A DNA stretch of 64,000 nt, taken from the NCBI GenBank assembly GCA_907163375.1, contig CAJQUW010007293.1:282001-346000 (forward strand), in the 5' to 3' direction. Every line of letters starts with the position of its first letter. Position 1 is the first letter of the stretch. The notes below the pieces were generated by a model. The model saw only the letters and a list, made by a program, of their open reading frames with translations, was not told the origin of the DNA and made no database searches. Positions 1 to 64,000 of the stretch are shown here, piece after piece. Position numbers and translations under genes: made by a program. The stretch comes from Prostheceraeus crozeri. Lineage: Eukaryota; Platyhelminthes; Polycladida; Euryleptidae.

Positions 1-27
1 TGTGATAAATTTCCACCGACTTATGTA

Positions 28-227
28 CAGGGTGATTCCGATCTTCCCGTCACTTTTCAAGTAAGGACTACAGCTGTATCACATGTCTGGTTGTAGTGAT
101 GGTTCATGATTTATATATTACGTTTCATGGCCTTTCAAATCGTATATTATTTATTTTCTTGTGATCTGCATTTCTGCTGATACGAGCAATTGAAATTGTT
201 TACCCATATTACAACTTTTTAAATCAA
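28..227 (+). repeat. Left TIR of mariner-like element
   Basis: This matches the reverse complement of 1598-1800 with few differences, including a small indel near the middle. Confidence 0.92.
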
Positions 228-396
228 TATCTATGACAGGAACATCGCAACAATCAATATCATCAGCCGCATTCAGCATAGACATCTAATAACTGCTTGC
301 TTTGAGCGACACCATGCAAAGTTAATTGAGATTGACTTTTCAGTGTAGACGGTATGTAACTGGCTGAAATTTATTTACTATCAACACTTGACAGCA

Positions 397-1442
397 ATGA
401 ACTATCCTGGCTTCACGAATGAAGAAATTGCGACGACCGTGGCCTATACCATCTCTTCATATCCTGAAGATGCAAGGCGACGATTTCGTGAAGATTTTAA
501 GAAAGAAGCTCCACCACGCACAACCTTAATTGGGTGGGCAAAACGTTTTAAAACCTCGCTATCTCTCACCGAAATGCAAGAGTCGGTGACCATTCAGATC
601 GACGGCTTTCCGACAACAAACGAGACGAAATAGTCGAGGCCTATGGTGATGATCCAACACTTTCGCAACGAAAGGCAGCTCAGCTCTGCAGCGTTTCACA
701 ATCGTCGGTGAACAGAGTGTTGAAAGATGAAGGTTTGAGAGCTTGGAAGTTTACCCGCGTGCAAGAGATCTCGGACGACGATAAAGTTCAAAGACTCCGG
801 TTTTCCAACCTCATCCTTCAACATCAACAGCGCGACAGTAATTTCGTTGGAAATATCGTTTTCTCCGATGAAGCAACGTTTCACTTGAATGGATCTGTGA
901 ACCTTCACAACGCCTTCATCTACGCGGAAGAAAATCCTCACGCTGTTATCGTGAAACCATTAAAGTCTTGCTGGGTAATTATATCACCACACCGCGGCAT
1001 CACTTACCATGTGCAAAAAGAAACAATGAATGGACAGCGCTACCAGTCTATCCTTGAAGACAAAGTTGTGCCGCTACTAAGTGATAGACGAAATCGACGT
1101 CAATTTTATCAGCAGGATAGTGCACCTGCACATTATGCCAATTCTGTTCGTTGTCTGCTGAACGTCAAGCTGAAGGACCGATGGATTGGTCGTGGTGGGC
1201 CGATACACTGGCCACCAAGAAGCCCTGATTTAGCAGTAAACGATTTCTGGCTTTGGGGCTATATTCGTGACAAACTATACAGAGATCCACGTCCTCGTAC
1301 TCTTGAAGCTTTGCAAGAAATACTTACGAGCTTACTCGATAACGTGGAGGTCGAGATGATGCGATCTTCGTACAGGTCATTCTTGCGCCGATGCGAGTTG
1401 TGCTCTGAGAATGGTGGTGGTCACTTTGAACAGTTCTTGTGA
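397..1442 (+). pseudogene. Mariner-family transposase, frameshifted
   Basis: This would encode a DDE/D transposase. The first segment (397 to about 590) and the second (708-1442 in the third frame) hold the DNA-binding region; a second helix-turn-helix-like stretch straddles the break. The catalytic domain shows FSDEAT, QQDSAP and SPDLAVNDFW, with 41 residues between the second and third aspartates. The two segments lie in different frames, with the shift near 585-600, so no full-length protein can be made. An AATAAA signal follows at 1477. The family assignment rests on these motifs and on the flanking TA/TIR structure. Confidence 0.85.
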
Positions 1443-1597
1443 GTTAATTTTGCGTTACTGCATACCTGTCACTTATAATAAAGTTTTTTTGGATATGAAG
1501 TGTTTTTCGAAATCAAATGAAAAAAATAACTTAAATAGTAAAATAAAATGAATAAATAGAAGACTAGGAATAAAAAAAATTAAAAAAGTACTTAAAA

Positions 1598-1800
1598 TTG
1601 ATTTAAAAAGTTGTAATATGGGTAAACAATTTCAATTGCCCGTATCAGCAGAAATGCAGATCACAAGAAAATAAATAATATGATTTGAAAGGCCATGAAA
1701 CGTAGTACAGTATATAAATCATGAACCATCACTACAACCAGACATGTGATACAGCTGTAGTCCTTACTTGAAAAGTGACGGGAAGATCGGAATCACCCTG
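1598..1800 (-). repeat. Right TIR of mariner-like element
   Basis: Reverse complement of 28-227. The outermost bases are CCCTG followed by the TA duplication. Confidence 0.92.
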
Positions 1801-1802
1801 TA

Positions 1803-4800
1803 TATACGAGCCGTAATTTCTTGACTCTTGCAATGTTTCATTGCATTTTTGACCTTAATCCTATTTGCTAGGGGGCCATTCCCCTCGGTTTTTTAATCTC
1901 ACGCCGGAACGAATAATTGTTTGAAGGTCCCTGTAAGTGACTTTCCTAACTTTGTGTTGCCTTTCTCTGAGTGACAGCTGTTTGTTTATAGACCCAATAT
2001 TTTAGGCACAGGAGACCCATTAAAATAATTTACAACCACATTTTTGTGACATTTTGGATTTTCATCTCTATTGATAAGAATTTTGAGTTCTAAGCAATTT
2101 GCAACTACTTATGAATAAATACATATTCATAATTCAATAACTGAGTGAATTAAACAAACTTCTCTAGTATTCACCGATGTTGTTCTGAAAGATTTAGTGA
2201 TACATAGAGCTATAAATCTTGCTGATGTGATTCATGCAAATATGTTTTCAACTAAGATATAATTACGAAATTCAAAAAAATGATTGTTTGAATTCTGAAA
2301 TGCTATGTACGAGCATAGCAACAAGAACCGCTTGAAATGCAAAAGTACATGTAAAGTTAGCAATTCTGCATATTGATCCGGTTTTAATCATAGATTAAGT
2401 ACTTACTATATAGTTTTAATAAACTTCTTTTCACTGGGCTGCACAAACGGGGGAACACAGTGAAATTATAAGTGCTACCAGATCATATTTCACAACCACC
2501 AAAATCTCATAAATTGATAGATTTTCAGGAAAATTACATTTTTCAGGATTATTTTGTATGTTGAATACATAAAGTGTACATAGTGCATCATTTCAAACTA
2601 ATTTCTCGAACCCTTGTTAATTTTCCTTTCTGAAATGATGAGATATGAAATTTATTAAGCCTCGATTCTTTGAGAAATACTGCGGGCAATCAAGTAGCTC
2701 GACTTGAAAAAGAAATTAGAAATAGGTCCGCCTACCTGTAGACCTGTCTACTCGTAACATCAACGCACTCATCATGCTATCTGCATGTACATTCCTTCAC
2801 GCACCTCGCTCGCCCTGTACTCGAAAGTGAATTTCGTGTCGCCTTACTCGATCGTGGCCACTTATAGGGGCCCACTGGCCATAGTGCCCGGAGTCAGTTG
2901 CTCTTTCAGCTATCAGCTGCATGGGAAATTTTTAAGGCAATTCAACCGAAGCTATGGTATATTTGCCACTATTAAGCCAAAAATTACATAAAACAGTGAG
3001 ATAAGTTATGCGATATCGATTACTACAGTCTTCTAGAAGTGTATGAACCGCGTGTGGAATATAGGGGCAGTGTGCAGTTGTTTCAAATACATCCGTGTGG
3101 TACGCATCATCCTAAAACTGCAGATTGGAAATTGACAAATAAAAAAAATTATTAAAACAAATGATAAGGGAATTAAAACAAATAGTGAAAAATTCATAAA
3201 TAGTGTTTCAGTCAATTATATTTATTGCGAAAATATATTGCTCGATACAGATATACGAATCAAAATACAATGAAATCTGAAGGCAATTATTAATCATAAG
3301 AATCAACAAGAAACGGCACCCATTAGGGCGGTGACACTCATGTCGACACTGGCAACGCGGTCTCAGAAAGAGTCACACTAGTGACTACTCTCTTCCGTTG
3401 CTTTCGTCTGTCTCCTTCAAGGCTCCAGTGCTCTCGAAGGACAGGGCACAAATTCACCGATTCAATACACTTCCTCTTCTTTGAGCCTTTTCAGCGACAA
3501 CTGAAAACCAATTCTGGGACCAATCGCACAATCGTTGACATGACTAACGGAAACTGTATATCGTTGCAGATGATGTCCCACAAGAGGGCCTTCCTCGAAA
3601 TGGCATCTCAGTATTTTGCATGCAAGGAAGCAGTCTGGGAAATTCAACAATTTGACAGAAAAAGTAGAAAATTCACAGCGTTTCAGTTAGTTCGCCCGTC
3701 TAAGAAATTACCAATATTTCCTTTATTAAACTGCGTGTAGGAACGATGCTCTTGCTTATAGCATCATTCGTTTGATCTGTTTGCTCCGCAATCGTAATGA
3801 GAATGGTGAAAAAATGCACCCAAATCATCTGTCTTTTGTTGTCTGATGAAATTTGTCTTCTTTCGGGCAACTGAATAAAAAATGATGAATTTTTCATTCC
3901 ATCAACATGTACGTGACATTTCAATTTTATGAAAACGCTGCCATGTGTCGTTCGTTCAGACATTACCGGTTTAACCCAAGAGTTCACACTGACGTTGGAG
4001 TTAACACCAGAGTCAACTCTAATGTAATGTCCGGGGCCAGCTCTGAGTTCGGGTAAACGGAATAAACGCTAACATTTACACTTACACCGGACATGAACTC
4101 AACTATTGATTAATTGGGAGAGGCTATGGTTATACAGTATAATTAACATCGATGGAAGTGACTATTTCTTTAAGATTTAGCCCTATCAATAGTAGCAGTT
4201 CCTTTCACTTGTCATGTCATAAAGTACCTGATACAAAAAGAATAGAATATCATAACCAAAAACAATGGTCATACTAAATTCCAAGGTATTAATGGGTCCA
4301 CAACGTTATGCAGATAAGAAAAGCTTAATTTAGTAAATCACAAAATCATATCTAAGAAAATTGATTTAATCCATATTTAGAAATATAGTTGAATTCCAAC
4401 CGCATAGAGTATTATGATTTAAACCATGCATAATGAATTCTACTTAGGGATTTTTTATTTTCCCTAGAATTCAGTCCGTAATTAAACACTGCAATTTCGA
4501 GAAGTGTAGACCAGATCCATAGAATTTGTGGAAAAATAGACTGAACATCAACTAATCAATTTGCATAATAAGGTAAACAAACTACGAAATTTATCCAGGA
4601 AGCAGAATAAGCTTTCATTTTTGCATGAAGATTTAAATCATAATGCTGTTCGTGAAACTATCGTAGGAATATTTTCAAAAAATGTATTTTTCTAAAAATT
4701 GATCAAGTACTTTTTAAACCTCAGGAGCATAATATGCGTAATAAGAAAGCCGAATCTTCTGATTCAAAAATTTCCACTGTATGTTGATGTATATTGATTT

Positions 4801-7013
4801 TTACTTTTAGTTGACACTCTACCTATTATATCCCTACTCTGTGCCATCTATTCAAATGTAGGTGGTCAAATCACATTTTATTATATAAATAGAACTATTT
4901 ACAAGGATACTATTCACAGAGTTCCAGTTTTCTGAATAATGTTTAGTCCTCTAACTGTCAGGCCTTCAAGAAAATTTTGCTGCTTTTCTCAATGCTTCAC
5001 TCATTCTTCGATGTGAAAGTAATGACTCACCTGAAATTCGGAAACGATGGGTAATTATTTCAATGCCGAAGAAAGGAAACGATAATCGACGACGGCTTTG
5101 TTATAGTTTTTTGTTTCCATATGATGTTTGATATTTTTTTGACGCTATGATTATTTGAGGCCTTGCGATTCTCAGTATTGCAGCTTTCACCAAATAAAAC
5201 GTTTCTAATAATTATTATTATTGTGCGGCTCGCGGAAGATGCACAAGAACGGTGTTCCTCTTCGTCTGATCTTGAGCATGACTGATTCTGCTCAGCATTC
5301 CCTTGCAAATAGGATCTACAGTATTTTCAGTTGAAGTCAGTTGAAGCCGCTGTAAACAAATTGTATATAAAATAATCGTTTCAATTTGTCGATTGCACAT
5401 TCCAGGTAAATTTGAAGGATAAGTTATATTCCGCAATGATGTTATATCTGTGTTTACCAACAATCTTAACTGTGAAGCTATTGATAATACTGAGGGAATA
5501 TCGGTTAAGCATCAAATCTCAACAAATATTCAAATCGTTAATTTAAAGTAGCTTCTACTTCTCTCTGTTGAGAAGTCGATTGTTGCATTCAAATCGATGG
5601 TGCATCGATGGGCAGTTATTTGGGACTGACATTGGCGAATATTTTCCTTGAATTTTTGGAGAGCAAAATTTACTCACTTCGTTTATTGTTGTATCGTCAC
5701 TCAAGTTTGTTCACTCGAAATGCCGGGGTCAGTACTATCTTCAACAAATCGTCAAAATTCATGGCTTTTTATCATTTGTGATGGAAAAATGAGTCTTTGT
5801 TTCCTAGACGCAATGTAGTCGTAATGGCTTCGGTCAAGCTTCTCTGCCCTTGGATCACAAGAGCACTATCGAAGGACTAAGTCAGTTTTGCGCCCGTAAC
5901 TCAAAGAAAAACTTCCCATGTCAGCAGATTCTACTGTGATTTAGCAGTTTACTTGTACACTAGACACATCAGGCTTGCATTAAGAAAACCATCTCAAAGA
6001 GTTCCGGAACATGTGCCGTTATGGGTATTCAGAGGTTATGCGAACCGAAGAAGACCAGCAAGTAGCATCACAAGGCATCTCATGCAGTGCAAAAGTGACG
6101 TCGATATCGACGTACGAGCGTATGCCTCTCGGTGTTGAAACGTGGGACCAGTATAAGGACATCAGGGTGTCTTGCAGATTCTGTACATTCAGAAGTGGAG
6201 GTTTTATCTGTGTGTAGAGAACGACACAGTTCATTCTAATCTCATCTTAGTCTGGTTGTATTCTAAGCATGCACGTTCATATTATTTAACAATGATATCT
6301 TATTGCATTATTCTCTTTTGTCTTTTCTTCTCTTAGCCAACGTCAGTATACGTCTGGCTGCATTTATTGTTCGTCGTGATCATGACCCGTAACTTAACCT
6401 GAAATGTGCCCCGGTTGGCTTTTTCTATCATTCTGGTGTGCACTCTAGTTGAGAACCGACGAAATATGTCGGTGATATGCAAACCTTTATGTTGTTCTTC
6501 ATCTACAAAATTTGCATTCGTCGTCATGTCTTCAAAGCAGTTTCGCGATTTTACAGTTACAGTTTCTGCGTGAATGATTGTCATATTAGGCTAAATATCA
6601 ACCTGAACACGGAAGACATCAAACACTGCAGTGTCATGTCAAAATTAAAAACAGAGCTGTAAAAGTCTAAAAAGTCAAGCTAAAAGTCAAGTTGTAAAAT
6701 CCCTCAACTATTCACTTAGTAAATACAGTATACTAAACCAAATTTTCAACTAGTAAAGAAGTCTATTTTGACGCAGGATGAGTATTTGAAATGGTAGCTT
6801 GCTACACTGCTAAGTGAATAATTTAGGGATTATGCAACAATGCCTTAAATTTTCTCCTTCACAGAATATTCATTTATCAAACTAGTAGATGTAAGATCAA
6901 ATTGTGAAGACTTTTCATGGCATGAGAGCCAAAGTTCAATAAGAAATTGATGCCACAGTTAAATATCTTACGTTAGAAACGTACGTTAACAATTTCTGTA
7001 TAGCTTTCACCTA
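1803..7013. other. Host intergenic sequence, no gene recognised
   Basis: About 5.2 kb of AT-rich single-copy-looking DNA. The open frames are short (under 120 codons), lack recognisable domains and occur on both strands at the frequency expected by chance. I see no RNA gene, repeat array or clear transposon terminus. Confidence 0.6.
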
Positions 7014-7015
7014 TA

Positions 7016-7208
7016 CACTCAACAGAAGCTAAAACCTCTGCAATTCTCTTCTGCTAGAGAAGAAAATCTCGTCCGCGAAGCTTCATGAACAGAGATCAAC
7101 CATCTCGCGATCGGTGGCTGTCAGAGACGCACACGGCGCATGTCAGATGAACTAATTAGACCTTTTGTTGGTCTTATTCGCATGTTAGTATTGAGCAACA
7201 AAGGTCAA
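7016..7208 (+). repeat. Left TIR of Tc1-like element
   Basis: Nearly identical to the reverse complement of 25340-25532, with a few single-base differences. Confidence 0.92.
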
Positions 7209-7374
7209 AACATCAAATGTATTGTGATTATGTAATTCAATAAAACATCTGAAGGTATCGCATGTCTGCATGAATGTTTATCGGCTAAAATCATGTTATT
7301 CCATATTATGCATGTAATTTAGGATTCCGTTATCTCATTCATGCAAGGAATTCTATCATTAGCTTTTTGTGAGT

Positions 7375-7769
7375 ACCATCAGAGAGTACGGATGCCCAGC
7401 TCCTCCTTCAGCTCACGAACAGAAGCCTCTCAGTGCGGTGACGCATTGTCGTCTTGTAGGATGTAATGCTACAGCCAACCGAACTTTGAATTGGCGAAGG
7501 GGACGAAGTGCTGTTGCAGTATCTCCGCATAGGTCTCGCCCGACATGCTCTTGTCCAGCACAACGAGTTCCGTCCTCCCGTTCAACGCGATTCCAGTCAA
7601 GACATGGACGGAGATGCCTTAAGATTCGTGTATCTGGAGACAATCCGACTGGAATGCTTGACCGGGGCCTCTCCAAACACGTACTCTGCCGTCGCTTTTG
7701 AAGAGGCGGAAGCGAGTCTCGTCAGTGAAGACGACCCTTCTGCGCTGCTGGATACGCCAGTGGGCTCGT
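7375..7769 (-). pseudogene. Tc1-like transposase, catalytic part
   Basis: The minus strand shows FTDETRFRLF just after the Polinton junction and QDDNASPH further on. These are the first and second catalytic blocks of Tc1-type transposases. Several stops and shifts separate them. The plus-strand open frames here are antisense shadows. The 3' boundary is approximate. Confidence 0.75.
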
Positions 7770-7775
7770 TACATG
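7770..7775. repeat. Target-site duplication TACATG, left
   Basis: Identical hexamer at 24857-24862 on the other side of Polinton 1. The Tc1 transposase reading resumes across the two flanks. Confidence 0.9.
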
Positions 7776-7786
7776 AGTAGTATATA

Positions 7787-7849
7787 GTGTGACATCCGGC
7801 GCAACGCTTCGCTTCGCTTTGCTTCGCTTCCTTGCGCCGGATGTCACAC
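7787..7849. repeat. Terminal hairpin, Polinton 1 left
   Basis: An 18-bp perfect stem (7787-7804 with 7832-7849) beginning GTGTGACATCCGGCGC, with a loop made of repeats of the pentamer CGCTT/GCGAA. The same hairpin occurs at all four visible Polinton termini with different loop repeat numbers. Confidence 0.88.
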
Positions 7850-7937
7850 TTTTGCGGGGTTTTTCAAAATTTTCAAAAAAATCAAAATTTCAAAAATTTA
7901 GGTAGACTTCAAATTTCACGTGGCCGAAGGCCGAAGG

Positions 7938-8127
7938 GCGAAAATTTAAGTTGTCTCAAAATATCACGTAATCGAAAATTTAAGTTGTCTCAAAATATCA
8001 CGTGGTCTAAGAATTTTGAAAATTTAGGCAGACGAAAATTTAAGTTGACTCAAAATATCACGTGGTCTAAGAATTTTGAAAATTTAGGCAGACGAAAATT
8101 TAAGTTGTCTCAAAATATCACGTAGTC
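7938..8127. repeat. Subterminal direct repeats with CACGT cores
   Basis: Four spaced copies of a segment reading GAAAATTTAAGTTG then CTCAAAATATCACGT; the central period is about 62 bp. They are mirrored in the right TIR. Position next to the end and upstream of the first gene suggests a promoter or replication-protein site (inference). Confidence 0.7.
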
Positions 8128-8168
8128 TCAATATACCAGAAGATTGTATTCAAAATATTTATTTAAAA

Positions 8169-8846
8169 ATGGAAGAAACAAAAGTGGAAGAAACCGCAAG
8201 AATATATCCTTCGTTATCACAGTTAAAAATAAGTGAATTGAATAAAGAAAAACACAAAAATAGAGTACGTTATATGAAAGATAAGGAATCTCAATTATTA
8301 TTAAGATTAGAGCATTATAAAAAATTAAGAAAGAGATGGACCAAAGTTAAGAATGTAACACAAGGAATTGGCATATTCTTAACAATAAGTTTAGGTGCTT
8401 TAACAATTGTTATATCTTCAGGTGTTTTAGTAATTCCTGTTGTTGCTACAGCTTTAACAGGTACGGGTGTTTTTGCAACTTCACTTGTTACAATGTTAGA
8501 TAAATCTTTAATAACTAAGAAACGAAAATCATTAAAAACTAAGCATTTACATATTAAAGAAGTCTATGATAAACTACATTACTACTTTCAAAGAGTATGT
8601 GATGATAATGTTATTACGTTAGATGAGATTGAAAAATTTGATCAAATAGCTAATGAAGCTAATAAAACGCCATTTCATTTAAAGTCCGAAAAAGTTGATG
8701 ATAAGAATAAACAGGATGGTAAAATTTCTAGTGATGGTAAAATTTCTAATGAAGAAAATGACAAAATGTTTTTAGAAGAGCTAAAAACTTTAAGCGAAAA
8801 TTTAAGCAAAACTTTATTAAACAAAACTTTATTAAACAAAACTTAA
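8169..8846 (+). CDS. Membrane protein, Polinton-specific (225 aa)
   Basis: Family not recognised. A charged N-terminus with a Lys/Arg-rich helix (about residues 25-62) precedes a strongly hydrophobic, Gly/Ala-rich stretch at 67-110 that could form two membrane segments or a hairpin. A helical, acidic C-terminal half follows and ends in near-repeats of LLNKT. The ATG after TTTATTTAAAA matches the A-rich start context of the other genes. The first 18 or so codons lie in the TIR. A broken homologue is at 43272-43979. It could be a virion membrane or penetration protein; that role is inference. Confidence 0.7.
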   Translation: MEETKVEETARIYPSLSQLKISELNKEKHKNRVRYMKDKESQLLLRLEHYKKLRKRWTKVKNVTQGIGIFLTISLGALTIVISSGVLVIPVVATALTGTGVFATSLVTMLDKSLITKKRKSLKTKHLHIKEVYDKLHYYFQRVCDDNVITLDEIEKFDQIANEANKTPFHLKSEKVDDKNKQDGKISSDGKISNEENDKMFLEELKTLSENLSKTLLNKTLLNKT

Positions 8847-8967
8847 AACGAGAAACCTTTAAACGAAAAGATGTCAGACAACAAAGCAATAAAAAAATAA
8901 TTTGTTCAGTAAAATGTTTTTGTTGTATTCCAATGTTACCACAAAATTCAAATATTATATTTTAAAA

Positions 8968-9787
8968 ATGGATCAAATTAAAGCTGATAATTTTAAAAGA
9001 ATTAAACAATTAGAAGAGTTAATAAAACAAAGAAATATTATGAAAGAAAATCATCTTCAACATAGAATGATAAAAGCTGGTATTCAATCTGATATGTTTG
9101 AAAAAATGCAACAAACCGAGCAAGTAAAAACTGATTTTGAGAAAACTATGAAACCATTTAAAACTCTTGAAAAAGAACTTACAAATAATGATAAACAAAT
9201 TGATATAACAGATCCAGAGCACAAAACTATATTAGATGACTATGGATTACTAGAATCAAACATTAATAAGAAATTACCAAAATCTATGCAATTTGAACAT
9301 TCTATTTCATTTATAGATGGAAAAACAATACCTAGATTTTATCTCGGACAAAAAGAAATATTTCCACAACCTTTTCGAGGTTTAATTTTTTCACCAGATA
9401 AATCTCCTTTTAATTTAGATAGAAATTTTGTTAATCTTTTAAGAGGAGCAGATTTAAATAATTATGCTGTAGAAGATCTCATAAAATATAAAGCTATGTT
9501 AGATAGAGTTGGTGCAGTAAAATCTCTTAGACGTTATAAACAATTAGAAAATTTATTATCAACGGGAGTTAAAGTAGGAAAAGGTTTTAAAACAGAAAAC
9601 AGAAACAACTGTATTTTTACCAGATGATCCACAAGAATTACTAAATAGATTAAATATTTTAATATCTGCAATAAAAGAAGGACATAATTCTAGTTTCAAT
9701 GAAATTCATGCTATATTGAAAAGACTGTTAGAAAAGAAGATTCTAAATGAAGAGGATCATAAAAGTATAACGAACCGAATGTTCTAG
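8968..9787 (+). pseudogene. 275-aa-family virion-associated protein, frameshifted
   Basis: Homologue of the intact gene at 42323-43150. The N-terminal 40 residues are basic and helical, and the middle contains FIDGKTIPRFYLGQKEIFPQ. Near 9585 a short deletion relative to Polinton 2 shifts the frame, giving an early stop at 9625-9627. The remaining C-terminal region (9628-9787) is still readable but ends in an inserted GC-rich palindrome that replaces the last residues. Function unknown; its place before the penton-like gene suggests a structural or assembly role. Confidence 0.75.
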
Positions 9788-9803
9788 GGCTTCGCCCTTA
9801 CCT
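9770..9803. repeat. GC-rich palindromic element at gene end
   Basis: The block contains GGGCTTCGCCC and a GAACCGAATGTTC-type arm. It is absent from the aligned position in Polinton 2 (near 42330), where the gene runs on to its normal end. Confidence 0.75.
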
Positions 9804-9866
9804 GAAATATGTTGTTGTTTTTAATTTTTTCTATAAAACACATTTATTCAAAATTTTAACTAAAAA

Positions 9867-10655
9867 ATGCGTTCAGCAGATTTAGACAAAATTAATAATC
9901 ATTTAGAAAATTTGACAGAGATTTTGGGTTCATCAAAATTTAGTACGACGTTAAAAATTATAACAACTACTTCATCACACACTTGTAATTTAGAACCCAT
10001 TCTACATTTAGAACAAAATAAAAATTATCAAATTGCATTGACTAGTTTCTCCACATTTAACACTATTCAAAACGTTATCAAAGATGTGAATGACCAATTT
10101 AGATATTCTACTGATAAAGGCAAAACATGGAAAATACTAACTTTTCTTCCTGGTTCTTACGAAGTTGAATCAATATCAAATGAAATTAAGAGATATTTAG
10201 GTATACCATTTAAAGATAAGAAACAATTACATTTTGCAGTTGAACCGGCAGTTAATAAATTTTCTCTTACTTTAGACGAAAATCATCAAGTTGATTTTAA
10301 TCATGATAGATCATTGTCAAAGCCATTAGGATTTAATAAACAAACCTATAGTCAAGGTTATCATTTAGGTGAGAAGATTCCAAAAATAACTGAAATAAAT
10401 TCAATTGTTGTACATTGTGACATTATTGAAGGAGGATATATAAATGGTAAATTGTCAAATTTAATATTCAGTTTTCCAGCTTTTACTGTACCCATTGGTT
10501 ATAGATTAAATGTAATTCCACAAACATTAATATATTTCCCTATTACAAGAAAAACTATTAACAACATTAACATGAGAATCACTGATGAAAAAGGACAAGA
10601 AATAAATTTTGGAGGTGAAGAGATTTTAATAGATCTTTTGGTTCGGGAGGTATAA
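9867..10655 (+). CDS. Penton-like minor capsid protein (262 aa)
   Basis: Probable single jelly-roll vertex protein. After a short N-terminus it shows an LEPILHLEQNKNYQIALTSF segment, then a TFNTIQNV and FRYSTDKGKTW region, then FLPGSYEVESIS. This order and spacing resemble Polinton minor capsid proteins, which open with a strand pair around a YEIAL-like motif and an N-I-x-N-like turn. The frame is intact, and the copy at 41492-42280 is almost identical. The last codons and stop lie in a palindrome (GGGAGGTATAAACTCCC). Its position just before the packaging-type ATPase fits a morphogenesis block. The call comes from pattern memory, not a search. Confidence 0.7.
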   Translation: MRSADLDKINNHLENLTEILGSSKFSTTLKIITTTSSHTCNLEPILHLEQNKNYQIALTSFSTFNTIQNVIKDVNDQFRYSTDKGKTWKILTFLPGSYEVESISNEIKRYLGIPFKDKKQLHFAVEPAVNKFSLTLDENHQVDFNHDRSLSKPLGFNKQTYSQGYHLGEKIPKITEINSIVVHCDIIEGGYINGKLSNLIFSFPAFTVPIGYRLNVIPQTLIYFPITRKTINNINMRITDEKGQEINFGGEEILIDLLVREV

Positions 10656-10690
10656 ACTCCCGTTCGAGAGGTATAAACTCCCACGCGAAG
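10645..10690. repeat. Tandem hairpins over 3' end of penton-like gene
   Basis: Two copies of GAGGTATAAACTCCC-type palindromes; the first contains the stop codon. Conserved at 41460-41510. Confidence 0.75.
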
Positions 10691-10792
10691 CTAGAGAAGT
10701 TTAATTTTCTTCTTCTTATTATTATTATTCTAATTCTTCTTCTTTAGACACAAAAAATAAAAAAATTAAAAATAAAATTTTTTTATTAAAAA

Positions 10793-11558
10793 ATGAGTGA
10801 ACTACCTCCATTTAATAAAAAAAAACTCAAATTTAATCATCATCCAAATTTATCTAATAAAGTTTTGTCAGTTATTTGTGGAAGATCAGGATGTGGAAAA
10901 ATATATCTATTATTTAAAATTTTAACGACTCCAAATTTTTTGGATTATAACAATCTTATAATTTATACAACAACAGCAGAACAACACGTCTATCAATTTT
11001 TAAAATAAAGATTTGAAAATAATCTTAAAAAACAGCAATTGCTTCATTATTCAAAGAATATGAAAAATCTGAAGATGAAGAAGAAATAAGTTCGTGGTGT
11101 GAAGAAGCAGCAAAAAATAATCAGTTAGTTGAATCCAATAAAAATAAGCATATAAAAATACAATTAATAGATGATAGTGGTAATATGCAAGATCCTAGTA
11201 AACTAGATAAAACAATGAAACATTGTGTAATTTTTGATGATTGTGTTAATGATAGAAATCAGTCAGTTCAGAGAAATTATTTCACAAGAGGTAGACATAA
11301 TAACTGTAGTGTTTTTTATTTAACACAAAGTATGTATTCATTAGACGGAAGTGTTATTAGAAAGAATGCAAATATATCTATACTATTTGAAATAAATGCA
11401 AGAAACTTAAGTGATTTGTTAAGAGATTTATGTGTAAGAAATAAAGATGAATTTAAACAATCGTGTAACAATGCTTGGTCAAAAGATTATGGCTTCATTA
11501 CAATTAATATTGATAAAAAATTCATGATAGAGTTATAGAAAATATTTTCGCGGAGTGA
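10793..11558 (+). pseudogene. Packaging-type ATPase (FtsK-HerA/A32-like), broken
   Basis: Homologue of the intact 255-aa ATPase at 40630-41397. The Walker A motif is altered to GRSGCGKI, with isoleucine for the usual Thr. An in-frame TAA replaces a tyrosine codon near 11008 and a frameshift follows shortly after. The segment from 11185 keeps the Walker B region (CVIFDDC) and the RNYFTRGRHNN stretch. In Polintons this ATPase pumps DNA into capsids. This copy cannot be functional. Confidence 0.85.
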
Positions 11559-11607
11559 TCGAATAATTTTTTCTTATAAATTTTTTGTTAATAAAAATAA
11601 AAAAAAT

Positions 11608-11913
11608 ATGTTGAATGCTTACAAGATAGAGCATGTACCAGTTTTAAAAGATTATCGTCATCCTACAAATCCTGTAAATTCGAAGAAAGAAGTTAGATTT
11701 TATTATCATCATAAATAAGTAGCGCTCGTTACAGATTATAAAACAAAACATGGTATTGAACCGTGTGTTAAAACAAAAGACTTTCCACTTTGTTTAAGAA
11801 GTTTCCGAGTATTTTTGGCGTATAATAATTTATAGTGGTTGGATAAGAAAGAACATTTAACAACACATGAATTAGAAACATTACATCAATTACATATTCA
11901 TGTGTATATGTAA
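11608..11913 (+). pseudogene. Small gene of about 101 codons with two stops
   Basis: A single frame from ATG 11608 to TAA 11911-11913 contains two in-frame stops (TAA about one third in, TAG about two thirds in) but otherwise reads as protein, with motifs such as EVRFYYHHK and FPLCLRSFRVFLAYNN. It lies 49 bp after the ATPase and 49 bp before the polymerase. No equivalent is seen in Polintons 2 and 3, so it belongs to the Polinton 1 polymerase cassette. Family not recognised. Confidence 0.5.
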
Positions 11914-11962
11914 AAACGGAACCGAGGTTCTATGTAAAAATTCATTTTTTCTTTTAAAAAAT

Positions 11963-14900
11963 ATGAATCGTGAAATGTCTCTCGGACAAACGTCTAGGAT
12001 TGATGAATTAATCAAGAAACAAACTGCTGAGTTTGATGCGCAAATTAAACATAGTAAACGTAGTAAACGTATTAAAAAACAGAAACGTACTAGGCGTAGT
12101 ATTAGACGTAATATTAAAAAACAGAAAAGTGGAACAAAAGAAATATTAGAAACTCCTATTACTGATATCTTTCTTGATGATAGAATTAAGGATGAACTTG
12201 GTGATGATTTATGTAATTTATTTAATCCAAATGAAATTAAATATGAAAATGTATCTTTTATTAATGTAGTAAATGATATGAGGAAACTTTTAGCAAATGG
12301 TAAAATTATTAATTTACTTGGAAAAGTTGTTAGAGATCAGGAAAATATAATTCAAAATTTTTACGTAACCTTCTATAATAAAAATTCATTTGAAATATGG
12401 TTTTCCAATCTGGATGAGAAATCCGATGCTAACGAATGGATTTTTGCAGGTAATATTAAATATGAAGATTTTGGAATGAAGTTAGTACAAAGATCGCATA
12501 GAGGGGCAGGGATTAATATGAAATATAGAATCAAAGAATATTTCGGTGAATATTGTTATATTCCTTCTGAAGATTTTTGTTTTATTAAATGTTTTAATGT
12601 TTTACGAGGTTTTAATGAAGAACAAGGAGAAATGATGAAAGAAATGTTTAATAATTTTTTACATAAAGAGAAAGCCACATCTAGAACAGGAGTAATGTCA
12701 AACTGCAAATTTTCTCAATTCAATAAATATTTTGAAGAATGTGTTCAATATTATAGTCCTGCCAATCGTCATTTAAATCCTAGAGGAATTGAAACGTTTC
12801 ATAATTATGTTTATTACAATTATTTTCACGAAGGTTCAACAATTGGTCACTATTGTTTAATTAATAAATCTCATAAATTAAAAGCTATTAGAGAAATTGA
12901 AAATAATTTCAAACCCATATATAAAACAGTTACTGATGAAAATCTAACAACGCGTCCATATAAAATCATAACAAAGAAAAAAATTGACTATAGTTCAACA
13001 TATATTTGGGATCTCGAAACTTTTCCTGATCCTAACTGTTTAACAGCTCATCCTATTCCTTATGCTGTAGGAGCTATTAATTTTAATAAATTTATATCTT
13101 GCTTACCGAAACAAAGATTGAAAGAATTAGAAACACGTTTGTTAAGTGATATGATTAAAATTAAACGATCAAAAGATGAAGATGAAATTAAAAAACTTAA
13201 AAAACAGATTAATGAGTATAATAATTTCACTGAATTAGAATTTAATAAACTTCAAAATTGTGTGAAAATATTTACGAGAACTGAGGATGATGAATGTCCG
13301 ATCGGGGGAAACCCAGAGGACGTATGTCCGATCCATCAATTTTTCAAAACTCTTGGAAAATTTAATTATTCGAAAGTAACTTTAATAGCTCACAATTCAT
13401 CAGGTTTTGATTCCTATTTTCCGATAAAAGCTAATTTTAAATTATCTAAACCGCCTCTTAAAACTTCAAGAGGAATATTAACTGCTTCATTACAAAATCC
13501 TTATACAACTGAATGTGTTAGTAGATACATTCAAAAATCTTTTAGATTTAAAAACAATATGAAAAAAGATTCACCTTCAGGTAAATAAGCACTTCAAACT
13601 ATTATAATGAAATGTAGTTATCAACATGTAAAAACAAGTCTTTCTAAATGGTGTGAGAATTTTAAAATTCCTACGAATGTGTGTAAATTAAATTATGAAA
13701 TTGGAGACATAACACATGAAAATTATAAAGAAAAAGAAAATGAATGGAGACCATATTTAGTTAACGATATTCTTTCTTTAGCTTTTTGTATCTACAAATA
13801 TAATAATGTTATGCGAGATTTAGTTGGTGAAGATATAACTACTAATTTGACATCCTCTGCTTTAACATTTAACGGTTGGATGAAAAGCGTACAAAATGAC
13901 AATATAAATATTCATTCTCATATAGATTTATGGGCTAGACATTATATTAGAAAATCTGTTAAAGGTGGAAGAGTTTCAGCAAATATAAGAAAATACATAT
14001 CGCCATTTTGTAGCATCTTGTTACCAATATTAAAACAGAATTTACCTGGTCGCTACGCTGGGGGGACTTTGTCCCTTGGAAGTAATTTAATAGATTTAAT
14101 GAAACAGTATCGAGATTTAGGAGATAAAACTGAAATTTGTAAGAAAATTTCAAATCAACTACTTGAACAAAAACATGAATTTCTAATGGCTTTTGATGCC
14201 ACATCTTTATATCCATCAGCTATGTATGATGAAAATTCAGAATACCCTAAAGCTGAATCCGCTAGAAAATTTCGTCAAGAAGAAGAACGGGAAATAGTAT
14301 ATAAATTTAATACTCAAACATTTAGACCTAAAACTGGAATATTTACAGTTGTGTTTCAATATCCGAATGATATGTTTTTTCAACCAGTTCCTATTAAAGA
14401 TAAAGTTAAAAATCAAAATAATAATTCTCATGTAAAAGTAATCAGGTTTAGAAATGGTATATGTTATGATGTATTAACTTCTATAGACATACAATAAATT
14501 GTTAGATGTGGGGGAAAAATCTTACATATTACTGATGGTATAATTTATGAAAAAAATTATCAAGTTTCACCATTTTGAAATTATATTGAAAAACTTTTTA
14601 ATTTGAGAAAAAGATAAAAAACAGAAGGAAATACTGTAGGCGATGAGTTAATTAAATTATTGATGAATTCGCTATATGGCAAAACTGTGCAAAAAGATAT
14701 AACCACTAAATATCATTTATGGAATGAGAATACATTGAGAAAAAATTTCACTCAAGAAGTAAAAGATTATGAAAAATTAAATGATGAACAATATTTAGCG
14801 AAAGTAGAAATGGAAGATGATGAATTTCTTAAAACTAATATTGTAAAAGATGGGAAGACGTCATTCATGCCATCACACTTAGGTTCTTTCATTCTTTCTC

Positions 14901-16516
14901 ACTCTAGAAGAATCATGAATAACTTTATTTTAGAAATTAATGGTTTCAACGAAAAATACATTCATTATACAGATTAAGTAACAGCTGACACGCCTGTAAT
15001 ATTGAGAAAGAATAATTCATTATTTATTTCTAGAATAGATAGTATTGTAAACAACTATAAAATTAATCCGTTTGAAATTAATGGTGATATGAAAGAAATT
15101 TCATTTGTTGATAATTTAGAAATTTATACTCATAATGGATGGAGTAAAGTAAAACAAATATTAGACATCTTACAAATAAAAGTATTTATCGAATAAGAAC
15201 AAAAATGGGAATAGTAGACTTTACTGAAGATCATTCATTGTTAGATGAAAGGGGTAATGAAATAAAGCCACAAGAATTAAATATAGGAACAAATTTACTA
15301 CATAATAAATTATTTTTACACGACAATACAATTACACTGAAACAAATTGTAAGTGATATTTATCTTAATCATCCACCTAATTTAATATGTAAGCGAGCAT
15401 TTGTAGAAGGGTTCTTTTTAGGAGATGGTTCTGCTGGAATCTATAACTATGAATCAGGAGTCAGATATTGTTGTACTTTAAATAACCAAGATCTTAACCT
15501 CTTAATTAAATTAAAAACATATATTAATGAAGTTTATAACAATGATTGTAAAATATATGATACAATGAGATCATCTAGAGTATACAAACTTAATTTTCAA
15601 AATCCAAGACAATATGCTATATACTTTAGCAAAAATTATTATAATCGGTTTAGAGAAAAACGTGTTCCTTGGTATGTTCTGAAGGCTGAATATAATATTA
15701 GATATTGGTTCTTTGTTGGATTTTATGCAGCAGATGGGGACAAGAAATCTTTTTTTACAAGGAAATATGCAACTATTCGTTTCACACAGAAAATAAAGAA
15801 ACCTTTAGTGGTTTATACAATTTGGCATCATCTCTAGGTATTAATTTGGTAGTAAGCGAAAGACAAGATAAACCATTGTGTTTTACTGCGTGTCAAGTTA
15901 AAAATGATATTACCAAAGATGTCACCACTGTAAGATATTTAAATAATAAACCACAATATGTTTATGATATTGAAACAGAAGATGCCGCATTTAATTGTGG
16001 TTTTCCATTAATTGTAAAAAACACTGATTCAATATACATTTCTAATGAGCTCTTCAATAAATTAGATGCTGCTGGATATGTTGGTGGGGAATTGTGTCAA
16101 GGAAAAAATGATTATGGAAATGGTGGAATTATTTTTGCAATGTTTATTGCTCCTAAAATAAAATATTGTATTACTGTAGATGAACAAGGGAGACTTAGTG
16201 AAAAGAAAACATTCAAAGGATATTCACAAGATAAAGTAAAAGTAGAAGATTATATACAATTATGCTATGGTGAAACATTAACAACAACTGTTAATAAACC
16301 ATGGAAAAGATCTTTAGAAACTGGAATTAGTATTCCTGATAAAAATAATAATACTGAAGAAAAAAAATTTCTGGTCAAATAAATATTCTTAAACGTCAAG
16401 CACCTGATGAAAATGAAATTATGTTACCTTATAACGGAGAAGATATTCAAGCTGGAATATTTCAAACAATCGTCTGTGAGAGTAATTTAAGTGATGATGA
16501 TGACACGTGGGAATAA
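11963..16516 (+). pseudogene. Protein-primed DNA polymerase B, intein-containing, decayed
   Basis: It would replicate the element from protein-primed termini. Start ATG 11963. A very basic stretch lies at about residues 30-60. The exonuclease motifs are YIWDLETFPD (Exo I), AHNSSGFDSYF (Exo II) and YLVNDILSLAF (Exo III). The polymerase motifs are DATSLYPSAM (A), NSLYGK (B) and YTD/TDS (C), the last split by an intein at 14975-16022. In-frame stops occur at 13586 and 14495 and again near 14576 and 14615, and there is a frameshift near 16370. It converges on the 461-aa gene. This polymerase differs from that in Polintons 2 and 3 and lacks their DHDH...RGAAH metal motif. Confidence 0.85.
14975..16022 (+). 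other. Decayed LAGLIDADG intein in polymerase motif C
   Basis: The host protein motif Tyr-Thr-Asp/Thr-Asp-Ser is interrupted between Asp and Thr. The insert opens with a stop codon in place of the nucleophile, followed by VTADTPV (intein block A). It then has GIVDFTEDHSLL (block B-like), two LAGLIDADG-type helices (FVEGFFLGDG and VGFYAADGD), and ends with YVYDIETEDAAFNCGFPLIVKN (blocks F/G, terminal Asn) before Thr. The length of 1,048 nt is not a multiple of three; at least two frame changes are present. It is a homing-endonuclease intein that can no longer splice. Confidence 0.88.
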
Positions 16517-16523
16517 TAATTTT

Positions 16524-16592
16524 TTTATTACATCTAAAAAATTTATTACATCTAAAAACTTATTACATCTAAAAATTTTATTACATATGAAA
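16524..16592. repeat. Short tandem repeat between convergent genes
   Basis: Four imperfect copies of TTATTACATCTAAAAA between the polymerase 3' end and the 461-aa gene 3' end. A terminator or spacer role is possible. Confidence 0.6.
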
Positions 16593-16656
16593 ATATATTT
16601 ATCGAATATTTTGGTATTTTCTATTAAGTTTCATCATATAACGTTTTATCAAAAGA

Positions 16657-18042
16657 TCATTTAAATTTATTTTCACTAACTATTGATTTTTCATCATCAT
16701 CATCAATTGATTCTTCATCATCATCATAAATTGATTCTTCAACATCATAAATTACACTTTTTGGGATTGGATGCCATTCCCTGATGGGAATATCTAATTC
16801 TAAATTATATTTATTATTTGATAATAATATAATAGAGAAAAATATTGGTCTTTGATCTCTTTTGGAAAATTTAATAACACCACCATAATCTGAATCATTT
16901 TTAGTTTTTATTAAAGATGATAAACTTTTAAATTGATTAGATGTAAATCCTAATTTAAATTTTGTAGACCCGACACATAGTTGTCTAACAGTATCTTCAA
17001 CTATTCCATCATTATTATTTTCAATTGTAAGAAAATGAAATTTAGATAAATTTGGATTATATGTAGTATTAACATCATATACATCAGTATGAGATATAAA
17101 TGTTTCTTCACTTAAATTTTTATAATTACTAATATTTTTGTAATCTTTTTTACCATTTACACCTTTTTCAGATGTTTCAGAATCATCATTTATATTATCA
17201 TCATCGATATTATTATCATTATGATTATAAGAATTTTTAAGATCGGGCAAAGCCCTAGAACCTTCGGTTCGTTTATTATTATTGGATTCTTTAAGATCGG
17301 GCAAAGCCCTAGAACCTTCGGTTCGTTTATTATGATTATGATTATGGTCATTGTTAATAGTATAAGGTGTCGTCCACATATAAATTTTCTCATGTTGAGC
17401 TAAACCAATTATATAAGATTTTAAGAAATTAATGTTTAAGTTTGAATATAATCCTATATATGTATCATCATCATATCTTTGCGGCATTTCTAATGTTTCT
17501 TGTTTATAAATTGTGTCTCTATAATAAACTTGACATAATAATTCTTCGTTATGCTTTTTACTCTCGATATGAATATTATATTGGTTTTGTTCATCAACAA
17601 ATAATCTAATTTTTTCTTTGGAAAAAGATTTTAATTTTTTAACTAATTCTCTAATATTGATATAATTGATAATTTTAGTTTCTATCCAATCAGTATTACT
17701 AATTGGTAAAACTGCTCTAATAAAACCATAAACATTATTATGACCAATTATAACCATATTTTCTTTATTTAATTCCACATACGCAACATCATTATACTTA
17801 CTTACAATATCCATAAATTTAATAAACGGATCTCCTGGGAAAATACAATAATTGGTTTCTATAGAAGGTAAACCTTTAGTCTGTTCTCTAAATATTTCGG
17901 CTTGTAATTCAAATAAAAGATTTACATCTATACATGGATTATTATTATCAAAACATTTATTTTCAAATCCCGTTGATCTCGTCGAATAAGAAGAACAGGA
18001 TGATGCGGGCGAATATAATTTTTTTAAATTTGTTTTATCCAT
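16657..18042 (-). CDS. 461-aa Polinton protein, unknown (clamp-like?)
   Basis: Not recognised with certainty. Two folded-looking regions (about residues 65-225 and 330-430) are separated by an Asn/Asp/His-rich low-complexity linker holding two copies of KRTEGSRALPDLK, each encoded by a GC-rich palindrome. The tail is Asp/Glu-rich (DDDEES repeats). The second region has FKLGFTSNQFKSLSSLI, then strands around GGVIKFSKRDQRPIFFSIIL, reminiscent of a processivity clamp half. That is a weak inference. The frame is intact here; the copy at 34601-35917 has one stop. It converges on the polymerase and diverges from the fibre gene. Confidence 0.65.
   Translation of the reverse strand: MDKTNLKKLYSPASSCSSYSTRSTGFENKCFDNNNPCIDVNLLFELQAEIFREQTKGLPSIETNYCIFPGDPFIKFMDIVSKYNDVAYVELNKENMVIIGHNNVYGFIRAVLPISNTDWIETKIINYINIRELVKKLKSFSKEKIRLFVDEQNQYNIHIESKKHNEELLCQVYYRDTIYKQETLEMPQRYDDDTYIGLYSNLNINFLKSYIIGLAQHEKIYMWTTPYTINNDHNHNHNKRTEGSRALPDLKESNNNKRTEGSRALPDLKNSYNHNDNNIDDDNINDDSETSEKGVNGKKDYKNISNYKNLSEETFISHTDVYDVNTTYNPNLSKFHFLTIENNNDGIVEDTVRQLCVGSTKFKLGFTSNQFKSLSSLIKTKNDSDYGGVIKFSKRDQRPIFFSIILLSNNKYNLELDIPIREWHPIPKSVIYDVEESIYDDDEESIDDDDEKSIVSENKFK
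17241..17325. repeat. Two in-frame palindromic elements in the 461-aa gene
   Basis: 31-bp blocks at 17241-17271 and 17295-17325, each containing GGGCAAAGCCC and GAACCTTCGGTTC hairpins. They are in frame and give KRTEGSRALPDLK twice. Polinton 2 has one copy at the same place (about 35327-35360), so copy number varies. Confidence 0.85.
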
Positions 18043-18138
18043 TTTTTTATTTTTATTTTTATTTTTATAATTTTATTAGAAAAAATTTCATTTTTTTATT
18101 TTTATTAGAAAAAAAATTTATTTTTTTATTGTTAAAAA

Positions 18139-19026
18139 ATGATGTTACCAAATGTTGGTGGAGGTGCATATATCCCGAATAATCGTGAATTAGAAATAGA
18201 GATAGAAAATTATATCATGAAAACTGGAGACGTTTTATCTGGTCCATTGCATCTTCCTATTCTTCCGCAACAAAATACAGAGTTAACAAATAAATAATAT
18301 GTTGATACACAAATCAATGACTTAAAAGAAAAATATATAAACGATGTTTTGGTTCCACTGATGAATGAATTAAAGTTGCTAAAACTTAATGACAAATCAT
18401 TAAACGACAAATTATTAAAACTTGATAAAAAGGATAGAGAGCTAGAAGCAGATATAGCAAAACTTTTTAAAAAGATTTCTGAACAATCAAAAATTTTAAT
18501 ATTACTTTCTATAAATTTAAAATCTGCAGTCATTAAAAATAAACATCAGATAAAAATGTTAAAAGAACAATTAGAAGATGAAATAGAAAATCTACCTGAA
18601 AGAATTAAAAAAAATTTAAAGCAGTTACAAACTACATTCCAAAACAGTGTTGATGAATTGAGTTCTAAAATTACTCAAGAAATGAAAAAGATGAATAGAA
18701 TAATAAATGAAGTAAACTCGCTTAATCAAAAAGTTGATAAAATGAAAACTCTTAAAATCAATTTAGAAAATGAATTAAAGAAAAATTTACAAGAAAACTC
18801 TAAAGAAAATAAAGAAGAGTTAGATTCTGTTAAAAGACAATTAGATGTTCTTAAAATTAAGTTAAATGCTCTTAAAGCGGCTTTGAAGATGAATCAGGAG
18901 AAAATGCAAGTTAATAGAAAAGAAATTAAAGTACATCACACGCTACTTGACGCGATAGATAAAGTGCAACGGAAAATTAATAAAGTTATCACGAAGTTGT
19001 TGGACATTCACACACGTAAATCTTGA
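18139..19026 (+). pseudogene. Coiled-coil fibre-like protein, one internal stop
   Basis: Homologue of the intact 295-aa protein at 33668-34555. The N-terminal head (18139-18348) has a short motif seen in phage and virus tail fibres: a GDVLSGPLHL stretch followed by NKQYVD. Here a TAA at 18295 replaces the glutamine codon of that motif. The rest (18349-19026, same frame) is a long heptad-rich coiled coil. It diverges from the 461-aa gene and leads the structural gene block. Likely role: trimeric virion spike or fibre (inference). Confidence 0.75.
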
Positions 19027-19100
19027 TCGGACCAAAGGTCCTCAGGTTTCTAACCTATAGAAGACTTTAGCCGATCGGACCAAAGGTCCTCAGGTTCAAA
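19027..19100. repeat. GC-rich palindromic block upstream of small capsid gene
   Basis: Two copies of CGGACCAAAGGTCCTCAGGTT plus a GGCTTTAGCC-like arm. It sits where Polinton 2 carries the start of the next gene, so that gene has lost its first codons here. Confidence 0.8.
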
Positions 19101-19125
19101 TCAAAGAATTGCTCATGAACCACGT

Positions 19126-19558
19126 ATGAATCCTGTTTTTCATTATGATAATAGAGAAACAGTTCACACGGAAGGAGCTGGCATCTTTTCTGGTATTGGA
19201 AGTATCGCTAACTTAATTAAAAATAATAAAGATTTGATTACATCTGCTGCAAAAGGAGCAGCTGCTATAGGTAGTACAGCTAGTGCCATATCAAATGCTG
19301 TTAAGTCTCAAAACGAATTAAAACAACTAGAAGCTATTCGTAAACTTAGGAATGATTCTGAAGAGCTAAAAAATGTAAAAAAACTTTCAGAGGAAACAAA
19401 AAACAAAATTGCTAACATAGCTGTGGGGGGAAACCTTGAGGAGCGGAGCTCCGTCTGATAGTAAACATAAGAAGAAATCAGGCGTAGCCATAGAACGTTC
19501 AATTGAAGAAATACGAGGTAATGGTGTTAACAGCGGAGCTGGTCTAGCAAAATTCTAA
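19126..19558 (+). pseudogene. pVI-like small capsid protein, truncated and frameshifted
   Basis: Homologue of the intact 181-aa proteins at 33018-33563 and 55637-56182. The first 20-25 codons are missing, replaced by a palindromic block. The amphipathic Gly/Ala-rich helix (GIFSGIGSIANLIKNNKDLI) and a charged helix remain. A shift near 19430, at a GGAGCGGAGCTCCG palindrome, ends the frame at 19456-19458, yet the usual C-terminus SGAGLAKF is still readable to 19558. The resemblance to adenovirus membrane-lytic minor capsid protein is by composition and position only. Confidence 0.65.
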
Positions 19559-19681
19559 AATATATTTTTCAGTAAAATTATTTAGTTAAATTTTTTAGCA
19601 AAATTTTTTTAGCAAAATTTTTTTAGTAAAATATTTTCTGTGTGTGAGAAAAAACAAAAAGTCAAATTATTTTTTATAAAA

Positions 19682-21015
19682 ATGTCTTCGCTAATTGAAA
19701 ATAAATTTGAATTAGATAAACCACCAGGTGTTAGTTATAATCAAAAAGGAATGACTATATAAGAATTGCTATGAATCCCGGATCTTCTAGTAGAGTAAAT
19801 ACTGGAGGAGATTTAATTTTTGAAGTTGATAATCAACAAAGTTATTTATATTTACCTGATTCATTTTTACACTGTGAATATTCTTTATATAGTGATGCCA
19901 ATTTTACAACACCATTACCAGAAACCGATAATATTGCACTAGAGAATAATTTCTTTCCAAGATTATTTACACAAATGCGTTTAGATGTTGCAACTCAAAA
20001 TATAGAAACAATAAGTGATTCTCCAGGTGTAATTGATACAATGCTTAGATTTGTAACAATTGGTGAAAATAATAAAAAGTATGAAATCGAAGGTTGGTTT
20101 CCTGATACTAATGATGGTATAATTGTTGATGATTTAACTCACGCTGGAACAGATGCAGCAGGAATTGCGAAAGATGTAGAAAATATTGCAAAACATTTAA
20201 ATAAAACAAACAATACTGCATATAAAGAAAGACGTGAATTTAACAAGAAAAGTAAACAGACAGTTAATTGGTCATTGTCTCCATTATTCGGATATTTAGA
20301 TTATGACAAAATATCATATCAATTAAAATTTAAATTAATAATTCATCGTACAGCAAATAATGAATTAATCTTTTTTGGTAAGACTGGAAAAAAAGCATAT
20401 TTAAAAATTTATAGACTTGAATGGTGGATTAAGCATATTACTCCTAGTTTAGAGATTGAAACAGCTATTGCAAAAAGATTAAATACTAACAAACCAATTC
20501 CAGTAAATTTTCTAAAGCGTACTGCTAGTTCAGTAACTTTTTCCGAACAAAGATTTAACTGGCATTTTACTAGAACTGCGAATACTCCAAGATATTTATT
20601 ACTAACTTTTCAAAGAAATAATTCTCCAAGTTTTGATAAGAACAATAATCTTTTCCATATTAATACAATTCGAAGTTTACAAGTTTCATTAAATCAAACC
20701 CGATATCCAATTGATCCATTAAGATTCGATGATACCAATAATCAATTTATGGAAGGATATGATTCTTATCGAAATCTTTGTATAGAATTTGGAGTTGAAC
20801 CACAATTAACTCCTGGAGATTGGAGACATTTATATCCTGTTTTCTGTTTCGATTTAAGTGCACAATCTGAAGATATTATCAAGACTGGTTGTGATGTAAC
20901 AATTAATATTGAAAAAAAAGATTCCACAACTTCATTGATGGCCTATGGTTTATTGATAGAAGATGTAAAATATTCTATTGAAATTCTTAATGGAAAGATG
21001 GCTAGGATAGGCTAA
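19682..21015 (+). pseudogene. Putative major capsid protein, frameshifted near start
   Basis: Homologue of three intact 444-aa copies (31562-32896, 51612-52946, 54186-55520). ATG 19682 follows TTTTTTATAAAA. A one-base change in an A-run near 19749 shifts the frame, and the long frame resumes around 19771. The protein is beta-rich and the most conserved in the elements. Size, abundance of strands and position between two minor-capsid-like genes suggest the double jelly-roll capsid protein. It resembles the invertebrate family often labelled F54H12.2-like (recognition from memory). Confidence 0.7.
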
Positions 21016-21150
21016 AGCCAGAGGAGCTTCGCTCCGCTAATTTAATTAAAATTTTTGATAACTAGAATAGATTAAAAATTTTTGGTAACTTAAAATTTTT
21101 TTATAACTAGAATAGATTAAAATTTTTCCTAACTTAAAATTTTTATTAAA
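21005..21150. repeat. Palindrome plus AT-rich direct repeats
   Basis: GGCTAAAGCC and GGAGCTTCGCTCC hairpins at the capsid gene 3' end. About two 60-bp copies of a unit containing ATAACTAGAATAGATTAAA follow, just ahead of the next gene. Conserved in Polintons 2 and 3 (near 31500 and 51430-51600). Confidence 0.65.
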
Positions 21151-21151
21151 A

Positions 21152-21599
21152 ATGTCGCAAGCGAAAAGTAATAATAATAATAAAACTGTTGAATTAAAAT
21201 TGCGTAATATTGTTGACAAAAATACACCTAAAACTTTTACGATTAACAAAAAAATTACAAGAAGAAAAGAATGGCGGGATTCTCCCATTAATTCCTCTAA
21301 TAATAGGAGGTATAGCAGCAGCAGGAAGTGTTGCAGGTGGGACAGCTGGTATTGTCCAAGCAGTAAATAAAAATAAATCAGAGAAGGCAGCATTAGAAGA
21401 ACAAAAACGTCATAATAGAGAGTTAGAGAAAGTTGCTAGGGGTGACGGAATAGTAGATAATTTTATTAGTAAATTAAAATTTGTTGATGAAGGAAAACGA
21501 GTTCTTAAAAATATTCTCCACAATGTTGATGATTTAATTGAAATTAAAGAAACTAAAGATGGTTCTGGAATATATCTAAGTCCTAGTATGATTCGGTAA
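21152..21599 (+). pseudogene. Small Gly-rich core-like protein, internal deletion
   Basis: Homologue of the 159-aa and 180-aa proteins at 30997-31476 and 50871-51413. A deletion of about 40 nt after the ITINKK-encoding stretch puts the start (21152) and body (21210-21599) in different frames. The body keeps ILPLIPLIIGGIAAAGSVAGG, a hydrophobic Gly-rich segment, and the C-terminal GSGIYLSPSMIR. Composition and place recall adenovirus minor core/capsid peptides cleaved at Gly-Gly; this is inference. Confidence 0.7.
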
Positions 21600-21651
21600 T
21601 AACCTCAGGACCTTTGGTCCATAAGGTAAAACTTTTATTTTATCTTTTAAA

Positions 21652-22978
21652 ATGAATTCTATAAATTCCGAAAATTTAATTAAATTAAAAATTGCTAATT
21701 TAGATTTATTGAATTATCTCTTAAAAGTACATAAAACCTCAAATTGTAAAATTTATGAAAGTAACGACATGCAAAAAACATTAGAAAACTTTCCTGGGTT
21801 TATTTGGAGTAAATATTCGAAAGAAAAACATCTTCCTGGTCATTCATATACCGGTCCAGGAACTCGATTAGATATAAGACTAGATGAGAATAATAATCCG
21901 AAACCAGGTGAAGAACCAATAAATAGAGTAGATGCCGCCGCTTATAGACATGATTTAGCTTATCGAAATCATGATCTAAGTTCTCGACATGCAGCTGATA
22001 AGAAGATGATTCAAGAATTAGATAGTATTCAAAATCCTACATTTAGAGAAAAAATTGAAAGAATGTTTGTTAAGAAAGCTTTACAAGCAAAAATGCTTTT
22101 TGGCCAGGGGATAGATGAACCGACTGCAAAGCTGTCTGAGAGCAACGCTCGAACCTACGCGTCTGAAATGTCGAATGACCTAGGACGCTATGCGTCCGAA
22201 ATTCATAAAGAATATAGAAAGCCTAAATATTTATTGAAAGTAAAAATATTTAATAAAGATGATATTTGGAGTGCTGATCTTGTTCATATGCCGAATGAAA
22301 GGGACTACAAATACGCATTGACCGTTATAGATTTATATACACGATACGCTTGGGTAAAGCCTTTAAAAAAACAAAAGTGGTCTATCAGTTAAATATGCGT
22401 TTGAAGAAATCTTTAAAGAAAGTAAGAGAAAGCCAAAAAAATTGTTTGTTGATAAAGGGTCGGAATTTTATAACCGAAACGTTCAGCCACTATTTGAAAC
22501 TGTTTATTCAACTGAAAATGCAAGGAAGGCCGTAGTGATAGAAAGATTCAATCGGACGTTAAAAAATAAATTATTCAAGAAATTTACTGAGCAAAGAAAT
22601 CAGAAATGGTTGAAGATATTACCAGGAATTGTAGAGCAGTACAATAATAAAGGCCATTCAGGTATTGAAGAAACCCCAACGAATGCTTCTGACGTCCCTG
22701 ATTTAATACGAAAAAAAATATTCGAAACTAATCATTCAAATGAGAGTAATCCGAATTTGCAGAAACTTAAGCCGAAATTTAAAATTGGAGATAGAGTTAG
22801 AATATTTAAGTATAAGAATAAATTTGAAAAAGGCTTCGTTGGCTATTGGACGAAAAAGATATTTGAAGTTTGTAAAATAAACCAAACTTATCCGATTACT
22901 TATGAAATTAAAGATTTAGATAATGAGGATATCAGAGGCCGATTTTATCAAAATGAATTACAACGAAGCGAGCTTTAA
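21652..22978 (+). pseudogene. Phospholipase A2-integrase fusion protein, frameshifted
   Basis: Homologue of the intact 439-aa protein at 49480-50799. The first frame (21652-22392) holds the phospholipase A2 signature (YTGPG calcium loop, then RHDLAYRNHD with the catalytic His-Asp) and the start of the retroviral-type integrase core (IWSADLVHM). A shift near 22370 moves the rest (22442-22978) to another frame with FVDKGSEFYN, VIERFNRTLK and an SH3/chromo-like C-terminus. Between the domains lies a palindrome-derived segment (KLSESNARTYASE). It would supply integration and, by analogy with parvoviruses, endosome escape. This copy is dead. Confidence 0.85.
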
Positions 22979-23005
22979 TTATCATTATCATTATTATTAT
23001 TGGAA

Positions 23006-23449
23006 CTATCGTTTCGGGAATGAAATTCCCTTGTTCAATTCTAACATAATATCTAGAAATGGTACTCCTTTTTGTAATTTCAATAAAACATGAAGACATA
23101 ATTGACCACAATAAGTAGTTCCTGGTTTTTGAATGTGAAATGTATTATAAGTTCCATTTTCAAGTAATTTTTTAACTTCGTTTGTAGGAAGTCCGTATGA
23201 GTCAAAATAGTAATTATCTCCATTTTTATTAGACATACATGCAGACCAATGTACACCTTTTTCATCTGACGTATGAAGATTTGTTATGAAATTTATAGTT
23301 ATTGTTGGCTTATTGTTTAGGAATTGTAATTCGTCTCTCATCAATATTTAAAAATTCTTTATTCCCAATTGATTTGCGATTTTCTTTAGATCAAAATTCG
23401 TTGTTGTTTGTGTTCCATATAATTTTAAAAACTGATTTATGTTGCTCAT
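23006..23449 (-). pseudogene. Adenain-like cysteine protease, one stop
   Basis: Maturation protease of the adenovirus/Ulp1 type. ATG at 23449 (minus strand) starts MSNINQFLKLYG. An in-frame TAA near 23350 interrupts it, then the frame continues with the catalytic set: His in GVHWSA, Asp in YYFDSYG, and Gln-x6-Cys-Gly in IQKPGTTYCGQ. It lacks the 11-residue palindromic insertion found in Polintons 2 and 3. Tail-to-tail with the integrase gene. Confidence 0.85.
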
Positions 23450-23490
23450 TTTATAATAAAAAAATTTCTTATAGGGACCCCTAGATTAAA

Positions 23491-23645
23491 AAAACTGTCT
23501 CATAATGATGACTTTCCTTACTACTTAGTCAGAAGGGGGGTATTGATTTAAAACTGTTCCATAATGATGACTTTCCTTACTATTTAGTCAGAAGGGGGGT
23601 ATTGATTTAAAACTTTTCCATAATGATGACTTTCCTTACTACTTA
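23491..23645. repeat. 59-bp tandem repeats upstream of protease
   Basis: The segment TTCCTTACTACTTAGTCAGA then GGGGGGTATTGATTTAAAAC recurs at a 59-bp period (anchors at 23512, 23571, 23630). Related copies lie at 28955-29140 (about three) and 48880-48960 (one). Position suggests a promoter or enhancer of the protease gene. Confidence 0.8.
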
Positions 23646-23735
23646 TTCGATTTTGAAATGATTTAATTTAATCTAAATTAAAAAAGTACATTTGTAAGGA
23701 ATCAGTTTATTAGTAGAGTTAGTGTTTCGTTCATC

Positions 23736-23870
23736 TTAAATCAACTGCAATTCATTTCTCATCAATAGGTGAAAATTCTTTATTCTCAATTGATTTGCGA
23801 TCTTATTTAAATCGAAATTTGTCGTGGTTTGTTTACCGTATATTTTTAGGAAGTCTCTAATGTTACTCAT
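23736..23870 (-). pseudogene. N-terminal fragment of a second protease copy
   Basis: A 44-codon frame on the minus strand opening MSNIRDFLKIYGKQTTTNFD, clearly related to the protease N-terminus, ending before any catalytic residue. A decayed relative sits at 28734 in Polinton 2. It may be a remnant of duplication upstream of the real gene. Confidence 0.65.
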
Positions 23871-23879
23871 TTTAAATGA

Positions 23880-24399
23880 AATAAAATCTATTTCAGAAAT
23901 TTCTCAAAAGAATTGGCCTGTAGCAGCTGCTAAAATTGTGTCAGCTGATAGGGGTGAAGCAAATCGCAGACAGTAGCGCATAATGCGAGTTGTGAAATTC
24001 ATTCACACTATGAGAACAAAAGAACAAATACAATCTAAACACAATAGACATATGAGAGAGAGGATGAATGAATGAATGAGCATTTCTCTTCATTTCAATT
24101 TCCATAATTCATGCGACATTGTTTTGAATGGAAAAATACACCGACTCTCGAACCATGTCGGCACTTTTATCGGCAGCCATGTCGACAAACTTTCTGACAC
24201 ATTTTCCGGCTACGAGAACCATTTTGGTGTAAATTTCCAGTAGCGTTCAAGGTCATTCTATTAAAAGCATACGGGAATTATTCTCATTAAAGACAAGCAA
24301 TTGTTTTAAAGAATGCATGTCATTGTGAATACAATATTCCTGTAACAGACAGGATCGAATGAGAGAGAGAAAGAAAGAAGTCACGCTGCACCGTAAAAG
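23880..24399. other. Non-coding subterminal region with foldback
   Basis: No gene. It contains simple GAGA/GAAAG tracts and an imperfect inverted repeat at 24129-24239 (arms around GGAAAAATACACC and GGTGTAAATTTCC). The same region is at 28212-28700 in Polinton 2. Confidence 0.65.
24129..24239. repeat. Foldback in subterminal region, Polinton 1
   Basis: Imperfect arms of about 26 bp around a centre rich in TGTCGACA-like sequence. A better-preserved version is at 28387-28475. Confidence 0.6.
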
Positions 24400-24856
24400 T
24401 TTAATTGAGATAACGAAGGATATATTCTTGCGGTTTCATCCACTTTTGTTTCTTCCATTTTTAAAGAAATATTTTGAATAATTTGAATACAATCTTCTGG
24501 TATATTGAGACTACGTGATATTTTGAGACAACTTAAATTTTCGTCTGCCTAAATTTTCAAAATTCTTAGACCACGTGATATTTTGAGTCAACTTAAATTT
24601 TCGTCTGCCTAAATTTTCAAAATTCTTAGACCACGTGATATTTTGAGACAACTTAAATTTTCGATTACGTGATATTTTGAGACAACTTAAATTTTCGCCC
24701 TTCGGCCTTCGGCCACGTGAAATTTGAAGTCTACCTAATTTTTTGAAATTTTGATTTTTTGGAAAATTTTGAAAAACCCCGCAAAAGTGTGAAATCCGGC
24801 GCAAGCGAAGCGAAGCGAAGCGAAGCGTCGCGCCGGATGTCACACTATATACTACT
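24400..24856 (-). repeat. Right TIR of Polinton 1
   Basis: Partner of 7776-8227. Its inner end carries the first codons of the membrane-protein gene with no continuation, so this end has only an N-terminal stub. Confidence 0.9.
24787..24845. repeat. Terminal hairpin, Polinton 1 right
   Basis: Same stem as at the left end, with one mismatch (GAAATCC for GACATCC). The loop contains about four tandem GCGAA units. Confidence 0.85.
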
Positions 24857-24862
24857 TACATG
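24857..24862. repeat. Target-site duplication TACATG, right
   Basis: Partner of 7770-7775. Confidence 0.9.
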
Positions 24863-25259
24863 GCCCATCGATCCCTAGCTGCTACGTGGGCAGGGCTAAG
24901 TTGCAACCGCTTCCTCATCCTTTTGGATCGCAAACCGGACTCTCGGAGACGCGCTCTGATCGTGTCCGAGCTGAGAATCTGAGCGAGGTGGCCCTTCTCA
25001 CCCCAAATTAACCTGAGTAGATTGGCCGGAAGAGTTCGATTGTCCCGTGCTAGGCGTCGGTCGGCCTTTTGCGTAGTCTGCCGTCGAACTCTCCCACAGC
25101 TGCCATGAAGAACAGCCCCAGTTCTCCTCCACTTTGCTCCTCCACGAATTGTTTTCAGAGCTCGACCAAAAAGTAACGGGCAATGGCTTTACAAGAGCGC
25201 CCTGCTTCAGCCATCCCAACTGCCCGTAACCTTTCTTCTGCAGTCATGTGACGCACCAT
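24863..25259 (-). pseudogene. Tc1-like transposase, N-terminal part
   Basis: On the minus strand a start codon at 25259 opens a frame with the helix-turn-helix-like motif AEERLRAVGMAEAGRSCKAI. Stops and frameshifts follow, but later stretches still read like a second DNA-binding domain up to the Polinton junction. The rest of the gene lies 17 kb to the left at 7375-7769. Confidence 0.75.
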
Positions 25260-25339
25260 GATCAACTCAAGAGTCAAGACCATGACCAGTTTGATCAAGT
25301 TGATTGATTTCATTTAATGATCTGTTAATTAGACATCAA

Positions 25340-25532
25340 TTGACCTTTGTTGTTCAATATTAACATGCGAATAAGACCAACAAAGGGTCTAATTAGTTCA
25401 TCTGACATGCGCCGTGTGCGTCTCTGACAGCCACCGATCGCGAGATGGTTGATCTCTGTTCATGAAGCTTCGCGGACGAGATTTTCTTCTCTAGCAGAAG
25501 AGAATTGCAGAGGTTTTAGCTTCTGTTGAGTG
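25340..25532 (-). repeat. Right TIR of Tc1-like element
   Basis: Partner of 7016-7208. It ends with GAGTG followed by TA at 25533-25534. Confidence 0.92.
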
Positions 25533-25534
25533 TA

Positions 25535-27709
25535 GTTTCCGGAGAAGCAAAGGATTGCATGCAGGTATTCATTTAGGTCTTCTCATAACGAGTGTGATTC
25601 GGGCCTCTTTCTTTCTATGCTTTCACAGCTTTGCACTCTTGGTTACACAATTCCAGATTTAAATGGGTGCAGATGTTTTCTGTGATTTATCTTTTATTTT
25701 ACATTTTGTTGGGATCTTAATGGAGTCATTTTCAATTTTTAAATGAAGCCGAGATTGCTCCGTGTTATTCCATTGTCTACATTGGACATCAACTTTTGAC
25801 TTTTGAATTTGAACAATCAGTTAAATTTTTATCTTTGAAACTCTCACAAGTGCTTGCTGTTAATGAATATGGCCGGTAAAATGCCAGTGAAATCCCTTGT
25901 GACAGTGTTTATGAAAAGTTGTGTTTTGGTTCACAATATATTACATTCTTGTGTAATATCGAAATAAAGTTCGACCGTTGTTTTGGGACACCCTGTTTAT
26001 AAATCAAGTGAAAAGGGAACTACATACTTGTAGAAGCAAAATGGAAATAAGCAATTTGACACACATTGTGAAGACCAAAGTTCATCAGAGTCATACCAAC
26101 ACGATATTAAAACTTTGGTCGAGTTGTTCAGATTTGAGACACAATAAGACTAATAGAATGGTGGCTTTCCCAAGGTAGGAACTGGTGTAAGCAATATGAT
26201 GAGTTTTAGGACTTTTCGAACGACGATGAGGCAATGTTCATTCCAGGGCTGGAACCGGCCGCGGGCCGGGCCGGTTTTTCTCATTAAACCTACATGTACA
26301 TGCTTGTCGCCCATTCCTTCCAGTTTTTGGCTGTTTTCCATCTTGAAAGGAAAATGTTCAATGACACAATTATTTGGAAAAACAGTAAGTTTAAGTAATA
26401 AGTTAATTGCTGAATTCTCGGCTGCTTTTGTTCAAGGATTCTGATTGTAGCCGAAGTTTGTTCTTCGTAATGCGCATGTACTACGAAGTTCTTTTAGTTG
26501 GCTTGACGGCAGTGAGTGCACGTCGACACTGATCTCTAACTTACATGCAGCTTTTGAAATCCTACTATTTATTAAATAAGTTTCCAGAATCGTATTTTCT
26601 AGCCTTTCTAGTATTTCTAGCATTTTGAATAACCTATTTATCGCAAAATTATTCCATTTCTTGAAGAAGTAATCACGCGCATTGCTGCTTAATTTTTTTT
26701 ACATAAGCTTACAAAATATGCTTTCAAAGTGCGGAAAATTGCATATGTACATGATCGAATATCAAACTGGATAGAAATTGATAAAAATCAGTACCTGTGT
26801 GCTTCATCGGGAGCTCTTGCTAATCCGAAGTACCGACAGACCAACCGTACCTATGCTATATAGAAATCGAGAAATCGAATGATGTCCAACGGTCTAACTT
26901 TGATGTAAAATATCAGTCATCGTGTAATAGTATTCTTTGAAAAAAAGAAAATCAGAAGATATGCGTAGAATTCAAACAATTATATTAAATATTATAGTCA
27001 CAAATTTTCAGCCGAAGCCTTCAGATGAATTTCACCTGATGAAGGCTTCGGCCGAAAGTGACTGTAATATTTTAATGTAATTGTTCGAATTCTACGCATA
27101 TCATCGGATTTTCTTTTTTTCTACTTTTGATGTCCAGCTTCAACTAGCAGGCTACAGGGACGCCGACCTAGCCCCGGCCGGTTTTGATCACGCCGGCCAC
27201 CGACCCGGCCGACTCCAACCCAGATTCAATCATCTAATATCTAATACTTCAACTGCTTCAAGACAGTCCATGTCACACTCTCTGCCACAGATGATGCGTG
27301 GGAACGTCTATCAAGCATTTCAGTTTTTATAGTCAAACAGACGGACAATGGAGCAATATTCTAGATGAGGTCTGCATGAGCTCTTTTACTTAAGGTACAT
27401 TCATGCTGGATGCAGCGCGTCCAAGTGCCTGTCCACGCCGCATGTGCCGAGGAGTGGAAGGGGAGAAAGTCACACAATGACGAATTGTGAAACTGCAGAT
27501 ATAGACCACTATAATATTCTATTTTTCAGAGATAGTTAAGTGGCATGCTCACAAATCTGACATGAAATCAGGTGCTGTATAGCATTTCAAACATTGTGAC
27601 TTCATAACGATGTCTCAATGACACAATTTCACAGAACTGCAAAATCATGTTTTGCTCATGTGCATATTTAAAGGTGCGTTCACATCAGACCAATATCTAT
27701 AAGTATGAA
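25535..27709. other. Host intergenic sequence
   Basis: No gene recognised. It holds one foldback MITE (26939-27121) and two short GC-rich patches near 26250 and 27165 that I cannot assign. Confidence 0.55.
26939..27121. repeat. Foldback MITE
   Basis: A near-complete palindrome of about 183 bp. The left arm runs GAAAAAAAGAAAATC...GCGTAGAATTCAAACAATT and the right arm is its imperfect reverse complement, meeting at GAAGCCTTCAGATGAA/TTCACCTGATGAAGGCTTC. No coding capacity. The transposon family is not assigned. Confidence 0.75.
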
Positions 27710-27715
27710 ATCGTT
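27710..27715. repeat. Target-site duplication ATCGTT, left
   Basis: Matches 44408-44413 exactly. Confidence 0.9.
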
Positions 27716-28203
27716 AGTAGTATATAGTGTGACATCCGGCGCAAGCGAAGCGTCGCGCCGGATGTCACACCTTTGCGGGTTTTTTCAAAAAATCAAAATT
27801 TCAAAAATTTCAAAAATTTAGGTAGACTTCAAATTTCACGTGGCCGAAGACCTAAATTCATAAATTTGGGCGTTTTTAAAAATACCCAATTTTCAAATTT
27901 TTCAAAATCTCAAATTTGAGAATTACAATTTTCTCGCTTAAATCATGACCGTTCCAGGACACCGAAAAAATCAGAAAAGTTAAGAATCTCAAATTTGAGA
28001 ATTACAATTTTTACCTTGAAAATCATGACCGTTCCAGGACACCGAAAATCATAAAAGTTGAGAATTTTAAATTCATGAATTTTATCCATCTTTCAGGTTT
28101 TTGAAATATAACATGTGACTAAAAATATTTCTTTAAAAATGGAAGAAACAAAAGTGGGTGAAACAAAAGTGGAAGAAACCGCAAGAATATATCCTTCGTT
28201 ATC
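27716..28203 (+). repeat. Left TIR of Polinton 2
   Basis: About 488 bp matching the reverse complement of 43930-44407, with one extra 18-bp repeat inside the membrane-gene stub. It carries two copies of an ATCATGACCGTTCCAGGACA block that is absent from the Polinton 1 TIRs. Confidence 0.9.
27727..27770. repeat. Terminal hairpin, Polinton 2 left
   Basis: Same GTGTGACATCCGGCGC stem as in Polinton 1, with the shortest loop seen (a single GCGAAGC unit). Confidence 0.88.
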
Positions 28204-28211
28204 TCAATTAA

Positions 28212-28730
28212 ACTTTTGCGGAGCAGCGTGACTTCTTTCTTTCTTTCTTTCTCTCTCTCTCTCTCGTTCGATCCTGTCTGTTACAGGAATATTGTATTCA
28301 CAATGACATGCATTCTTTAAAACAATTGCTTGTCTTTAATGAGAATAATTCCCATATGCTTTTAATAGAATGACCTTGAACGCTAATGGAAAAATACACC
28401 AATTGTCGAACCGGTGTCAGAAAGTTTGTCGACATGGCTGTCGATATGGTTCGACAGTTGGTGTATTTTTCCGTTCAAAATAATGTCGCATGAATGATTG
28501 TTATGGAAACCAAAAGGAAGAGAAATGCTTATTCATTTCTCTTCTCTCTCATATGTCTATTGTGTTTAGATTGTATTTGTTCTTTTGTTCTCATAGTGTG
28601 AATGAATTTCACAACTCGCATTATGCGCTACTGTCTGCGATTTGCTTCACCCCTATCAGCTGACACAATTTTAGTAGCTGCTACAGGCCAATTCTTTTGA
28701 GAAATTTCTGAAATAGATTTCATTCCATTT
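28212..28730. other. Non-coding subterminal region
   Basis: No gene. Begins where the TIR stub of the membrane gene breaks off. Contains a (TTTC)n/(TC)n tract and the foldback. Confidence 0.6.
28387..28475. repeat. Foldback in subterminal region, Polinton 2
   Basis: Arms of about 27 bp (AATGGAAAAATACACCAATT... and its near reverse complement) around GTCGACATGGCTGTCGA. Equivalent to 24129-24239. Confidence 0.75.
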
Positions 28731-28733
28731 AAA

Positions 28734-28850
28734 ATGAGTAACATTAGAGACTTTCTAAAAATATACGGCAAACAAAACCACATCAAATTTCGATTTAAAT
28801 GAGATTGCTAAGTAATTGGGAATAAAGAATTTTCACATATTGATGAGTAA
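28734..28850 (+). pseudogene. Decayed N-terminal protease fragment
   Basis: ATG 28734 opens MSNIRDFLKIYGKQN, then shifts frame. Counterpart of 23736-23870. Confidence 0.6.
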
Positions 28851-28954
28851 TGAATTACTATTGATAAAAGATGTACGAAACACTAACTCTACTAATACAA
28901 TGCAACAATGTAACGTTTAAATTTAGATTAAATTAAATCATTTCAAAATTGAAT

Positions 28955-29150
28955 AAGTAGTAAGGAAAGTCATCATTGTGGAACAGTTTTAAATCAATAC
29001 CCCCCTTCTGACTAAGTAGTAAGGAAAGTCACCAATATAAAAATGTTTTAAATCAATACCCCCCCTTCTGACTAAGTAGTAAGGAAAGACATCATTAGAG
29101 AACAGTTTTAAATCAATACCCCCTCCATTCTGACTTCTAGGGGTCCCTTA
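28955..29150. repeat. 59-bp-type tandem repeats upstream of protease
   Basis: Three copies of the AGTAAGGAAAG...AATACCCCCC unit, ending at the TAGGGGTCCCTTA block 20-30 bp before the protease ATG. Confidence 0.78.
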
Positions 29151-29170
29151 AGAAATTTTTTTATTATAAA

Positions 29171-29656
29171 ATGAGCAACATAAATGAGTTTTTGAAATTA
29201 TATGGAACACAAACGACAACGAATTTCGACCTAAAGAAAATCGCTAATCGATTAGGAATAAAGAATTTTCATGTTCTAATGAGAGTCGAATTACAATTCC
29301 TAAAAAATAAGCCAACAGGAACCTTCAGTTCCCGGAACAAAGTTCCATCAATAACTATAAATTTCATAACAAATCTTCATACGTCAGAGAAAAAAGGTGT
29401 ACATTGTCAGCAGGGACAAGAAATATAAACAGTTCTAATATTTATTTTTGACTCATACGGAACTTTCAACTACGAAATGAGAGTAAGAGAATACTTGGGA
29501 AAATGGTATTTATAATCATTTCAAATTCAAAAACCAGGAACTTACTACTGTGACAATTTAATCTCTTATGTTTTATTGAAATTACAGAAGGAAGGATTTC
29601 TAGATAGATTTTATGAAGAATTGAATAATAATAATAATTATAAATTTAAATCGTTT
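29171..29656 (+). pseudogene. Adenain-like protease, decayed
   Basis: The N-terminal 80 codons are intact (29171 to about 29410) and include the 33-nt palindromic insertion. The catalytic His region is then lost: the sequence after VHCQQGQEI shifts and stops. The remaining matches (Asp and Gln/Cys regions to about 29620) are scrambled, with Cys-Gly changed. Not functional. Confidence 0.75.
29318..29350. repeat. In-frame palindromic insertion in protease
   Basis: 33 nt holding GGAACCTTCAGTTCC and GGAACAAAGTTCC hairpins. Absent in Polinton 1, present at 49131-49163 in Polinton 3. Adds GTFSSRNKVPS. Confidence 0.88.
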
Positions 29657-29814
29657 CGTCATTTTTTGATAAAAAAAAAATTATATCTATTAACTTATAT
29701 CTCTTCTTTTTTTTATAAAGTAATCGGATTTTTATGTTTATTTTTACAAATCAAATTTTAATTTAGTAGTCAATACAACAAACAAATTTTTTTTTTATTC
29801 TTATATTTTTAAAT

Positions 29815-30926
29815 ATTAACTTCTATCTCCAATTTTAAATTCGGCTTAAGTTTCTGCAAATTCGGATTACTCTCATTCAAATTATTATTCTCGAATATTT
29901 TTTTCTTATCAAATCAGGGTCGACAGAAGCATTCTTTGGAGTTTCTTCAATACCAGAATGAACTTTATGATTGTACTCTTCTACAATTCCTGGTAATATC
30001 TTCAACCATTTATGATTTCTTTGCTCAGTAAATTTCTTGAATAATTTATTTTTTAACATCCGATTGAATCTTTCTATCACTACGGCCTTCCCTGCATTTT
30101 CAGTTGCATAAACAGTTTCAAATAGTGGCTGAACTTTTCGGTTATAAAATTCCGACCCTTTATCAACAAACAATTTTTTTGGCTTTCTCTTACTTTCTTT
30201 AAAGATTTCTTCAAACGCATATTTAACTGATAGACCACTTTTATTTTTTAAAGGCTTTACCCAAGCATATCGTGTATATAAATCTATAACTGTCAATGCG
30301 TATTTGTAGTCCCTTTCATTCGGCATATGAATAAGATCAGCACTCCAAATATCATCTTTATTAAATAATTTTACTTTCAATAAATATTTCGGCTTTCTGT
30401 ATTCCCTATGAACTTCAGACGCGTAGGTTCGAGCGTTGCTCTCAGACAGCTTTGCTGTCGTTTCATTCAAACCCTGACCGAATAATATTTTAGCTTGTAA
30501 AGCTTTCTTAACAAACATTCTTTCAATTTGTTATTTAAATGTAGGATTTTGAATATTATCTAATTCTTGAATCATCTTCTTATCAGCTGCATGTCGAGAA
30601 CTTAGATCATGATTTCGATAAGCTAAATCATGCCTGTAAGCTGCGGCATCTACTCTATTTATCGGTTCTTCACCTGGTTTCGGATTATTATTCTCATCTA
30701 GTCTTATATCTAATCGAGTTCCTGGACCGGTATATGAATGACCAGGAAGATGTTTTTCTTTCGAATATTTACTCCGAATAAAGCCAGGAAAGTTTTCTAA
30801 TGTTTTTTGTATGTCACCTCCAATATGCTGACAATTTGAGTTTTTATTTTTGTGTAATAGATAATTCAATAAATCTAAATTAGCAATTTTTAATTTAATT
30901 AAATTTTCGGAATTTGTAGAATTCAT
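29815..30926 (-). pseudogene. Phospholipase A2-integrase fusion, broken
   Basis: ATG 30926. The phospholipase signature (YTGPG and RHDLAYRNHD) is intact; an in-frame TAA near 30531 ends the first piece. The integrase core continues from 30518 with SADLIHM, FVDKGSEFYN and VIERFNRMLK. A frameshift near 29905 and loss of sequence remove the C-terminal DNA-binding domain after the KIGDR region. The interdomain palindromic segment (KLSESNARTYASE) is shared with Polinton 1 but absent in Polinton 3. Confidence 0.85.
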
Positions 30927-30996
30927 TTGAAAAGATAAAAAAAATTTAAAAGATAAAATAAAAGTTTTACCTTATGGACCAAAGGTCCTGAGGTTA

Positions 30997-31476
30997 TTAC
31001 CGAATCATACTAGGACTTAGATATATTCCAGAACCATCTTTAGTTTCTTTAATTTCAATTAAATCATCAACATTGTGGAGAATATTTTTAAGAACTCGTT
31101 TTCCTTCATCAACTAATTTTAATTTACTAATAAAATTATCTACTATTCCGTCACCCCTAGCAACTTTCTCTAACTCTCTATTATGACGTTTTTGTTCTTC
31201 TAATGCTGCCTTCTCTGATTTATTTTTATTTACTGCTTGGACAATACCAGCTGTCCCACCTGCAACACTTCCTGCTTCAGCTATGCCACCTATTATTAGT
31301 GGAATTAATGGGAGAATTCCACCATTCTTTTCTTCTTGTAATTGAATATTCTCTATCATTGGTTTACTTATGTAATACTTTTTTTTGTTAATCGTAATAG
31401 TTTTAGGGGTATTTTTGTCAACAATATTACGTAATTTTAATTCAACAGTTTTATTATCACTTTTCGCTTGCGACAT
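30997..31476 (-). CDS. Small Gly-rich core-like protein (159 aa)
   Basis: Intact. The basic N-terminus (KLRNIVDKNTPKTITINKKK) is followed by LPLIPLIIGG and a Gly/Ala-rich hydrophobic segment, a helical charged middle, and a C-terminus ending IYLSPSMIR. It lies between the phospholipase-integrase and capsid genes, same strand, 70-90 bp apart, as in the other Polintons. A Gly-Gly pair in EKNGGILPL could be a protease-processing site, by analogy with adenovirus core peptides. Lacks the 21-residue palindromic insertion of Polinton 3. Confidence 0.7.
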   Translation of the reverse strand: MSQAKSDNKTVELKLRNIVDKNTPKTITINKKKYYISKPMIENIQLQEEKNGGILPLIPLIIGGIAEAGSVAGGTAGIVQAVNKNKSEKAALEEQKRHNRELEKVARGDGIVDNFISKLKLVDEGKRVLKNILHNVDDLIEIKETKDGSGIYLSPSMIR

Positions 31477-31561
31477 TTTTAATAAAAAAATTTTAAGTTA
31501 CGAAAAATTTTAATCTATTCTAGTTATGAAAAAAATTAATTAATCGACGAAGTCTTGTGCT

Positions 31562-32896
31562 TTAACCGATCCTAGCCATCTTTCCATTAAGAATTTCAAT
31601 AGAATATTTTACATCTTCTAGCAATAAACCATAAGCCATCAATGAAGTTGTGGAATCTTTCTTTTCAATATTAATTGTTACATCACAACCAGTCTTGATA
31701 ATATCATCAGATTGTGCACTTAAATCGAAACAGAAAACAGGATATAAATGTCTCCAATCTCCAGGAGTTAATTGTGGTTCAACTCCAAATTCTATACAAA
31801 GATTTCGATAAGAATCATATCCTTCCATAAATTGATTATTGGTATCATCGAATCTTAATGGATCAATTGGATATCGGGTTTGATTTAATGAAACTTGTAA
31901 ACTTCGAATTGTATTAATATGGAAGAGATTATTGTTCTTATCAAAAGTTGGAGAATTATTTCTTTGAAAAGTTAGTAATAAATATCTTGGTGTATTCGCA
32001 GTTCTAGTAAAATGCCAGTTAAATCTTTGTTCGGAAAAAGTTACTGAACTAGCAGTACGCTTTAGAAAATTTACTGGAATTGGTTTGTTAGTATTTAATC
32101 TTTTTGCAATAGCTGTTTCAATCTCTAAACTAGGAGTAATATGCTTAATCCACCATTCAAGTCTATCAATTTTTAAATATGCTTTTTTTCCAGTCTTACC
32201 AAAAAAGATTAATTCATTATTTGCTGTACGATGAATTATTAATTTAAATTTTAATTGATATGATATTTTATCATAATCTAAATATCCGAATAATGGAGAC
32301 AATGACCAATTAACTGTCTCTCTACTTTTCTTGTTAAATTCACGTCTTTCTTTATATGCATCATTATTTGTTTTATTTAAATGTTTTGCAATATTTTCTA
32401 CATCTTTCGCAATTCCTGCTGCATCTGTTCCAGCGTGAGTTAAATCATCAACAATTATACCATCATTAGTATCAGGAAACCAACCTTCGATTTCATACTT
32501 TTTATTATTTTCACCAATTGTTACAAATCTAAGCATTGTATCAATTACACCTGGAGAATCACTTATTGTTTCTATATTTTGAGTTGCAACATCTAAACGC
32601 ATTTGTGTAAATAATTTTGGAAAGAAATTATTCTCTAGTGCAATATTATCGGTATCAGGTAATGGTGTTGTAAAATTGGCATCACTATATAAAAAATATT
32701 CACAGTGCAAAAATGAATCAGGTAGATATATATGACTCTGCTGATTATCAACTTCAAAGATTAAATCTCCTCCAGTATTCACTCTACTGGAAGATCCGGG
32801 ATTCATAGCAATTCTTATATAGTCATTCTTTTTTTGATTATAACTGACGAACGGAGGATCGTCTAATCTAAATTTATTTTCGATAAGCGAAGACAT
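31562..32896 (-). CDS. Putative major capsid protein (444 aa)
   Basis: Intact. ATG 32896 follows the TTTTTTATAAAA context. N-terminal MSSLIENKFRL, then a beta-rich protein without transmembrane segments. Near-identity among the four copies in the window indicates strong constraint. Interpreted as the double jelly-roll capsomer protein by its length, position and resemblance to invertebrate F54H12.2-like proteins. Alternative: another abundant virion protein; a structure prediction would settle it. Confidence 0.72.
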   Translation of the reverse strand: MSSLIENKFRLDDPPFVSYNQKKNDYIRIAMNPGSSSRVNTGGDLIFEVDNQQSHIYLPDSFLHCEYFLYSDANFTTPLPDTDNIALENNFFPKLFTQMRLDVATQNIETISDSPGVIDTMLRFVTIGENNKKYEIEGWFPDTNDGIIVDDLTHAGTDAAGIAKDVENIAKHLNKTNNDAYKERREFNKKSRETVNWSLSPLFGYLDYDKISYQLKFKLIIHRTANNELIFFGKTGKKAYLKIDRLEWWIKHITPSLEIETAIAKRLNTNKPIPVNFLKRTASSVTFSEQRFNWHFTRTANTPRYLLLTFQRNNSPTFDKNNNLFHINTIRSLQVSLNQTRYPIDPLRFDDTNNQFMEGYDSYRNLCIEFGVEPQLTPGDWRHLYPVFCFDLSAQSDDIIKTGCDVTINIEKKDSTTSLMAYGLLLEDVKYSIEILNGKMARIG

Positions 32897-33017
32897 TTTT
32901 ATAAAAAATAATTTGACTTTTTTGTTTTTCTCACAGACAGAAAAAAATTTTACTAAAATATAATTTTAGCATTTCACCAAAAAAATTTTACTAAAAAATT
33001 TTACTAAAAAATATATT

Positions 33018-33563
33018 TTAGAATTTTGCTAGACCAGCTCCGCTACAGCTTTGCTGGTTAGACCGAAGGTTGCTATTAATACCATTACCTCTTATTTCTT
33101 CAATTGAACGTTCTATGGCTACGCCTGACTTCTTCTTATGTTTACTATCAGACGGAGCTCCGCTCCTCAAGGTTTCACCCCCAACAGCTATGTTAGCAAT
33201 TTTATTTTTTGTTTCCTCTGAAAGTTTTTTTAAATTTTTTAGTTCTTCAGAATCATTCCTAAGTTTACGAATAGCTTCTAGTTGTTTTAATTCGTTTTGA
33301 GACTTAACAGCATTTGATATTGCACTAGCTGTACTACCTATAACAGCTGCTCCTTTTGCAGCAGATGTAATCAAATCTTTATTATTTTTAATTAAGTTAA
33401 CGATACTACCAATACCAGAAAAGATGCCAGCGGTGCCTAGAAACTTTTGTGTTCCGACTGTTTCTATACTGTCATAATGGTAAACGGATTTCATAGATGG
33501 TTCATGAGAAATTTTTTGATTTGAAGCAAAATGTTTAAGATTGTGTTTATAAATTATAGGCAT
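33018..33563 (-). CDS. pVI-like small capsid protein (181 aa)
   Basis: Intact. Basic N-terminus (YKHNLKHFASNQKISHEP), an amphipathic GIFSGIGSIVNLIKNNKDLI segment, then an Ala/Gly-rich helix (SAAKGAAVIGSTASAISNAV), a charged helix and a C-terminus ending SGAGLAKF. The pattern of an amphipathic helix in a small protein next to the capsid gene recalls adenovirus protein VI. A GGAGCTCCGCTCC palindrome is encoded within it (RSGAPSD). Confidence 0.68.
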   Translation of the reverse strand: MPIIYKHNLKHFASNQKISHEPSMKSVYHYDSIETVGTQKFLGTAGIFSGIGSIVNLIKNNKDLITSAAKGAAVIGSTASAISNAVKSQNELKQLEAIRKLRNDSEELKNLKKLSEETKNKIANIAVGGETLRSGAPSDSKHKKKSGVAIERSIEEIRGNGINSNLRSNQQSCSGAGLAKF

Positions 33564-33603
33564 TTTTTAGGATTAAATTTGACTTTTGGGAAAAAATATT
33601 TAC

Positions 33604-33664
33604 GATCGGCTAAAGCCTCGAGGAGCTTCGCTCCGATTGGTTAGTAACCTGAGGACCTTTGGTC
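33604..33664. repeat. Palindromic block between fibre and pVI-like genes
   Basis: CGGCTAAAGCC, GGAGCTTCGCTCC and GGACCTTTGGTCC hairpins in a row. Counterpart of 19027-19100. Confidence 0.8.
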
Positions 33665-33667
33665 CGT

Positions 33668-34555
33668 TTAAGATTTACGTTTGTGAATGGACAACAACTT
33701 CGAGATAACTTTATTAATTGACTGTTGCACTTTATCTATTGCGTCAAGCAGCGTGTGATGTACTTTAATTTCTTTTCTATTAACTTGCATTTTCTGCTGA
33801 TTAATCTTCAATGCCGTTTTAAGTGCATTTAACTTAATTTTAAGAACATCTAATTGTCTTTTAACAGAATCTAACTCTTCTTTATTTTCTTTAGAGTTTT
33901 CTTGTAAATTTTTCTTTAATTCATTTTCTAAATTGATTTTAAGAGTTTTCATTTTATCAACTCTTTGATTAAGTGAGTTTACTTCATTTATTATTCTAAT
34001 CATCTTTTTCATTTGTTGAGTAATTTTAGAACTTAATTCATCGACACTTTTTTGGAATGTAGTTTGTAACTGCTTTAAATTTTTTTTAATTCTTTCAGGT
34101 AGTTTTTCTATTTCATCTTCTAATTCTTCTTTCAATAGTTGTATCTGATGTTTATTCTTAATGACTGCAGATTTTAAATTTATAGAAAGTAATATTAAAA
34201 TTTTTGATTGTTCTGAAATCTTTTTAAAAAGTTTTGCTATATCTGCTTCTAGCTCTCTATCCTTTTTATCAAGTTTTAATAATTTGTCGTTTAATGATTT
34301 GTCATTAAGTTTAAGCAACTTTAATTCATTCATCAGTGGAACCAAAACATCGTTTATATATTTTTCTTTTAGGTCATTGATCTGTGTATCAACATATTGT
34401 TTATTTGTTAACTCTGTATTTTGTTGCGGAAGAATAGAAAGATGCAATGGACCAGATAAAACATCTCCAGTTTTCATGATATAATTTTCTATCTCTATTT
34501 CTAATTCACGATTATTCGGGATATATGCACCTCCACCAACATTTGGTAACATCAT
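33668..34555 (-). CDS. Coiled-coil fibre-like protein (295 aa)
   Basis: Intact. The head at residues 1-60 contains VGGGAYIPNN, then MKTGDVLSGPLHLS and ELTNKQYVDTQ. That combination is the short 'x-GPL-L...A/T-KQYVD' motif used to connect tail-fibre shafts in phages and large viruses. Residues 60-280 are almost wholly heptad-rich coiled coil, ending in a basic tail (HKRKS). Divergent from the 461-aa gene with a 45-bp shared A/T-rich promoter region. Likely virion spike. Confidence 0.75.
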   Translation of the reverse strand: MMLPNVGGGAYIPNNRELEIEIENYIMKTGDVLSGPLHLSILPQQNTELTNKQYVDTQINDLKEKYINDVLVPLMNELKLLKLNDKSLNDKLLKLDKKDRELEADIAKLFKKISEQSKILILLSINLKSAVIKNKHQIQLLKEELEDEIEKLPERIKKNLKQLQTTFQKSVDELSSKITQQMKKMIRIINEVNSLNQRVDKMKTLKINLENELKKNLQENSKENKEELDSVKRQLDVLKIKLNALKTALKINQQKMQVNRKEIKVHHTLLDAIDKVQQSINKVISKLLSIHKRKS

Positions 34556-34600
34556 TTTTTAACAATAAAAAAATAAATTTTTTCTAATAAAAATAAAAAA

Positions 34601-35917
34601 ATGGAAAATCCAAATTTAAAAAAATTATATTCGTCCGCATCATCCTGTTCTTCTTATTCGACGAGATCAACGGGATTTGAAAATAAATGTTTTGATAATA
34701 ATAATAATAATAATCCATGTATAAATGTAAATCTTTTGTTTGAATTACAAGCCGAAATATTTAGAGAACAAACAAAAGGTTTACCTTCTATAGAAACTAA
34801 CTATTGACTATTTCCAGGAGACCCGTTTATAAAATTTATGGAGATTGTAAGTAAATATAATGATGTAGCTTATGTTGAATTAAATAAAGAAAATATGGTT
34901 ATAATAGGTCATAATAACGTTTATGGTTTTATTAGAGCAGTGTTACCAATTAGTAATACTGAATGGATAGAAAATAAGATTATTAATTATATTAATGTTA
35001 GAGAATTAGTTAAAAAATTAAAATCTTTTTCCAAAGAAAAAATTAGATTATTTGTTGATGAACAAAATCGATATAACATTCACATAGAGAGTAAAAAGCA
35101 TAATGAAGAATTATTATGTCAAGTTTATTATAGAGATACAATTTATAAACAAGAAACATTAGAAATGCCGCAAAGATATGATGATGATACTTATATAGGA
35201 TTATATTCAAACTTAAATATTAATTTGTTAAAATCTTATATAAATGGTTTAGCTCAACAAGAAAAAATTTATATGTGGACAACACCTTATACTATTAACA
35301 ATGTCCATAATCATAATCATAATAAACGAACTGAAGGTTCTAGGGCTTTGCCCGATCTTAAAGAATCTTATGATAATAATGATGATAATAATATAGATGA
35401 TGATTCTGAAACATCTGAAAATGGTGTAAATGGTAAAAAAGATTATAAAAATATTAGTAATTATAAAAATTTATCTAAATTTCATTTTCTTACAATTGAA
35501 AATAATAATGATGGAATAGTTGAAGATACTGTTAGACAACTATGTGTCGGGTCTACAAAATTTAAATTAGGATTTACATCTAATCAATTTAAAATTTTAT
35601 CATCTTTAATAAAAACTAAAAGTGATTCAGATTATGGTGGTGTTATTAAATTTTCCAAAAGAGATCAAAGACCAATATTTTTCTCTATTATATTATTATC
35701 AGATAAAAAATGTAATTTAGAGTTAGATATTCCAATAAGAGAATGGTATCCTATCAGGGAATGGCATCCTATACCAAAAAGTGTAATTTATGATGTTGAA
35801 GAAACAATTTATGATGATGATGAAGAATCAATTGATGATGATGATGATGAAGAATCAATAGTTAGTGAAAATAAATTTAAATTATCTTTTGATAAAACGT
35901 TATATGATAAAACTTAA
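34601..35917 (+). pseudogene. 461-aa-type protein, one stop
   Basis: Homologue of 16657-18042. A TGA at 34805-34807 replaces a cysteine codon after ETNY. The frame then stays open to 35917. It has one palindrome-encoded KRTEGSRALPDLK segment instead of two and a shorter Asn-rich linker. The Asp/Glu-rich tail is present. Confidence 0.8.
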
Positions 35918-35977
35918 TATGATTAAACTTAATATGATAAAACTTAATATGATAAAGAAAAAAAATAACTAAAGAAC

Positions 35978-36040
35978 GTGAAATATATAATAATATATAA
36001 TAACTCTCAAGACCTTGTTATTAGAATGTTTATATCTAAA
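35978..36040 (+). pseudogene. Relic of second ATPase gene
   Basis: This segment aligns with 59365-59415 inside the 58622-59767 ATPase of Polinton 3 (shared TATAATAACTCTCAAGA and TATTAGAAT). It is only a scrap directly upstream of the polymerase, in the same relative order as in Polinton 3. Confidence 0.6.
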
Positions 36041-36076
36041 ATTAAAACACAATTTTTTTGTTTAAAAAATAAAAAA

Positions 36077-39000
36077 ATGGAAAATACCACGTTTTATTGT
36101 AACTTATGTAAAAAAGTAATAAAAGTAATTTTTAAAGTAAGTAAAAAAAAATACAAAAAGAAGTTATCAATCTCATTTAAATAGTAAATTGCATTTACAA
36201 AATGTAGATCGAGTTGATGAAGGAAATATATTAAAATTAAATAGTTATAAAAACTATCTAGAAACATTGCCTACTGATATAAAAGTTAAAAAAATGTTTG
36301 ATGATTATTCACATTCGGAATATAAAAAAGTTTTTAATAGTGAAGATGAACATGCACCAGATGGAAGATATTTATTTAGCGATACTGATGAATTTAACGA
36401 AATAGATGAATTTGATGAAGCCGTAACAGATATAAAATATTTATTTAATCAGTCCGTTGAACATAATGAAACCGATGAAACTTTTTATAATGTATTAACA
36501 AACTTTTATAATATATTTAAGAAATCTTTCAAATGTTATATGAATGTAGAAGTACTTTATACAAAAAATGGACCTGATGGAATTCCTGAAGAAATAATAC
36601 AAGGACATTTTACAAATTCACAAGAAATTCATAATGTAAATGATATACAACCCATATTTGAATCGATGATACTTAAATTAGGAAATTGTATAATTGAAGC
36701 CCAGTTACGTGATTCTGGTTGGAGATTTGTTAAAATACTATCTAAGAAAATAGTAATTGATAAATATAAAAATAATACTGGTGGTAGTTATGTTCCTTTG
36801 CCTTTCAGTTCACCACAAATAATCAACATAAAAAATGAAGATGATTATTGTTTTCTGTGGAGTATTATAGCACATTTACATCCTGCAGAATATCACAAAG
36901 AGAGACTAAGTCATTATAATAAAGAAGAATACATAAAGGAATTTCATCTCTCTGATGGCTTACATGAATTTCCATATGATTATAATAGGTTAAAAAAGTT
37001 TCATAAAAAGAATAAAAATTTAATAGAAGTAAATGTTTTTGAATTAAATGTGAATTATGTTTGTATTGGTAAAATTACTCCACTCTACTCAGATTCAAAA
37101 AAATTTTATTTGAATAATAAAAATTTATGTCAATCAGAAATACTATATAATGATAGAGGAAATTACATGCATCATAATATTTTTTACCAAGGAAATATAA
37201 TATGTACTGAAAAATTTGAAATTGTTAAAACATTATCACCAATATTGATTAATCATAATAATTATAAAGGACGTAATTATAATTATGATTCCGATTATTT
37301 ATCTTTATCTTTAGAATATCAACAAAAATTACAAACTTTAAATGAAAGTTTACAAAAATGTGAAACAGATTATCAACAACAAACAAAAATATTAGTACAA
37401 GAATATGGCCATAAATATCAAAATAAGATAGAAACGACTCAAAAATTAAATGAAGACAATAAAGAATTAAATAATGAAGAAAATGAAACCAATCAAAAAA
37501 TAAATGAATCTTTAAAAAAATGTCTACAACAATATAAAGAACAATATGATAAAGAATATAGTTATCAGTTACAAATATTAAATCAAAATTTTCATCGAAG
37601 TACATTTAATCTTACAAAAGAAATTGATGAAACACATGAAATATATCAAGATAAATTTGAAAAACTAGAACAGACAAAACAGCCAGCACAAGCGAATATA
37701 TTATATTATCAATGTCATTTTATATTGTGTAAAGATGTTTCTATATTCACAAAAACTTCAGATAATGCCAATTTTCCTTGTCCCCAATGTATGACAAGTT
37801 TTAGAACTTTAGAAGAAATGAATAGACATTTGGAGAATTGCCAACAAAATGAAGCAGTTGAAAATACTTTTCCTAAAGATGATTATTTAATATATAATAG
37901 ACATTATTTGAAAAATAAAGTACCCTTTACTATTTATTGTGATTTTGAAGCATATAATGTTAATATGACACAAAATCACGAGACATCGGAGATGTCTTCC
38001 AGGGCTTCGCCCGATTCTGAAAATTGTACGGGCCAAGCCTTAGAACCTTCGGTTTTTAATTCTGAAAAAAGTGCAGCTGAATAAAGTAAAGAAAAATATT
38101 TATTTGAACAAAAACCATTATGTTGGGGAATGTACATTCATTCAAATTATCCTGAATTATTTAAATCAGAATATTATCAATACTATGGTGAAGATAGTTC
38201 AGAAATGTTTACAAAGAAAGTAGAAGAATTACAAGGTCGCTTTTCACAATTGCTTGAAACAAATATACCGATGATGCCATTAACAGAAAAAGAAAAATTA
38301 AATTTTATTAATGAAACAAAATGTTATTACTGTGGAAAAGAATTTACAAAAAATTATAAAAATGGCAAAGGTAGATATCTTGATAAGGTAAAAGATCATG
38401 ATCATCTAAATGGATTATATAGAGGTGCAGCACATAATTCTTGTAATCTTAATGCTAATAAATTTAAATATAACTTTGTTCCTCTATATTTCTATAATGG
38501 TTCTAAATATGATTTCCATCTAGTAATGAAAGATTTATTTTCATCTGAAAAATTACAACAACAACAAATAAATGTACTATGTAAAACAGAAGAAGAATAT
38601 TTTTCAATGCAATTAGGTTGTATTAGAATTTTAGATGCATTTAGATTTTTTACTCCTTATTCATTAGATGTTATGGGAAAAACTTTGAAATCTGAACAAT
38701 GTAAAATATTAAATAAATATAATTTAAAACCTTTAAAAGGAATATTTCCGTATGAGTATATAGCCTGCGGCTCACAGTCGAAGACTGATATAACTGGAGA
38801 TTTTAATTCTGTGAATAAAATTATGGACGAAAAACAACTTCCTCCAATAAATAAATTTAAATCAACATTAAAACAATCACAATTATCTAAAGAAGACTAT
38901 GCAGAAGCTGAAAAAAATTGGAGAGAGTTAAATTGTAAAACAATGTATGATTATACAATGAAATATCTACAGATAGATGTATTAATACTAGCTGATCTTT

Positions 39001-40548
39001 TTGAAAACTTTCGTGATATGTGTTTAGAATATTACGGAATAGATCCATGTTATTGTTATTCTACACCAGGTTTAACATGGCTAGCAGGATTAAAACATAC
39101 AAATGTTAAACTTAAACATTATAAAGAAAATACATATGATAAATTATTATTTTTTGAATCTGGAATTGGAGGTGGAGTTTCATCAGTTTTAGGCAATCGT
39201 TATGTACAGTGTTACAATAAAAAAGTAAATCCTGATGATTATGGAATAATGAAACCTTTATCTCCAGAAGAAAGTGATCAGTTTATAAAATTGTTTAATC
39301 AAAATATAGAAGGACTTATATCAAATGAAGAGAGTCAAGCAGCAGTTGATGAAATCATGAGAGAAAACTATTTGTTATATTATGATTTTAATAGCTTATA
39401 TTCTTCTTGCATGATACAATAATTACCAACAGGTGAGATGGAATGGTGTAATATTCTTGTTTATCAAAAAACATATGATGGAAATTATAATCATGGTTAT
39501 ATATATGAAGTATATATAGGATTAGTATATCCTGATGAAATAAAAGATAAAACAAAATATTTTCCTTTCTGTCCCGAAAACAAAATTCCTAATATAGAAG
39601 ATTTTTCAGATTATCAAAAATCTTTAATTCCTAAAAAATACAGACCAACAAAAAAACTTATGTTAACACAAAGCAATAAAGGAAAGTATGTTGTTGAAGG
39701 ACGAATGCTAGATTGGTATTTAAATCATGGAATGATTCTCACAAAAATTATATAGAGTTCAATATTGAAAAACGTAAAATAGCTAAAAGAAATAAAGATG
39801 ATTTTGGAAACGTGTTCTTCAAATTAATGAATAATGCATTTTATGGTAAGACTTTAGAAAATGTACGTAATAGACAAAATATTGAAATAGTTTATGATAA
39901 AGATAGGTTTCAAAATTTAACAAGGAAACCTACATATAAAAGAACTACTAGATTTAGTGATGAACTATGTGCTGTACATTTACGTCGAATTAGCGTAAAC
40001 ATGATAAGTTTAATTTTATTGGTTTCACTATATTAGAATTAGCTAAACTATTTATGTATAGATTTATATATGATTATTTAGCACCTGCTTATAGCAAAAA
40101 CTATAAATTACACTTTACAGATACCGATTCTGTTTTCTTAGAATTAACAATACCGTATAATTCTACACTTGTTAAAGAAATAGATAAAATAAAAGATATC
40201 ATTCATCCTTCTGATTTATGTAAAGTAAAAGATGAATTAGAAGGAAATGAAGATTTCATAACAGAAGCTATATTTTTAAAATCTAAATGTTACTGTTATG
40301 ATACAACTAATAATATTAAAACACATAAAACATTAAAAGGAATTTCAAAGGCATCAGTGGCTAATCAAATAACATTTTAAGATTATAAAAATGCATTATT
40401 TAATAATGAAATAAAAACGGCATGTAATTATAGACTTAATTCAAAGAAACATAAAATGTATTTAAAAGAAGAACATAAATTAGCATTAGATCCATTTGAT
40501 GATAAAAGAAAAATTTTACCTGATGGAATAACTACTGAACCTTTTTAA
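36077..40548 (+). pseudogene. Protein-primed DNA polymerase B, second type
   Basis: ATG 36077 opens a zinc-finger start (FYCNLCKK) out of frame with the main body from about 36186. A second zinc motif (FPCPQCMTSF...HLENC) follows. Exonuclease motifs are IYCDFEAYN, YNGSKYDFHL and YLQIDVLILAD. An endonuclease-VII-like metal site is present (CYYCGK..., KDHDHLNGLYRGAAHNSCN). Polymerase motifs are DFNSLYSSCM (A), NAFYGK (B) and FTDTDSV (C). Lesions: stops at 38082 and 39420, a deletion of about 45 nt near 39750 and a one-base loss near 39990, and a stop at 40378. No intein at motif C. Points opposite to the Polinton 1 polymerase relative to its neighbours. Confidence 0.88.
37981..38056. repeat. 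In-frame palindromic insertion in polymerase
   Basis: Contains ACATCGGAGATGT, GGGCTTCGCCC, GGGCCAAGCCT and GAACCTTCGGTT hairpins, between Exo I and the metal site. Polinton 3 has a different, shorter arrangement at 61812-61900. Confidence 0.82.
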
Positions 40549-40629
40549 TTTTCTAATTTCTAAGATAGACAAATTTGATATATATATAAAATAAAAAAAA
40601 TATTGTAACACTATATTTGTATATTTTTA

Positions 40630-41397
40630 TCACTCAGTAAACAAATCTTCTATAACTCTATCATGAATTTTTTTATCAATATTAATTGTAATAAATCCAT
40701 AATCTTTTGACCAAGCATTGTTACACGATTGTTTAAATTCATCTTTATTTCTTACACATAAATCTCTTAACAAATCACATAAGTTTCTTGCATTTATTTC
40801 AAATAGTACAAATATATTTGCATTCTTTCTAATAACACTTCCATCTAATGAATACATACTTTGTGTTAAATAAAATACACTACAGTTATTATGTCTACCT
40901 CTTGTGAAATAATTTCTCTGAATTGACTGATTTCTATCATTAACGCAATCATCAAAAATTACACAATGTTTCATTGTTTTATCTAGTTTACTAGGATCTT
41001 GCATATTACCACTATCATCTATTAATTGTATCTTTATATGCTTATTTTTATTGGTTTCAACTAACTGATTATTTTTTGCTGCTTCTTCACACCACGAACT
41101 TATTTCTTCTTCATCTTCAGATTTTTCATATTCTTTGAATAATGAAGCAATTGCTGTTTTTTTAAGATTATTTTCAAATCCATATTTTAAAAATTGATAG
41201 ACGGGTTGTTCTGCTGTTGTTGTATAAATTATAAGATTGTTATAATCCAAAAAATTTGGAGTCGTTAAAATTTTAAATAATAGATATGTTTTTCCACATC
41301 CTGATCTTCCACAAATAACTGACAAAACTTTATTAGATAAATTTGGATGATGATTAAATTTAAGTTTTTTTTTATTTAATGGTAGTACTTCACTCAT
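40630..41397 (-). CDS. Genome-packaging-type ATPase (255 aa)
   Basis: Intact. Walker A GRSGCGKT at residues 30-37 and Walker B CVIFDD at 145-150, followed by RNYFTRGRHNNCSVFYLTQS, the sensor region of A32/FtsK-HerA packaging ATPases. The length is typical of Polinton ATPases. Expected to drive DNA into preformed capsids. ATG 41397 follows TTTATTAAAAA. It leads the block toward penton-like, 275-aa and membrane genes on the same strand order as in Polinton 1. Confidence 0.88.
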   Translation of the reverse strand: MSEVLPLNKKKLKFNHHPNLSNKVLSVICGRSGCGKTYLLFKILTTPNFLDYNNLIIYTTTAEQPVYQFLKYGFENNLKKTAIASLFKEYEKSEDEEEISSWCEEAAKNNQLVETNKNKHIKIQLIDDSGNMQDPSKLDKTMKHCVIFDDCVNDRNQSIQRNYFTRGRHNNCSVFYLTQSMYSLDGSVIRKNANIFVLFEINARNLCDLLRDLCVRNKDEFKQSCNNAWSKDYGFITINIDKKIHDRVIEDLFTE

Positions 41398-41491
41398 TTT
41401 TTAATAAAATTTTTTTGTTTTTAAAGAAGAAGAAGAAGAAAATTAAACTTCTCTAGCTTCGCGTAGGAGTTTATACCTCTCATACGGGAGT

Positions 41492-42280
41492 TTATACCTC
41501 CCGAACCAAAAGATCTATCATAATCTCTTCACCTCCAAAATTTATTTCTTTTCCTTTTTCATCAGTGATTCTAATGTTAATGTTGTTAATAGTTTTTCTT
41601 GTAATAGGGAAATATATTAATGTTTGTGGAATTACATTTAATCTATAACCAATGGGTACAGTAAAAGCTGGAAAACTGAATATTAAATTTGACAATTTAC
41701 CATTTATATATCCTCCTTCAATAATGTCACAATGTACAACAATTGAATTTATTTCAGTTATTTTTGGAATCTTCTCACCTAAATGATAACCTTGACTATA
41801 GGTTTGTTTATTAAATCCTAATAGCTTTGACAATGATCTATCATGATTAAAATCAACTTGATGATTTTCGTCTAAAGTAAGAGAAAATTTATTGACTGCC
41901 GGTTCAACTGCAAAATGTAATTGTTTCTTATCTTTAAATGGTATACCTAAATATCTCTTAATTTCATTTGATATTGATTCAACTTCGTAAGAACCAGGAA
42001 GAAAAGTTAGTATTTTCCATGTTTTGCCTTTATCAGTAGAATATCTAAATTGGTCATTCACATCTTTGATAACGCTTTGAATAGTGTTAAATGTAGAGAA
42101 ACTAGTCAATGCAATTTGATAATTTTTATTTTGTTCTAAATGTAGAATGGGTTCTAAATTACAAGTGTGTGATGAAGTAGTTGTTATAATTTCTAACGTC
42201 GTACTAAATTTTGATGAACCCAAAATCTCTGTCAAATTTTCTAAATGATTATTAATTTTGTCTAAATCTGCTGAACACAT
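41492..42280 (-). CDS. Penton-like minor capsid protein (262 aa)
   Basis: Intact and over 95% identical to 9867-10655 by eye. The same NKNYQIALTSF and FLPGSYEVESIS regions are present. The stop lies in the first of two GAGGTATAAACTCC-type hairpins. Confidence 0.7.
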   Translation of the reverse strand: MCSADLDKINNHLENLTEILGSSKFSTTLEIITTTSSHTCNLEPILHLEQNKNYQIALTSFSTFNTIQSVIKDVNDQFRYSTDKGKTWKILTFLPGSYEVESISNEIKRYLGIPFKDKKQLHFAVEPAVNKFSLTLDENHQVDFNHDRSLSKLLGFNKQTYSQGYHLGEKIPKITEINSIVVHCDIIEGGYINGKLSNLIFSFPAFTVPIGYRLNVIPQTLIYFPITRKTINNINIRITDEKGKEINFGGEEIMIDLLVREV

Positions 42281-42322
42281 TTTTTAGTTTAAATTTTGAA
42301 TAAATATTTTTTTATAAAAAAA

Positions 42323-43150
42323 TTAGAAACAACATATTTCAGCTACACTTTTATAATCCTCTTCATTTAGAATCTTCTTTTCTAACAGTCTTTTCAATAT
42401 AGCATGAATTTCATTGAAACTAGAATTATGTCCTTCTTTTATTGCAGATATTAAAATATTTAATCTATTTAGTATTTCTTGTGGATCATCTGGTAAAAAT
42501 ACAGTTGTTTCTGTTTTCTGTTTTTCAGATAAACCTTTTCCTACTTTAACTCCCGTTGATAATAAATTTTCTAATTGTGTATAACGTCTAAGAGATTTTG
42601 CTGCACCAACTCTGTCTAACATAGCTTTATATTTTATGAGATCTTCTACAGCATAATTATTTAAATCTGCTCCTCTTAAAATATCAACAAAATTTCTATC
42701 TAAATTAAAAGGAGATTTATCTGGTGAAAAAATTAAACCTCGAAAAGGTTGTGGAAATATTTCTTTTTGTCCGAGATAAAATCTAGGTATTGTTTTTCCA
42801 TCTATAAATGAAATAGAATGTTCAAATTGCATAGATTTTGGTAATTTCTTATTAATGTTTGATTCTAGTAATCCATAGTCATCTAATATAGTTTTGTGCT
42901 CTGGATCTGTTATATCAATTTGTTTATCATTATTTGTAAGTTCTTTTTCAAGAGTTTTAAATGGTTTCATAGTTTTCTCAAAATCAGTTTTTACTTGCTC
43001 GGTTTGTTGCATTTTTTCAAACATATCAGATTGAATACCAGCTTTTATCATTCTATGTTGAAGATGATTTTCTTTCATAATATTTCCTTGTTTTATTAAC
43101 TCTTCTAATTGTTTTATTCTTTTAAAATTATCAGCTCTAATTTTATCCAT
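42323..43150 (-). CDS. 275-aa virion-associated protein, unknown
   Basis: Start chosen at ATG 43150, after TATTTTAAAA, although the frame is open for 22 more codons upstream. The N-terminal helix is basic (MDKIRADNFKRIKQLEELIK), the middle contains FIDGKTIPRFYLGQKEIF, and the C-terminal 60 residues form a helical module (DDPQEILNRLNILISAIKEG... EEDYKSV). The N-terminal 40 residues recur as a stand-alone 57-aa gene at 57041 in Polinton 3. Function unknown. Confidence 0.75.
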   Translation of the reverse strand: MDKIRADNFKRIKQLEELIKQGNIMKENHLQHRMIKAGIQSDMFEKMQQTEQVKTDFEKTMKPFKTLEKELTNNDKQIDITDPEHKTILDDYGLLESNINKKLPKSMQFEHSISFIDGKTIPRFYLGQKEIFPQPFRGLIFSPDKSPFNLDRNFVDILRGADLNNYAVEDLIKYKAMLDRVGAAKSLRRYTQLENLLSTGVKVGKGLSEKQKTETTVFLPDDPQEILNRLNILISAIKEGHNSSFNEIHAILKRLLEKKILNEEDYKSVAEICCF

Positions 43151-43271
43151 TTTTAAAATATAATATTTGAATTTTGTGGCAACATTGGAATACAGCAAAA
43201 ACATTTTATTGAACAAATTATTTTTTTATTGCTTTGTTGTTTGACATCTTTTCGTTTAAAGGTTTCTCGTT

Positions 43272-43979
43272 TTAAGTTTTGTTTAATAAAGTTTTGTTTA
43301 ATAAAGTTTTGCTTAAATTTTCGCTTAAAGTTTTTAGCTCTTCTAAAAAAGTTTTGTCATTTTCTTCATTAGAAATTTTAGCATCACTAGAAATTTTGCC
43401 ATCCTGTTTATTCTTATCATCAACTTTTTCGGACTGTAATTGAAAGGTTTGATTTACTTCATTAGCTATTTGATCAATTTTTTCAATCTCATCTAACGTA
43501 ATAACATTATCATCACATACTCTTTGAAAGTAGTAGTGTAATTTGTCATAAACTTCTTTAATATGTAAATGCTTAGTTTTTAATGATTTTCGTTTCTTAG
43601 TTATTAAAGATTTATCTAACATTGTAACAAGTGAAGTTGCAAAAACACCCGTACCTGTTAAAGCTGTAGCAACTACTGGAATTACTAAAACACCTGAAGA
43701 TATAACAATTGTTAAAGCACCTAAACTTATTGTTCAGAATATGCCAATTCCTTGTGTTACATTCTTAACTTTAGTCCATCTCTTTCTTAATTTTTTATAA
43801 TGCTCTAATCTTAATAATAATTGAGATTCCTTATCTTTCATATAACGTACTCTATCTTTGTGTTTTTCTTTGTTCATCTTTTCGATGTTTATCTTTTCAA
43901 TGTCCATTAAAGTAGAACTACGTTCATATGATAACGAAGGATATATTCTTGCGGTTTCTTCCACTTTTGTTTCTTCCAT
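43272..43979 (-). pseudogene. Membrane protein, one stop
   Basis: Homologue of 8169-8846. A TGA near 43735 interrupts the first hydrophobic segment, and the second piece restarts at 43622. Compared with Polinton 1 it has extra residues (IEKINIEKMNKEK) in the N-terminal helix. Confidence 0.78.
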
Positions 43980-44407
43980 TTTTAAGGAAATATTTTTAGT
44001 CACATGTTATATTTTAAAAACCTGAAAGATGGATAAAATTCATGAATTTAAAATTCTCAACTTTTATGATTTTCGGTGTCCTGGAACGGTCATGATTTTC
44101 AAGGTAAAAATTGTAATTTTCAAATTTGAGATTCTTAACTTTTCTGATTTTTTCGGTGTCCTGGAACGGTCATGATTTAAGCGAGAAAATTGTAATTCTC
44201 AAATTTGAGATTTTGAAAAATTTGAAAATTGGGTATTTTTAAAAACGTCCAAATTTATGAATTTAGGTCTTCGGCCACGTGAAATTTGAAGTCTACCTAA
44301 ATTTTTGAAATTTTTGAAATTTTGATTTTTTGAAAAACCCCGCAAAAGTGTGACATCCGGCGCAAGCGAAGCGAAGCGTCGCGCCGGATGTCACACTATA
44401 TACTACT
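43930..44407 (-). repeat. Right TIR of Polinton 2
   Basis: Partner of 27716-28203. It includes the start of the membrane-protein gene. Confidence 0.9.
44348..44396. repeat. Terminal hairpin, Polinton 2 right
   Basis: Same stem; the loop has two GCGAA units. Confidence 0.88.
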
Positions 44408-44413
44408 ATCGTT
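44408..44413. repeat. Target-site duplication ATCGTT, right
   Basis: Matches 27710-27715 exactly. Confidence 0.9.
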
Positions 44414-47400
44414 TCGAAATTTCAGTCTATCAGCTCATTAATTTATAATTCAGATCCACCTTACGCTTTACAACTATTACCGTGACGAATTTACCAATAT
44501 GATTTTATGAGGAATTCCATTGCTGCAATCCATGGTCATGTATTAGCTATTATACTAATTTGCGAAATTCAGCAATTTACTAAGAATTTCGAATTTCGAA
44601 CCCTTCCTATGATTTCCACAATGGTATAGTTACATTGTAACACGCTCTTACTTGCTTTGTATTCTTTTGTCTTGTCACGTCAGTGACTGACTGTGAGCGC
44701 TCATAATGTTTCTCAAAGATAGTGTTGAATTCCACATCAGTCAACAAGGATCCAGTTACCCATCCCTCCATTGCAAATGTGCTAAACAGATAATTAGATA
44801 ACTAACTAGTGATAATAGCTAGTAACATGCTTTCATCACAAAAAACTGAATTCTCCTCTCAGATAAGAGTAATTTGCCATGAATATCATGCAGATTGATC
44901 CAGTTTTCGCCGTGATACAAATAGTAATCGTCAGGCGGTATAGTAAAGTATCAGAAGATCGCATGTCTCAAAATTCTTTACTTCAATGCTTCATTTTTGC
45001 GGAACTCAGCACAGGTGTGGTATAGATCTATTTATTGTAGCTCCCAGACGCATTTGGTAAAACCTTCAGTGAAAATTCTTAATGGAATCATGCAAAACGA
45101 CTGGATTCTTATATATAACAACATCCAGACCGCTAAGTCCCTTCTCATACATTTGAAAGAACAGTTCTTTCCTTTGGATTAGTTGGTGTTCAGTCCTGCT
45201 TCATGGAAATATTAAAGAAACGATTAGAATTCCGAAAAGAAGAAGCTGGCTTTGGTTTCGTTTCTTTGATCGGTGATATGGAACTTTAAAGCGATCGATC
45301 GCTTACCTTCCCAAGTCGATGGTGATTAGAAACGGAGATTTCAGAAATGCATGGTTCTAAAATTTCAGTCAATTTGACAAACAATTTTTCTTTGCTCGAC
45401 AAGGTTGGGCAAAAACTACCCAATACAAGTTTTGGGCCAAAACTTCGGGTCAAAACCCAAGTTAAAATAAATGAATGAAATCAAGTAAACGAAGTGCATT
45501 CCTTGTATTTTGTGCTGACATAAAGATTCTTCTATGGGCCAAAATTCCTATTGGGCCTATGAGAAGTGTGGTATTAGTGGGAAACGATTTATTATTGCAA
45601 TAATTGTAATTAGTAGCCTAAGTGCTATGTCATAAAGTTTTCTTTCAATTTAACCCACACTGATATACTAACTAATTGAAGATCTTTGATTAAATTATGA
45701 TTGAGTTGCACATTGCTCATAGCAAAGCAATTGTTTTCATTTTATCATTCAGAAATATAAACAAGCTTGATAAATATTATAGCTGCGCAGTAAGTGCATA
45801 GTTAAACATATTTAGAATGCGAAATCGGAATGAATTTACTTTTGGATTAATGTTGGCTATCGCAGAAAGTTAAGGGTGCGAAGATAACTGCGAAGATGCA
45901 AAATATACGGAATATATAAAAATTCAATATGCACAAATGCAACAAAATACATGTAAGCTTACAGCAGATACAATATGTATGTACTTTCAATGCGCGGTAT
46001 TGTCAAGCCCAGAATAAAATAGCAAATAATCACAAGTATTTCATTTTTGAAATATTCTGTGATGAATCCAGTGGAAATTTGATAAAATATCAGAACTTTG
46101 TGCTATTATCCTGTATCTCTCCTGAGATTCCAATCAAAATATGAATTTTTGTAACTTGATCTGTATATATTCAGCATTAATGGAAAGCCCAAGTTTTGTA
46201 TCATTCACCCAAGGTCGACCCAAAACCCAAGGTCCAACCTTGCGCTCGATATCCCTCCTCATAATACATTCAGTTATGTCTTCTCCCAATGCGTCTGTCT
46301 TCACTAATCCCTCAAATATGCGTTTTCTGTTAACTTCGTTCATCAAAGGAATTATCCCCATTGTGAGAGACGTAATCACCTCATTCTTCGACGATCGAAT
46401 CAATGCCCGAATTTCAGACAATAACGGAATTTGATTTTCTTTCTCTTACATATAATGGAATGGGTATGAGCCCAGAATAGGTTCACCATGCGCACACGCC
46501 ACGTCATGAAAAAATTCATGCAATTGCATCTGTTTAATATTAATTACTATTATTATATTGATCTCATTCAAAAATGTGAGGTTCCACGTACCCGGGTCGC
46601 TATGATTGAAAATATGAAAGAATACCTTCTTCTTCGGGTACGGTATGTATATTAAATAAAAATTACAAATTTTTCCTGACGTTTCGCCGTCCGGCTTGGT
46701 CGCAGGAATCGAAGAAACTGTTGTACAGAACAGAATACAATTCATGAGGATGGCATGATATTGATTTAATCCTAGATAAATTGCTATTAGACCTGTTAAA
46801 CATAAGATACACAACCGTATAAAATTATTCATGTACTCCTATAATACTGCTATTTACAATCTAAGTATACTGATGCTGTATCACTACAAATAAGACAAAG
46901 AATACTAAAATGAAGTTAAGAAAAATGCTGGAGAAAGAAACCTGGTTCATGAGACATTGGTCAGCTTCTTCCCGGTGCATCCATTCATTAATTGATCAGG
47001 CTGGATTTCGTTGATGTACAGCGACTCAAGAAAAATACGTCGAGAATAGTTATGGACGTTTGAGTGAATTATCTCCCATTGAATGTTGACCTGACTATGG
47101 GGATGCTCCACGTGGAAATGGTCACACACAGCCAGTGGCGGCTCGTGACATTTGGTCCAGGTGGTGCATAAGCATGAAATTTTTACATAATCAAAAATCT
47201 AGTCTAAAAGGATCTTATTTTATAAATGAAAAGCAAATAATATGTTAGCAACATGCTATACATGTGTAAGTCTATGTCACTGCATTTCGTTACACGGTTG
47301 AAGTAACATTTTGTCTATTCATGGACTGATCGCTGGTGCTAATCTCACATCACCACACTCAGTAAAAAGGGAATCACAATGCATTGTCTTTGCATTGTGG

Positions 47401-47480
47401 TATTCTTACCGACAAACAAAAGTTTATTCTAGTTTCATGAACTAGAATGGTAATGGTCAAAAGACCGTTAGACTAGTAAT
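44414..47480. other. Host intergenic sequence, no gene recognised
   Basis: Short chance frames only. No domain, RNA gene or complete transposon seen. Confidence 0.55.
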
Positions 47481-47703
47481 GGTCAAAAGACCGTTCCAGG
47501 ACACCATAAAATCAAAAAATTAGTACTTTTAAAAACGACATAAATTTATGAATTTAGTCCCTTTTTCAGGTTTTTAAGACATAAATTCATGAATTTAGTC
47601 CATTCAAAAAGTACCATTTTTTCAAAAAATGGTATTTTTAAAAACAACATAAATTCATGAATTTGAACCCTTTTTCAGGTTATGAAGACCTAAATTCATA
47701 AAT

Positions 47704-47731
47704 CGGCTAAAGCCAGAGGAGCTTCGCTCCG
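47704..47731. repeat. Palindromic element at a filled site
   Basis: 28 bp (CGGCTAAAGCC joined to GGAGCTTCGCTCCG) flanked by AT/AT. The empty version ATAAATTTGGG is at 27860-27870 in Polinton 2. Confidence 0.85.
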
Positions 47732-48051
47732 ATTTGGGTGTTTTTAAAAATACCCAATTTTTCAAATTTTTCAAAATCTCAAATTTGAGAATTACAATTT
47801 TCACCCCCAAAATCATGACCGTTCCAGGACACCGAAAATCATAAAAGTTAAGAATCTCAAATTTGTGAATTACAATTTTTACCTTGAAAATCATGACCGT
47901 TCTAGGACACCGAAAACCCGGACACCGAAAATCATAAAAGTTGAGAATTTCAAATTCATGAATTTTATCCATCTTTCAGGTTTTTAAAATATATCATGTG
48001 ACTAGCGAACCGAAGGTTCAGGGCTTCGCCGTTAAAAATATTTCTTTAAAA

Positions 48052-48215
48052 ATGGAAGGAACTTCAGAAATGGATGAAACAAAAGTGGAAGGAACTTCAG
48101 AAATGGAAGGAACCTCAAGAATATATCCTTCGTTATCTCAATTAAAAACAGGTGAAATGGTTCTCAATTATTATTAAGATTAGAGCACTATGATAAATTA
48201 AGAAGACGCAATTAT
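48052..48215 (+). pseudogene. N-terminal stub of membrane-protein gene
   Basis: ATG 48052 opens a copy of the membrane-gene start with the repeat MEGTSEM/ETKVEGTSEM, then RIYPSLSQL, and soon meets stops. This is the TIR-borne fragment found at the protease end of Polintons 1 and 2 as well. Confidence 0.7.
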
Positions 48216-48219
48216 TACT

Positions 48220-48870
48220 TAGTCATTCTTCGTTATTGTATGCTCAACATTATTTAAAGTACTAATTGTGTGAAGTAGAAGATCATTGTAACTCATAAAC
48301 TCAAAATTATTCAATGAACCCGTACACTGGCTGATAATTGAAGAGAGAGACAGAGATTGAAGAGAGAGAAACATCTAGCAGCTTTTCCCTAAAATTATGT
48401 TGAACAGCGCAATCATTTGTCATTTCAATTTACCCATCGGTAAACTTTTGGCATTTCAACTTACGCGTGCGTAAAGTTTTGACATTTCAATTTACCCCTA
48501 CGTAAATTATTTTCAGAATCTGTTTTCAAAATCTATTTTCAAAATCCATTTGCAAAGTCTATTTTCAAATTCAGTTTTAGAAATCGATTTGCAAAATTCA
48601 TTTAGCGTTTGCCAAACACATACGGGTAGTAAAGTACTTCCCATTGTGAAGACATGAATAGATTAAGCACATAAGAGTGCATTGACAATAAAAGCAAATG
48701 ACAATAAAATTCTTCTTCTAAATTTAGAACGCATAGACGGCGACATGCGGGATAGTTGTTATGGCAATTTTAAACAATCATTTTAACGATGAAACATATT
48801 TTACAAATGAAGTTCATGAAGAAAATTGAAATATATAAAACAATATAGATTAGAATAATTATAATATAAT
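48220..48870. other. Non-coding region upstream of protease
   Basis: No gene seen. It has an imperfect repeat series around TTTGACATTTCAATTTACC and ATTTTCAAAATC. One copy of the 59-bp-type unit follows at 48880-48960. Confidence 0.55.
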
Positions 48871-48983
48871 CATTTCAAAATCGAATAAGTAGTAAGGAAA
48901 GACATCATTAGAGAACAGTTTTAAATCAATACCCCCTCCCTTCTGTCTTCTAGGGGTCCCTTAAGAAATTTTTTTATTATAAA

Positions 48984-49445
48984 ATGAGCAACATAAATGA
49001 GTTTTTTAAATTATATGGAACACAAACGACAACGAATTTCGACCTAAAGGAAATCGCAAATCAATTAGGAATAAAGAATTTTCATGTTCTAATGAGAAAC
49101 GAATTACAATTCCTAAAAAATAGGCCATCAGGAACCTTCAGTTCCCGGAACAAAGTTCCATCAATAGCTGTAAATTTCATAACGAATCTTCACACTTCAG
49201 ACCAAAACGGCGTACATTGGTCAGCAGGTATCTTTAGTAAAAACGGAGATAATTATTATTTTGACTCATACGGGCTTCCACCTACAAATGAAGTAAAAGA
49301 ATTACTTGGAACGGGAACATACAATACGTTTCAAATTCAAAAACCAGGAACAACTTATTGTGGACAATTATGTCTTTATGTTTTATTTAAATTACAAAAA
49401 GGAGTACCATTTCTAGATATTATGTTAGAGTTAAACAATCTATAA
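48984..49445 (+). CDS. Adenain-like cysteine protease (153 aa)
   Basis: Intact. Catalytic His78 (GVHWSA), Asp94 (YYFDSYG), Gln119 and Cys126 (QKPGTTYCGQ). The Gln-x6-Cys-Gly spacing is that of adenovirus protease. Residues 50-60 (GTFSSRNKVPS) come from an in-frame palindrome absent in Polinton 1. Expected to cleave capsid and core precursors, possibly the phospholipase-integrase protein. ATG follows TTTTTTATTATAAA. Convergent with the phospholipase-integrase gene, 35 bp apart. Confidence 0.88.
   Translation: MSNINEFFKLYGTQTTTNFDLKEIANQLGIKNFHVLMRNELQFLKNRPSGTFSSRNKVPSIAVNFITNLHTSDQNGVHWSAGIFSKNGDNYYFDSYGLPPTNEVKELLGTGTYNTFQIQKPGTTYCGQLCLYVLFKLQKGVPFLDIMLELNNL
49131..49163. repeat. In-frame palindromic insertion in protease
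   Basis: Same 33-nt block as 29318-29350. Confidence 0.88.
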
Positions 49446-49479
49446 CTCAAGCGAAGCTAGCTAAAGCGCCACCTAAAGG

Positions 49480-50799
49480 TTAAAGCTCTGTTTTCTGTAA
49501 TTCATTTTGATAAAAACGACCTCTGATATCCTCATTATCTAAATCTTTAATTTCATAAGTAATCGGATAAGTTTTATTTATTTTGCAAACTTCAAATATT
49601 TCTTTAGTCCAATAACCAACAAAGCCTTTTTCAAATTTATTCTTATATTTAAATATTCTAACTCTATCTCCAATTTTAAATTTCGGCTTAAGTTTCTGCA
49701 AATTCGGATTACTCTCATTGGAATAATTATTCTCGAATATTTTCTTTCGTATTAAATCAGGGTCGTCAGAAGCATTCTTTGGAGTTTCTTCAATACCAGA
49801 ATGAACTTTATTATTGTACTGCTCTACAATTCCTGGTAATATTTTTAACCATTTCTGATTTCCTTGCTGAGTAAATTTCTTGAAAATTTTATTTTTTAAC
49901 GTCCGATTGAATCTTTCTATCACTATAGCTTTTCCTGCGTTTTCAGTTGAATAAACAGTTTCAAATAGTGGCTGAACATTTCTTTTATAAAATTCCGACC
50001 CTTTATCAACAAACAATTTTTTTGGCTTTCTATTACTTTCTTTAAAGATTTCTTCAAACGCATATTTAACTGAAAGACCACTTTTATTTTTTAAAGGCTT
50101 TACCCAAGCATATCGTGTATATAAATCTATAACTGTCAATGCGTATTTGTAGTCCCTTTCATTCGGCATATGAATAAGATCAGCACTCCAAATATCATCT
50201 TTATTAAATACTTTTACTTTCAATAAATATTTCGGCTTTCTGTATTCCTTATGAATTTCAGATGCATAAACGTCTGAATTATGATTTTCATTTAAACCCT
50301 GACCGAATAATATTTTAGCTTGTAAAGCTTTCTTAACAAACATTCTTTCAATTTTTTCTCTAAATGTAGGATTCTGAATACTATCTAATTCTTGAATCAT
50401 CTTCTTATCAGCTGCATGACGAGAACTTAGATCATGATTTCGATAAGCTAAATCATGCCTGTAAGCGGCGGCATCTACTCTATTTATCGGTTCTTCACCT
50501 GGTTTCGGATTATTATTCTCATCTAGTCTTATATCTAATCGAGTTCCTGGACCAGTATATGAATGACCAGGAAGATGTTTTTCTTTCGAATATTTACTCC
50601 AAATAAAGCCAGGAAAGTTTTCTAATGTTTTTTGTATGTCACCACCGTAGGTAGTAGCCAAACTTTGTTTGTCGTCGTTATCTTCATAAATTTTACAATT
50701 TGAGTTTTTATTTTTGTTTAATAGATAATTTAATAAATCTAAATTAGCAATTTTTAATTTAATTAAATTTTCTGAATTTGTGGAATTTGCGGTATCCAT
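49480..50799 (-). CDS. Phospholipase A2-integrase fusion protein (439 aa)
   Basis: Intact. Residues 55-165 form a parvovirus-VP1-like phospholipase A2 domain: calcium loop YTGPG (81-85), then VDAAAYRHDLAYRNHD with His115-Asp116 and Tyr119. Residues 185-345 form a retroviral-type integrase core with Asp207 (SADLIHM), Asp265 (FVDKGSEF) and Glu295 (VIERFNRTLK). The last 70 residues (KFKIGDRVRI... GYWTKEIF... GRFYQNEL) are the SH3/chromo-like DNA-binding tail usual in Polinton integrases. The usual N-terminal HHCC zinc domain is missing and the phospholipase occupies its place. The second Asp-Glu spacing of 29 is shorter than in retroviruses. Both enzymes probably travel in the virion (inference). 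Confidence 0.92.
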   Translation of the reverse strand: MDTANSTNSENLIKLKIANLDLLNYLLNKNKNSNCKIYEDNDDKQSLATTYGGDIQKTLENFPGFIWSKYSKEKHLPGHSYTGPGTRLDIRLDENNNPKPGEEPINRVDAAAYRHDLAYRNHDLSSRHAADKKMIQELDSIQNPTFREKIERMFVKKALQAKILFGQGLNENHNSDVYASEIHKEYRKPKYLLKVKVFNKDDIWSADLIHMPNERDYKYALTVIDLYTRYAWVKPLKNKSGLSVKYAFEEIFKESNRKPKKLFVDKGSEFYKRNVQPLFETVYSTENAGKAIVIERFNRTLKNKIFKKFTQQGNQKWLKILPGIVEQYNNKVHSGIEETPKNASDDPDLIRKKIFENNYSNESNPNLQKLKPKFKIGDRVRIFKYKNKFEKGFVGYWTKEIFEVCKINKTYPITYEIKDLDNEDIRGRFYQNELQKTEL

Positions 50800-50870
50800 T
50801 TTTAAAGATAAAAAACTTTTAAAAGATAAAATAAAAGTTTTACCGAATCGGAGCGAAGCTCCTCAGGTTA

Positions 50871-51413
50871 TTACCTTATCATACTAGGACTTAGATATAT
50901 TCCAGAACCATCTTTAGTTTCTTTAATTTCAATTAAATCATCAACATTGTGGAGAATATTTTTAAGAACTCGTTTTCCTTCATCAACTAATTTTAATTTA
51001 CTAATAAAATTATCTACTACTCCTTTTCCTTCGGGCGAAGCCCTGGAAGACATCTCCGTTGACCCATGAACCGATGCCCCTTCTCCCCTAGCAACTTTTT
51101 CTAACTCTCTATTATGTCGTTTTTGTTCTTCTAATACTGCCTTCTCTGATTTATTTTTATTTACTGCTTGGACAATACCAGCTGTCCCACCTGCAACACT
51201 TCCTGCTGCAGCTATGCCACCTATTATTAGTGGAATTAATGGGAGAATCCCGCCATTCTTTTCTTCTTGTAATTGAATATTCTCTATCATTGGTTTACTT
51301 ATGTAATACTTTTTTTTGTTAATCGTAATAGTTTTAGGGGTATTTTTGTCAACAATATTACGTAATTTTAATTCAACAGTTTTATTATTAATATTACTTT
51401 TCGCTTGCGACAT
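50871..51413 (-). CDS. Small Gly-rich core-like protein (180 aa), copy A
   Basis: Intact homologue of 30997-31476 with a 21-residue insertion (GASVHGSTEMSSRASPEGKG region) encoded by a GC-rich palindrome at 51022-51084. One substitution distinguishes it from copy B (Val for Ala in KAVLEEQ). Confidence 0.75.
   Translation of the reverse strand: MSQAKSNINNKTVELKLRNIVDKNTPKTITINKKKYYISKPMIENIQLQEEKNGGILPLIPLIIGGIAAAGSVAGGTAGIVQAVNKNKSEKAVLEEQKRHNRELEKVARGEGASVHGSTEMSSRASPEGKGVVDNFISKLKLVDEGKRVLKNILHNVDDLIEIKETKDGSGIYLSPSMIR
51022..51084. repeat. In-frame palindromic insertion in core-like gene
   Basis: 63 nt with GGGCGAAGCCC, a GGAAGACATCTCC arm and a GACCCATGAACCGATGCCCC segment. Absent in Polintons 1 and 2; duplicated at 53596-53658. 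Confidence 0.88.
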
Positions 51414-51544
51414 TTTTAATAAAAAATTTTAAGTTAAGAATTTAAAGTTATCAAAAAATTTAAATCTATTCTAGTTATGAAAAATTTTTAGTTAAGAATT
51501 TTTAAGTTAACAAAAATTTTAATCTATTCTAGTTATGAAAAAAA

Positions 51545-51611
51545 TTTTAATTAACCTATCGGAGCAAAGCTCCTCTGGCTTTAGCCGATCGGACCAAAGG
51601 TCCTCAGGTTA
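51545..51611. repeat. Palindromic block after capsid gene
   Basis: CGGAGCAAAGCTCC, GGCTTTAGCC and CGGACCAAAGGTCCTCAGGTT in a row. Duplicated at 54119-54185. Confidence 0.82.
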
Positions 51612-52946
51612 CTAACCTATCCTAACCATCTTTCCATTAAGAATTTCAATAGAATATTTTGCATCTTCTAGCAGTAAACCATAAGCCATCAATGAAGTTG
51701 TGGAATCTTTCTTTTCAATATTAATTGTTACATCACAACCATTTTTAATAATATCTTCTGATTGTGCACTTAAATCGAAGCAGAAAATTGGATATAAATG
51801 TCTCCAATCTCCAGGAGTTAATTGTGGTTCAACTCCAAATTCTATACAAAGATTTCTATAAGAATCATATCCTTCCATAAATTGATTATTGGTATCATCG
51901 AATCTTAATGGATCAATTGGATATCGAGTTTGATTTAATGAAACTTGTAAACTTCGAATTGTATTAATATGGAAGATATTATTGTTCTTATAAAAACTTG
52001 GAGAATTATTTCTTTGAAATGTTAGTAATAAATATCTTGGAGTATTCGCAGTTCTAGTAAAATGCCAGTTAAATCTTTGTTCGGAAAAAGTTACTGAACT
52101 AGCAGTTCTCTTTAGAAAATTAACTGGAATTGGTTTGTTAGTATTTAATCTTTTTGCAATAGCTGTTTCAACCTCTAAACTAGGAGTAATATGCTTAATC
52201 CACCATTCAAGTCTATCAATTTTTAAATATGCTTTTTTCCCAGTCTTACCAAAAAAGATTAATTCATTATTTGCTGTACGATGAATTATTAATTTAAATT
52301 TTAATTGATATGATATTTTATCATAATCTAAATATCCGAATAATGGAGACAATGACCAATTTACTGTCTGTTTACTTTTTTTGTTAAATTCACGTCTTTC
52401 TTTATATGCTTCATTATTTGTTTTATTTAAATGTTTTGCAATATTTTCTACATCTTTCGCAATTCCTGCGGCATCTGTTCCAGCGTGAGTTAAATCATCA
52501 ATAATTATACCATCATTAGTATCAGGAAACCAACCTTCGATTTCATACTTTTTATTATTTTCACCAATTGTTATAAATCTAAGCATTGTATCAATTACAC
52601 CTGGGGAATCACTTATTGTTTCTATATTTTGAGTTGCAACATCTAAACGCATTTGTGTAAATAAACTTGGGAAAAAATTATTCTCTAGTGTAATATTATC
52701 GGTATCTGGTAATGGTGTTGTAAAATTAGCATCACTATATAAAGAATATTCGCAGTGTAAAAATGAATCAGGTAAATATAAATAACTCTGCTGATTATCA
52801 ACTTCAAAGATTAAATCTCCTCCAGTGTTTACTCTACTGGAAGATCCGGGATTCATAGCAATTCTTATATAGTCATTCTTTTTTTGATTGTAACTGGTGA
52901 ACGGGGGATCATCTAATCTAAATTTATTTTCGATAAGCGAAGACAT
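51612..52946 (-). CDS. Putative major capsid protein (444 aa), copy A
   Basis: Intact. Same length and start context as 31562-32896. Differs from copy B by about two residues (Ser for Ile in ASSVTF, Ile for Val in GDLIFEV). Confidence 0.72.
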   Translation of the reverse strand: MSSLIENKFRLDDPPFTSYNQKKNDYIRIAMNPGSSSRVNTGGDLIFEVDNQQSYLYLPDSFLHCEYSLYSDANFTTPLPDTDNITLENNFFPSLFTQMRLDVATQNIETISDSPGVIDTMLRFITIGENNKKYEIEGWFPDTNDGIIIDDLTHAGTDAAGIAKDVENIAKHLNKTNNEAYKERREFNKKSKQTVNWSLSPLFGYLDYDKISYQLKFKLIIHRTANNELIFFGKTGKKAYLKIDRLEWWIKHITPSLEVETAIAKRLNTNKPIPVNFLKRTASSVTFSEQRFNWHFTRTANTPRYLLLTFQRNNSPSFYKNNNIFHINTIRSLQVSLNQTRYPIDPLRFDDTNNQFMEGYDSYRNLCIEFGVEPQLTPGDWRHLYPIFCFDLSAQSEDIIKNGCDVTINIEKKDSTTSLMAYGLLLEDAKYSIEILNGKMVRIG

Positions 52947-53061
52947 TTTTATAAAAAATAATTTGACTTTTTGTTTTTCTCACAGATAGAAAAAAAATTT
53001 TTATTAAATATAATTTTAGAATTTTACTAAATATAATTTTAGAATTTTACTAAATATAATT

Positions 53062-53373
53062 TTAGAATTTTGCTAGACCAGCTCCGCTACAACTTTGCTG
53101 GTTAGACAGAAGGTTGCTGCTCACGCCATTACCTCTTATTTCTTCAATTGTTTTTTCATTATGTTTACTATCAGACGGAGCTCCGCTCCTCAAGGTTTCC
53201 CACCTCAAGGTTTCACCACCGTAGGTAGTAGCCAAACTTTGTTTGTCGTCGTTATCTTCATAAATTTTACAATTTGAGTTTTTATTTTTGTTTAATAGAT
53301 AATTTAATAAATCTAAATTAGCAATTTTTAATTTAATTAAATTTTCTGAATTTGTGGAATTTGCGGTATCCAT
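53062..53373 (-). CDS. Chimeric 103-aa ORF at duplication junction
   Basis: The first ~53 residues equal the N-terminus of the phospholipase-integrase protein (up to ATTYGG). After ETLRWETLRSGAPSD the frame continues in phase into the C-terminal 45 residues of the pVI-like protein, ending SGAGLAKF. It contains neither the phospholipase nor the integrase domain. It arose by the tandem duplication and retains its own start context. It may be expressed, but no function is evident. Confidence 0.6.
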   Translation of the reverse strand: MDTANSTNSENLIKLKIANLDLLNYLLNKNKNSNCKIYEDNDDKQSLATTYGGETLRWETLRSGAPSDSKHNEKTIEEIRGNGVSSNLLSNQQSCSGAGLAKF

Positions 53374-53444
53374 TTTTAAAGATAAAAAACTTTTAAAAGA
53401 TAAAATAAAAGTTTTACCGAATCGGAGCGAAGCTCCTCAGGTTA

Positions 53445-53987
53445 TTACCTTATCATACTAGGACTTAGATATATTCCAGAACCATCTTTAGTTTCTTTAA
53501 TTTCAATTAAATCATCAACATTGTGGAGAATATTTTTAAGAACTCGTTTTCCTTCATCAACTAATTTTAATTTACTAATAAAATTATCTACTACTCCTTT
53601 TCCTTCGGGCGAAGCCCTGGAAGACATCTCCGTTGACCCATGAACCGATGCCCCTTCTCCCCTAGCAACTTTTTCTAACTCTCTATTATGTCGTTTTTGT
53701 TCTTCTAATGCTGCCTTCTCTGATTTATTTTTATTTACTGCTTGGACAATACCAGCTGTCCCACCTGCAACACTTCCTGCTGCAGCTATGCCACCTATTA
53801 TTAGTGGAATTAATGGGAGAATCCCGCCATTCTTTTCTTCTTGTAATTGAATATTCTCTATCATTGGTTTACTTATGTAATACTTTTTTTTGTTAATCGT
53901 AATAGTTTTAGGGGTATTTTTGTCAACAATATTACGTAATTTTAATTCAACAGTTTTATTATTAATATTACTTTTCGCTTGCGACAT
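53445..53987 (-). CDS. Small Gly-rich core-like protein (180 aa), copy B
   Basis: Intact and nearly identical to 50871-51413, with the same palindrome-encoded insertion. Confidence 0.75.
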   Translation of the reverse strand: MSQAKSNINNKTVELKLRNIVDKNTPKTITINKKKYYISKPMIENIQLQEEKNGGILPLIPLIIGGIAAAGSVAGGTAGIVQAVNKNKSEKAALEEQKRHNRELEKVARGEGASVHGSTEMSSRASPEGKGVVDNFISKLKLVDEGKRVLKNILHNVDDLIEIKETKDGSGIYLSPSMIR

Positions 53988-54185
53988 TTTTAATAAAAAA
54001 TTTTAAGTTAAGAATTTAAAGTTATCAAAAAATTTAAATCTATTCTAGTTATGAAAAATTTTTAGTTAAGAATTTTTAAGTTAACAAAAATTTTAATCTA
54101 TTCTAGTTATGAAAAAAATTTTAATTAACCTATCGGAGCAAAGCTCCTCTGGCTTTAGCCGATCGGACCAAAGGTCCTCAGGTTA

Positions 54186-55520
54186 CTAACCTATCCTAAC
54201 CATCTTTCCATTAAGAATTTCAATAGAATATTTTGCATCTTCTAGCAATAAACCATAAGCCATCAATGAAGTTGTGGAATCTTTCTTTTCAATATTAATT
54301 GTTACATCACAACCATTTTTAATAATATCTTCTGATTGTGCACTTAAATCGAAGCAGAAAATTGGATATAAATGTCTCCAATCTCCAGGAGTTAATTGTG
54401 GTTCAACTCCAAATTCTATACAAAGATTTCTATAAGAATCATATCCTTCCATAAATTGATTATTGGTATCATCGAATCTTAATGGATCAATTGGATATCG
54501 AGTTTGATTTAATGAAACTTGTAAACTTCGAATTGTATTAATATGGAAGATATTATTGTTCTTATAAAAACTTGGAGAATTATTTCTTTGAAATGTTAGT
54601 AATAAATATCTTGGAGTATTCGCAGTTCTAGTAAAATGCCAGTTAAATCTTTGTTCGGAAAAAGTTACTGAAATAGCAGTTCTCTTTAGAAAATTAACTG
54701 GAATTGGTTTGTTAGTATTTAATCTTTTTGCAATAGCTGTTTCAACCTCTAAACTAGGAGTAATATGCTTAATCCACCATTCAAGTCTATCAATTTTTAA
54801 ATATGCTTTTTTCCCAGTCTTACCAAAAAAGATTAATTCATTATTTGCTGTACGATGAATTATTAATTTAAATTTTAATTGATATGATATTTTATCATAA
54901 TCTAAATATCCGAATAATGGAGACAATGACCAATTTACTGTCTGTTTACTTTTTTTGTTAAATTCACGTCTTTCTTTATATGCTTCATTATTTGTTTTAT
55001 TTAAATGTTTTGCAATATTTTCTACATCTTTCGCAATTCCTGCGGCATCTGTTCCAGCGTGAGTTAAATCATCAATAATTATACCATCATTAGTATCAGG
55101 AAACCAACCTTCGATTTCATACTTTTTATTATTTTCACCAATTGTTATAAATCTAAGCATTGTATCAATTACACCTGGGGAATCACTTATTGTTTCTATA
55201 TTTTGAGTTGCAACATCTAAACGCATTTGTGTAAATAAACTTGGGAAAAAATTATTCTCTAGTGTAATATTATCGGTATCTGGTAATGGTGTTGTAAAAT
55301 TAGCATCACTATATAAAGAATATTCGCAGTGTAAAAATGAATCAGGTAAATATAAATAACTCTGCTGATTATCAACTTCAAAGACTAAATCTCCTCCAGT
55401 GTTTACTCTACTGGAAGATCCGGGATTCATAGCAATTCTTATATAGTCATTCTTTTTTTGATTGTAACTGGTGAACGGGGGATCATCTAATCTAAATTTA
55501 TTTTCGATAAGCGAAGACAT
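54186..55520 (-). CDS. Putative major capsid protein (444 aa), copy B
   Basis: Intact and nearly identical to 51612-52946. Confidence 0.72.
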   Translation of the reverse strand: MSSLIENKFRLDDPPFTSYNQKKNDYIRIAMNPGSSSRVNTGGDLVFEVDNQQSYLYLPDSFLHCEYSLYSDANFTTPLPDTDNITLENNFFPSLFTQMRLDVATQNIETISDSPGVIDTMLRFITIGENNKKYEIEGWFPDTNDGIIIDDLTHAGTDAAGIAKDVENIAKHLNKTNNEAYKERREFNKKSKQTVNWSLSPLFGYLDYDKISYQLKFKLIIHRTANNELIFFGKTGKKAYLKIDRLEWWIKHITPSLEVETAIAKRLNTNKPIPVNFLKRTAISVTFSEQRFNWHFTRTANTPRYLLLTFQRNNSPSFYKNNNIFHINTIRSLQVSLNQTRYPIDPLRFDDTNNQFMEGYDSYRNLCIEFGVEPQLTPGDWRHLYPIFCFDLSAQSEDIIKNGCDVTINIEKKDSTTSLMAYGLLLEDAKYSIEILNGKMVRIG

Positions 55521-55636
55521 TTTTATAAAAAATAATTTGACTTTTTGTTTTTCTCACAGACAGAAAAAAAATTTTTACTAAAATATAATTTTAGAATTTT
55601 ACTAAATATAATTTTAGAATTTTACTAAATATAATT

Positions 55637-56182
55637 TTAGAATTTTGCTAGACCAGCTCCGCTACAACTTTGCTGGTTAGACAGAAGGTTGCTGCTCACG
55701 CCATTACCTCTTATTTCTTCAATTGTTTTTTCATTATGTTTACTATCAGACGGAGCTCCGCTCCTCAAGGTTTCCCCAACAGCTCTGTTAGCAATTTTGT
55801 TTTTTGTTTCATCTGAAAGTTTTTTTAATTTTTTTAGTTCTTCAGAATCATTCTTGAGTTTACGAATAGCTTCTAGTTGTTTTAATTCGTTTTGTGATTT
55901 AACAGCATTTGATATTGCACTAGCTGTACTACCTATAGCAGCTGCTCCTTTTGCAGCAGATGTAATCAAATCTTTATTATTTTTAATTAAGTTAACGATA
56001 CTACCAATACCAGAAAAGATGCCATCTCCTTCTTTTTGGACGGCACCTGCGGTGCCTAGGAACTTTTCTGTTCCGACTGTTTCTCTATTATCATAATGAT
56101 AAACAGGATTCATACGTGGTTCATGAGAAATTTTTTGATTTGAAGCAAAATGTTTAAGATTGTGTTTATAAATTATAGGCAT
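55637..56182 (-). CDS. pVI-like small capsid protein (181 aa)
   Basis: Intact homologue of 33018-33563, with AGAVQKEGDGIFSGIGS around the amphipathic helix and the C-terminal SGAGLAKF. The insertion AVQKEGD relative to Polinton 2 is overlapped by a GGCACCTGCGGTGCC palindrome (about 56045-56059). Its start codon lies 30 bp from the inversion junction that decapitates the fibre gene. Confidence 0.7.
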   Translation of the reverse strand: MPIIYKHNLKHFASNQKISHEPRMNPVYHYDNRETVGTEKFLGTAGAVQKEGDGIFSGIGSIVNLIKNNKDLITSAAKGAAAIGSTASAISNAVKSQNELKQLEAIRKLKNDSEELKKLKKLSDETKNKIANRAVGETLRSGAPSDSKHNEKTIEEIRGNGVSSNLLSNQQSCSGAGLAKF

Positions 56183-56210
56183 TTTTTAGGAATAAATTTG
56201 ACTTTTTGGG

Positions 56211-56881
56211 AACTGATGAACGAATTAAAGTTGCTTAAACTTAATGACAAATCATTAAACGAAAAATTATTAAAACTTGATAAAAAGGATAGAGAGCTAG
56301 AAGCAGATATAGCAAAACTTTTTAAAAAGATTTCAGAACAATCAAAAATTTTAATATTACTTTCTTTAAATTTAAAATCTGCAGTCATTAAAAATAAACA
56401 TCAGATAAAAATGTTAAAAGAACAATTAGAAGATGAAATAGAAAAACTACCTGAAAGAATTAAAAAAAATTTAAAACAGTTACAAACTACATTCCAAAAA
56501 AGTGTTGATGAATTGAGTTCTAAAATTACTCAACAAATGAAAAAGATGAATAGAATAATAAATGAAGTAAACTCACTTAATGAAAAAGTTGATAAAATGA
56601 AAACTCTTAAAATCAGTTTAGAAAATGAATTAAAGAAAAATTTACAAGAAAACTCTAAAGAAAATAAAGAAGAGTTAGATTCTGTTAAAAGACAATTAGA
56701 TGTTCTTAAAATTAAGTTAAATGCTCTTAAAACGGCGTTGAAGATGAATCAGCAGAAAATGCAAGTTAATAGAAGAGAAATTAAAGTACATCACACGCTG
56801 CTTGACGCAATAGATAAAGTGCAACAGGCAATTAATAAAGTTATCTCGAAGTTGTTAGATATTCATAAACGTAAATCTTAA
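56211..56881 (+). pseudogene. Fibre-like protein, head missing
   Basis: The coiled-coil shaft of the fibre (from ELMNELKLLKLND onward) is intact to 56881, but the N-terminal head with the GPL/KQYVD motif is absent. The frame happens to be open upstream to 56150 through unrelated sequence. Orientation is opposite to that in Polintons 1 and 2 relative to the pVI-like gene, so an inversion or recombination junction lies at about 56211. Confidence 0.78.
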
Positions 56882-57040
56882 ACGAGTATTGTAAATATTA
56901 ACTTAAATATTTTTTACCTACAAAAAATAAAAATCATAAAAAATATAAATATAATTTAAAAAATACAAAAATATAAATATAATTTTAAAAATAAAAAAGT
57001 ATAAATATATAAAAGTATATAAAAGTATATAATTTTAAAA

Positions 57041-57214
57041 ATGGATAAAATTAGAGCTAATAATTTTAAAAGAATTAAACAATTAGAAGAGTTAATAAAA
57101 GAAAGAAATATTATGAAAGAAAATCAAAGAATAAAAAGAATGATTGATGCAGGTTTGGTTCCTGATAAAGTTAAACCAAAAACGCAATCTGCAAAAGTTA
57201 AGAACAAAAAATAA
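57041..57214 (+). CDS. 57-aa basic protein, short relative of the 275-aa protein
   Basis: ATG after AATTTTAAAA. The first 30 residues (MDKIRANNFKRIKQLEELIK) match the start of the 275-aa protein. It then ends with MIDAGLVPDKVKPKTQSA and a Lys-rich tail. Either a natural short family member or a truncated gene. Function unknown. Confidence 0.6.
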   Translation: MDKIRANNFKRIKQLEELIKERNIMKENQRIKRMIDAGLVPDKVKPKTQSAKVKNKK

Positions 57215-57256
57215 ACATTTTTTTTATAATGGACATCGGTTCATGGGTCAACGGAG

Positions 57257-57850
57257 ATGTCTTCCAAAAATAATAATAATTATTTAGCACAAAATAATAA
57301 TGTAGCACAAAATAATCCTTTTGTTCAAAATAATCCTTTTGTTCAAAATAATAATGTAGCACAAAATAATTATATTGATAAAAATCAATTTGTTGAAAGT
57401 AATAACAAAAAAATATGTTCCGGATGTAATAAAAATATAACATCAAAAAATTTTGCACGTCATTTAAAATTATGCGAACAAACAGAAGAGGTTAAAAAAG
57501 AAAAAAAAGATAAATTAAAAGATCAGTTATGTCGTAATTGTAATAAATATTTTACAAATCAAGGAATTACTAATCATTATAATTCTTGTATAAGTTCTAC
57601 AAGACAATGTACAAGTTGTCAAATTACTAAACCTAAGACAGAGTTTTATGATAGTAAATATCAGTGTAAGGATTGTTTAAAAGAAAAGGTTAAATGTAGA
57701 GGTTGTCAAAAAATTATATTAAAGAAAAATTTTCAGCGACATGTAACACTATGTCCAAAACTTAATCAACATAATAATCAACATAATAATCAACATAATA
57801 ATAATTTATGTCAAAATAATAATTTATGTCAAAATAATAATTTATATTAG
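57257..57850 (+). CDS. Multi-zinc-finger protein (197 aa)
   Basis: Asn/Gln-rich N-terminus, then CSGCNKNITSKNFARHLKLC, CRNCNKYFTNQGITNHYNSC, a CTSC...CKDC pair and CRGCQKIILKKNFQRHVTLC: three CCHC-like fingers of one repeat type plus one four-cysteine pair. The tail repeats HNNQ and LCQNN. Likely a nucleic-acid-binding regulator (inference). The start codon lies inside a GC-rich palindromic element (CGGAGATGTCTTCC). No counterpart in Polintons 1 and 2. Confidence 0.75.
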   Translation: MSSKNNNNYLAQNNNVAQNNPFVQNNPFVQNNNVAQNNYIDKNQFVESNNKKICSGCNKNITSKNFARHLKLCEQTEEVKKEKKDKLKDQLCRNCNKYFTNQGITNHYNSCISSTRQCTSCQITKPKTEFYDSKYQCKDCLKEKVKCRGCQKIILKKNFQRHVTLCPKLNQHNNQHNNQHNNNLCQNNNLCQNNNLY

Positions 57851-57990
57851 TATTTCAACTAAAATAGTTGTATTTCAACTAAAATAGTTGTATTTCAACT
57901 AAAATAGTTGTATTTCAACTAAAATAGTTGTATTTCAACTAAAATAGTTGTATTTCAACTAAAATATTTGTATTTCAACTAAAATAATCT
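57851..57990. repeat. 20-bp tandem hairpin array (7 units)
   Basis: Seven units of TATTTCAACTAAAATAGTTG, the last two slightly changed. Each unit holds CAACT-AAAAT-AGTTG, a 5-bp stem with a 5-nt loop. It lies just after the zinc-finger gene. Confidence 0.92.
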
Positions 57991-58044
57991 TATATATATT
58001 AAAATATTATTTTTTATAAAGAATAAAATATTATTTTATTAAAA

Positions 58045-58185
58045 TATTCTTAAGCATTCCGGAAGAGAGGAGAGGTTCGGAACATACTTCTTTTGAGTAT
58101 AGGAACAAAAAGTCCGACACATTCCGGAGGTTCTACAGAGGTTAAAAACACTCATAAGAGTGTAAGAATGCGAGTCCGGAATTAA
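58045..58185 (+). ncRNA. Candidate structured RNA
   Basis: A GC-richer island of about 135 bp in very AT-rich DNA, without an open frame. ATTCCGG (58056-58062) can pair with CCGGAAT (58176-58182) to close the whole region. Internal hairpins include ATACT...AGTAT (about 58084-58100) and ACACTC...GAGTGT (about 58148-58163). A second ATTCCGG at 58121-58127 offers an alternative pairing. No known RNA class recognised. Confidence 0.4.
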
Positions 58186-58225
58186 AAAAATAATAATTCC
58201 TAAATTTTTATTTTAAAAATATTAA

Positions 58226-58570
58226 ATGAATAAAATCGAAAATTTGGAAGATTTATATTCACCGGTTATAATTAAAAGTAATAAAAGTAATAAAAGTAAT
58301 CTAAGTCGTCATAAATCTCTTAATGCAATAAACGAAATAATAAATAATTATATGAAAAACACTGAGTTTCAAGATACACTAACCCCTCAAGATCGGAATC
58401 TCAAAGATATTAATAATATTGTAGAAAATCCTATATATAATACTAAATATAATAATAATATAGATAAAAATATATATAATAATATAGATAAAAATATATA
58501 TAATAATATAGATAAAAAATATTTAGAGCCACTACCCCCTAATTCATCTCTTAATAAAAAAATACCATAA
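58226..58570 (+). CDS. Asn/Lys-rich 114-aa protein or N-terminal part of ATPase
   Basis: Low-complexity protein with a triplicated IDKNIYNN repeat. It is in the same frame as the following ATPase region, with only two stops between (58568 and about 58601), so it may be the front of one longer, now interrupted gene. No domain recognised. Confidence 0.45.
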   Translation: MNKIENLEDLYSPVIIKSNKSNKSNLSRHKSLNAINEIINNYMKNTEFQDTLTPQDRNLKDINNIVENPIYNTKYNNNIDKNIYNNIDKNIYNNIDKKYLEPLPPNSSLNKKIP

Positions 58571-58621
58571 TCAAATCTTACACGTCTTTGGAATTTTTAA
58601 AAATTTCATTGTATAAAAATA

Positions 58622-59767
58622 TTGTTAGCATGTATTTTAATATTTTTTATTTATCATCTTGTTATATGTATTGGAAATCAATGGGGTTACTTTCTAACAG
58701 AGGAACAAAAGAGAATAATTTTTTATAATCAAGAAAAAAAATCTTTTAAAGGATGGAAGACTGAGGAGGATAAGATTAAGGATAAAACTAATAATAAAAA
58801 TATTAAACAAGGTAAAATGTATCAAGAAAATTTACATTTCATTGTTTACGGTAAAACTGGAAGTGGTAAGACTACGTTTATTAAAAAATATATAAACCAA
58901 TATTATAAGGACGAAACAAAAGTACATATTTTTTATATGCATACTTCTGAATGGCCAACTTTTACAAACGTCTATAATGATAAACAATTAGATGAGTTAC
59001 AAGATATGGAAAGTTTTGCTGGTACACCTGAAAATAAATCTTTATTAATTTTAGATGATGTTGCAAGTTTATCAAAACAAAAAAATATGTCAGAAATATT
59101 TACAAAAGGAAGACATCAAAATATTCAAATAGTTGTATTAGCTCATAAAGCTTGTGATGTAGATAATAAGATTAGAGAAAACATTCAAACATTTTTTACA
59201 ACTACACAAAATAATGCAGCATTCTTTAATGATATCAATAAAAATTATAAAATGAATATGCCTTTATCATATTATACACAACATAAATATGGAATAATAC
59301 GTGTTGACACCATAAGTGAACATATGCAAGTATATGATAAAGACTTGAATATATTAGTAGATACCGAACATGAAATCTATAATAACTCTCAAGATTTTGA
59401 TATTAGAATATATGCAAATACAAAACATTTATCAAATCAAGTTATAGAACAAATAATTATCTTTTTAGAGTCTGAAGCAAAAGTACCACTAAAAATTATT
59501 CCTGATACATTTTATTTTTATTTCGATCATTATTTAAATACAAAATTTGGTATACCAATACCTAACAGATTACAAAATAATGAAACATTAAACTATTTAA
59601 AAATTGCAATAAATGATGTTAGAAACGGTTTAAGAAAAGCAACACCAATAATAACTGATGTTAAATCTACATTTTCTGATGCCAAATCTACATTTGTTGA
59701 AGCCAAAAAAACTTTTAATGATATAAAACCATTAATAAATGATGTAAGTGAAATACTTAATAATTAA
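58622..59767 (+). CDS. Second P-loop ATPase (about 317 aa from ATG 58817)
   Basis: The frame is open from 58622 but the first ATG is 58817. Upstream residues include a hydrophobic segment (ACILIFFIYHLVICI). From the ATG: Walker A GKTGSGKT at residues 12-19, Walker B LLILDDV near residue 80, then FTKGRHQNIQIVVLAHKACD, the layout of viral packaging ATPases. The C-terminal third carries repeats of DAKSTF/EAKKTF. It differs from the 255-aa ATPase of Polintons 1 and 2. A relic of it is at 35978 in Polinton 2. Confidence 0.75.
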   Translation: MLACILIFFIYHLVICIGNQWGYFLTEEQKRIIFYNQEKKSFKGWKTEEDKIKDKTNNKNIKQGKMYQENLHFIVYGKTGSGKTTFIKKYINQYYKDETKVHIFYMHTSEWPTFTNVYNDKQLDELQDMESFAGTPENKSLLILDDVASLSKQKNMSEIFTKGRHQNIQIVVLAHKACDVDNKIRENIQTFFTTTQNNAAFFNDINKNYKMNMPLSYYTQHKYGIIRVDTISEHMQVYDKDLNILVDTEHEIYNNSQDFDIRIYANTKHLSNQVIEQIIIFLESEAKVPLKIIPDTFYFYFDHYLNTKFGIPIPNRLQNNETLNYLKIAINDVRNGLRKATPIITDVKSTFSDAKSTFVEAKKTFNDIKPLINDVSEILNN

Positions 59768-59784
59768 ACAAATTTATCATAATC

Positions 59785-59812
59785 AAACCGAAGGTTCTAG
59801 GGCTTCGCACGA
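59785..59812. repeat. Palindromic element before polymerase
   Basis: AACCGAAGGTTCTAGGGCTTCGCACG, one mismatch in the second hairpin. Confidence 0.75.
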
Positions 59813-60257
59813 TTTTGCAGGTATATTAGTATTTTTTTCTCTAAAAATTAAAACAAAATTTTTTTTTTTAAAAAAACTAAAACACAAATTTTTTCTTTAA
59901 AAAATAAAAAATGAAAACATTTTATTGTGTCTTATGTAAAAAAAGTTACAAACAAAAAGAAGTTATCAATCTCATCTACAAAGTAAAATGCATTTACAAA
60001 ATGTAGAACGAGTTGATGAAGGAAATATATTAAAATTAAATAGTTATAAAAACTATCTAGAAACATTGCCTATTGATATAAAAGTTAAAAAAATGTTTGA
60101 TGATTATTCACATTCGGAATATAAAAAATTTTTTAATAGTGAAGATGAAGCCGTAACAGATATAAAATATTTATTTAGCGATACTGATGAATTTAACGAA
60201 ATAGATGAATTTGATGAAGCCGTAACAGATATAAAATATTTATTTAATGAATCTGTT

Positions 60258-60296
60258 CGTGGGACATCGGAGATGTCTTCCAGGGCTTCGCCCGTT
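60258..60296. repeat. In-frame palindromic insertion in polymerase
   Basis: 39 nt with GGGACATCGGAGATGTCTTCC and GGGCTTCGCCC, flanked by GTT on both sides. The aligned site in Polinton 2 (about 36457) is empty. Adds 13 residues including EMSSRASP. Confidence 0.9.
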
Positions 60297-62585
60297 GAAT
60301 ATAATGAAACCGATAAAACTTTTTCTGATATTATAACCAACTTTTATAATATATTTAAGAAATCTTTCAAATGTTATATGAATGTAGAAGTACTTTATAC
60401 AAAAAATGGATCTGATGGAATTCCTGAAGAAATAATACAAGGACATTTTACAAATTCACAAGAAATACATAATGTAAATGATATACAACCCATATTTGAA
60501 TCGATGATACTTAAATTAGAAAATTGTATAATTGAAGCCCAGTTACGTGAATCTGGTTGGAGATTTGTTAAAATAATATCTAAGAAAATAGTAATTGATA
60601 AATATAAAAATAATACTGGTGGTAGTTATGTTCCTTTACCTTTCAGTTCACCTCAATTAATCAACATAAAAAATGAAGATGATTATTGTTTTCTGTGGAG
60701 TATTATAGCACATTTACATCCTGCAAAATATCATAAAGAAAGACTAAGTCATTACAATAAAGAAGAATACATAAGTGAATTTGATCTTTCTGATGGCTTA
60801 GATGAATTTCCATATGATTATAATAGGTTACTAAAGTTTCATAAAAAGAATAAAAATTTAATTGAAGTAAATGTTTTTGAATTAAATGTGAATTATGTTT
60901 CTATTGGTAAAATTACTCCACTTTACTCAGATTCAAAAAAATTTTATTTGAATAATAAAAATTTTTGCCAATCAGAAATAGTATATAATGATAGAGGTAA
61001 TTACATGCATCATAATATTTTTTACCAAGGAAATATAATATGTACTGAAAAATTTGAACTTGTTAAAACACTAACACCAATAATGATTAATCATAATAAT
61101 TATAAAGGACGTGCTGATGATTATAATTACAAATATTCATCTTTATCTTCAGAATATCAACAAAAATTAGAAAATTTAAATAAAAGTTTACAAAACTGTA
61201 AAACAGATTATCAACAACAATTAAAAATGTTACTACAAGAATATCACCATAAATATCAAAATAAGATAGAAACGATTCAAAAATTAAATGAAGAAAATAA
61301 TAAAAAATTAAATAATAAAGAAAATCAAAAAATAAATGAATGTTTAAAAAAATGTCCAGAACAATATAAAGAACAATATGATAAAGAATATATTTATCAG
61401 CTACAAATATTAAATCAAAATTATTATCAAAATACATTTAATATTACAAAAGAAATTAATGAAACACATGAAATATATAAAGATGAATTTGTAAAATTAG
61501 TACAGTCAAAACAACCAGCACAAGCGAATATATTATATTATCAGGGACATTTTATATTGTGTAAAGATGTTTCTATATTTACAAAAACTTCAGATAATAA
61601 AAATTTTCCTTGTCTTCAATGTATGACAAGTTTTAGAACTTTAGAAGAAATGAATAGACATTTGGAGAATTGTCAACAAAATGAAGCAGTTGAAAATACT
61701 TTTCCTAAAGATGATTATTTAATATATAATAGACATTATTTGAAAAATAAAGTACCCTTTACTATTTATTGTGATTTTGAAGCTTATAATGTTAATATGA
61801 CACAAAATCAAACGGAAAGTTCCAGGGCTTCACCCGATTCTGAAAATTATAATTCTGAAAATTATAATTCTGAAAAAAGTGCGCCTGGAAAAAGTTCAAC
61901 TGGACAAAGTAAAGAAAAATATTTATTTGAACAAAAACCATTATGTTGGGGAATGTACATTCATTCGAATTATCCTGAATTATTTAAATCAGAATATTTA
62001 CAATACTATGGTGAAGATAGTTCAGAAATGTTTACAAAGAAAGTAGAAGAATTACAAGGACGTTTTCACAATTGCTTGAAACAAGTAAACCATTGATACC
62101 ATTAACGGATGAAGAAAGAAAAGAATTTTATGATGAAATAAATTGTTATTACTGTGGAAAATGTTTTATAAATAAATATAAAACTGGCAAAGGTAGATAT
62201 ATTGATAAAGTAAAAGATCATGATCATCTAAATGGATTATATAGAGGTGCAGCACATAATTCTTGTAATCTTAATGCTAACAAATTTAAATATAACTTTG
62301 TTCCTTTATATTTCTACAATGGTTCTAAATATGATTTCCATCTAGTAATGAAAGATTTATTTTCATCTGAAAAATTACAACAACAAAAAATAAATGTACT
62401 ATGTAAACAAGAAGAAGAATATTTTTCAATGCAATTAGGTTGTATTAGAATTTTAGATGCATTTAGATTTTTTACTCCTTATTCATTAGATGTTATGGGA
62501 AAAACTTTAAAACCTGAACAATGTAAAATATTAAATAAATATAATTTAAAACCTTTAAAAGGAATATTTCCGTATGAGTATATAG

Positions 62586-62651
62586 CCTGTGGCTCACAGT
62601 CGGAGACTGATATAACTGGAGATAAAACCTGTGGTTCGCAGTCGAAGACTG
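62586..62651. repeat. Duplicated palindrome pair in polymerase
   Basis: Two copies of TGTGGCTCACA-type plus CAGTCGAAGACTG-type hairpins in frame. Polinton 2 has one copy at about 38764-38790. Confidence 0.82.
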
Positions 62652-63295
62652 ATTTTAATTCTGTGAATAAAATTATGGAAGAAAAACAACTTCCTCCAAT
62701 AAATAAATTTAAATCAACATTAAAACAATCAAAATTATCTGAAGAAGATTATGCAGAAGCTGAAAAAAATTGGAGAGAGTTAAATTGTAAAACAATGTAT
62801 GATTATACAATGAAATATCTACAGATAGATGTATTAATACTAGCTGATCTTTTTGAAAACTTTCGTGATATGTGTTTAGAATATTACGGAATAGATCCAT
62901 GTTATTGTTATTCTACACCAGGTTTAACATGGCTAGCAGGATTAAAACATACAAATGTTAAACTTAAACATTATAAAGAAAATACATATGATAAATTATT
63001 ATTTTTTGAATCTGGAATTAGAGGTGGTGTTTCATCAGTTTTAGGTAATAGATATGTTAAATGTTATAATAAAAAAGTAAATCCTGATGATTATGGAATA
63101 ATGAAACCTTTATCTCCAGAAGAAAAAGAAAAAATATTAGAAATTTTTCGAACGAAACAAGAAGGAGTAGAACGTGAAAAAGCAATTGATGAATTCATGA
63201 GAGAAAACTATTTGTTATATTATGATTTTAATAGCTTATATTCTTCTTGCATGATACAAGAATTACCAACAGGTGAAATGACATGGTGTAATAAT

Positions 63296-63336
63296 CGTAC
63301 GTCATCAGAGATGTCTACTAGGGCTTCACCCGATCT
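63296..63336. repeat. In-frame palindromic insertion in polymerase after motif A
   Basis: Contains CATCAGAGATGTCTACTAGG and GGGCTTCACCC. Missing at the same place in Polinton 2 (about 39457). Confidence 0.85.
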
Positions 63337-64000
63337 AGATTATCAAAGAACATATGATGGTGAAAATAATTTTGGTTATGTATATGAAGTTGATTTAGTA
63401 TACCCTGATTATATAAAAGAAGCAACAAAATATTATCCTTTCTGTCCAGAAAACAAAATTCCCAATATAGAAGATTTTTCAGATTATCAAAAATCTATAA
63501 TGCCGAAAAAATACAGACCAACAAAAAAACTTATGTTAACACAAAGTAATAAAGGAAAGTATGTTGTTGAAGGAAGAATGCTAGATTGGTATTTAGATCA
63601 TGGAATGATTCTCACAAAAATTCACCGGAAACTAGTGTATAAAAAATCTAAATGGTTAAAAGATTATATTGAGTTCAATATTGAAAAACGCAAAATATCT
63701 AAAAGAAATAAAGATGATTTTGGAAACGTGTTCTTCAAATTAATGAATAATGCATTTTATGGTAAGACTTTAGAAAATGTGCGTAATAGACAAAATATTG
63801 AAATAGTTTATGATAGAGATAGATTTCAAAATTTAACAAGGAAACCTACATATAAAAGAACTACTAGATTCAGTGATGAACTTTGTGCTGTTCATCTAAG
63901 AAGAAGCATTGTAAAACATGATAAGTTTAATTTCATTGGTTTCACTATATTAGAATTAGCTAAACTATTTATGTATAGTTTTATATATGATTATTTAGCA

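What the first reader, a model, noticed from the sequence alone, without database searches (positions are those of the whole stretch)
7776..64000. A family of tiny GC-rich paired hairpins colonising the Polintons
Dozens of short blocks (GGAGCTTCGCTCC, GGACCTTTGGTCC, GGGCTTCGCCC, GAACCTTCGGTTC, GGCTAAAGCC and similar) stand out in AT-rich DNA. They usually come in pairs of different hairpins, lie between genes and inside genes, and differ in presence between copies. I saw none in the host DNA of the window. They resemble in concept the double-hairpin elements of Allomyces mtDNA and the Rickettsia palindromic elements, but in an animal mobile virus.
Basis: seen in the sequence. Interest (0 to 1): 0.92.

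Follow-up and report, generated by a model that had tools for sequence, protein, structure and literature searches.

The report
Mobile double-hairpin micro-elements inside Polintons
A family of DNA pieces only about 26-35 letters long, each folding into two tiny hairpins of a kind known to be unusually stable in DNA, appears to jump around inside virus-like Polinton elements of one large genome, landing between and inside their genes mostly without breaking the reading frame: parasites of a genomic parasite.

Summary
Three Polinton copies hold 43 GC-stemmed hairpins with 3-base GNA or AAA loops closed by C-G (about 0.4 expected); 13.9 kb of host DNA in the window holds none. In the window's own 2.05-Gb assembly GGAGC-NNN-GCTCC occurs 10,630 times (reversed control 190); with a 4-base loop 501 times (control 1,176). 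Of 28 loci brought in by one such hairpin, 27 are Polinton DNA; 40.7 kb of other DNA in them holds none. Most units are two hairpins, 24-35 bp in all. Filled and empty alleles coexist at many sites. Five sites show exact direct repeats of 4-6 bp present once in a real empty allele; the Polintons themselves duplicate 6 bp. Outgroup proteins lack the inserted peptides at five sites. One half-unit lies in the same strand and frame in 36 of 38 in-frame cases, at eight sites. Best reading: double-hairpin micro-transposons confined to this Polinton lineage, moving as DNA (inferred); enzyme unknown. They resemble Allomyces double-hairpin elements and Rickettsia palindromic elements but fail defining features of each.

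The parts
7776..24856 (+). Polinton copy A with terminal inverted repeats; 6-bp target-site duplication TACATG
27709..44414 (-). Polinton copy B; 6-bp target-site duplication ATCGTT
47732..64000 (-). Polinton copy C, cut by the window end; has a 2574-bp tandem duplication
9772..9797 (+). F1 unit between genes (site S2); absent in B and L024
17245..17270 (-). F1 unit in an ORF (site S3), peptide RTEGSRALP; no empty allele found
17299..17324 (-). Tandem second copy of the S3 unit; B has one
19029..19055 (+). F2 unit of the S4 array after an ORF stop; lone hairpin 19077-19089 follows
21010..21035 (+). F2 unit at the end of the capsid gene (site S6); GGCTAAAGCC carries the stop codon; empty allele in L013
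21595..21620 (+). F2 unit (site S7); empty in L015 and L019
22131..22197 (+). Composite hairpin region in the ORF with the PLA2 domain (site S8); length differs between copies in steps of 3
29318..29346 (+). F4 unit (site S9B); A is empty
33046..33071 (-). F6 unit (site S5b), direct repeat TAGC/TAGC; A and L010 empty
33608..33665 (-). Two F2 units 4 nt apart (site S4)
35328..35353 (+). F1 unit in an ORF (site S3 in B)
37981..38012 (+). F3 unit (site S10), peptide TSEMSSRASP; degenerate F1 unit at 38030-38055
38762..38787 (+). F5 unit (site S11a) in the polymerase ORF, flanked by ATAT; L005 and L014 empty
47705..47730 (+). F2-type unit just outside/at the outer end of copy C
48007..48031 (+). 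F1 unit in the terminal repeat of C; the B repeat is empty
49131..49159 (+). F4 unit (site S9B in C) flanked by ATCA; empty allele L023
51033..51068 (-). F3 unit in an ORF (site S12; again at 53607); A, B and 13 loci empty
51561..51617 (-). Two F2 units after the capsid gene (site S6 in C; again at 54135-54191)
60263..60293 (+). F3 unit (site 60251); B, L008 and L022 empty
62584..62609 (+). F5 unit (site S11a in C)
62626..62651 (+). Second F5 unit (site S11b); B empty
63303..63334 (+). F3 unit, second hairpin imperfect (site 63294), in the polymerase ORF after DFNSLYSS; B and outgroup P0043 empty

Best explanation
These are non-autonomous double-hairpin micro-transposons that live inside one Polinton lineage. 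Each unit is two short GC-rich hairpins, usually with purine (GNA or AAA) loops on opposite strands, about 24-35 bp. A unit is copied to a new place in a Polinton and duplicates about 4 bp of target. Units stack into arrays and swap halves. Inside genes, in-frame units in one tolerated frame survive. SHOWN here: structure and loop code, restriction to Polintons in the sample, filled and empty alleles in one genome, the same unit at unrelated sites, direct repeats against empty alleles at five sites, empty outgroup state, frame bias. INFERRED: that they move as DNA in the single-stranded stage of protein-primed replication, where GNA mini-hairpins would be stable and nuclease resistant; and that a Polinton or host nuclease or ligase inserts them in trans.
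For: Loop specificity in the window and genome-wide: 10,630 triloop vs 501 tetraloop places for one stem, the first 50 triloop places listed all GAA or GGA. GNA loops on >=2 GC pairs are extraordinarily stable, nuclease-resistant DNA hairpins (PMC4686876, passages). Polinton restriction. Exact direct repeats present once in a real empty allele: S5b TAGC, S6 GATA, S9B CCATCA (ATCA outside the hairpins), S11a ATAT plus one base, S12 AAGG. Polintons duplicate 6 bp. One F3 unit at several unrelated sites. S11a and S11b occur apart and together. First 100 of 2,251 S11a flanks: 56 filled, 44 not; first 100 of 3,445 S5b flanks: 86 filled, 14 not (recount 93). Outgroup proteins empty (by eye). Opposite loop polarity in 46 of 54 distinct scorable pairs. 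Frame bias 36 of 38.
Against: No transposition was seen and no enzyme identified. An automated scan did not separate 47 hairpin-bearing from 86 other insertion clusters by length of exact flanking repeats. Exact repeats are only 3 bp at 60251, 63294 and S11b, 3 or 5 at S7, 2 at C 48003, and none at S2; the S12 insert is longer than the hairpins. At S3 and S10 no empty allele was found. 72 of the 215 GNA-or-AAA loops are AAA, not GNA. 8 of 54 pairs have equal polarity. DNA folding parameters give both strands equal energy, so the DNA argument rests on published data. Short repeats flanking palindromes also promote precise deletion, so some empty alleles may be secondary. One host genome only; listed places are the first in contig order, not random.
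Confidence: 0.74

Rival explanations
1. The hairpins are transcription-end or polyadenylation signals, like the hairpin rule of Mimivirus (recalled).
For: Units at S4, S6 and S7 stand at or right after stop codons.
Against: 123 of 215 core hairpins lie inside open frames of 130 aa or more, some in the polymerase gene; at several sites many copies lack them.
Confidence: 0.06
2. A local mutational process (template switching, slippage, then gene conversion among thousands of Polintons) makes and spreads palindromes without transposition.
For: Tandem and array growth (S3, S4, S8), different units at one site (S2, 60251) and mosaics (S7) show recombination.
Against: The same unit sits at eight sites with unrelated flanks, with direct repeats against empty alleles at five sites.
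Confidence: 0.13
3. The units move through RNA, by reverse transcription of small hairpin RNAs, as suggested for Allomyces elements.
For: RNA hairpins fold too; no DNA transposase for the units is known.
Against: GNA triloops are the stable class in DNA; a tetraloop version of one stem is not in excess; Allomyces elements lack flanking duplications (PMC2800124, passage), several of these have them.
Confidence: 0.12
4. The hairpins serve the Polinton (replication, packaging or recombination sites) and are kept by selection for that role.
For: Many different stems share one loop class; S3 and S10 were filled in every copy seen.
Against: Ten other sites have copies without the unit.
Confidence: 0.07

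Closest known systems
Double-hairpin elements of Allomyces and other fungal mitochondrial DNA
   Same: Two adjacent GC-rich hairpins, patchy presence suggesting mobility (PMC10085805 and PMC2800124, passages).
   Different: Here in nuclear virus-like elements, with direct repeats at several sites that Allomyces elements lack, and in-frame copies in genes.
GC clusters (e.g. GC42) of yeast mitochondrial DNA
   Same: Small palindromic units, presence/absence within species, merger and shuffling (PMC4478555, passages).
   Different: Other genome and sequence; a 3-base GNA/AAA loop code; found only in Polintons in this sample.
Rickettsia palindromic elements
   Same: Fused in frame into many protein genes (PMC2229807, passages).
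   Different: Those are 105-146 bp long stem-loops; these are 24-35 bp with two hairpins and sit in a eukaryotic virus-like element.
MITE-type transposons in viruses (Pandoravirus salinus)
   Same: Transposons colonising a virus genome (PMC4495683, abstract start in listing).
   Different: Ends are hairpins instead of long inverted repeats; no parent transposase known or searched for.
Extraordinarily stable DNA mini-hairpins d(GCGAAGC)
   Same: GNA loop closed by C-G on a short GC stem (PMC4686876, passages).
   Different: Known there as a chemical motif, not as part of a mobile element.

Membership tests
Mitochondrial double-hairpin elements | Two adjacent GC-rich hairpins | tested here: met
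   17 pairs vs 0.03 expected; 55 distinct pairs over window and loci
Mitochondrial double-hairpin elements | Presence/absence suggesting mobility | tested here: met
Mitochondrial double-hairpin elements | Located in mitochondrial DNA | tested here: not met
   In Polintons; the 4.3-kb COX1 locus L029 holds none
Mitochondrial double-hairpin elements | No flanking duplication (Allomyces) | tested here: not met
   Exact 4-6-bp repeats against empty alleles at five sites; weaker or absent at others
Rickettsia palindromic elements | In-frame insertion in protein genes | tested here: met
   36 of 38 in one strand and frame, eight sites
Rickettsia palindromic elements | 105-146 bp with a long stem-loop | tested here: not met
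   Distinct pairs 24-32 bp, peak 26-27
MITEs | Target-site duplication | tested here: inconclusive
   Clear at five inspected sites, imperfect at others, not separated from other indels in the automated scan
MITEs | Terminal inverted repeats shared with a transposase-bearing parent | not tested
   No search for a parent was made; the unit ends are hairpins
Mimivirus hairpin-rule signals | Hairpins at 3' ends of genes (recalled) | tested here: not met
   123 of 215 core hairpins inside long open frames
Stable GNA DNA mini-hairpins | GNA loop, C-G closing pair, >=2 GC pairs | tested here: met
   143 of 307 triloops are C-GNA-G; 72 more are C-AAA-G, which do not meet it

The most novel reading that the evidence does not exclude
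A new class of mobile DNA whose only asset is chemistry: units of about 24-35 nt capped by extraordinarily stable, nuclease-resistant DNA mini-hairpins survive as single strands shed during Polinton replication and are captured into staggered breaks of other Polinton molecules with a duplication of about 4 bp, with no gene or dedicated enzyme of their own. One stem type alone has more than ten thousand copies. They would be among the smallest transposing units known, and hyperparasites of a virus-like element.
Probability: 0.33. Interest if true: 0.96.

Novelty: new variant of a known kind. Interest (0 to 1): 0.88.

Why it matters
Mobile hairpins of mitochondria and of Rickettsia have lacked a mechanism. 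Here thousands of Polinton copies in one genome give filled and empty alleles, footprints and reading frames in large numbers, so insertion rules can be read statistically. The loop code points to DNA, not RNA, as the moving form. If right, it shows transposition-like spread by units too small for ordinary transposase-binding repeats, living on a virus-like element, and shows how short, probably disordered peptides are added to its replication proteins.

Tried and rejected
Relatives in viral contigs: two scans with the capsid protein or its alignment and two unit patterns found none; one genome contigs pattern scan found none. So the phylogenetic spread is unknown. A 158-base DNA query gave no match (the tool says it skips very common words). 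RNA and DNA folding energies do not tell strands or loop classes apart. An automated search for target duplications did not separate hairpin insertions from other indels. Terminator reading rejected by position. An apparent swap of flanks at S7 was first taken for an inversion; two kinds of empty allele (L015, L019) make mosaic recombination likelier. One exception to Polinton restriction, L016, is a homopolymer-rich scrap with a Polinton-like peptide and retroelement ORFs beside it. Never answered by the busy machine: genome counts for GGACCNNNGGTCC, the exact F3 unit and the S9B flank.
Full report
WHAT WAS CHECKED. The window holds two complete Polintons and one cut by the window end, with Polinton marker domains and 6-bp target duplications TACATG (A) and ATCGTT (B). 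A hairpin scan with 60 dinucleotide shuffles shows excess at loop length 3 in the copies and, within that, in C-G-closed GNA (TNC on the other strand) and AAA/TTT loops: 26 and 17 over three homologous copies, about 0.4 expected in all, none in 13.9 kb of host DNA. Loops 8-9 are also raised in the copies (A 4 and 3, B 5 and 3, C 9 and 5, against 1.2-1.5 expected); most of these are coding inverted repeats shared between copies.

ANATOMY. Over the window copies and the loci there are 130 pairs with 0-5 nt between hairpins, 55 distinct, 24-32 bp long with a peak at 26-27. In 46 of 54 distinct scorable pairs the purine-rich loops are on opposite strands, in 8 on the same; distinct sequences are not independent events. 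Families (my labels): F1 GAACC-GAA-GGTTC ta GGGC-TTC-GCCC; F2 GGACC-AAA-GGTCC tca GGTTACTAACC and GGAGC-GAA-GCTCC tcga GGCTTTAGCC; F3 GACATC-GGA-GATGTC ttcca GGGC-TTC-GCCC with further bases at one end; F4 to F6 as in the parts list. F2 units stack in arrays, often with 4 nt such as GATC or AATC between them.

GENOME-WIDE. The window's assembly (G000, 2,048,925,868 bases) answered part of the searches. GGAGCTTCGCTCC: 3,171 + 3,282 places; reversed control 8 + 16. GGAGCNNNGCTCC: 10,630 places, control 190; the first 50 places listed all have GAA or GGA loops. GGAGCNNNNGCTCC: 501, control 1,176. So this stem is in excess only with a 3-base loop; other stems were not counted genome-wide. Of 28 loci brought in by that hairpin (8 automatic, 20 chosen by me on 19 contigs from the first 100 listed; L001 and L002 overlap), 27 are Polinton DNA by protein or DNA similarity. 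They hold 171 core hairpins in 168.9 kb, baits included, and none in 40.7 kb of other DNA; L016, a homopolymer-rich scrap with a Polinton-like peptide, holds 3.

FILLED AND EMPTY. S9B: 17 places, 8 empty, 7 filled, 2 filled with one end deleted. S12: 15 of 19 empty. S5b: 3 of 11 empty. S7: 2 of 13 empty. 60251: 3 of 6 empty; 63294: 1 of 4; S2: 2 of 6; S2 carries F1 in A, another unit in L018 and L027, both in L020. S11: B has only the first unit, L005 and L014 only the second, C and L008 both. S3 (9 places) and S10 (6 places): no empty allele. Genome-wide the S11a flank has 2,251 exact places; of the first 100, 56 filled and 44 not (recount). The S5b flank has 3,445; of the first 100, 86 filled, 14 not (recount).

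FOOTPRINT. Against a real empty allele the insert is bounded by an exact direct repeat of 4 bp at S5b (TAGC), S6 (GATA, L022 or L011 vs L013) and S12 (AAGG, 57-nt insert), 6 bp at S9B (CCATCA, of which ATCA lies outside the hairpins), and at S11a ATAT plus one base shared with the unit (by eye; length 5). It is 3 bp at 60251, 63294 and S11b, 3 or 5 at S7, 2 at C 48003; at S2 there is none, only the inexact ATAAC against GTAGC. By hand, insert length exceeds hairpin-to-hairpin length by 4 at S5b, S6, S7 (A), S9B, S11a, S11b and two further loci (L003, L017); by 5 at S2 (A) and S7 (C); by more in F3. This allows one mismatch in a stem at S5b and S9B; the automatic boundaries, which demand perfect stems, gave 5 and 11 there. 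An automated scan did not separate 47 hairpin-bearing from 86 other insertion clusters by repeat length. I count this against a strong claim.

DIRECTION. Metagenome proteins at 68-79% identity lack the inserted peptides: P0041 at 60251 (it also lacks neighbouring residues); P0041, P0042 and P0043 at S10, a poorly conserved stretch; P0043 at S11a, S11b and 63294, cleanly (alignment, translations, compared by eye). Insertion is the derived state there. Elsewhere precise loss cannot be excluded.

READING FRAME. 123 of 215 core hairpins lie in open frames of 130 aa or more, stop to stop. The half GGGCTTYRCCC was found 48 times: 36 in one strand and frame of such ORFs (SRASP or SRALP), 2 antisense, 10 outside. 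The 36 fall at eight sites as I group them; copies of one site are not independent. All six frames of the 35-nt F3 unit are open and four of six of F1, so lack of stops alone does not explain the bias; tolerance of a hydrophilic, probably disordered peptide is my inference. In-gene inserts were 30, 33, 39 or 57 nt at S5b, S9B, S11, 60251, 63294 and S12; inserts between genes 30 or 31.

MECHANISM. Shown: footprints at several sites, restriction to Polintons in the sample, loop code. Published work reports that GNA or GNNA loops on two or more GC pairs make DNA hairpins with a melting point up to 78 C that resist nucleases (PMC4686876, passages). Protein-primed replication exposes single strands (recalled). 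I infer that units persist and move as single-stranded DNA and are joined into staggered breaks. The Polinton integrase is an unlikely sole agent because the Polintons show 6-bp duplications. The stability of AAA loops was not checked.

COMPARISON AND NOVELTY. Allomyces elements, yeast GC clusters and Rickettsia elements share part of this anatomy; each differs in at least one defining feature (passages of PMC2800124, PMC10085805, PMC4478555 and PMC2229807). Searches of the paper library with Polinton + hairpin + palindromic (8 papers), hairpin + polyadenylation + virophage + Polinton (4), Polinton + stem-loop (12), and three of four of hairpin elements, mobile, eukaryotic virus, target site duplication (17, of which 12 listed) showed no title or abstract start describing this. 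Most subscription papers and all preprints lie outside that library, and I opened none of these listed papers.

HOST. COX1 on contig C6227 has 8 TGA inside its frame, as where TGA is read as Trp; COX1 and COX2 look molluscan to me (recalled, untested).

Noticed in passing
G000 (whole assembly): Thousands of Polinton copies: 3,445 exact matches to one gene-end flank and 2,251 to a polymerase flank in 2.05 Gb.
   Followed up: partly
50639-55776: 2,574-bp tandem duplication in copy C at 99.7% identity; the junction (53201-53213) lies 12-24 nt from hairpin GGAGCTCCGCTCC at 53177-53189.
   Followed up: no
56150-56881: One ORF of copy C is inverted relative to A and B, with one breakpoint at the position of the S4 hairpin array, as if the arrays were recombination points.
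   Followed up: partly
11560-16622: Copy A has a stretch with no DNA match to B or C, although both A and B hold PolB-type ORFs in that part.
   Followed up: no
38130-38460: Weak Endonuclease VII-type match, below its cut-off, before PolB; the same family is precomputed for relative P0041. A junction-cutting nuclease would be a candidate partner of cruciform DNA.
   Followed up: no
21013-21015: The capsid gene's stop codon TAA lies inside the hairpin GGCTAAAGCC; in C the stop is the TAG of GGTTAG in another unit.
   Followed up: partly
21591-21624: At S7 the bases ATTC and ATAA on the two sides of the unit are exchanged between A/B and C; both also occur as empty alleles. Mosaic recombination likely, not shown.
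   Followed up: partly
552-1442: Host ORF resembling a Tc1/mariner-type transposase (recognised by eye, not searched).
   Followed up: no
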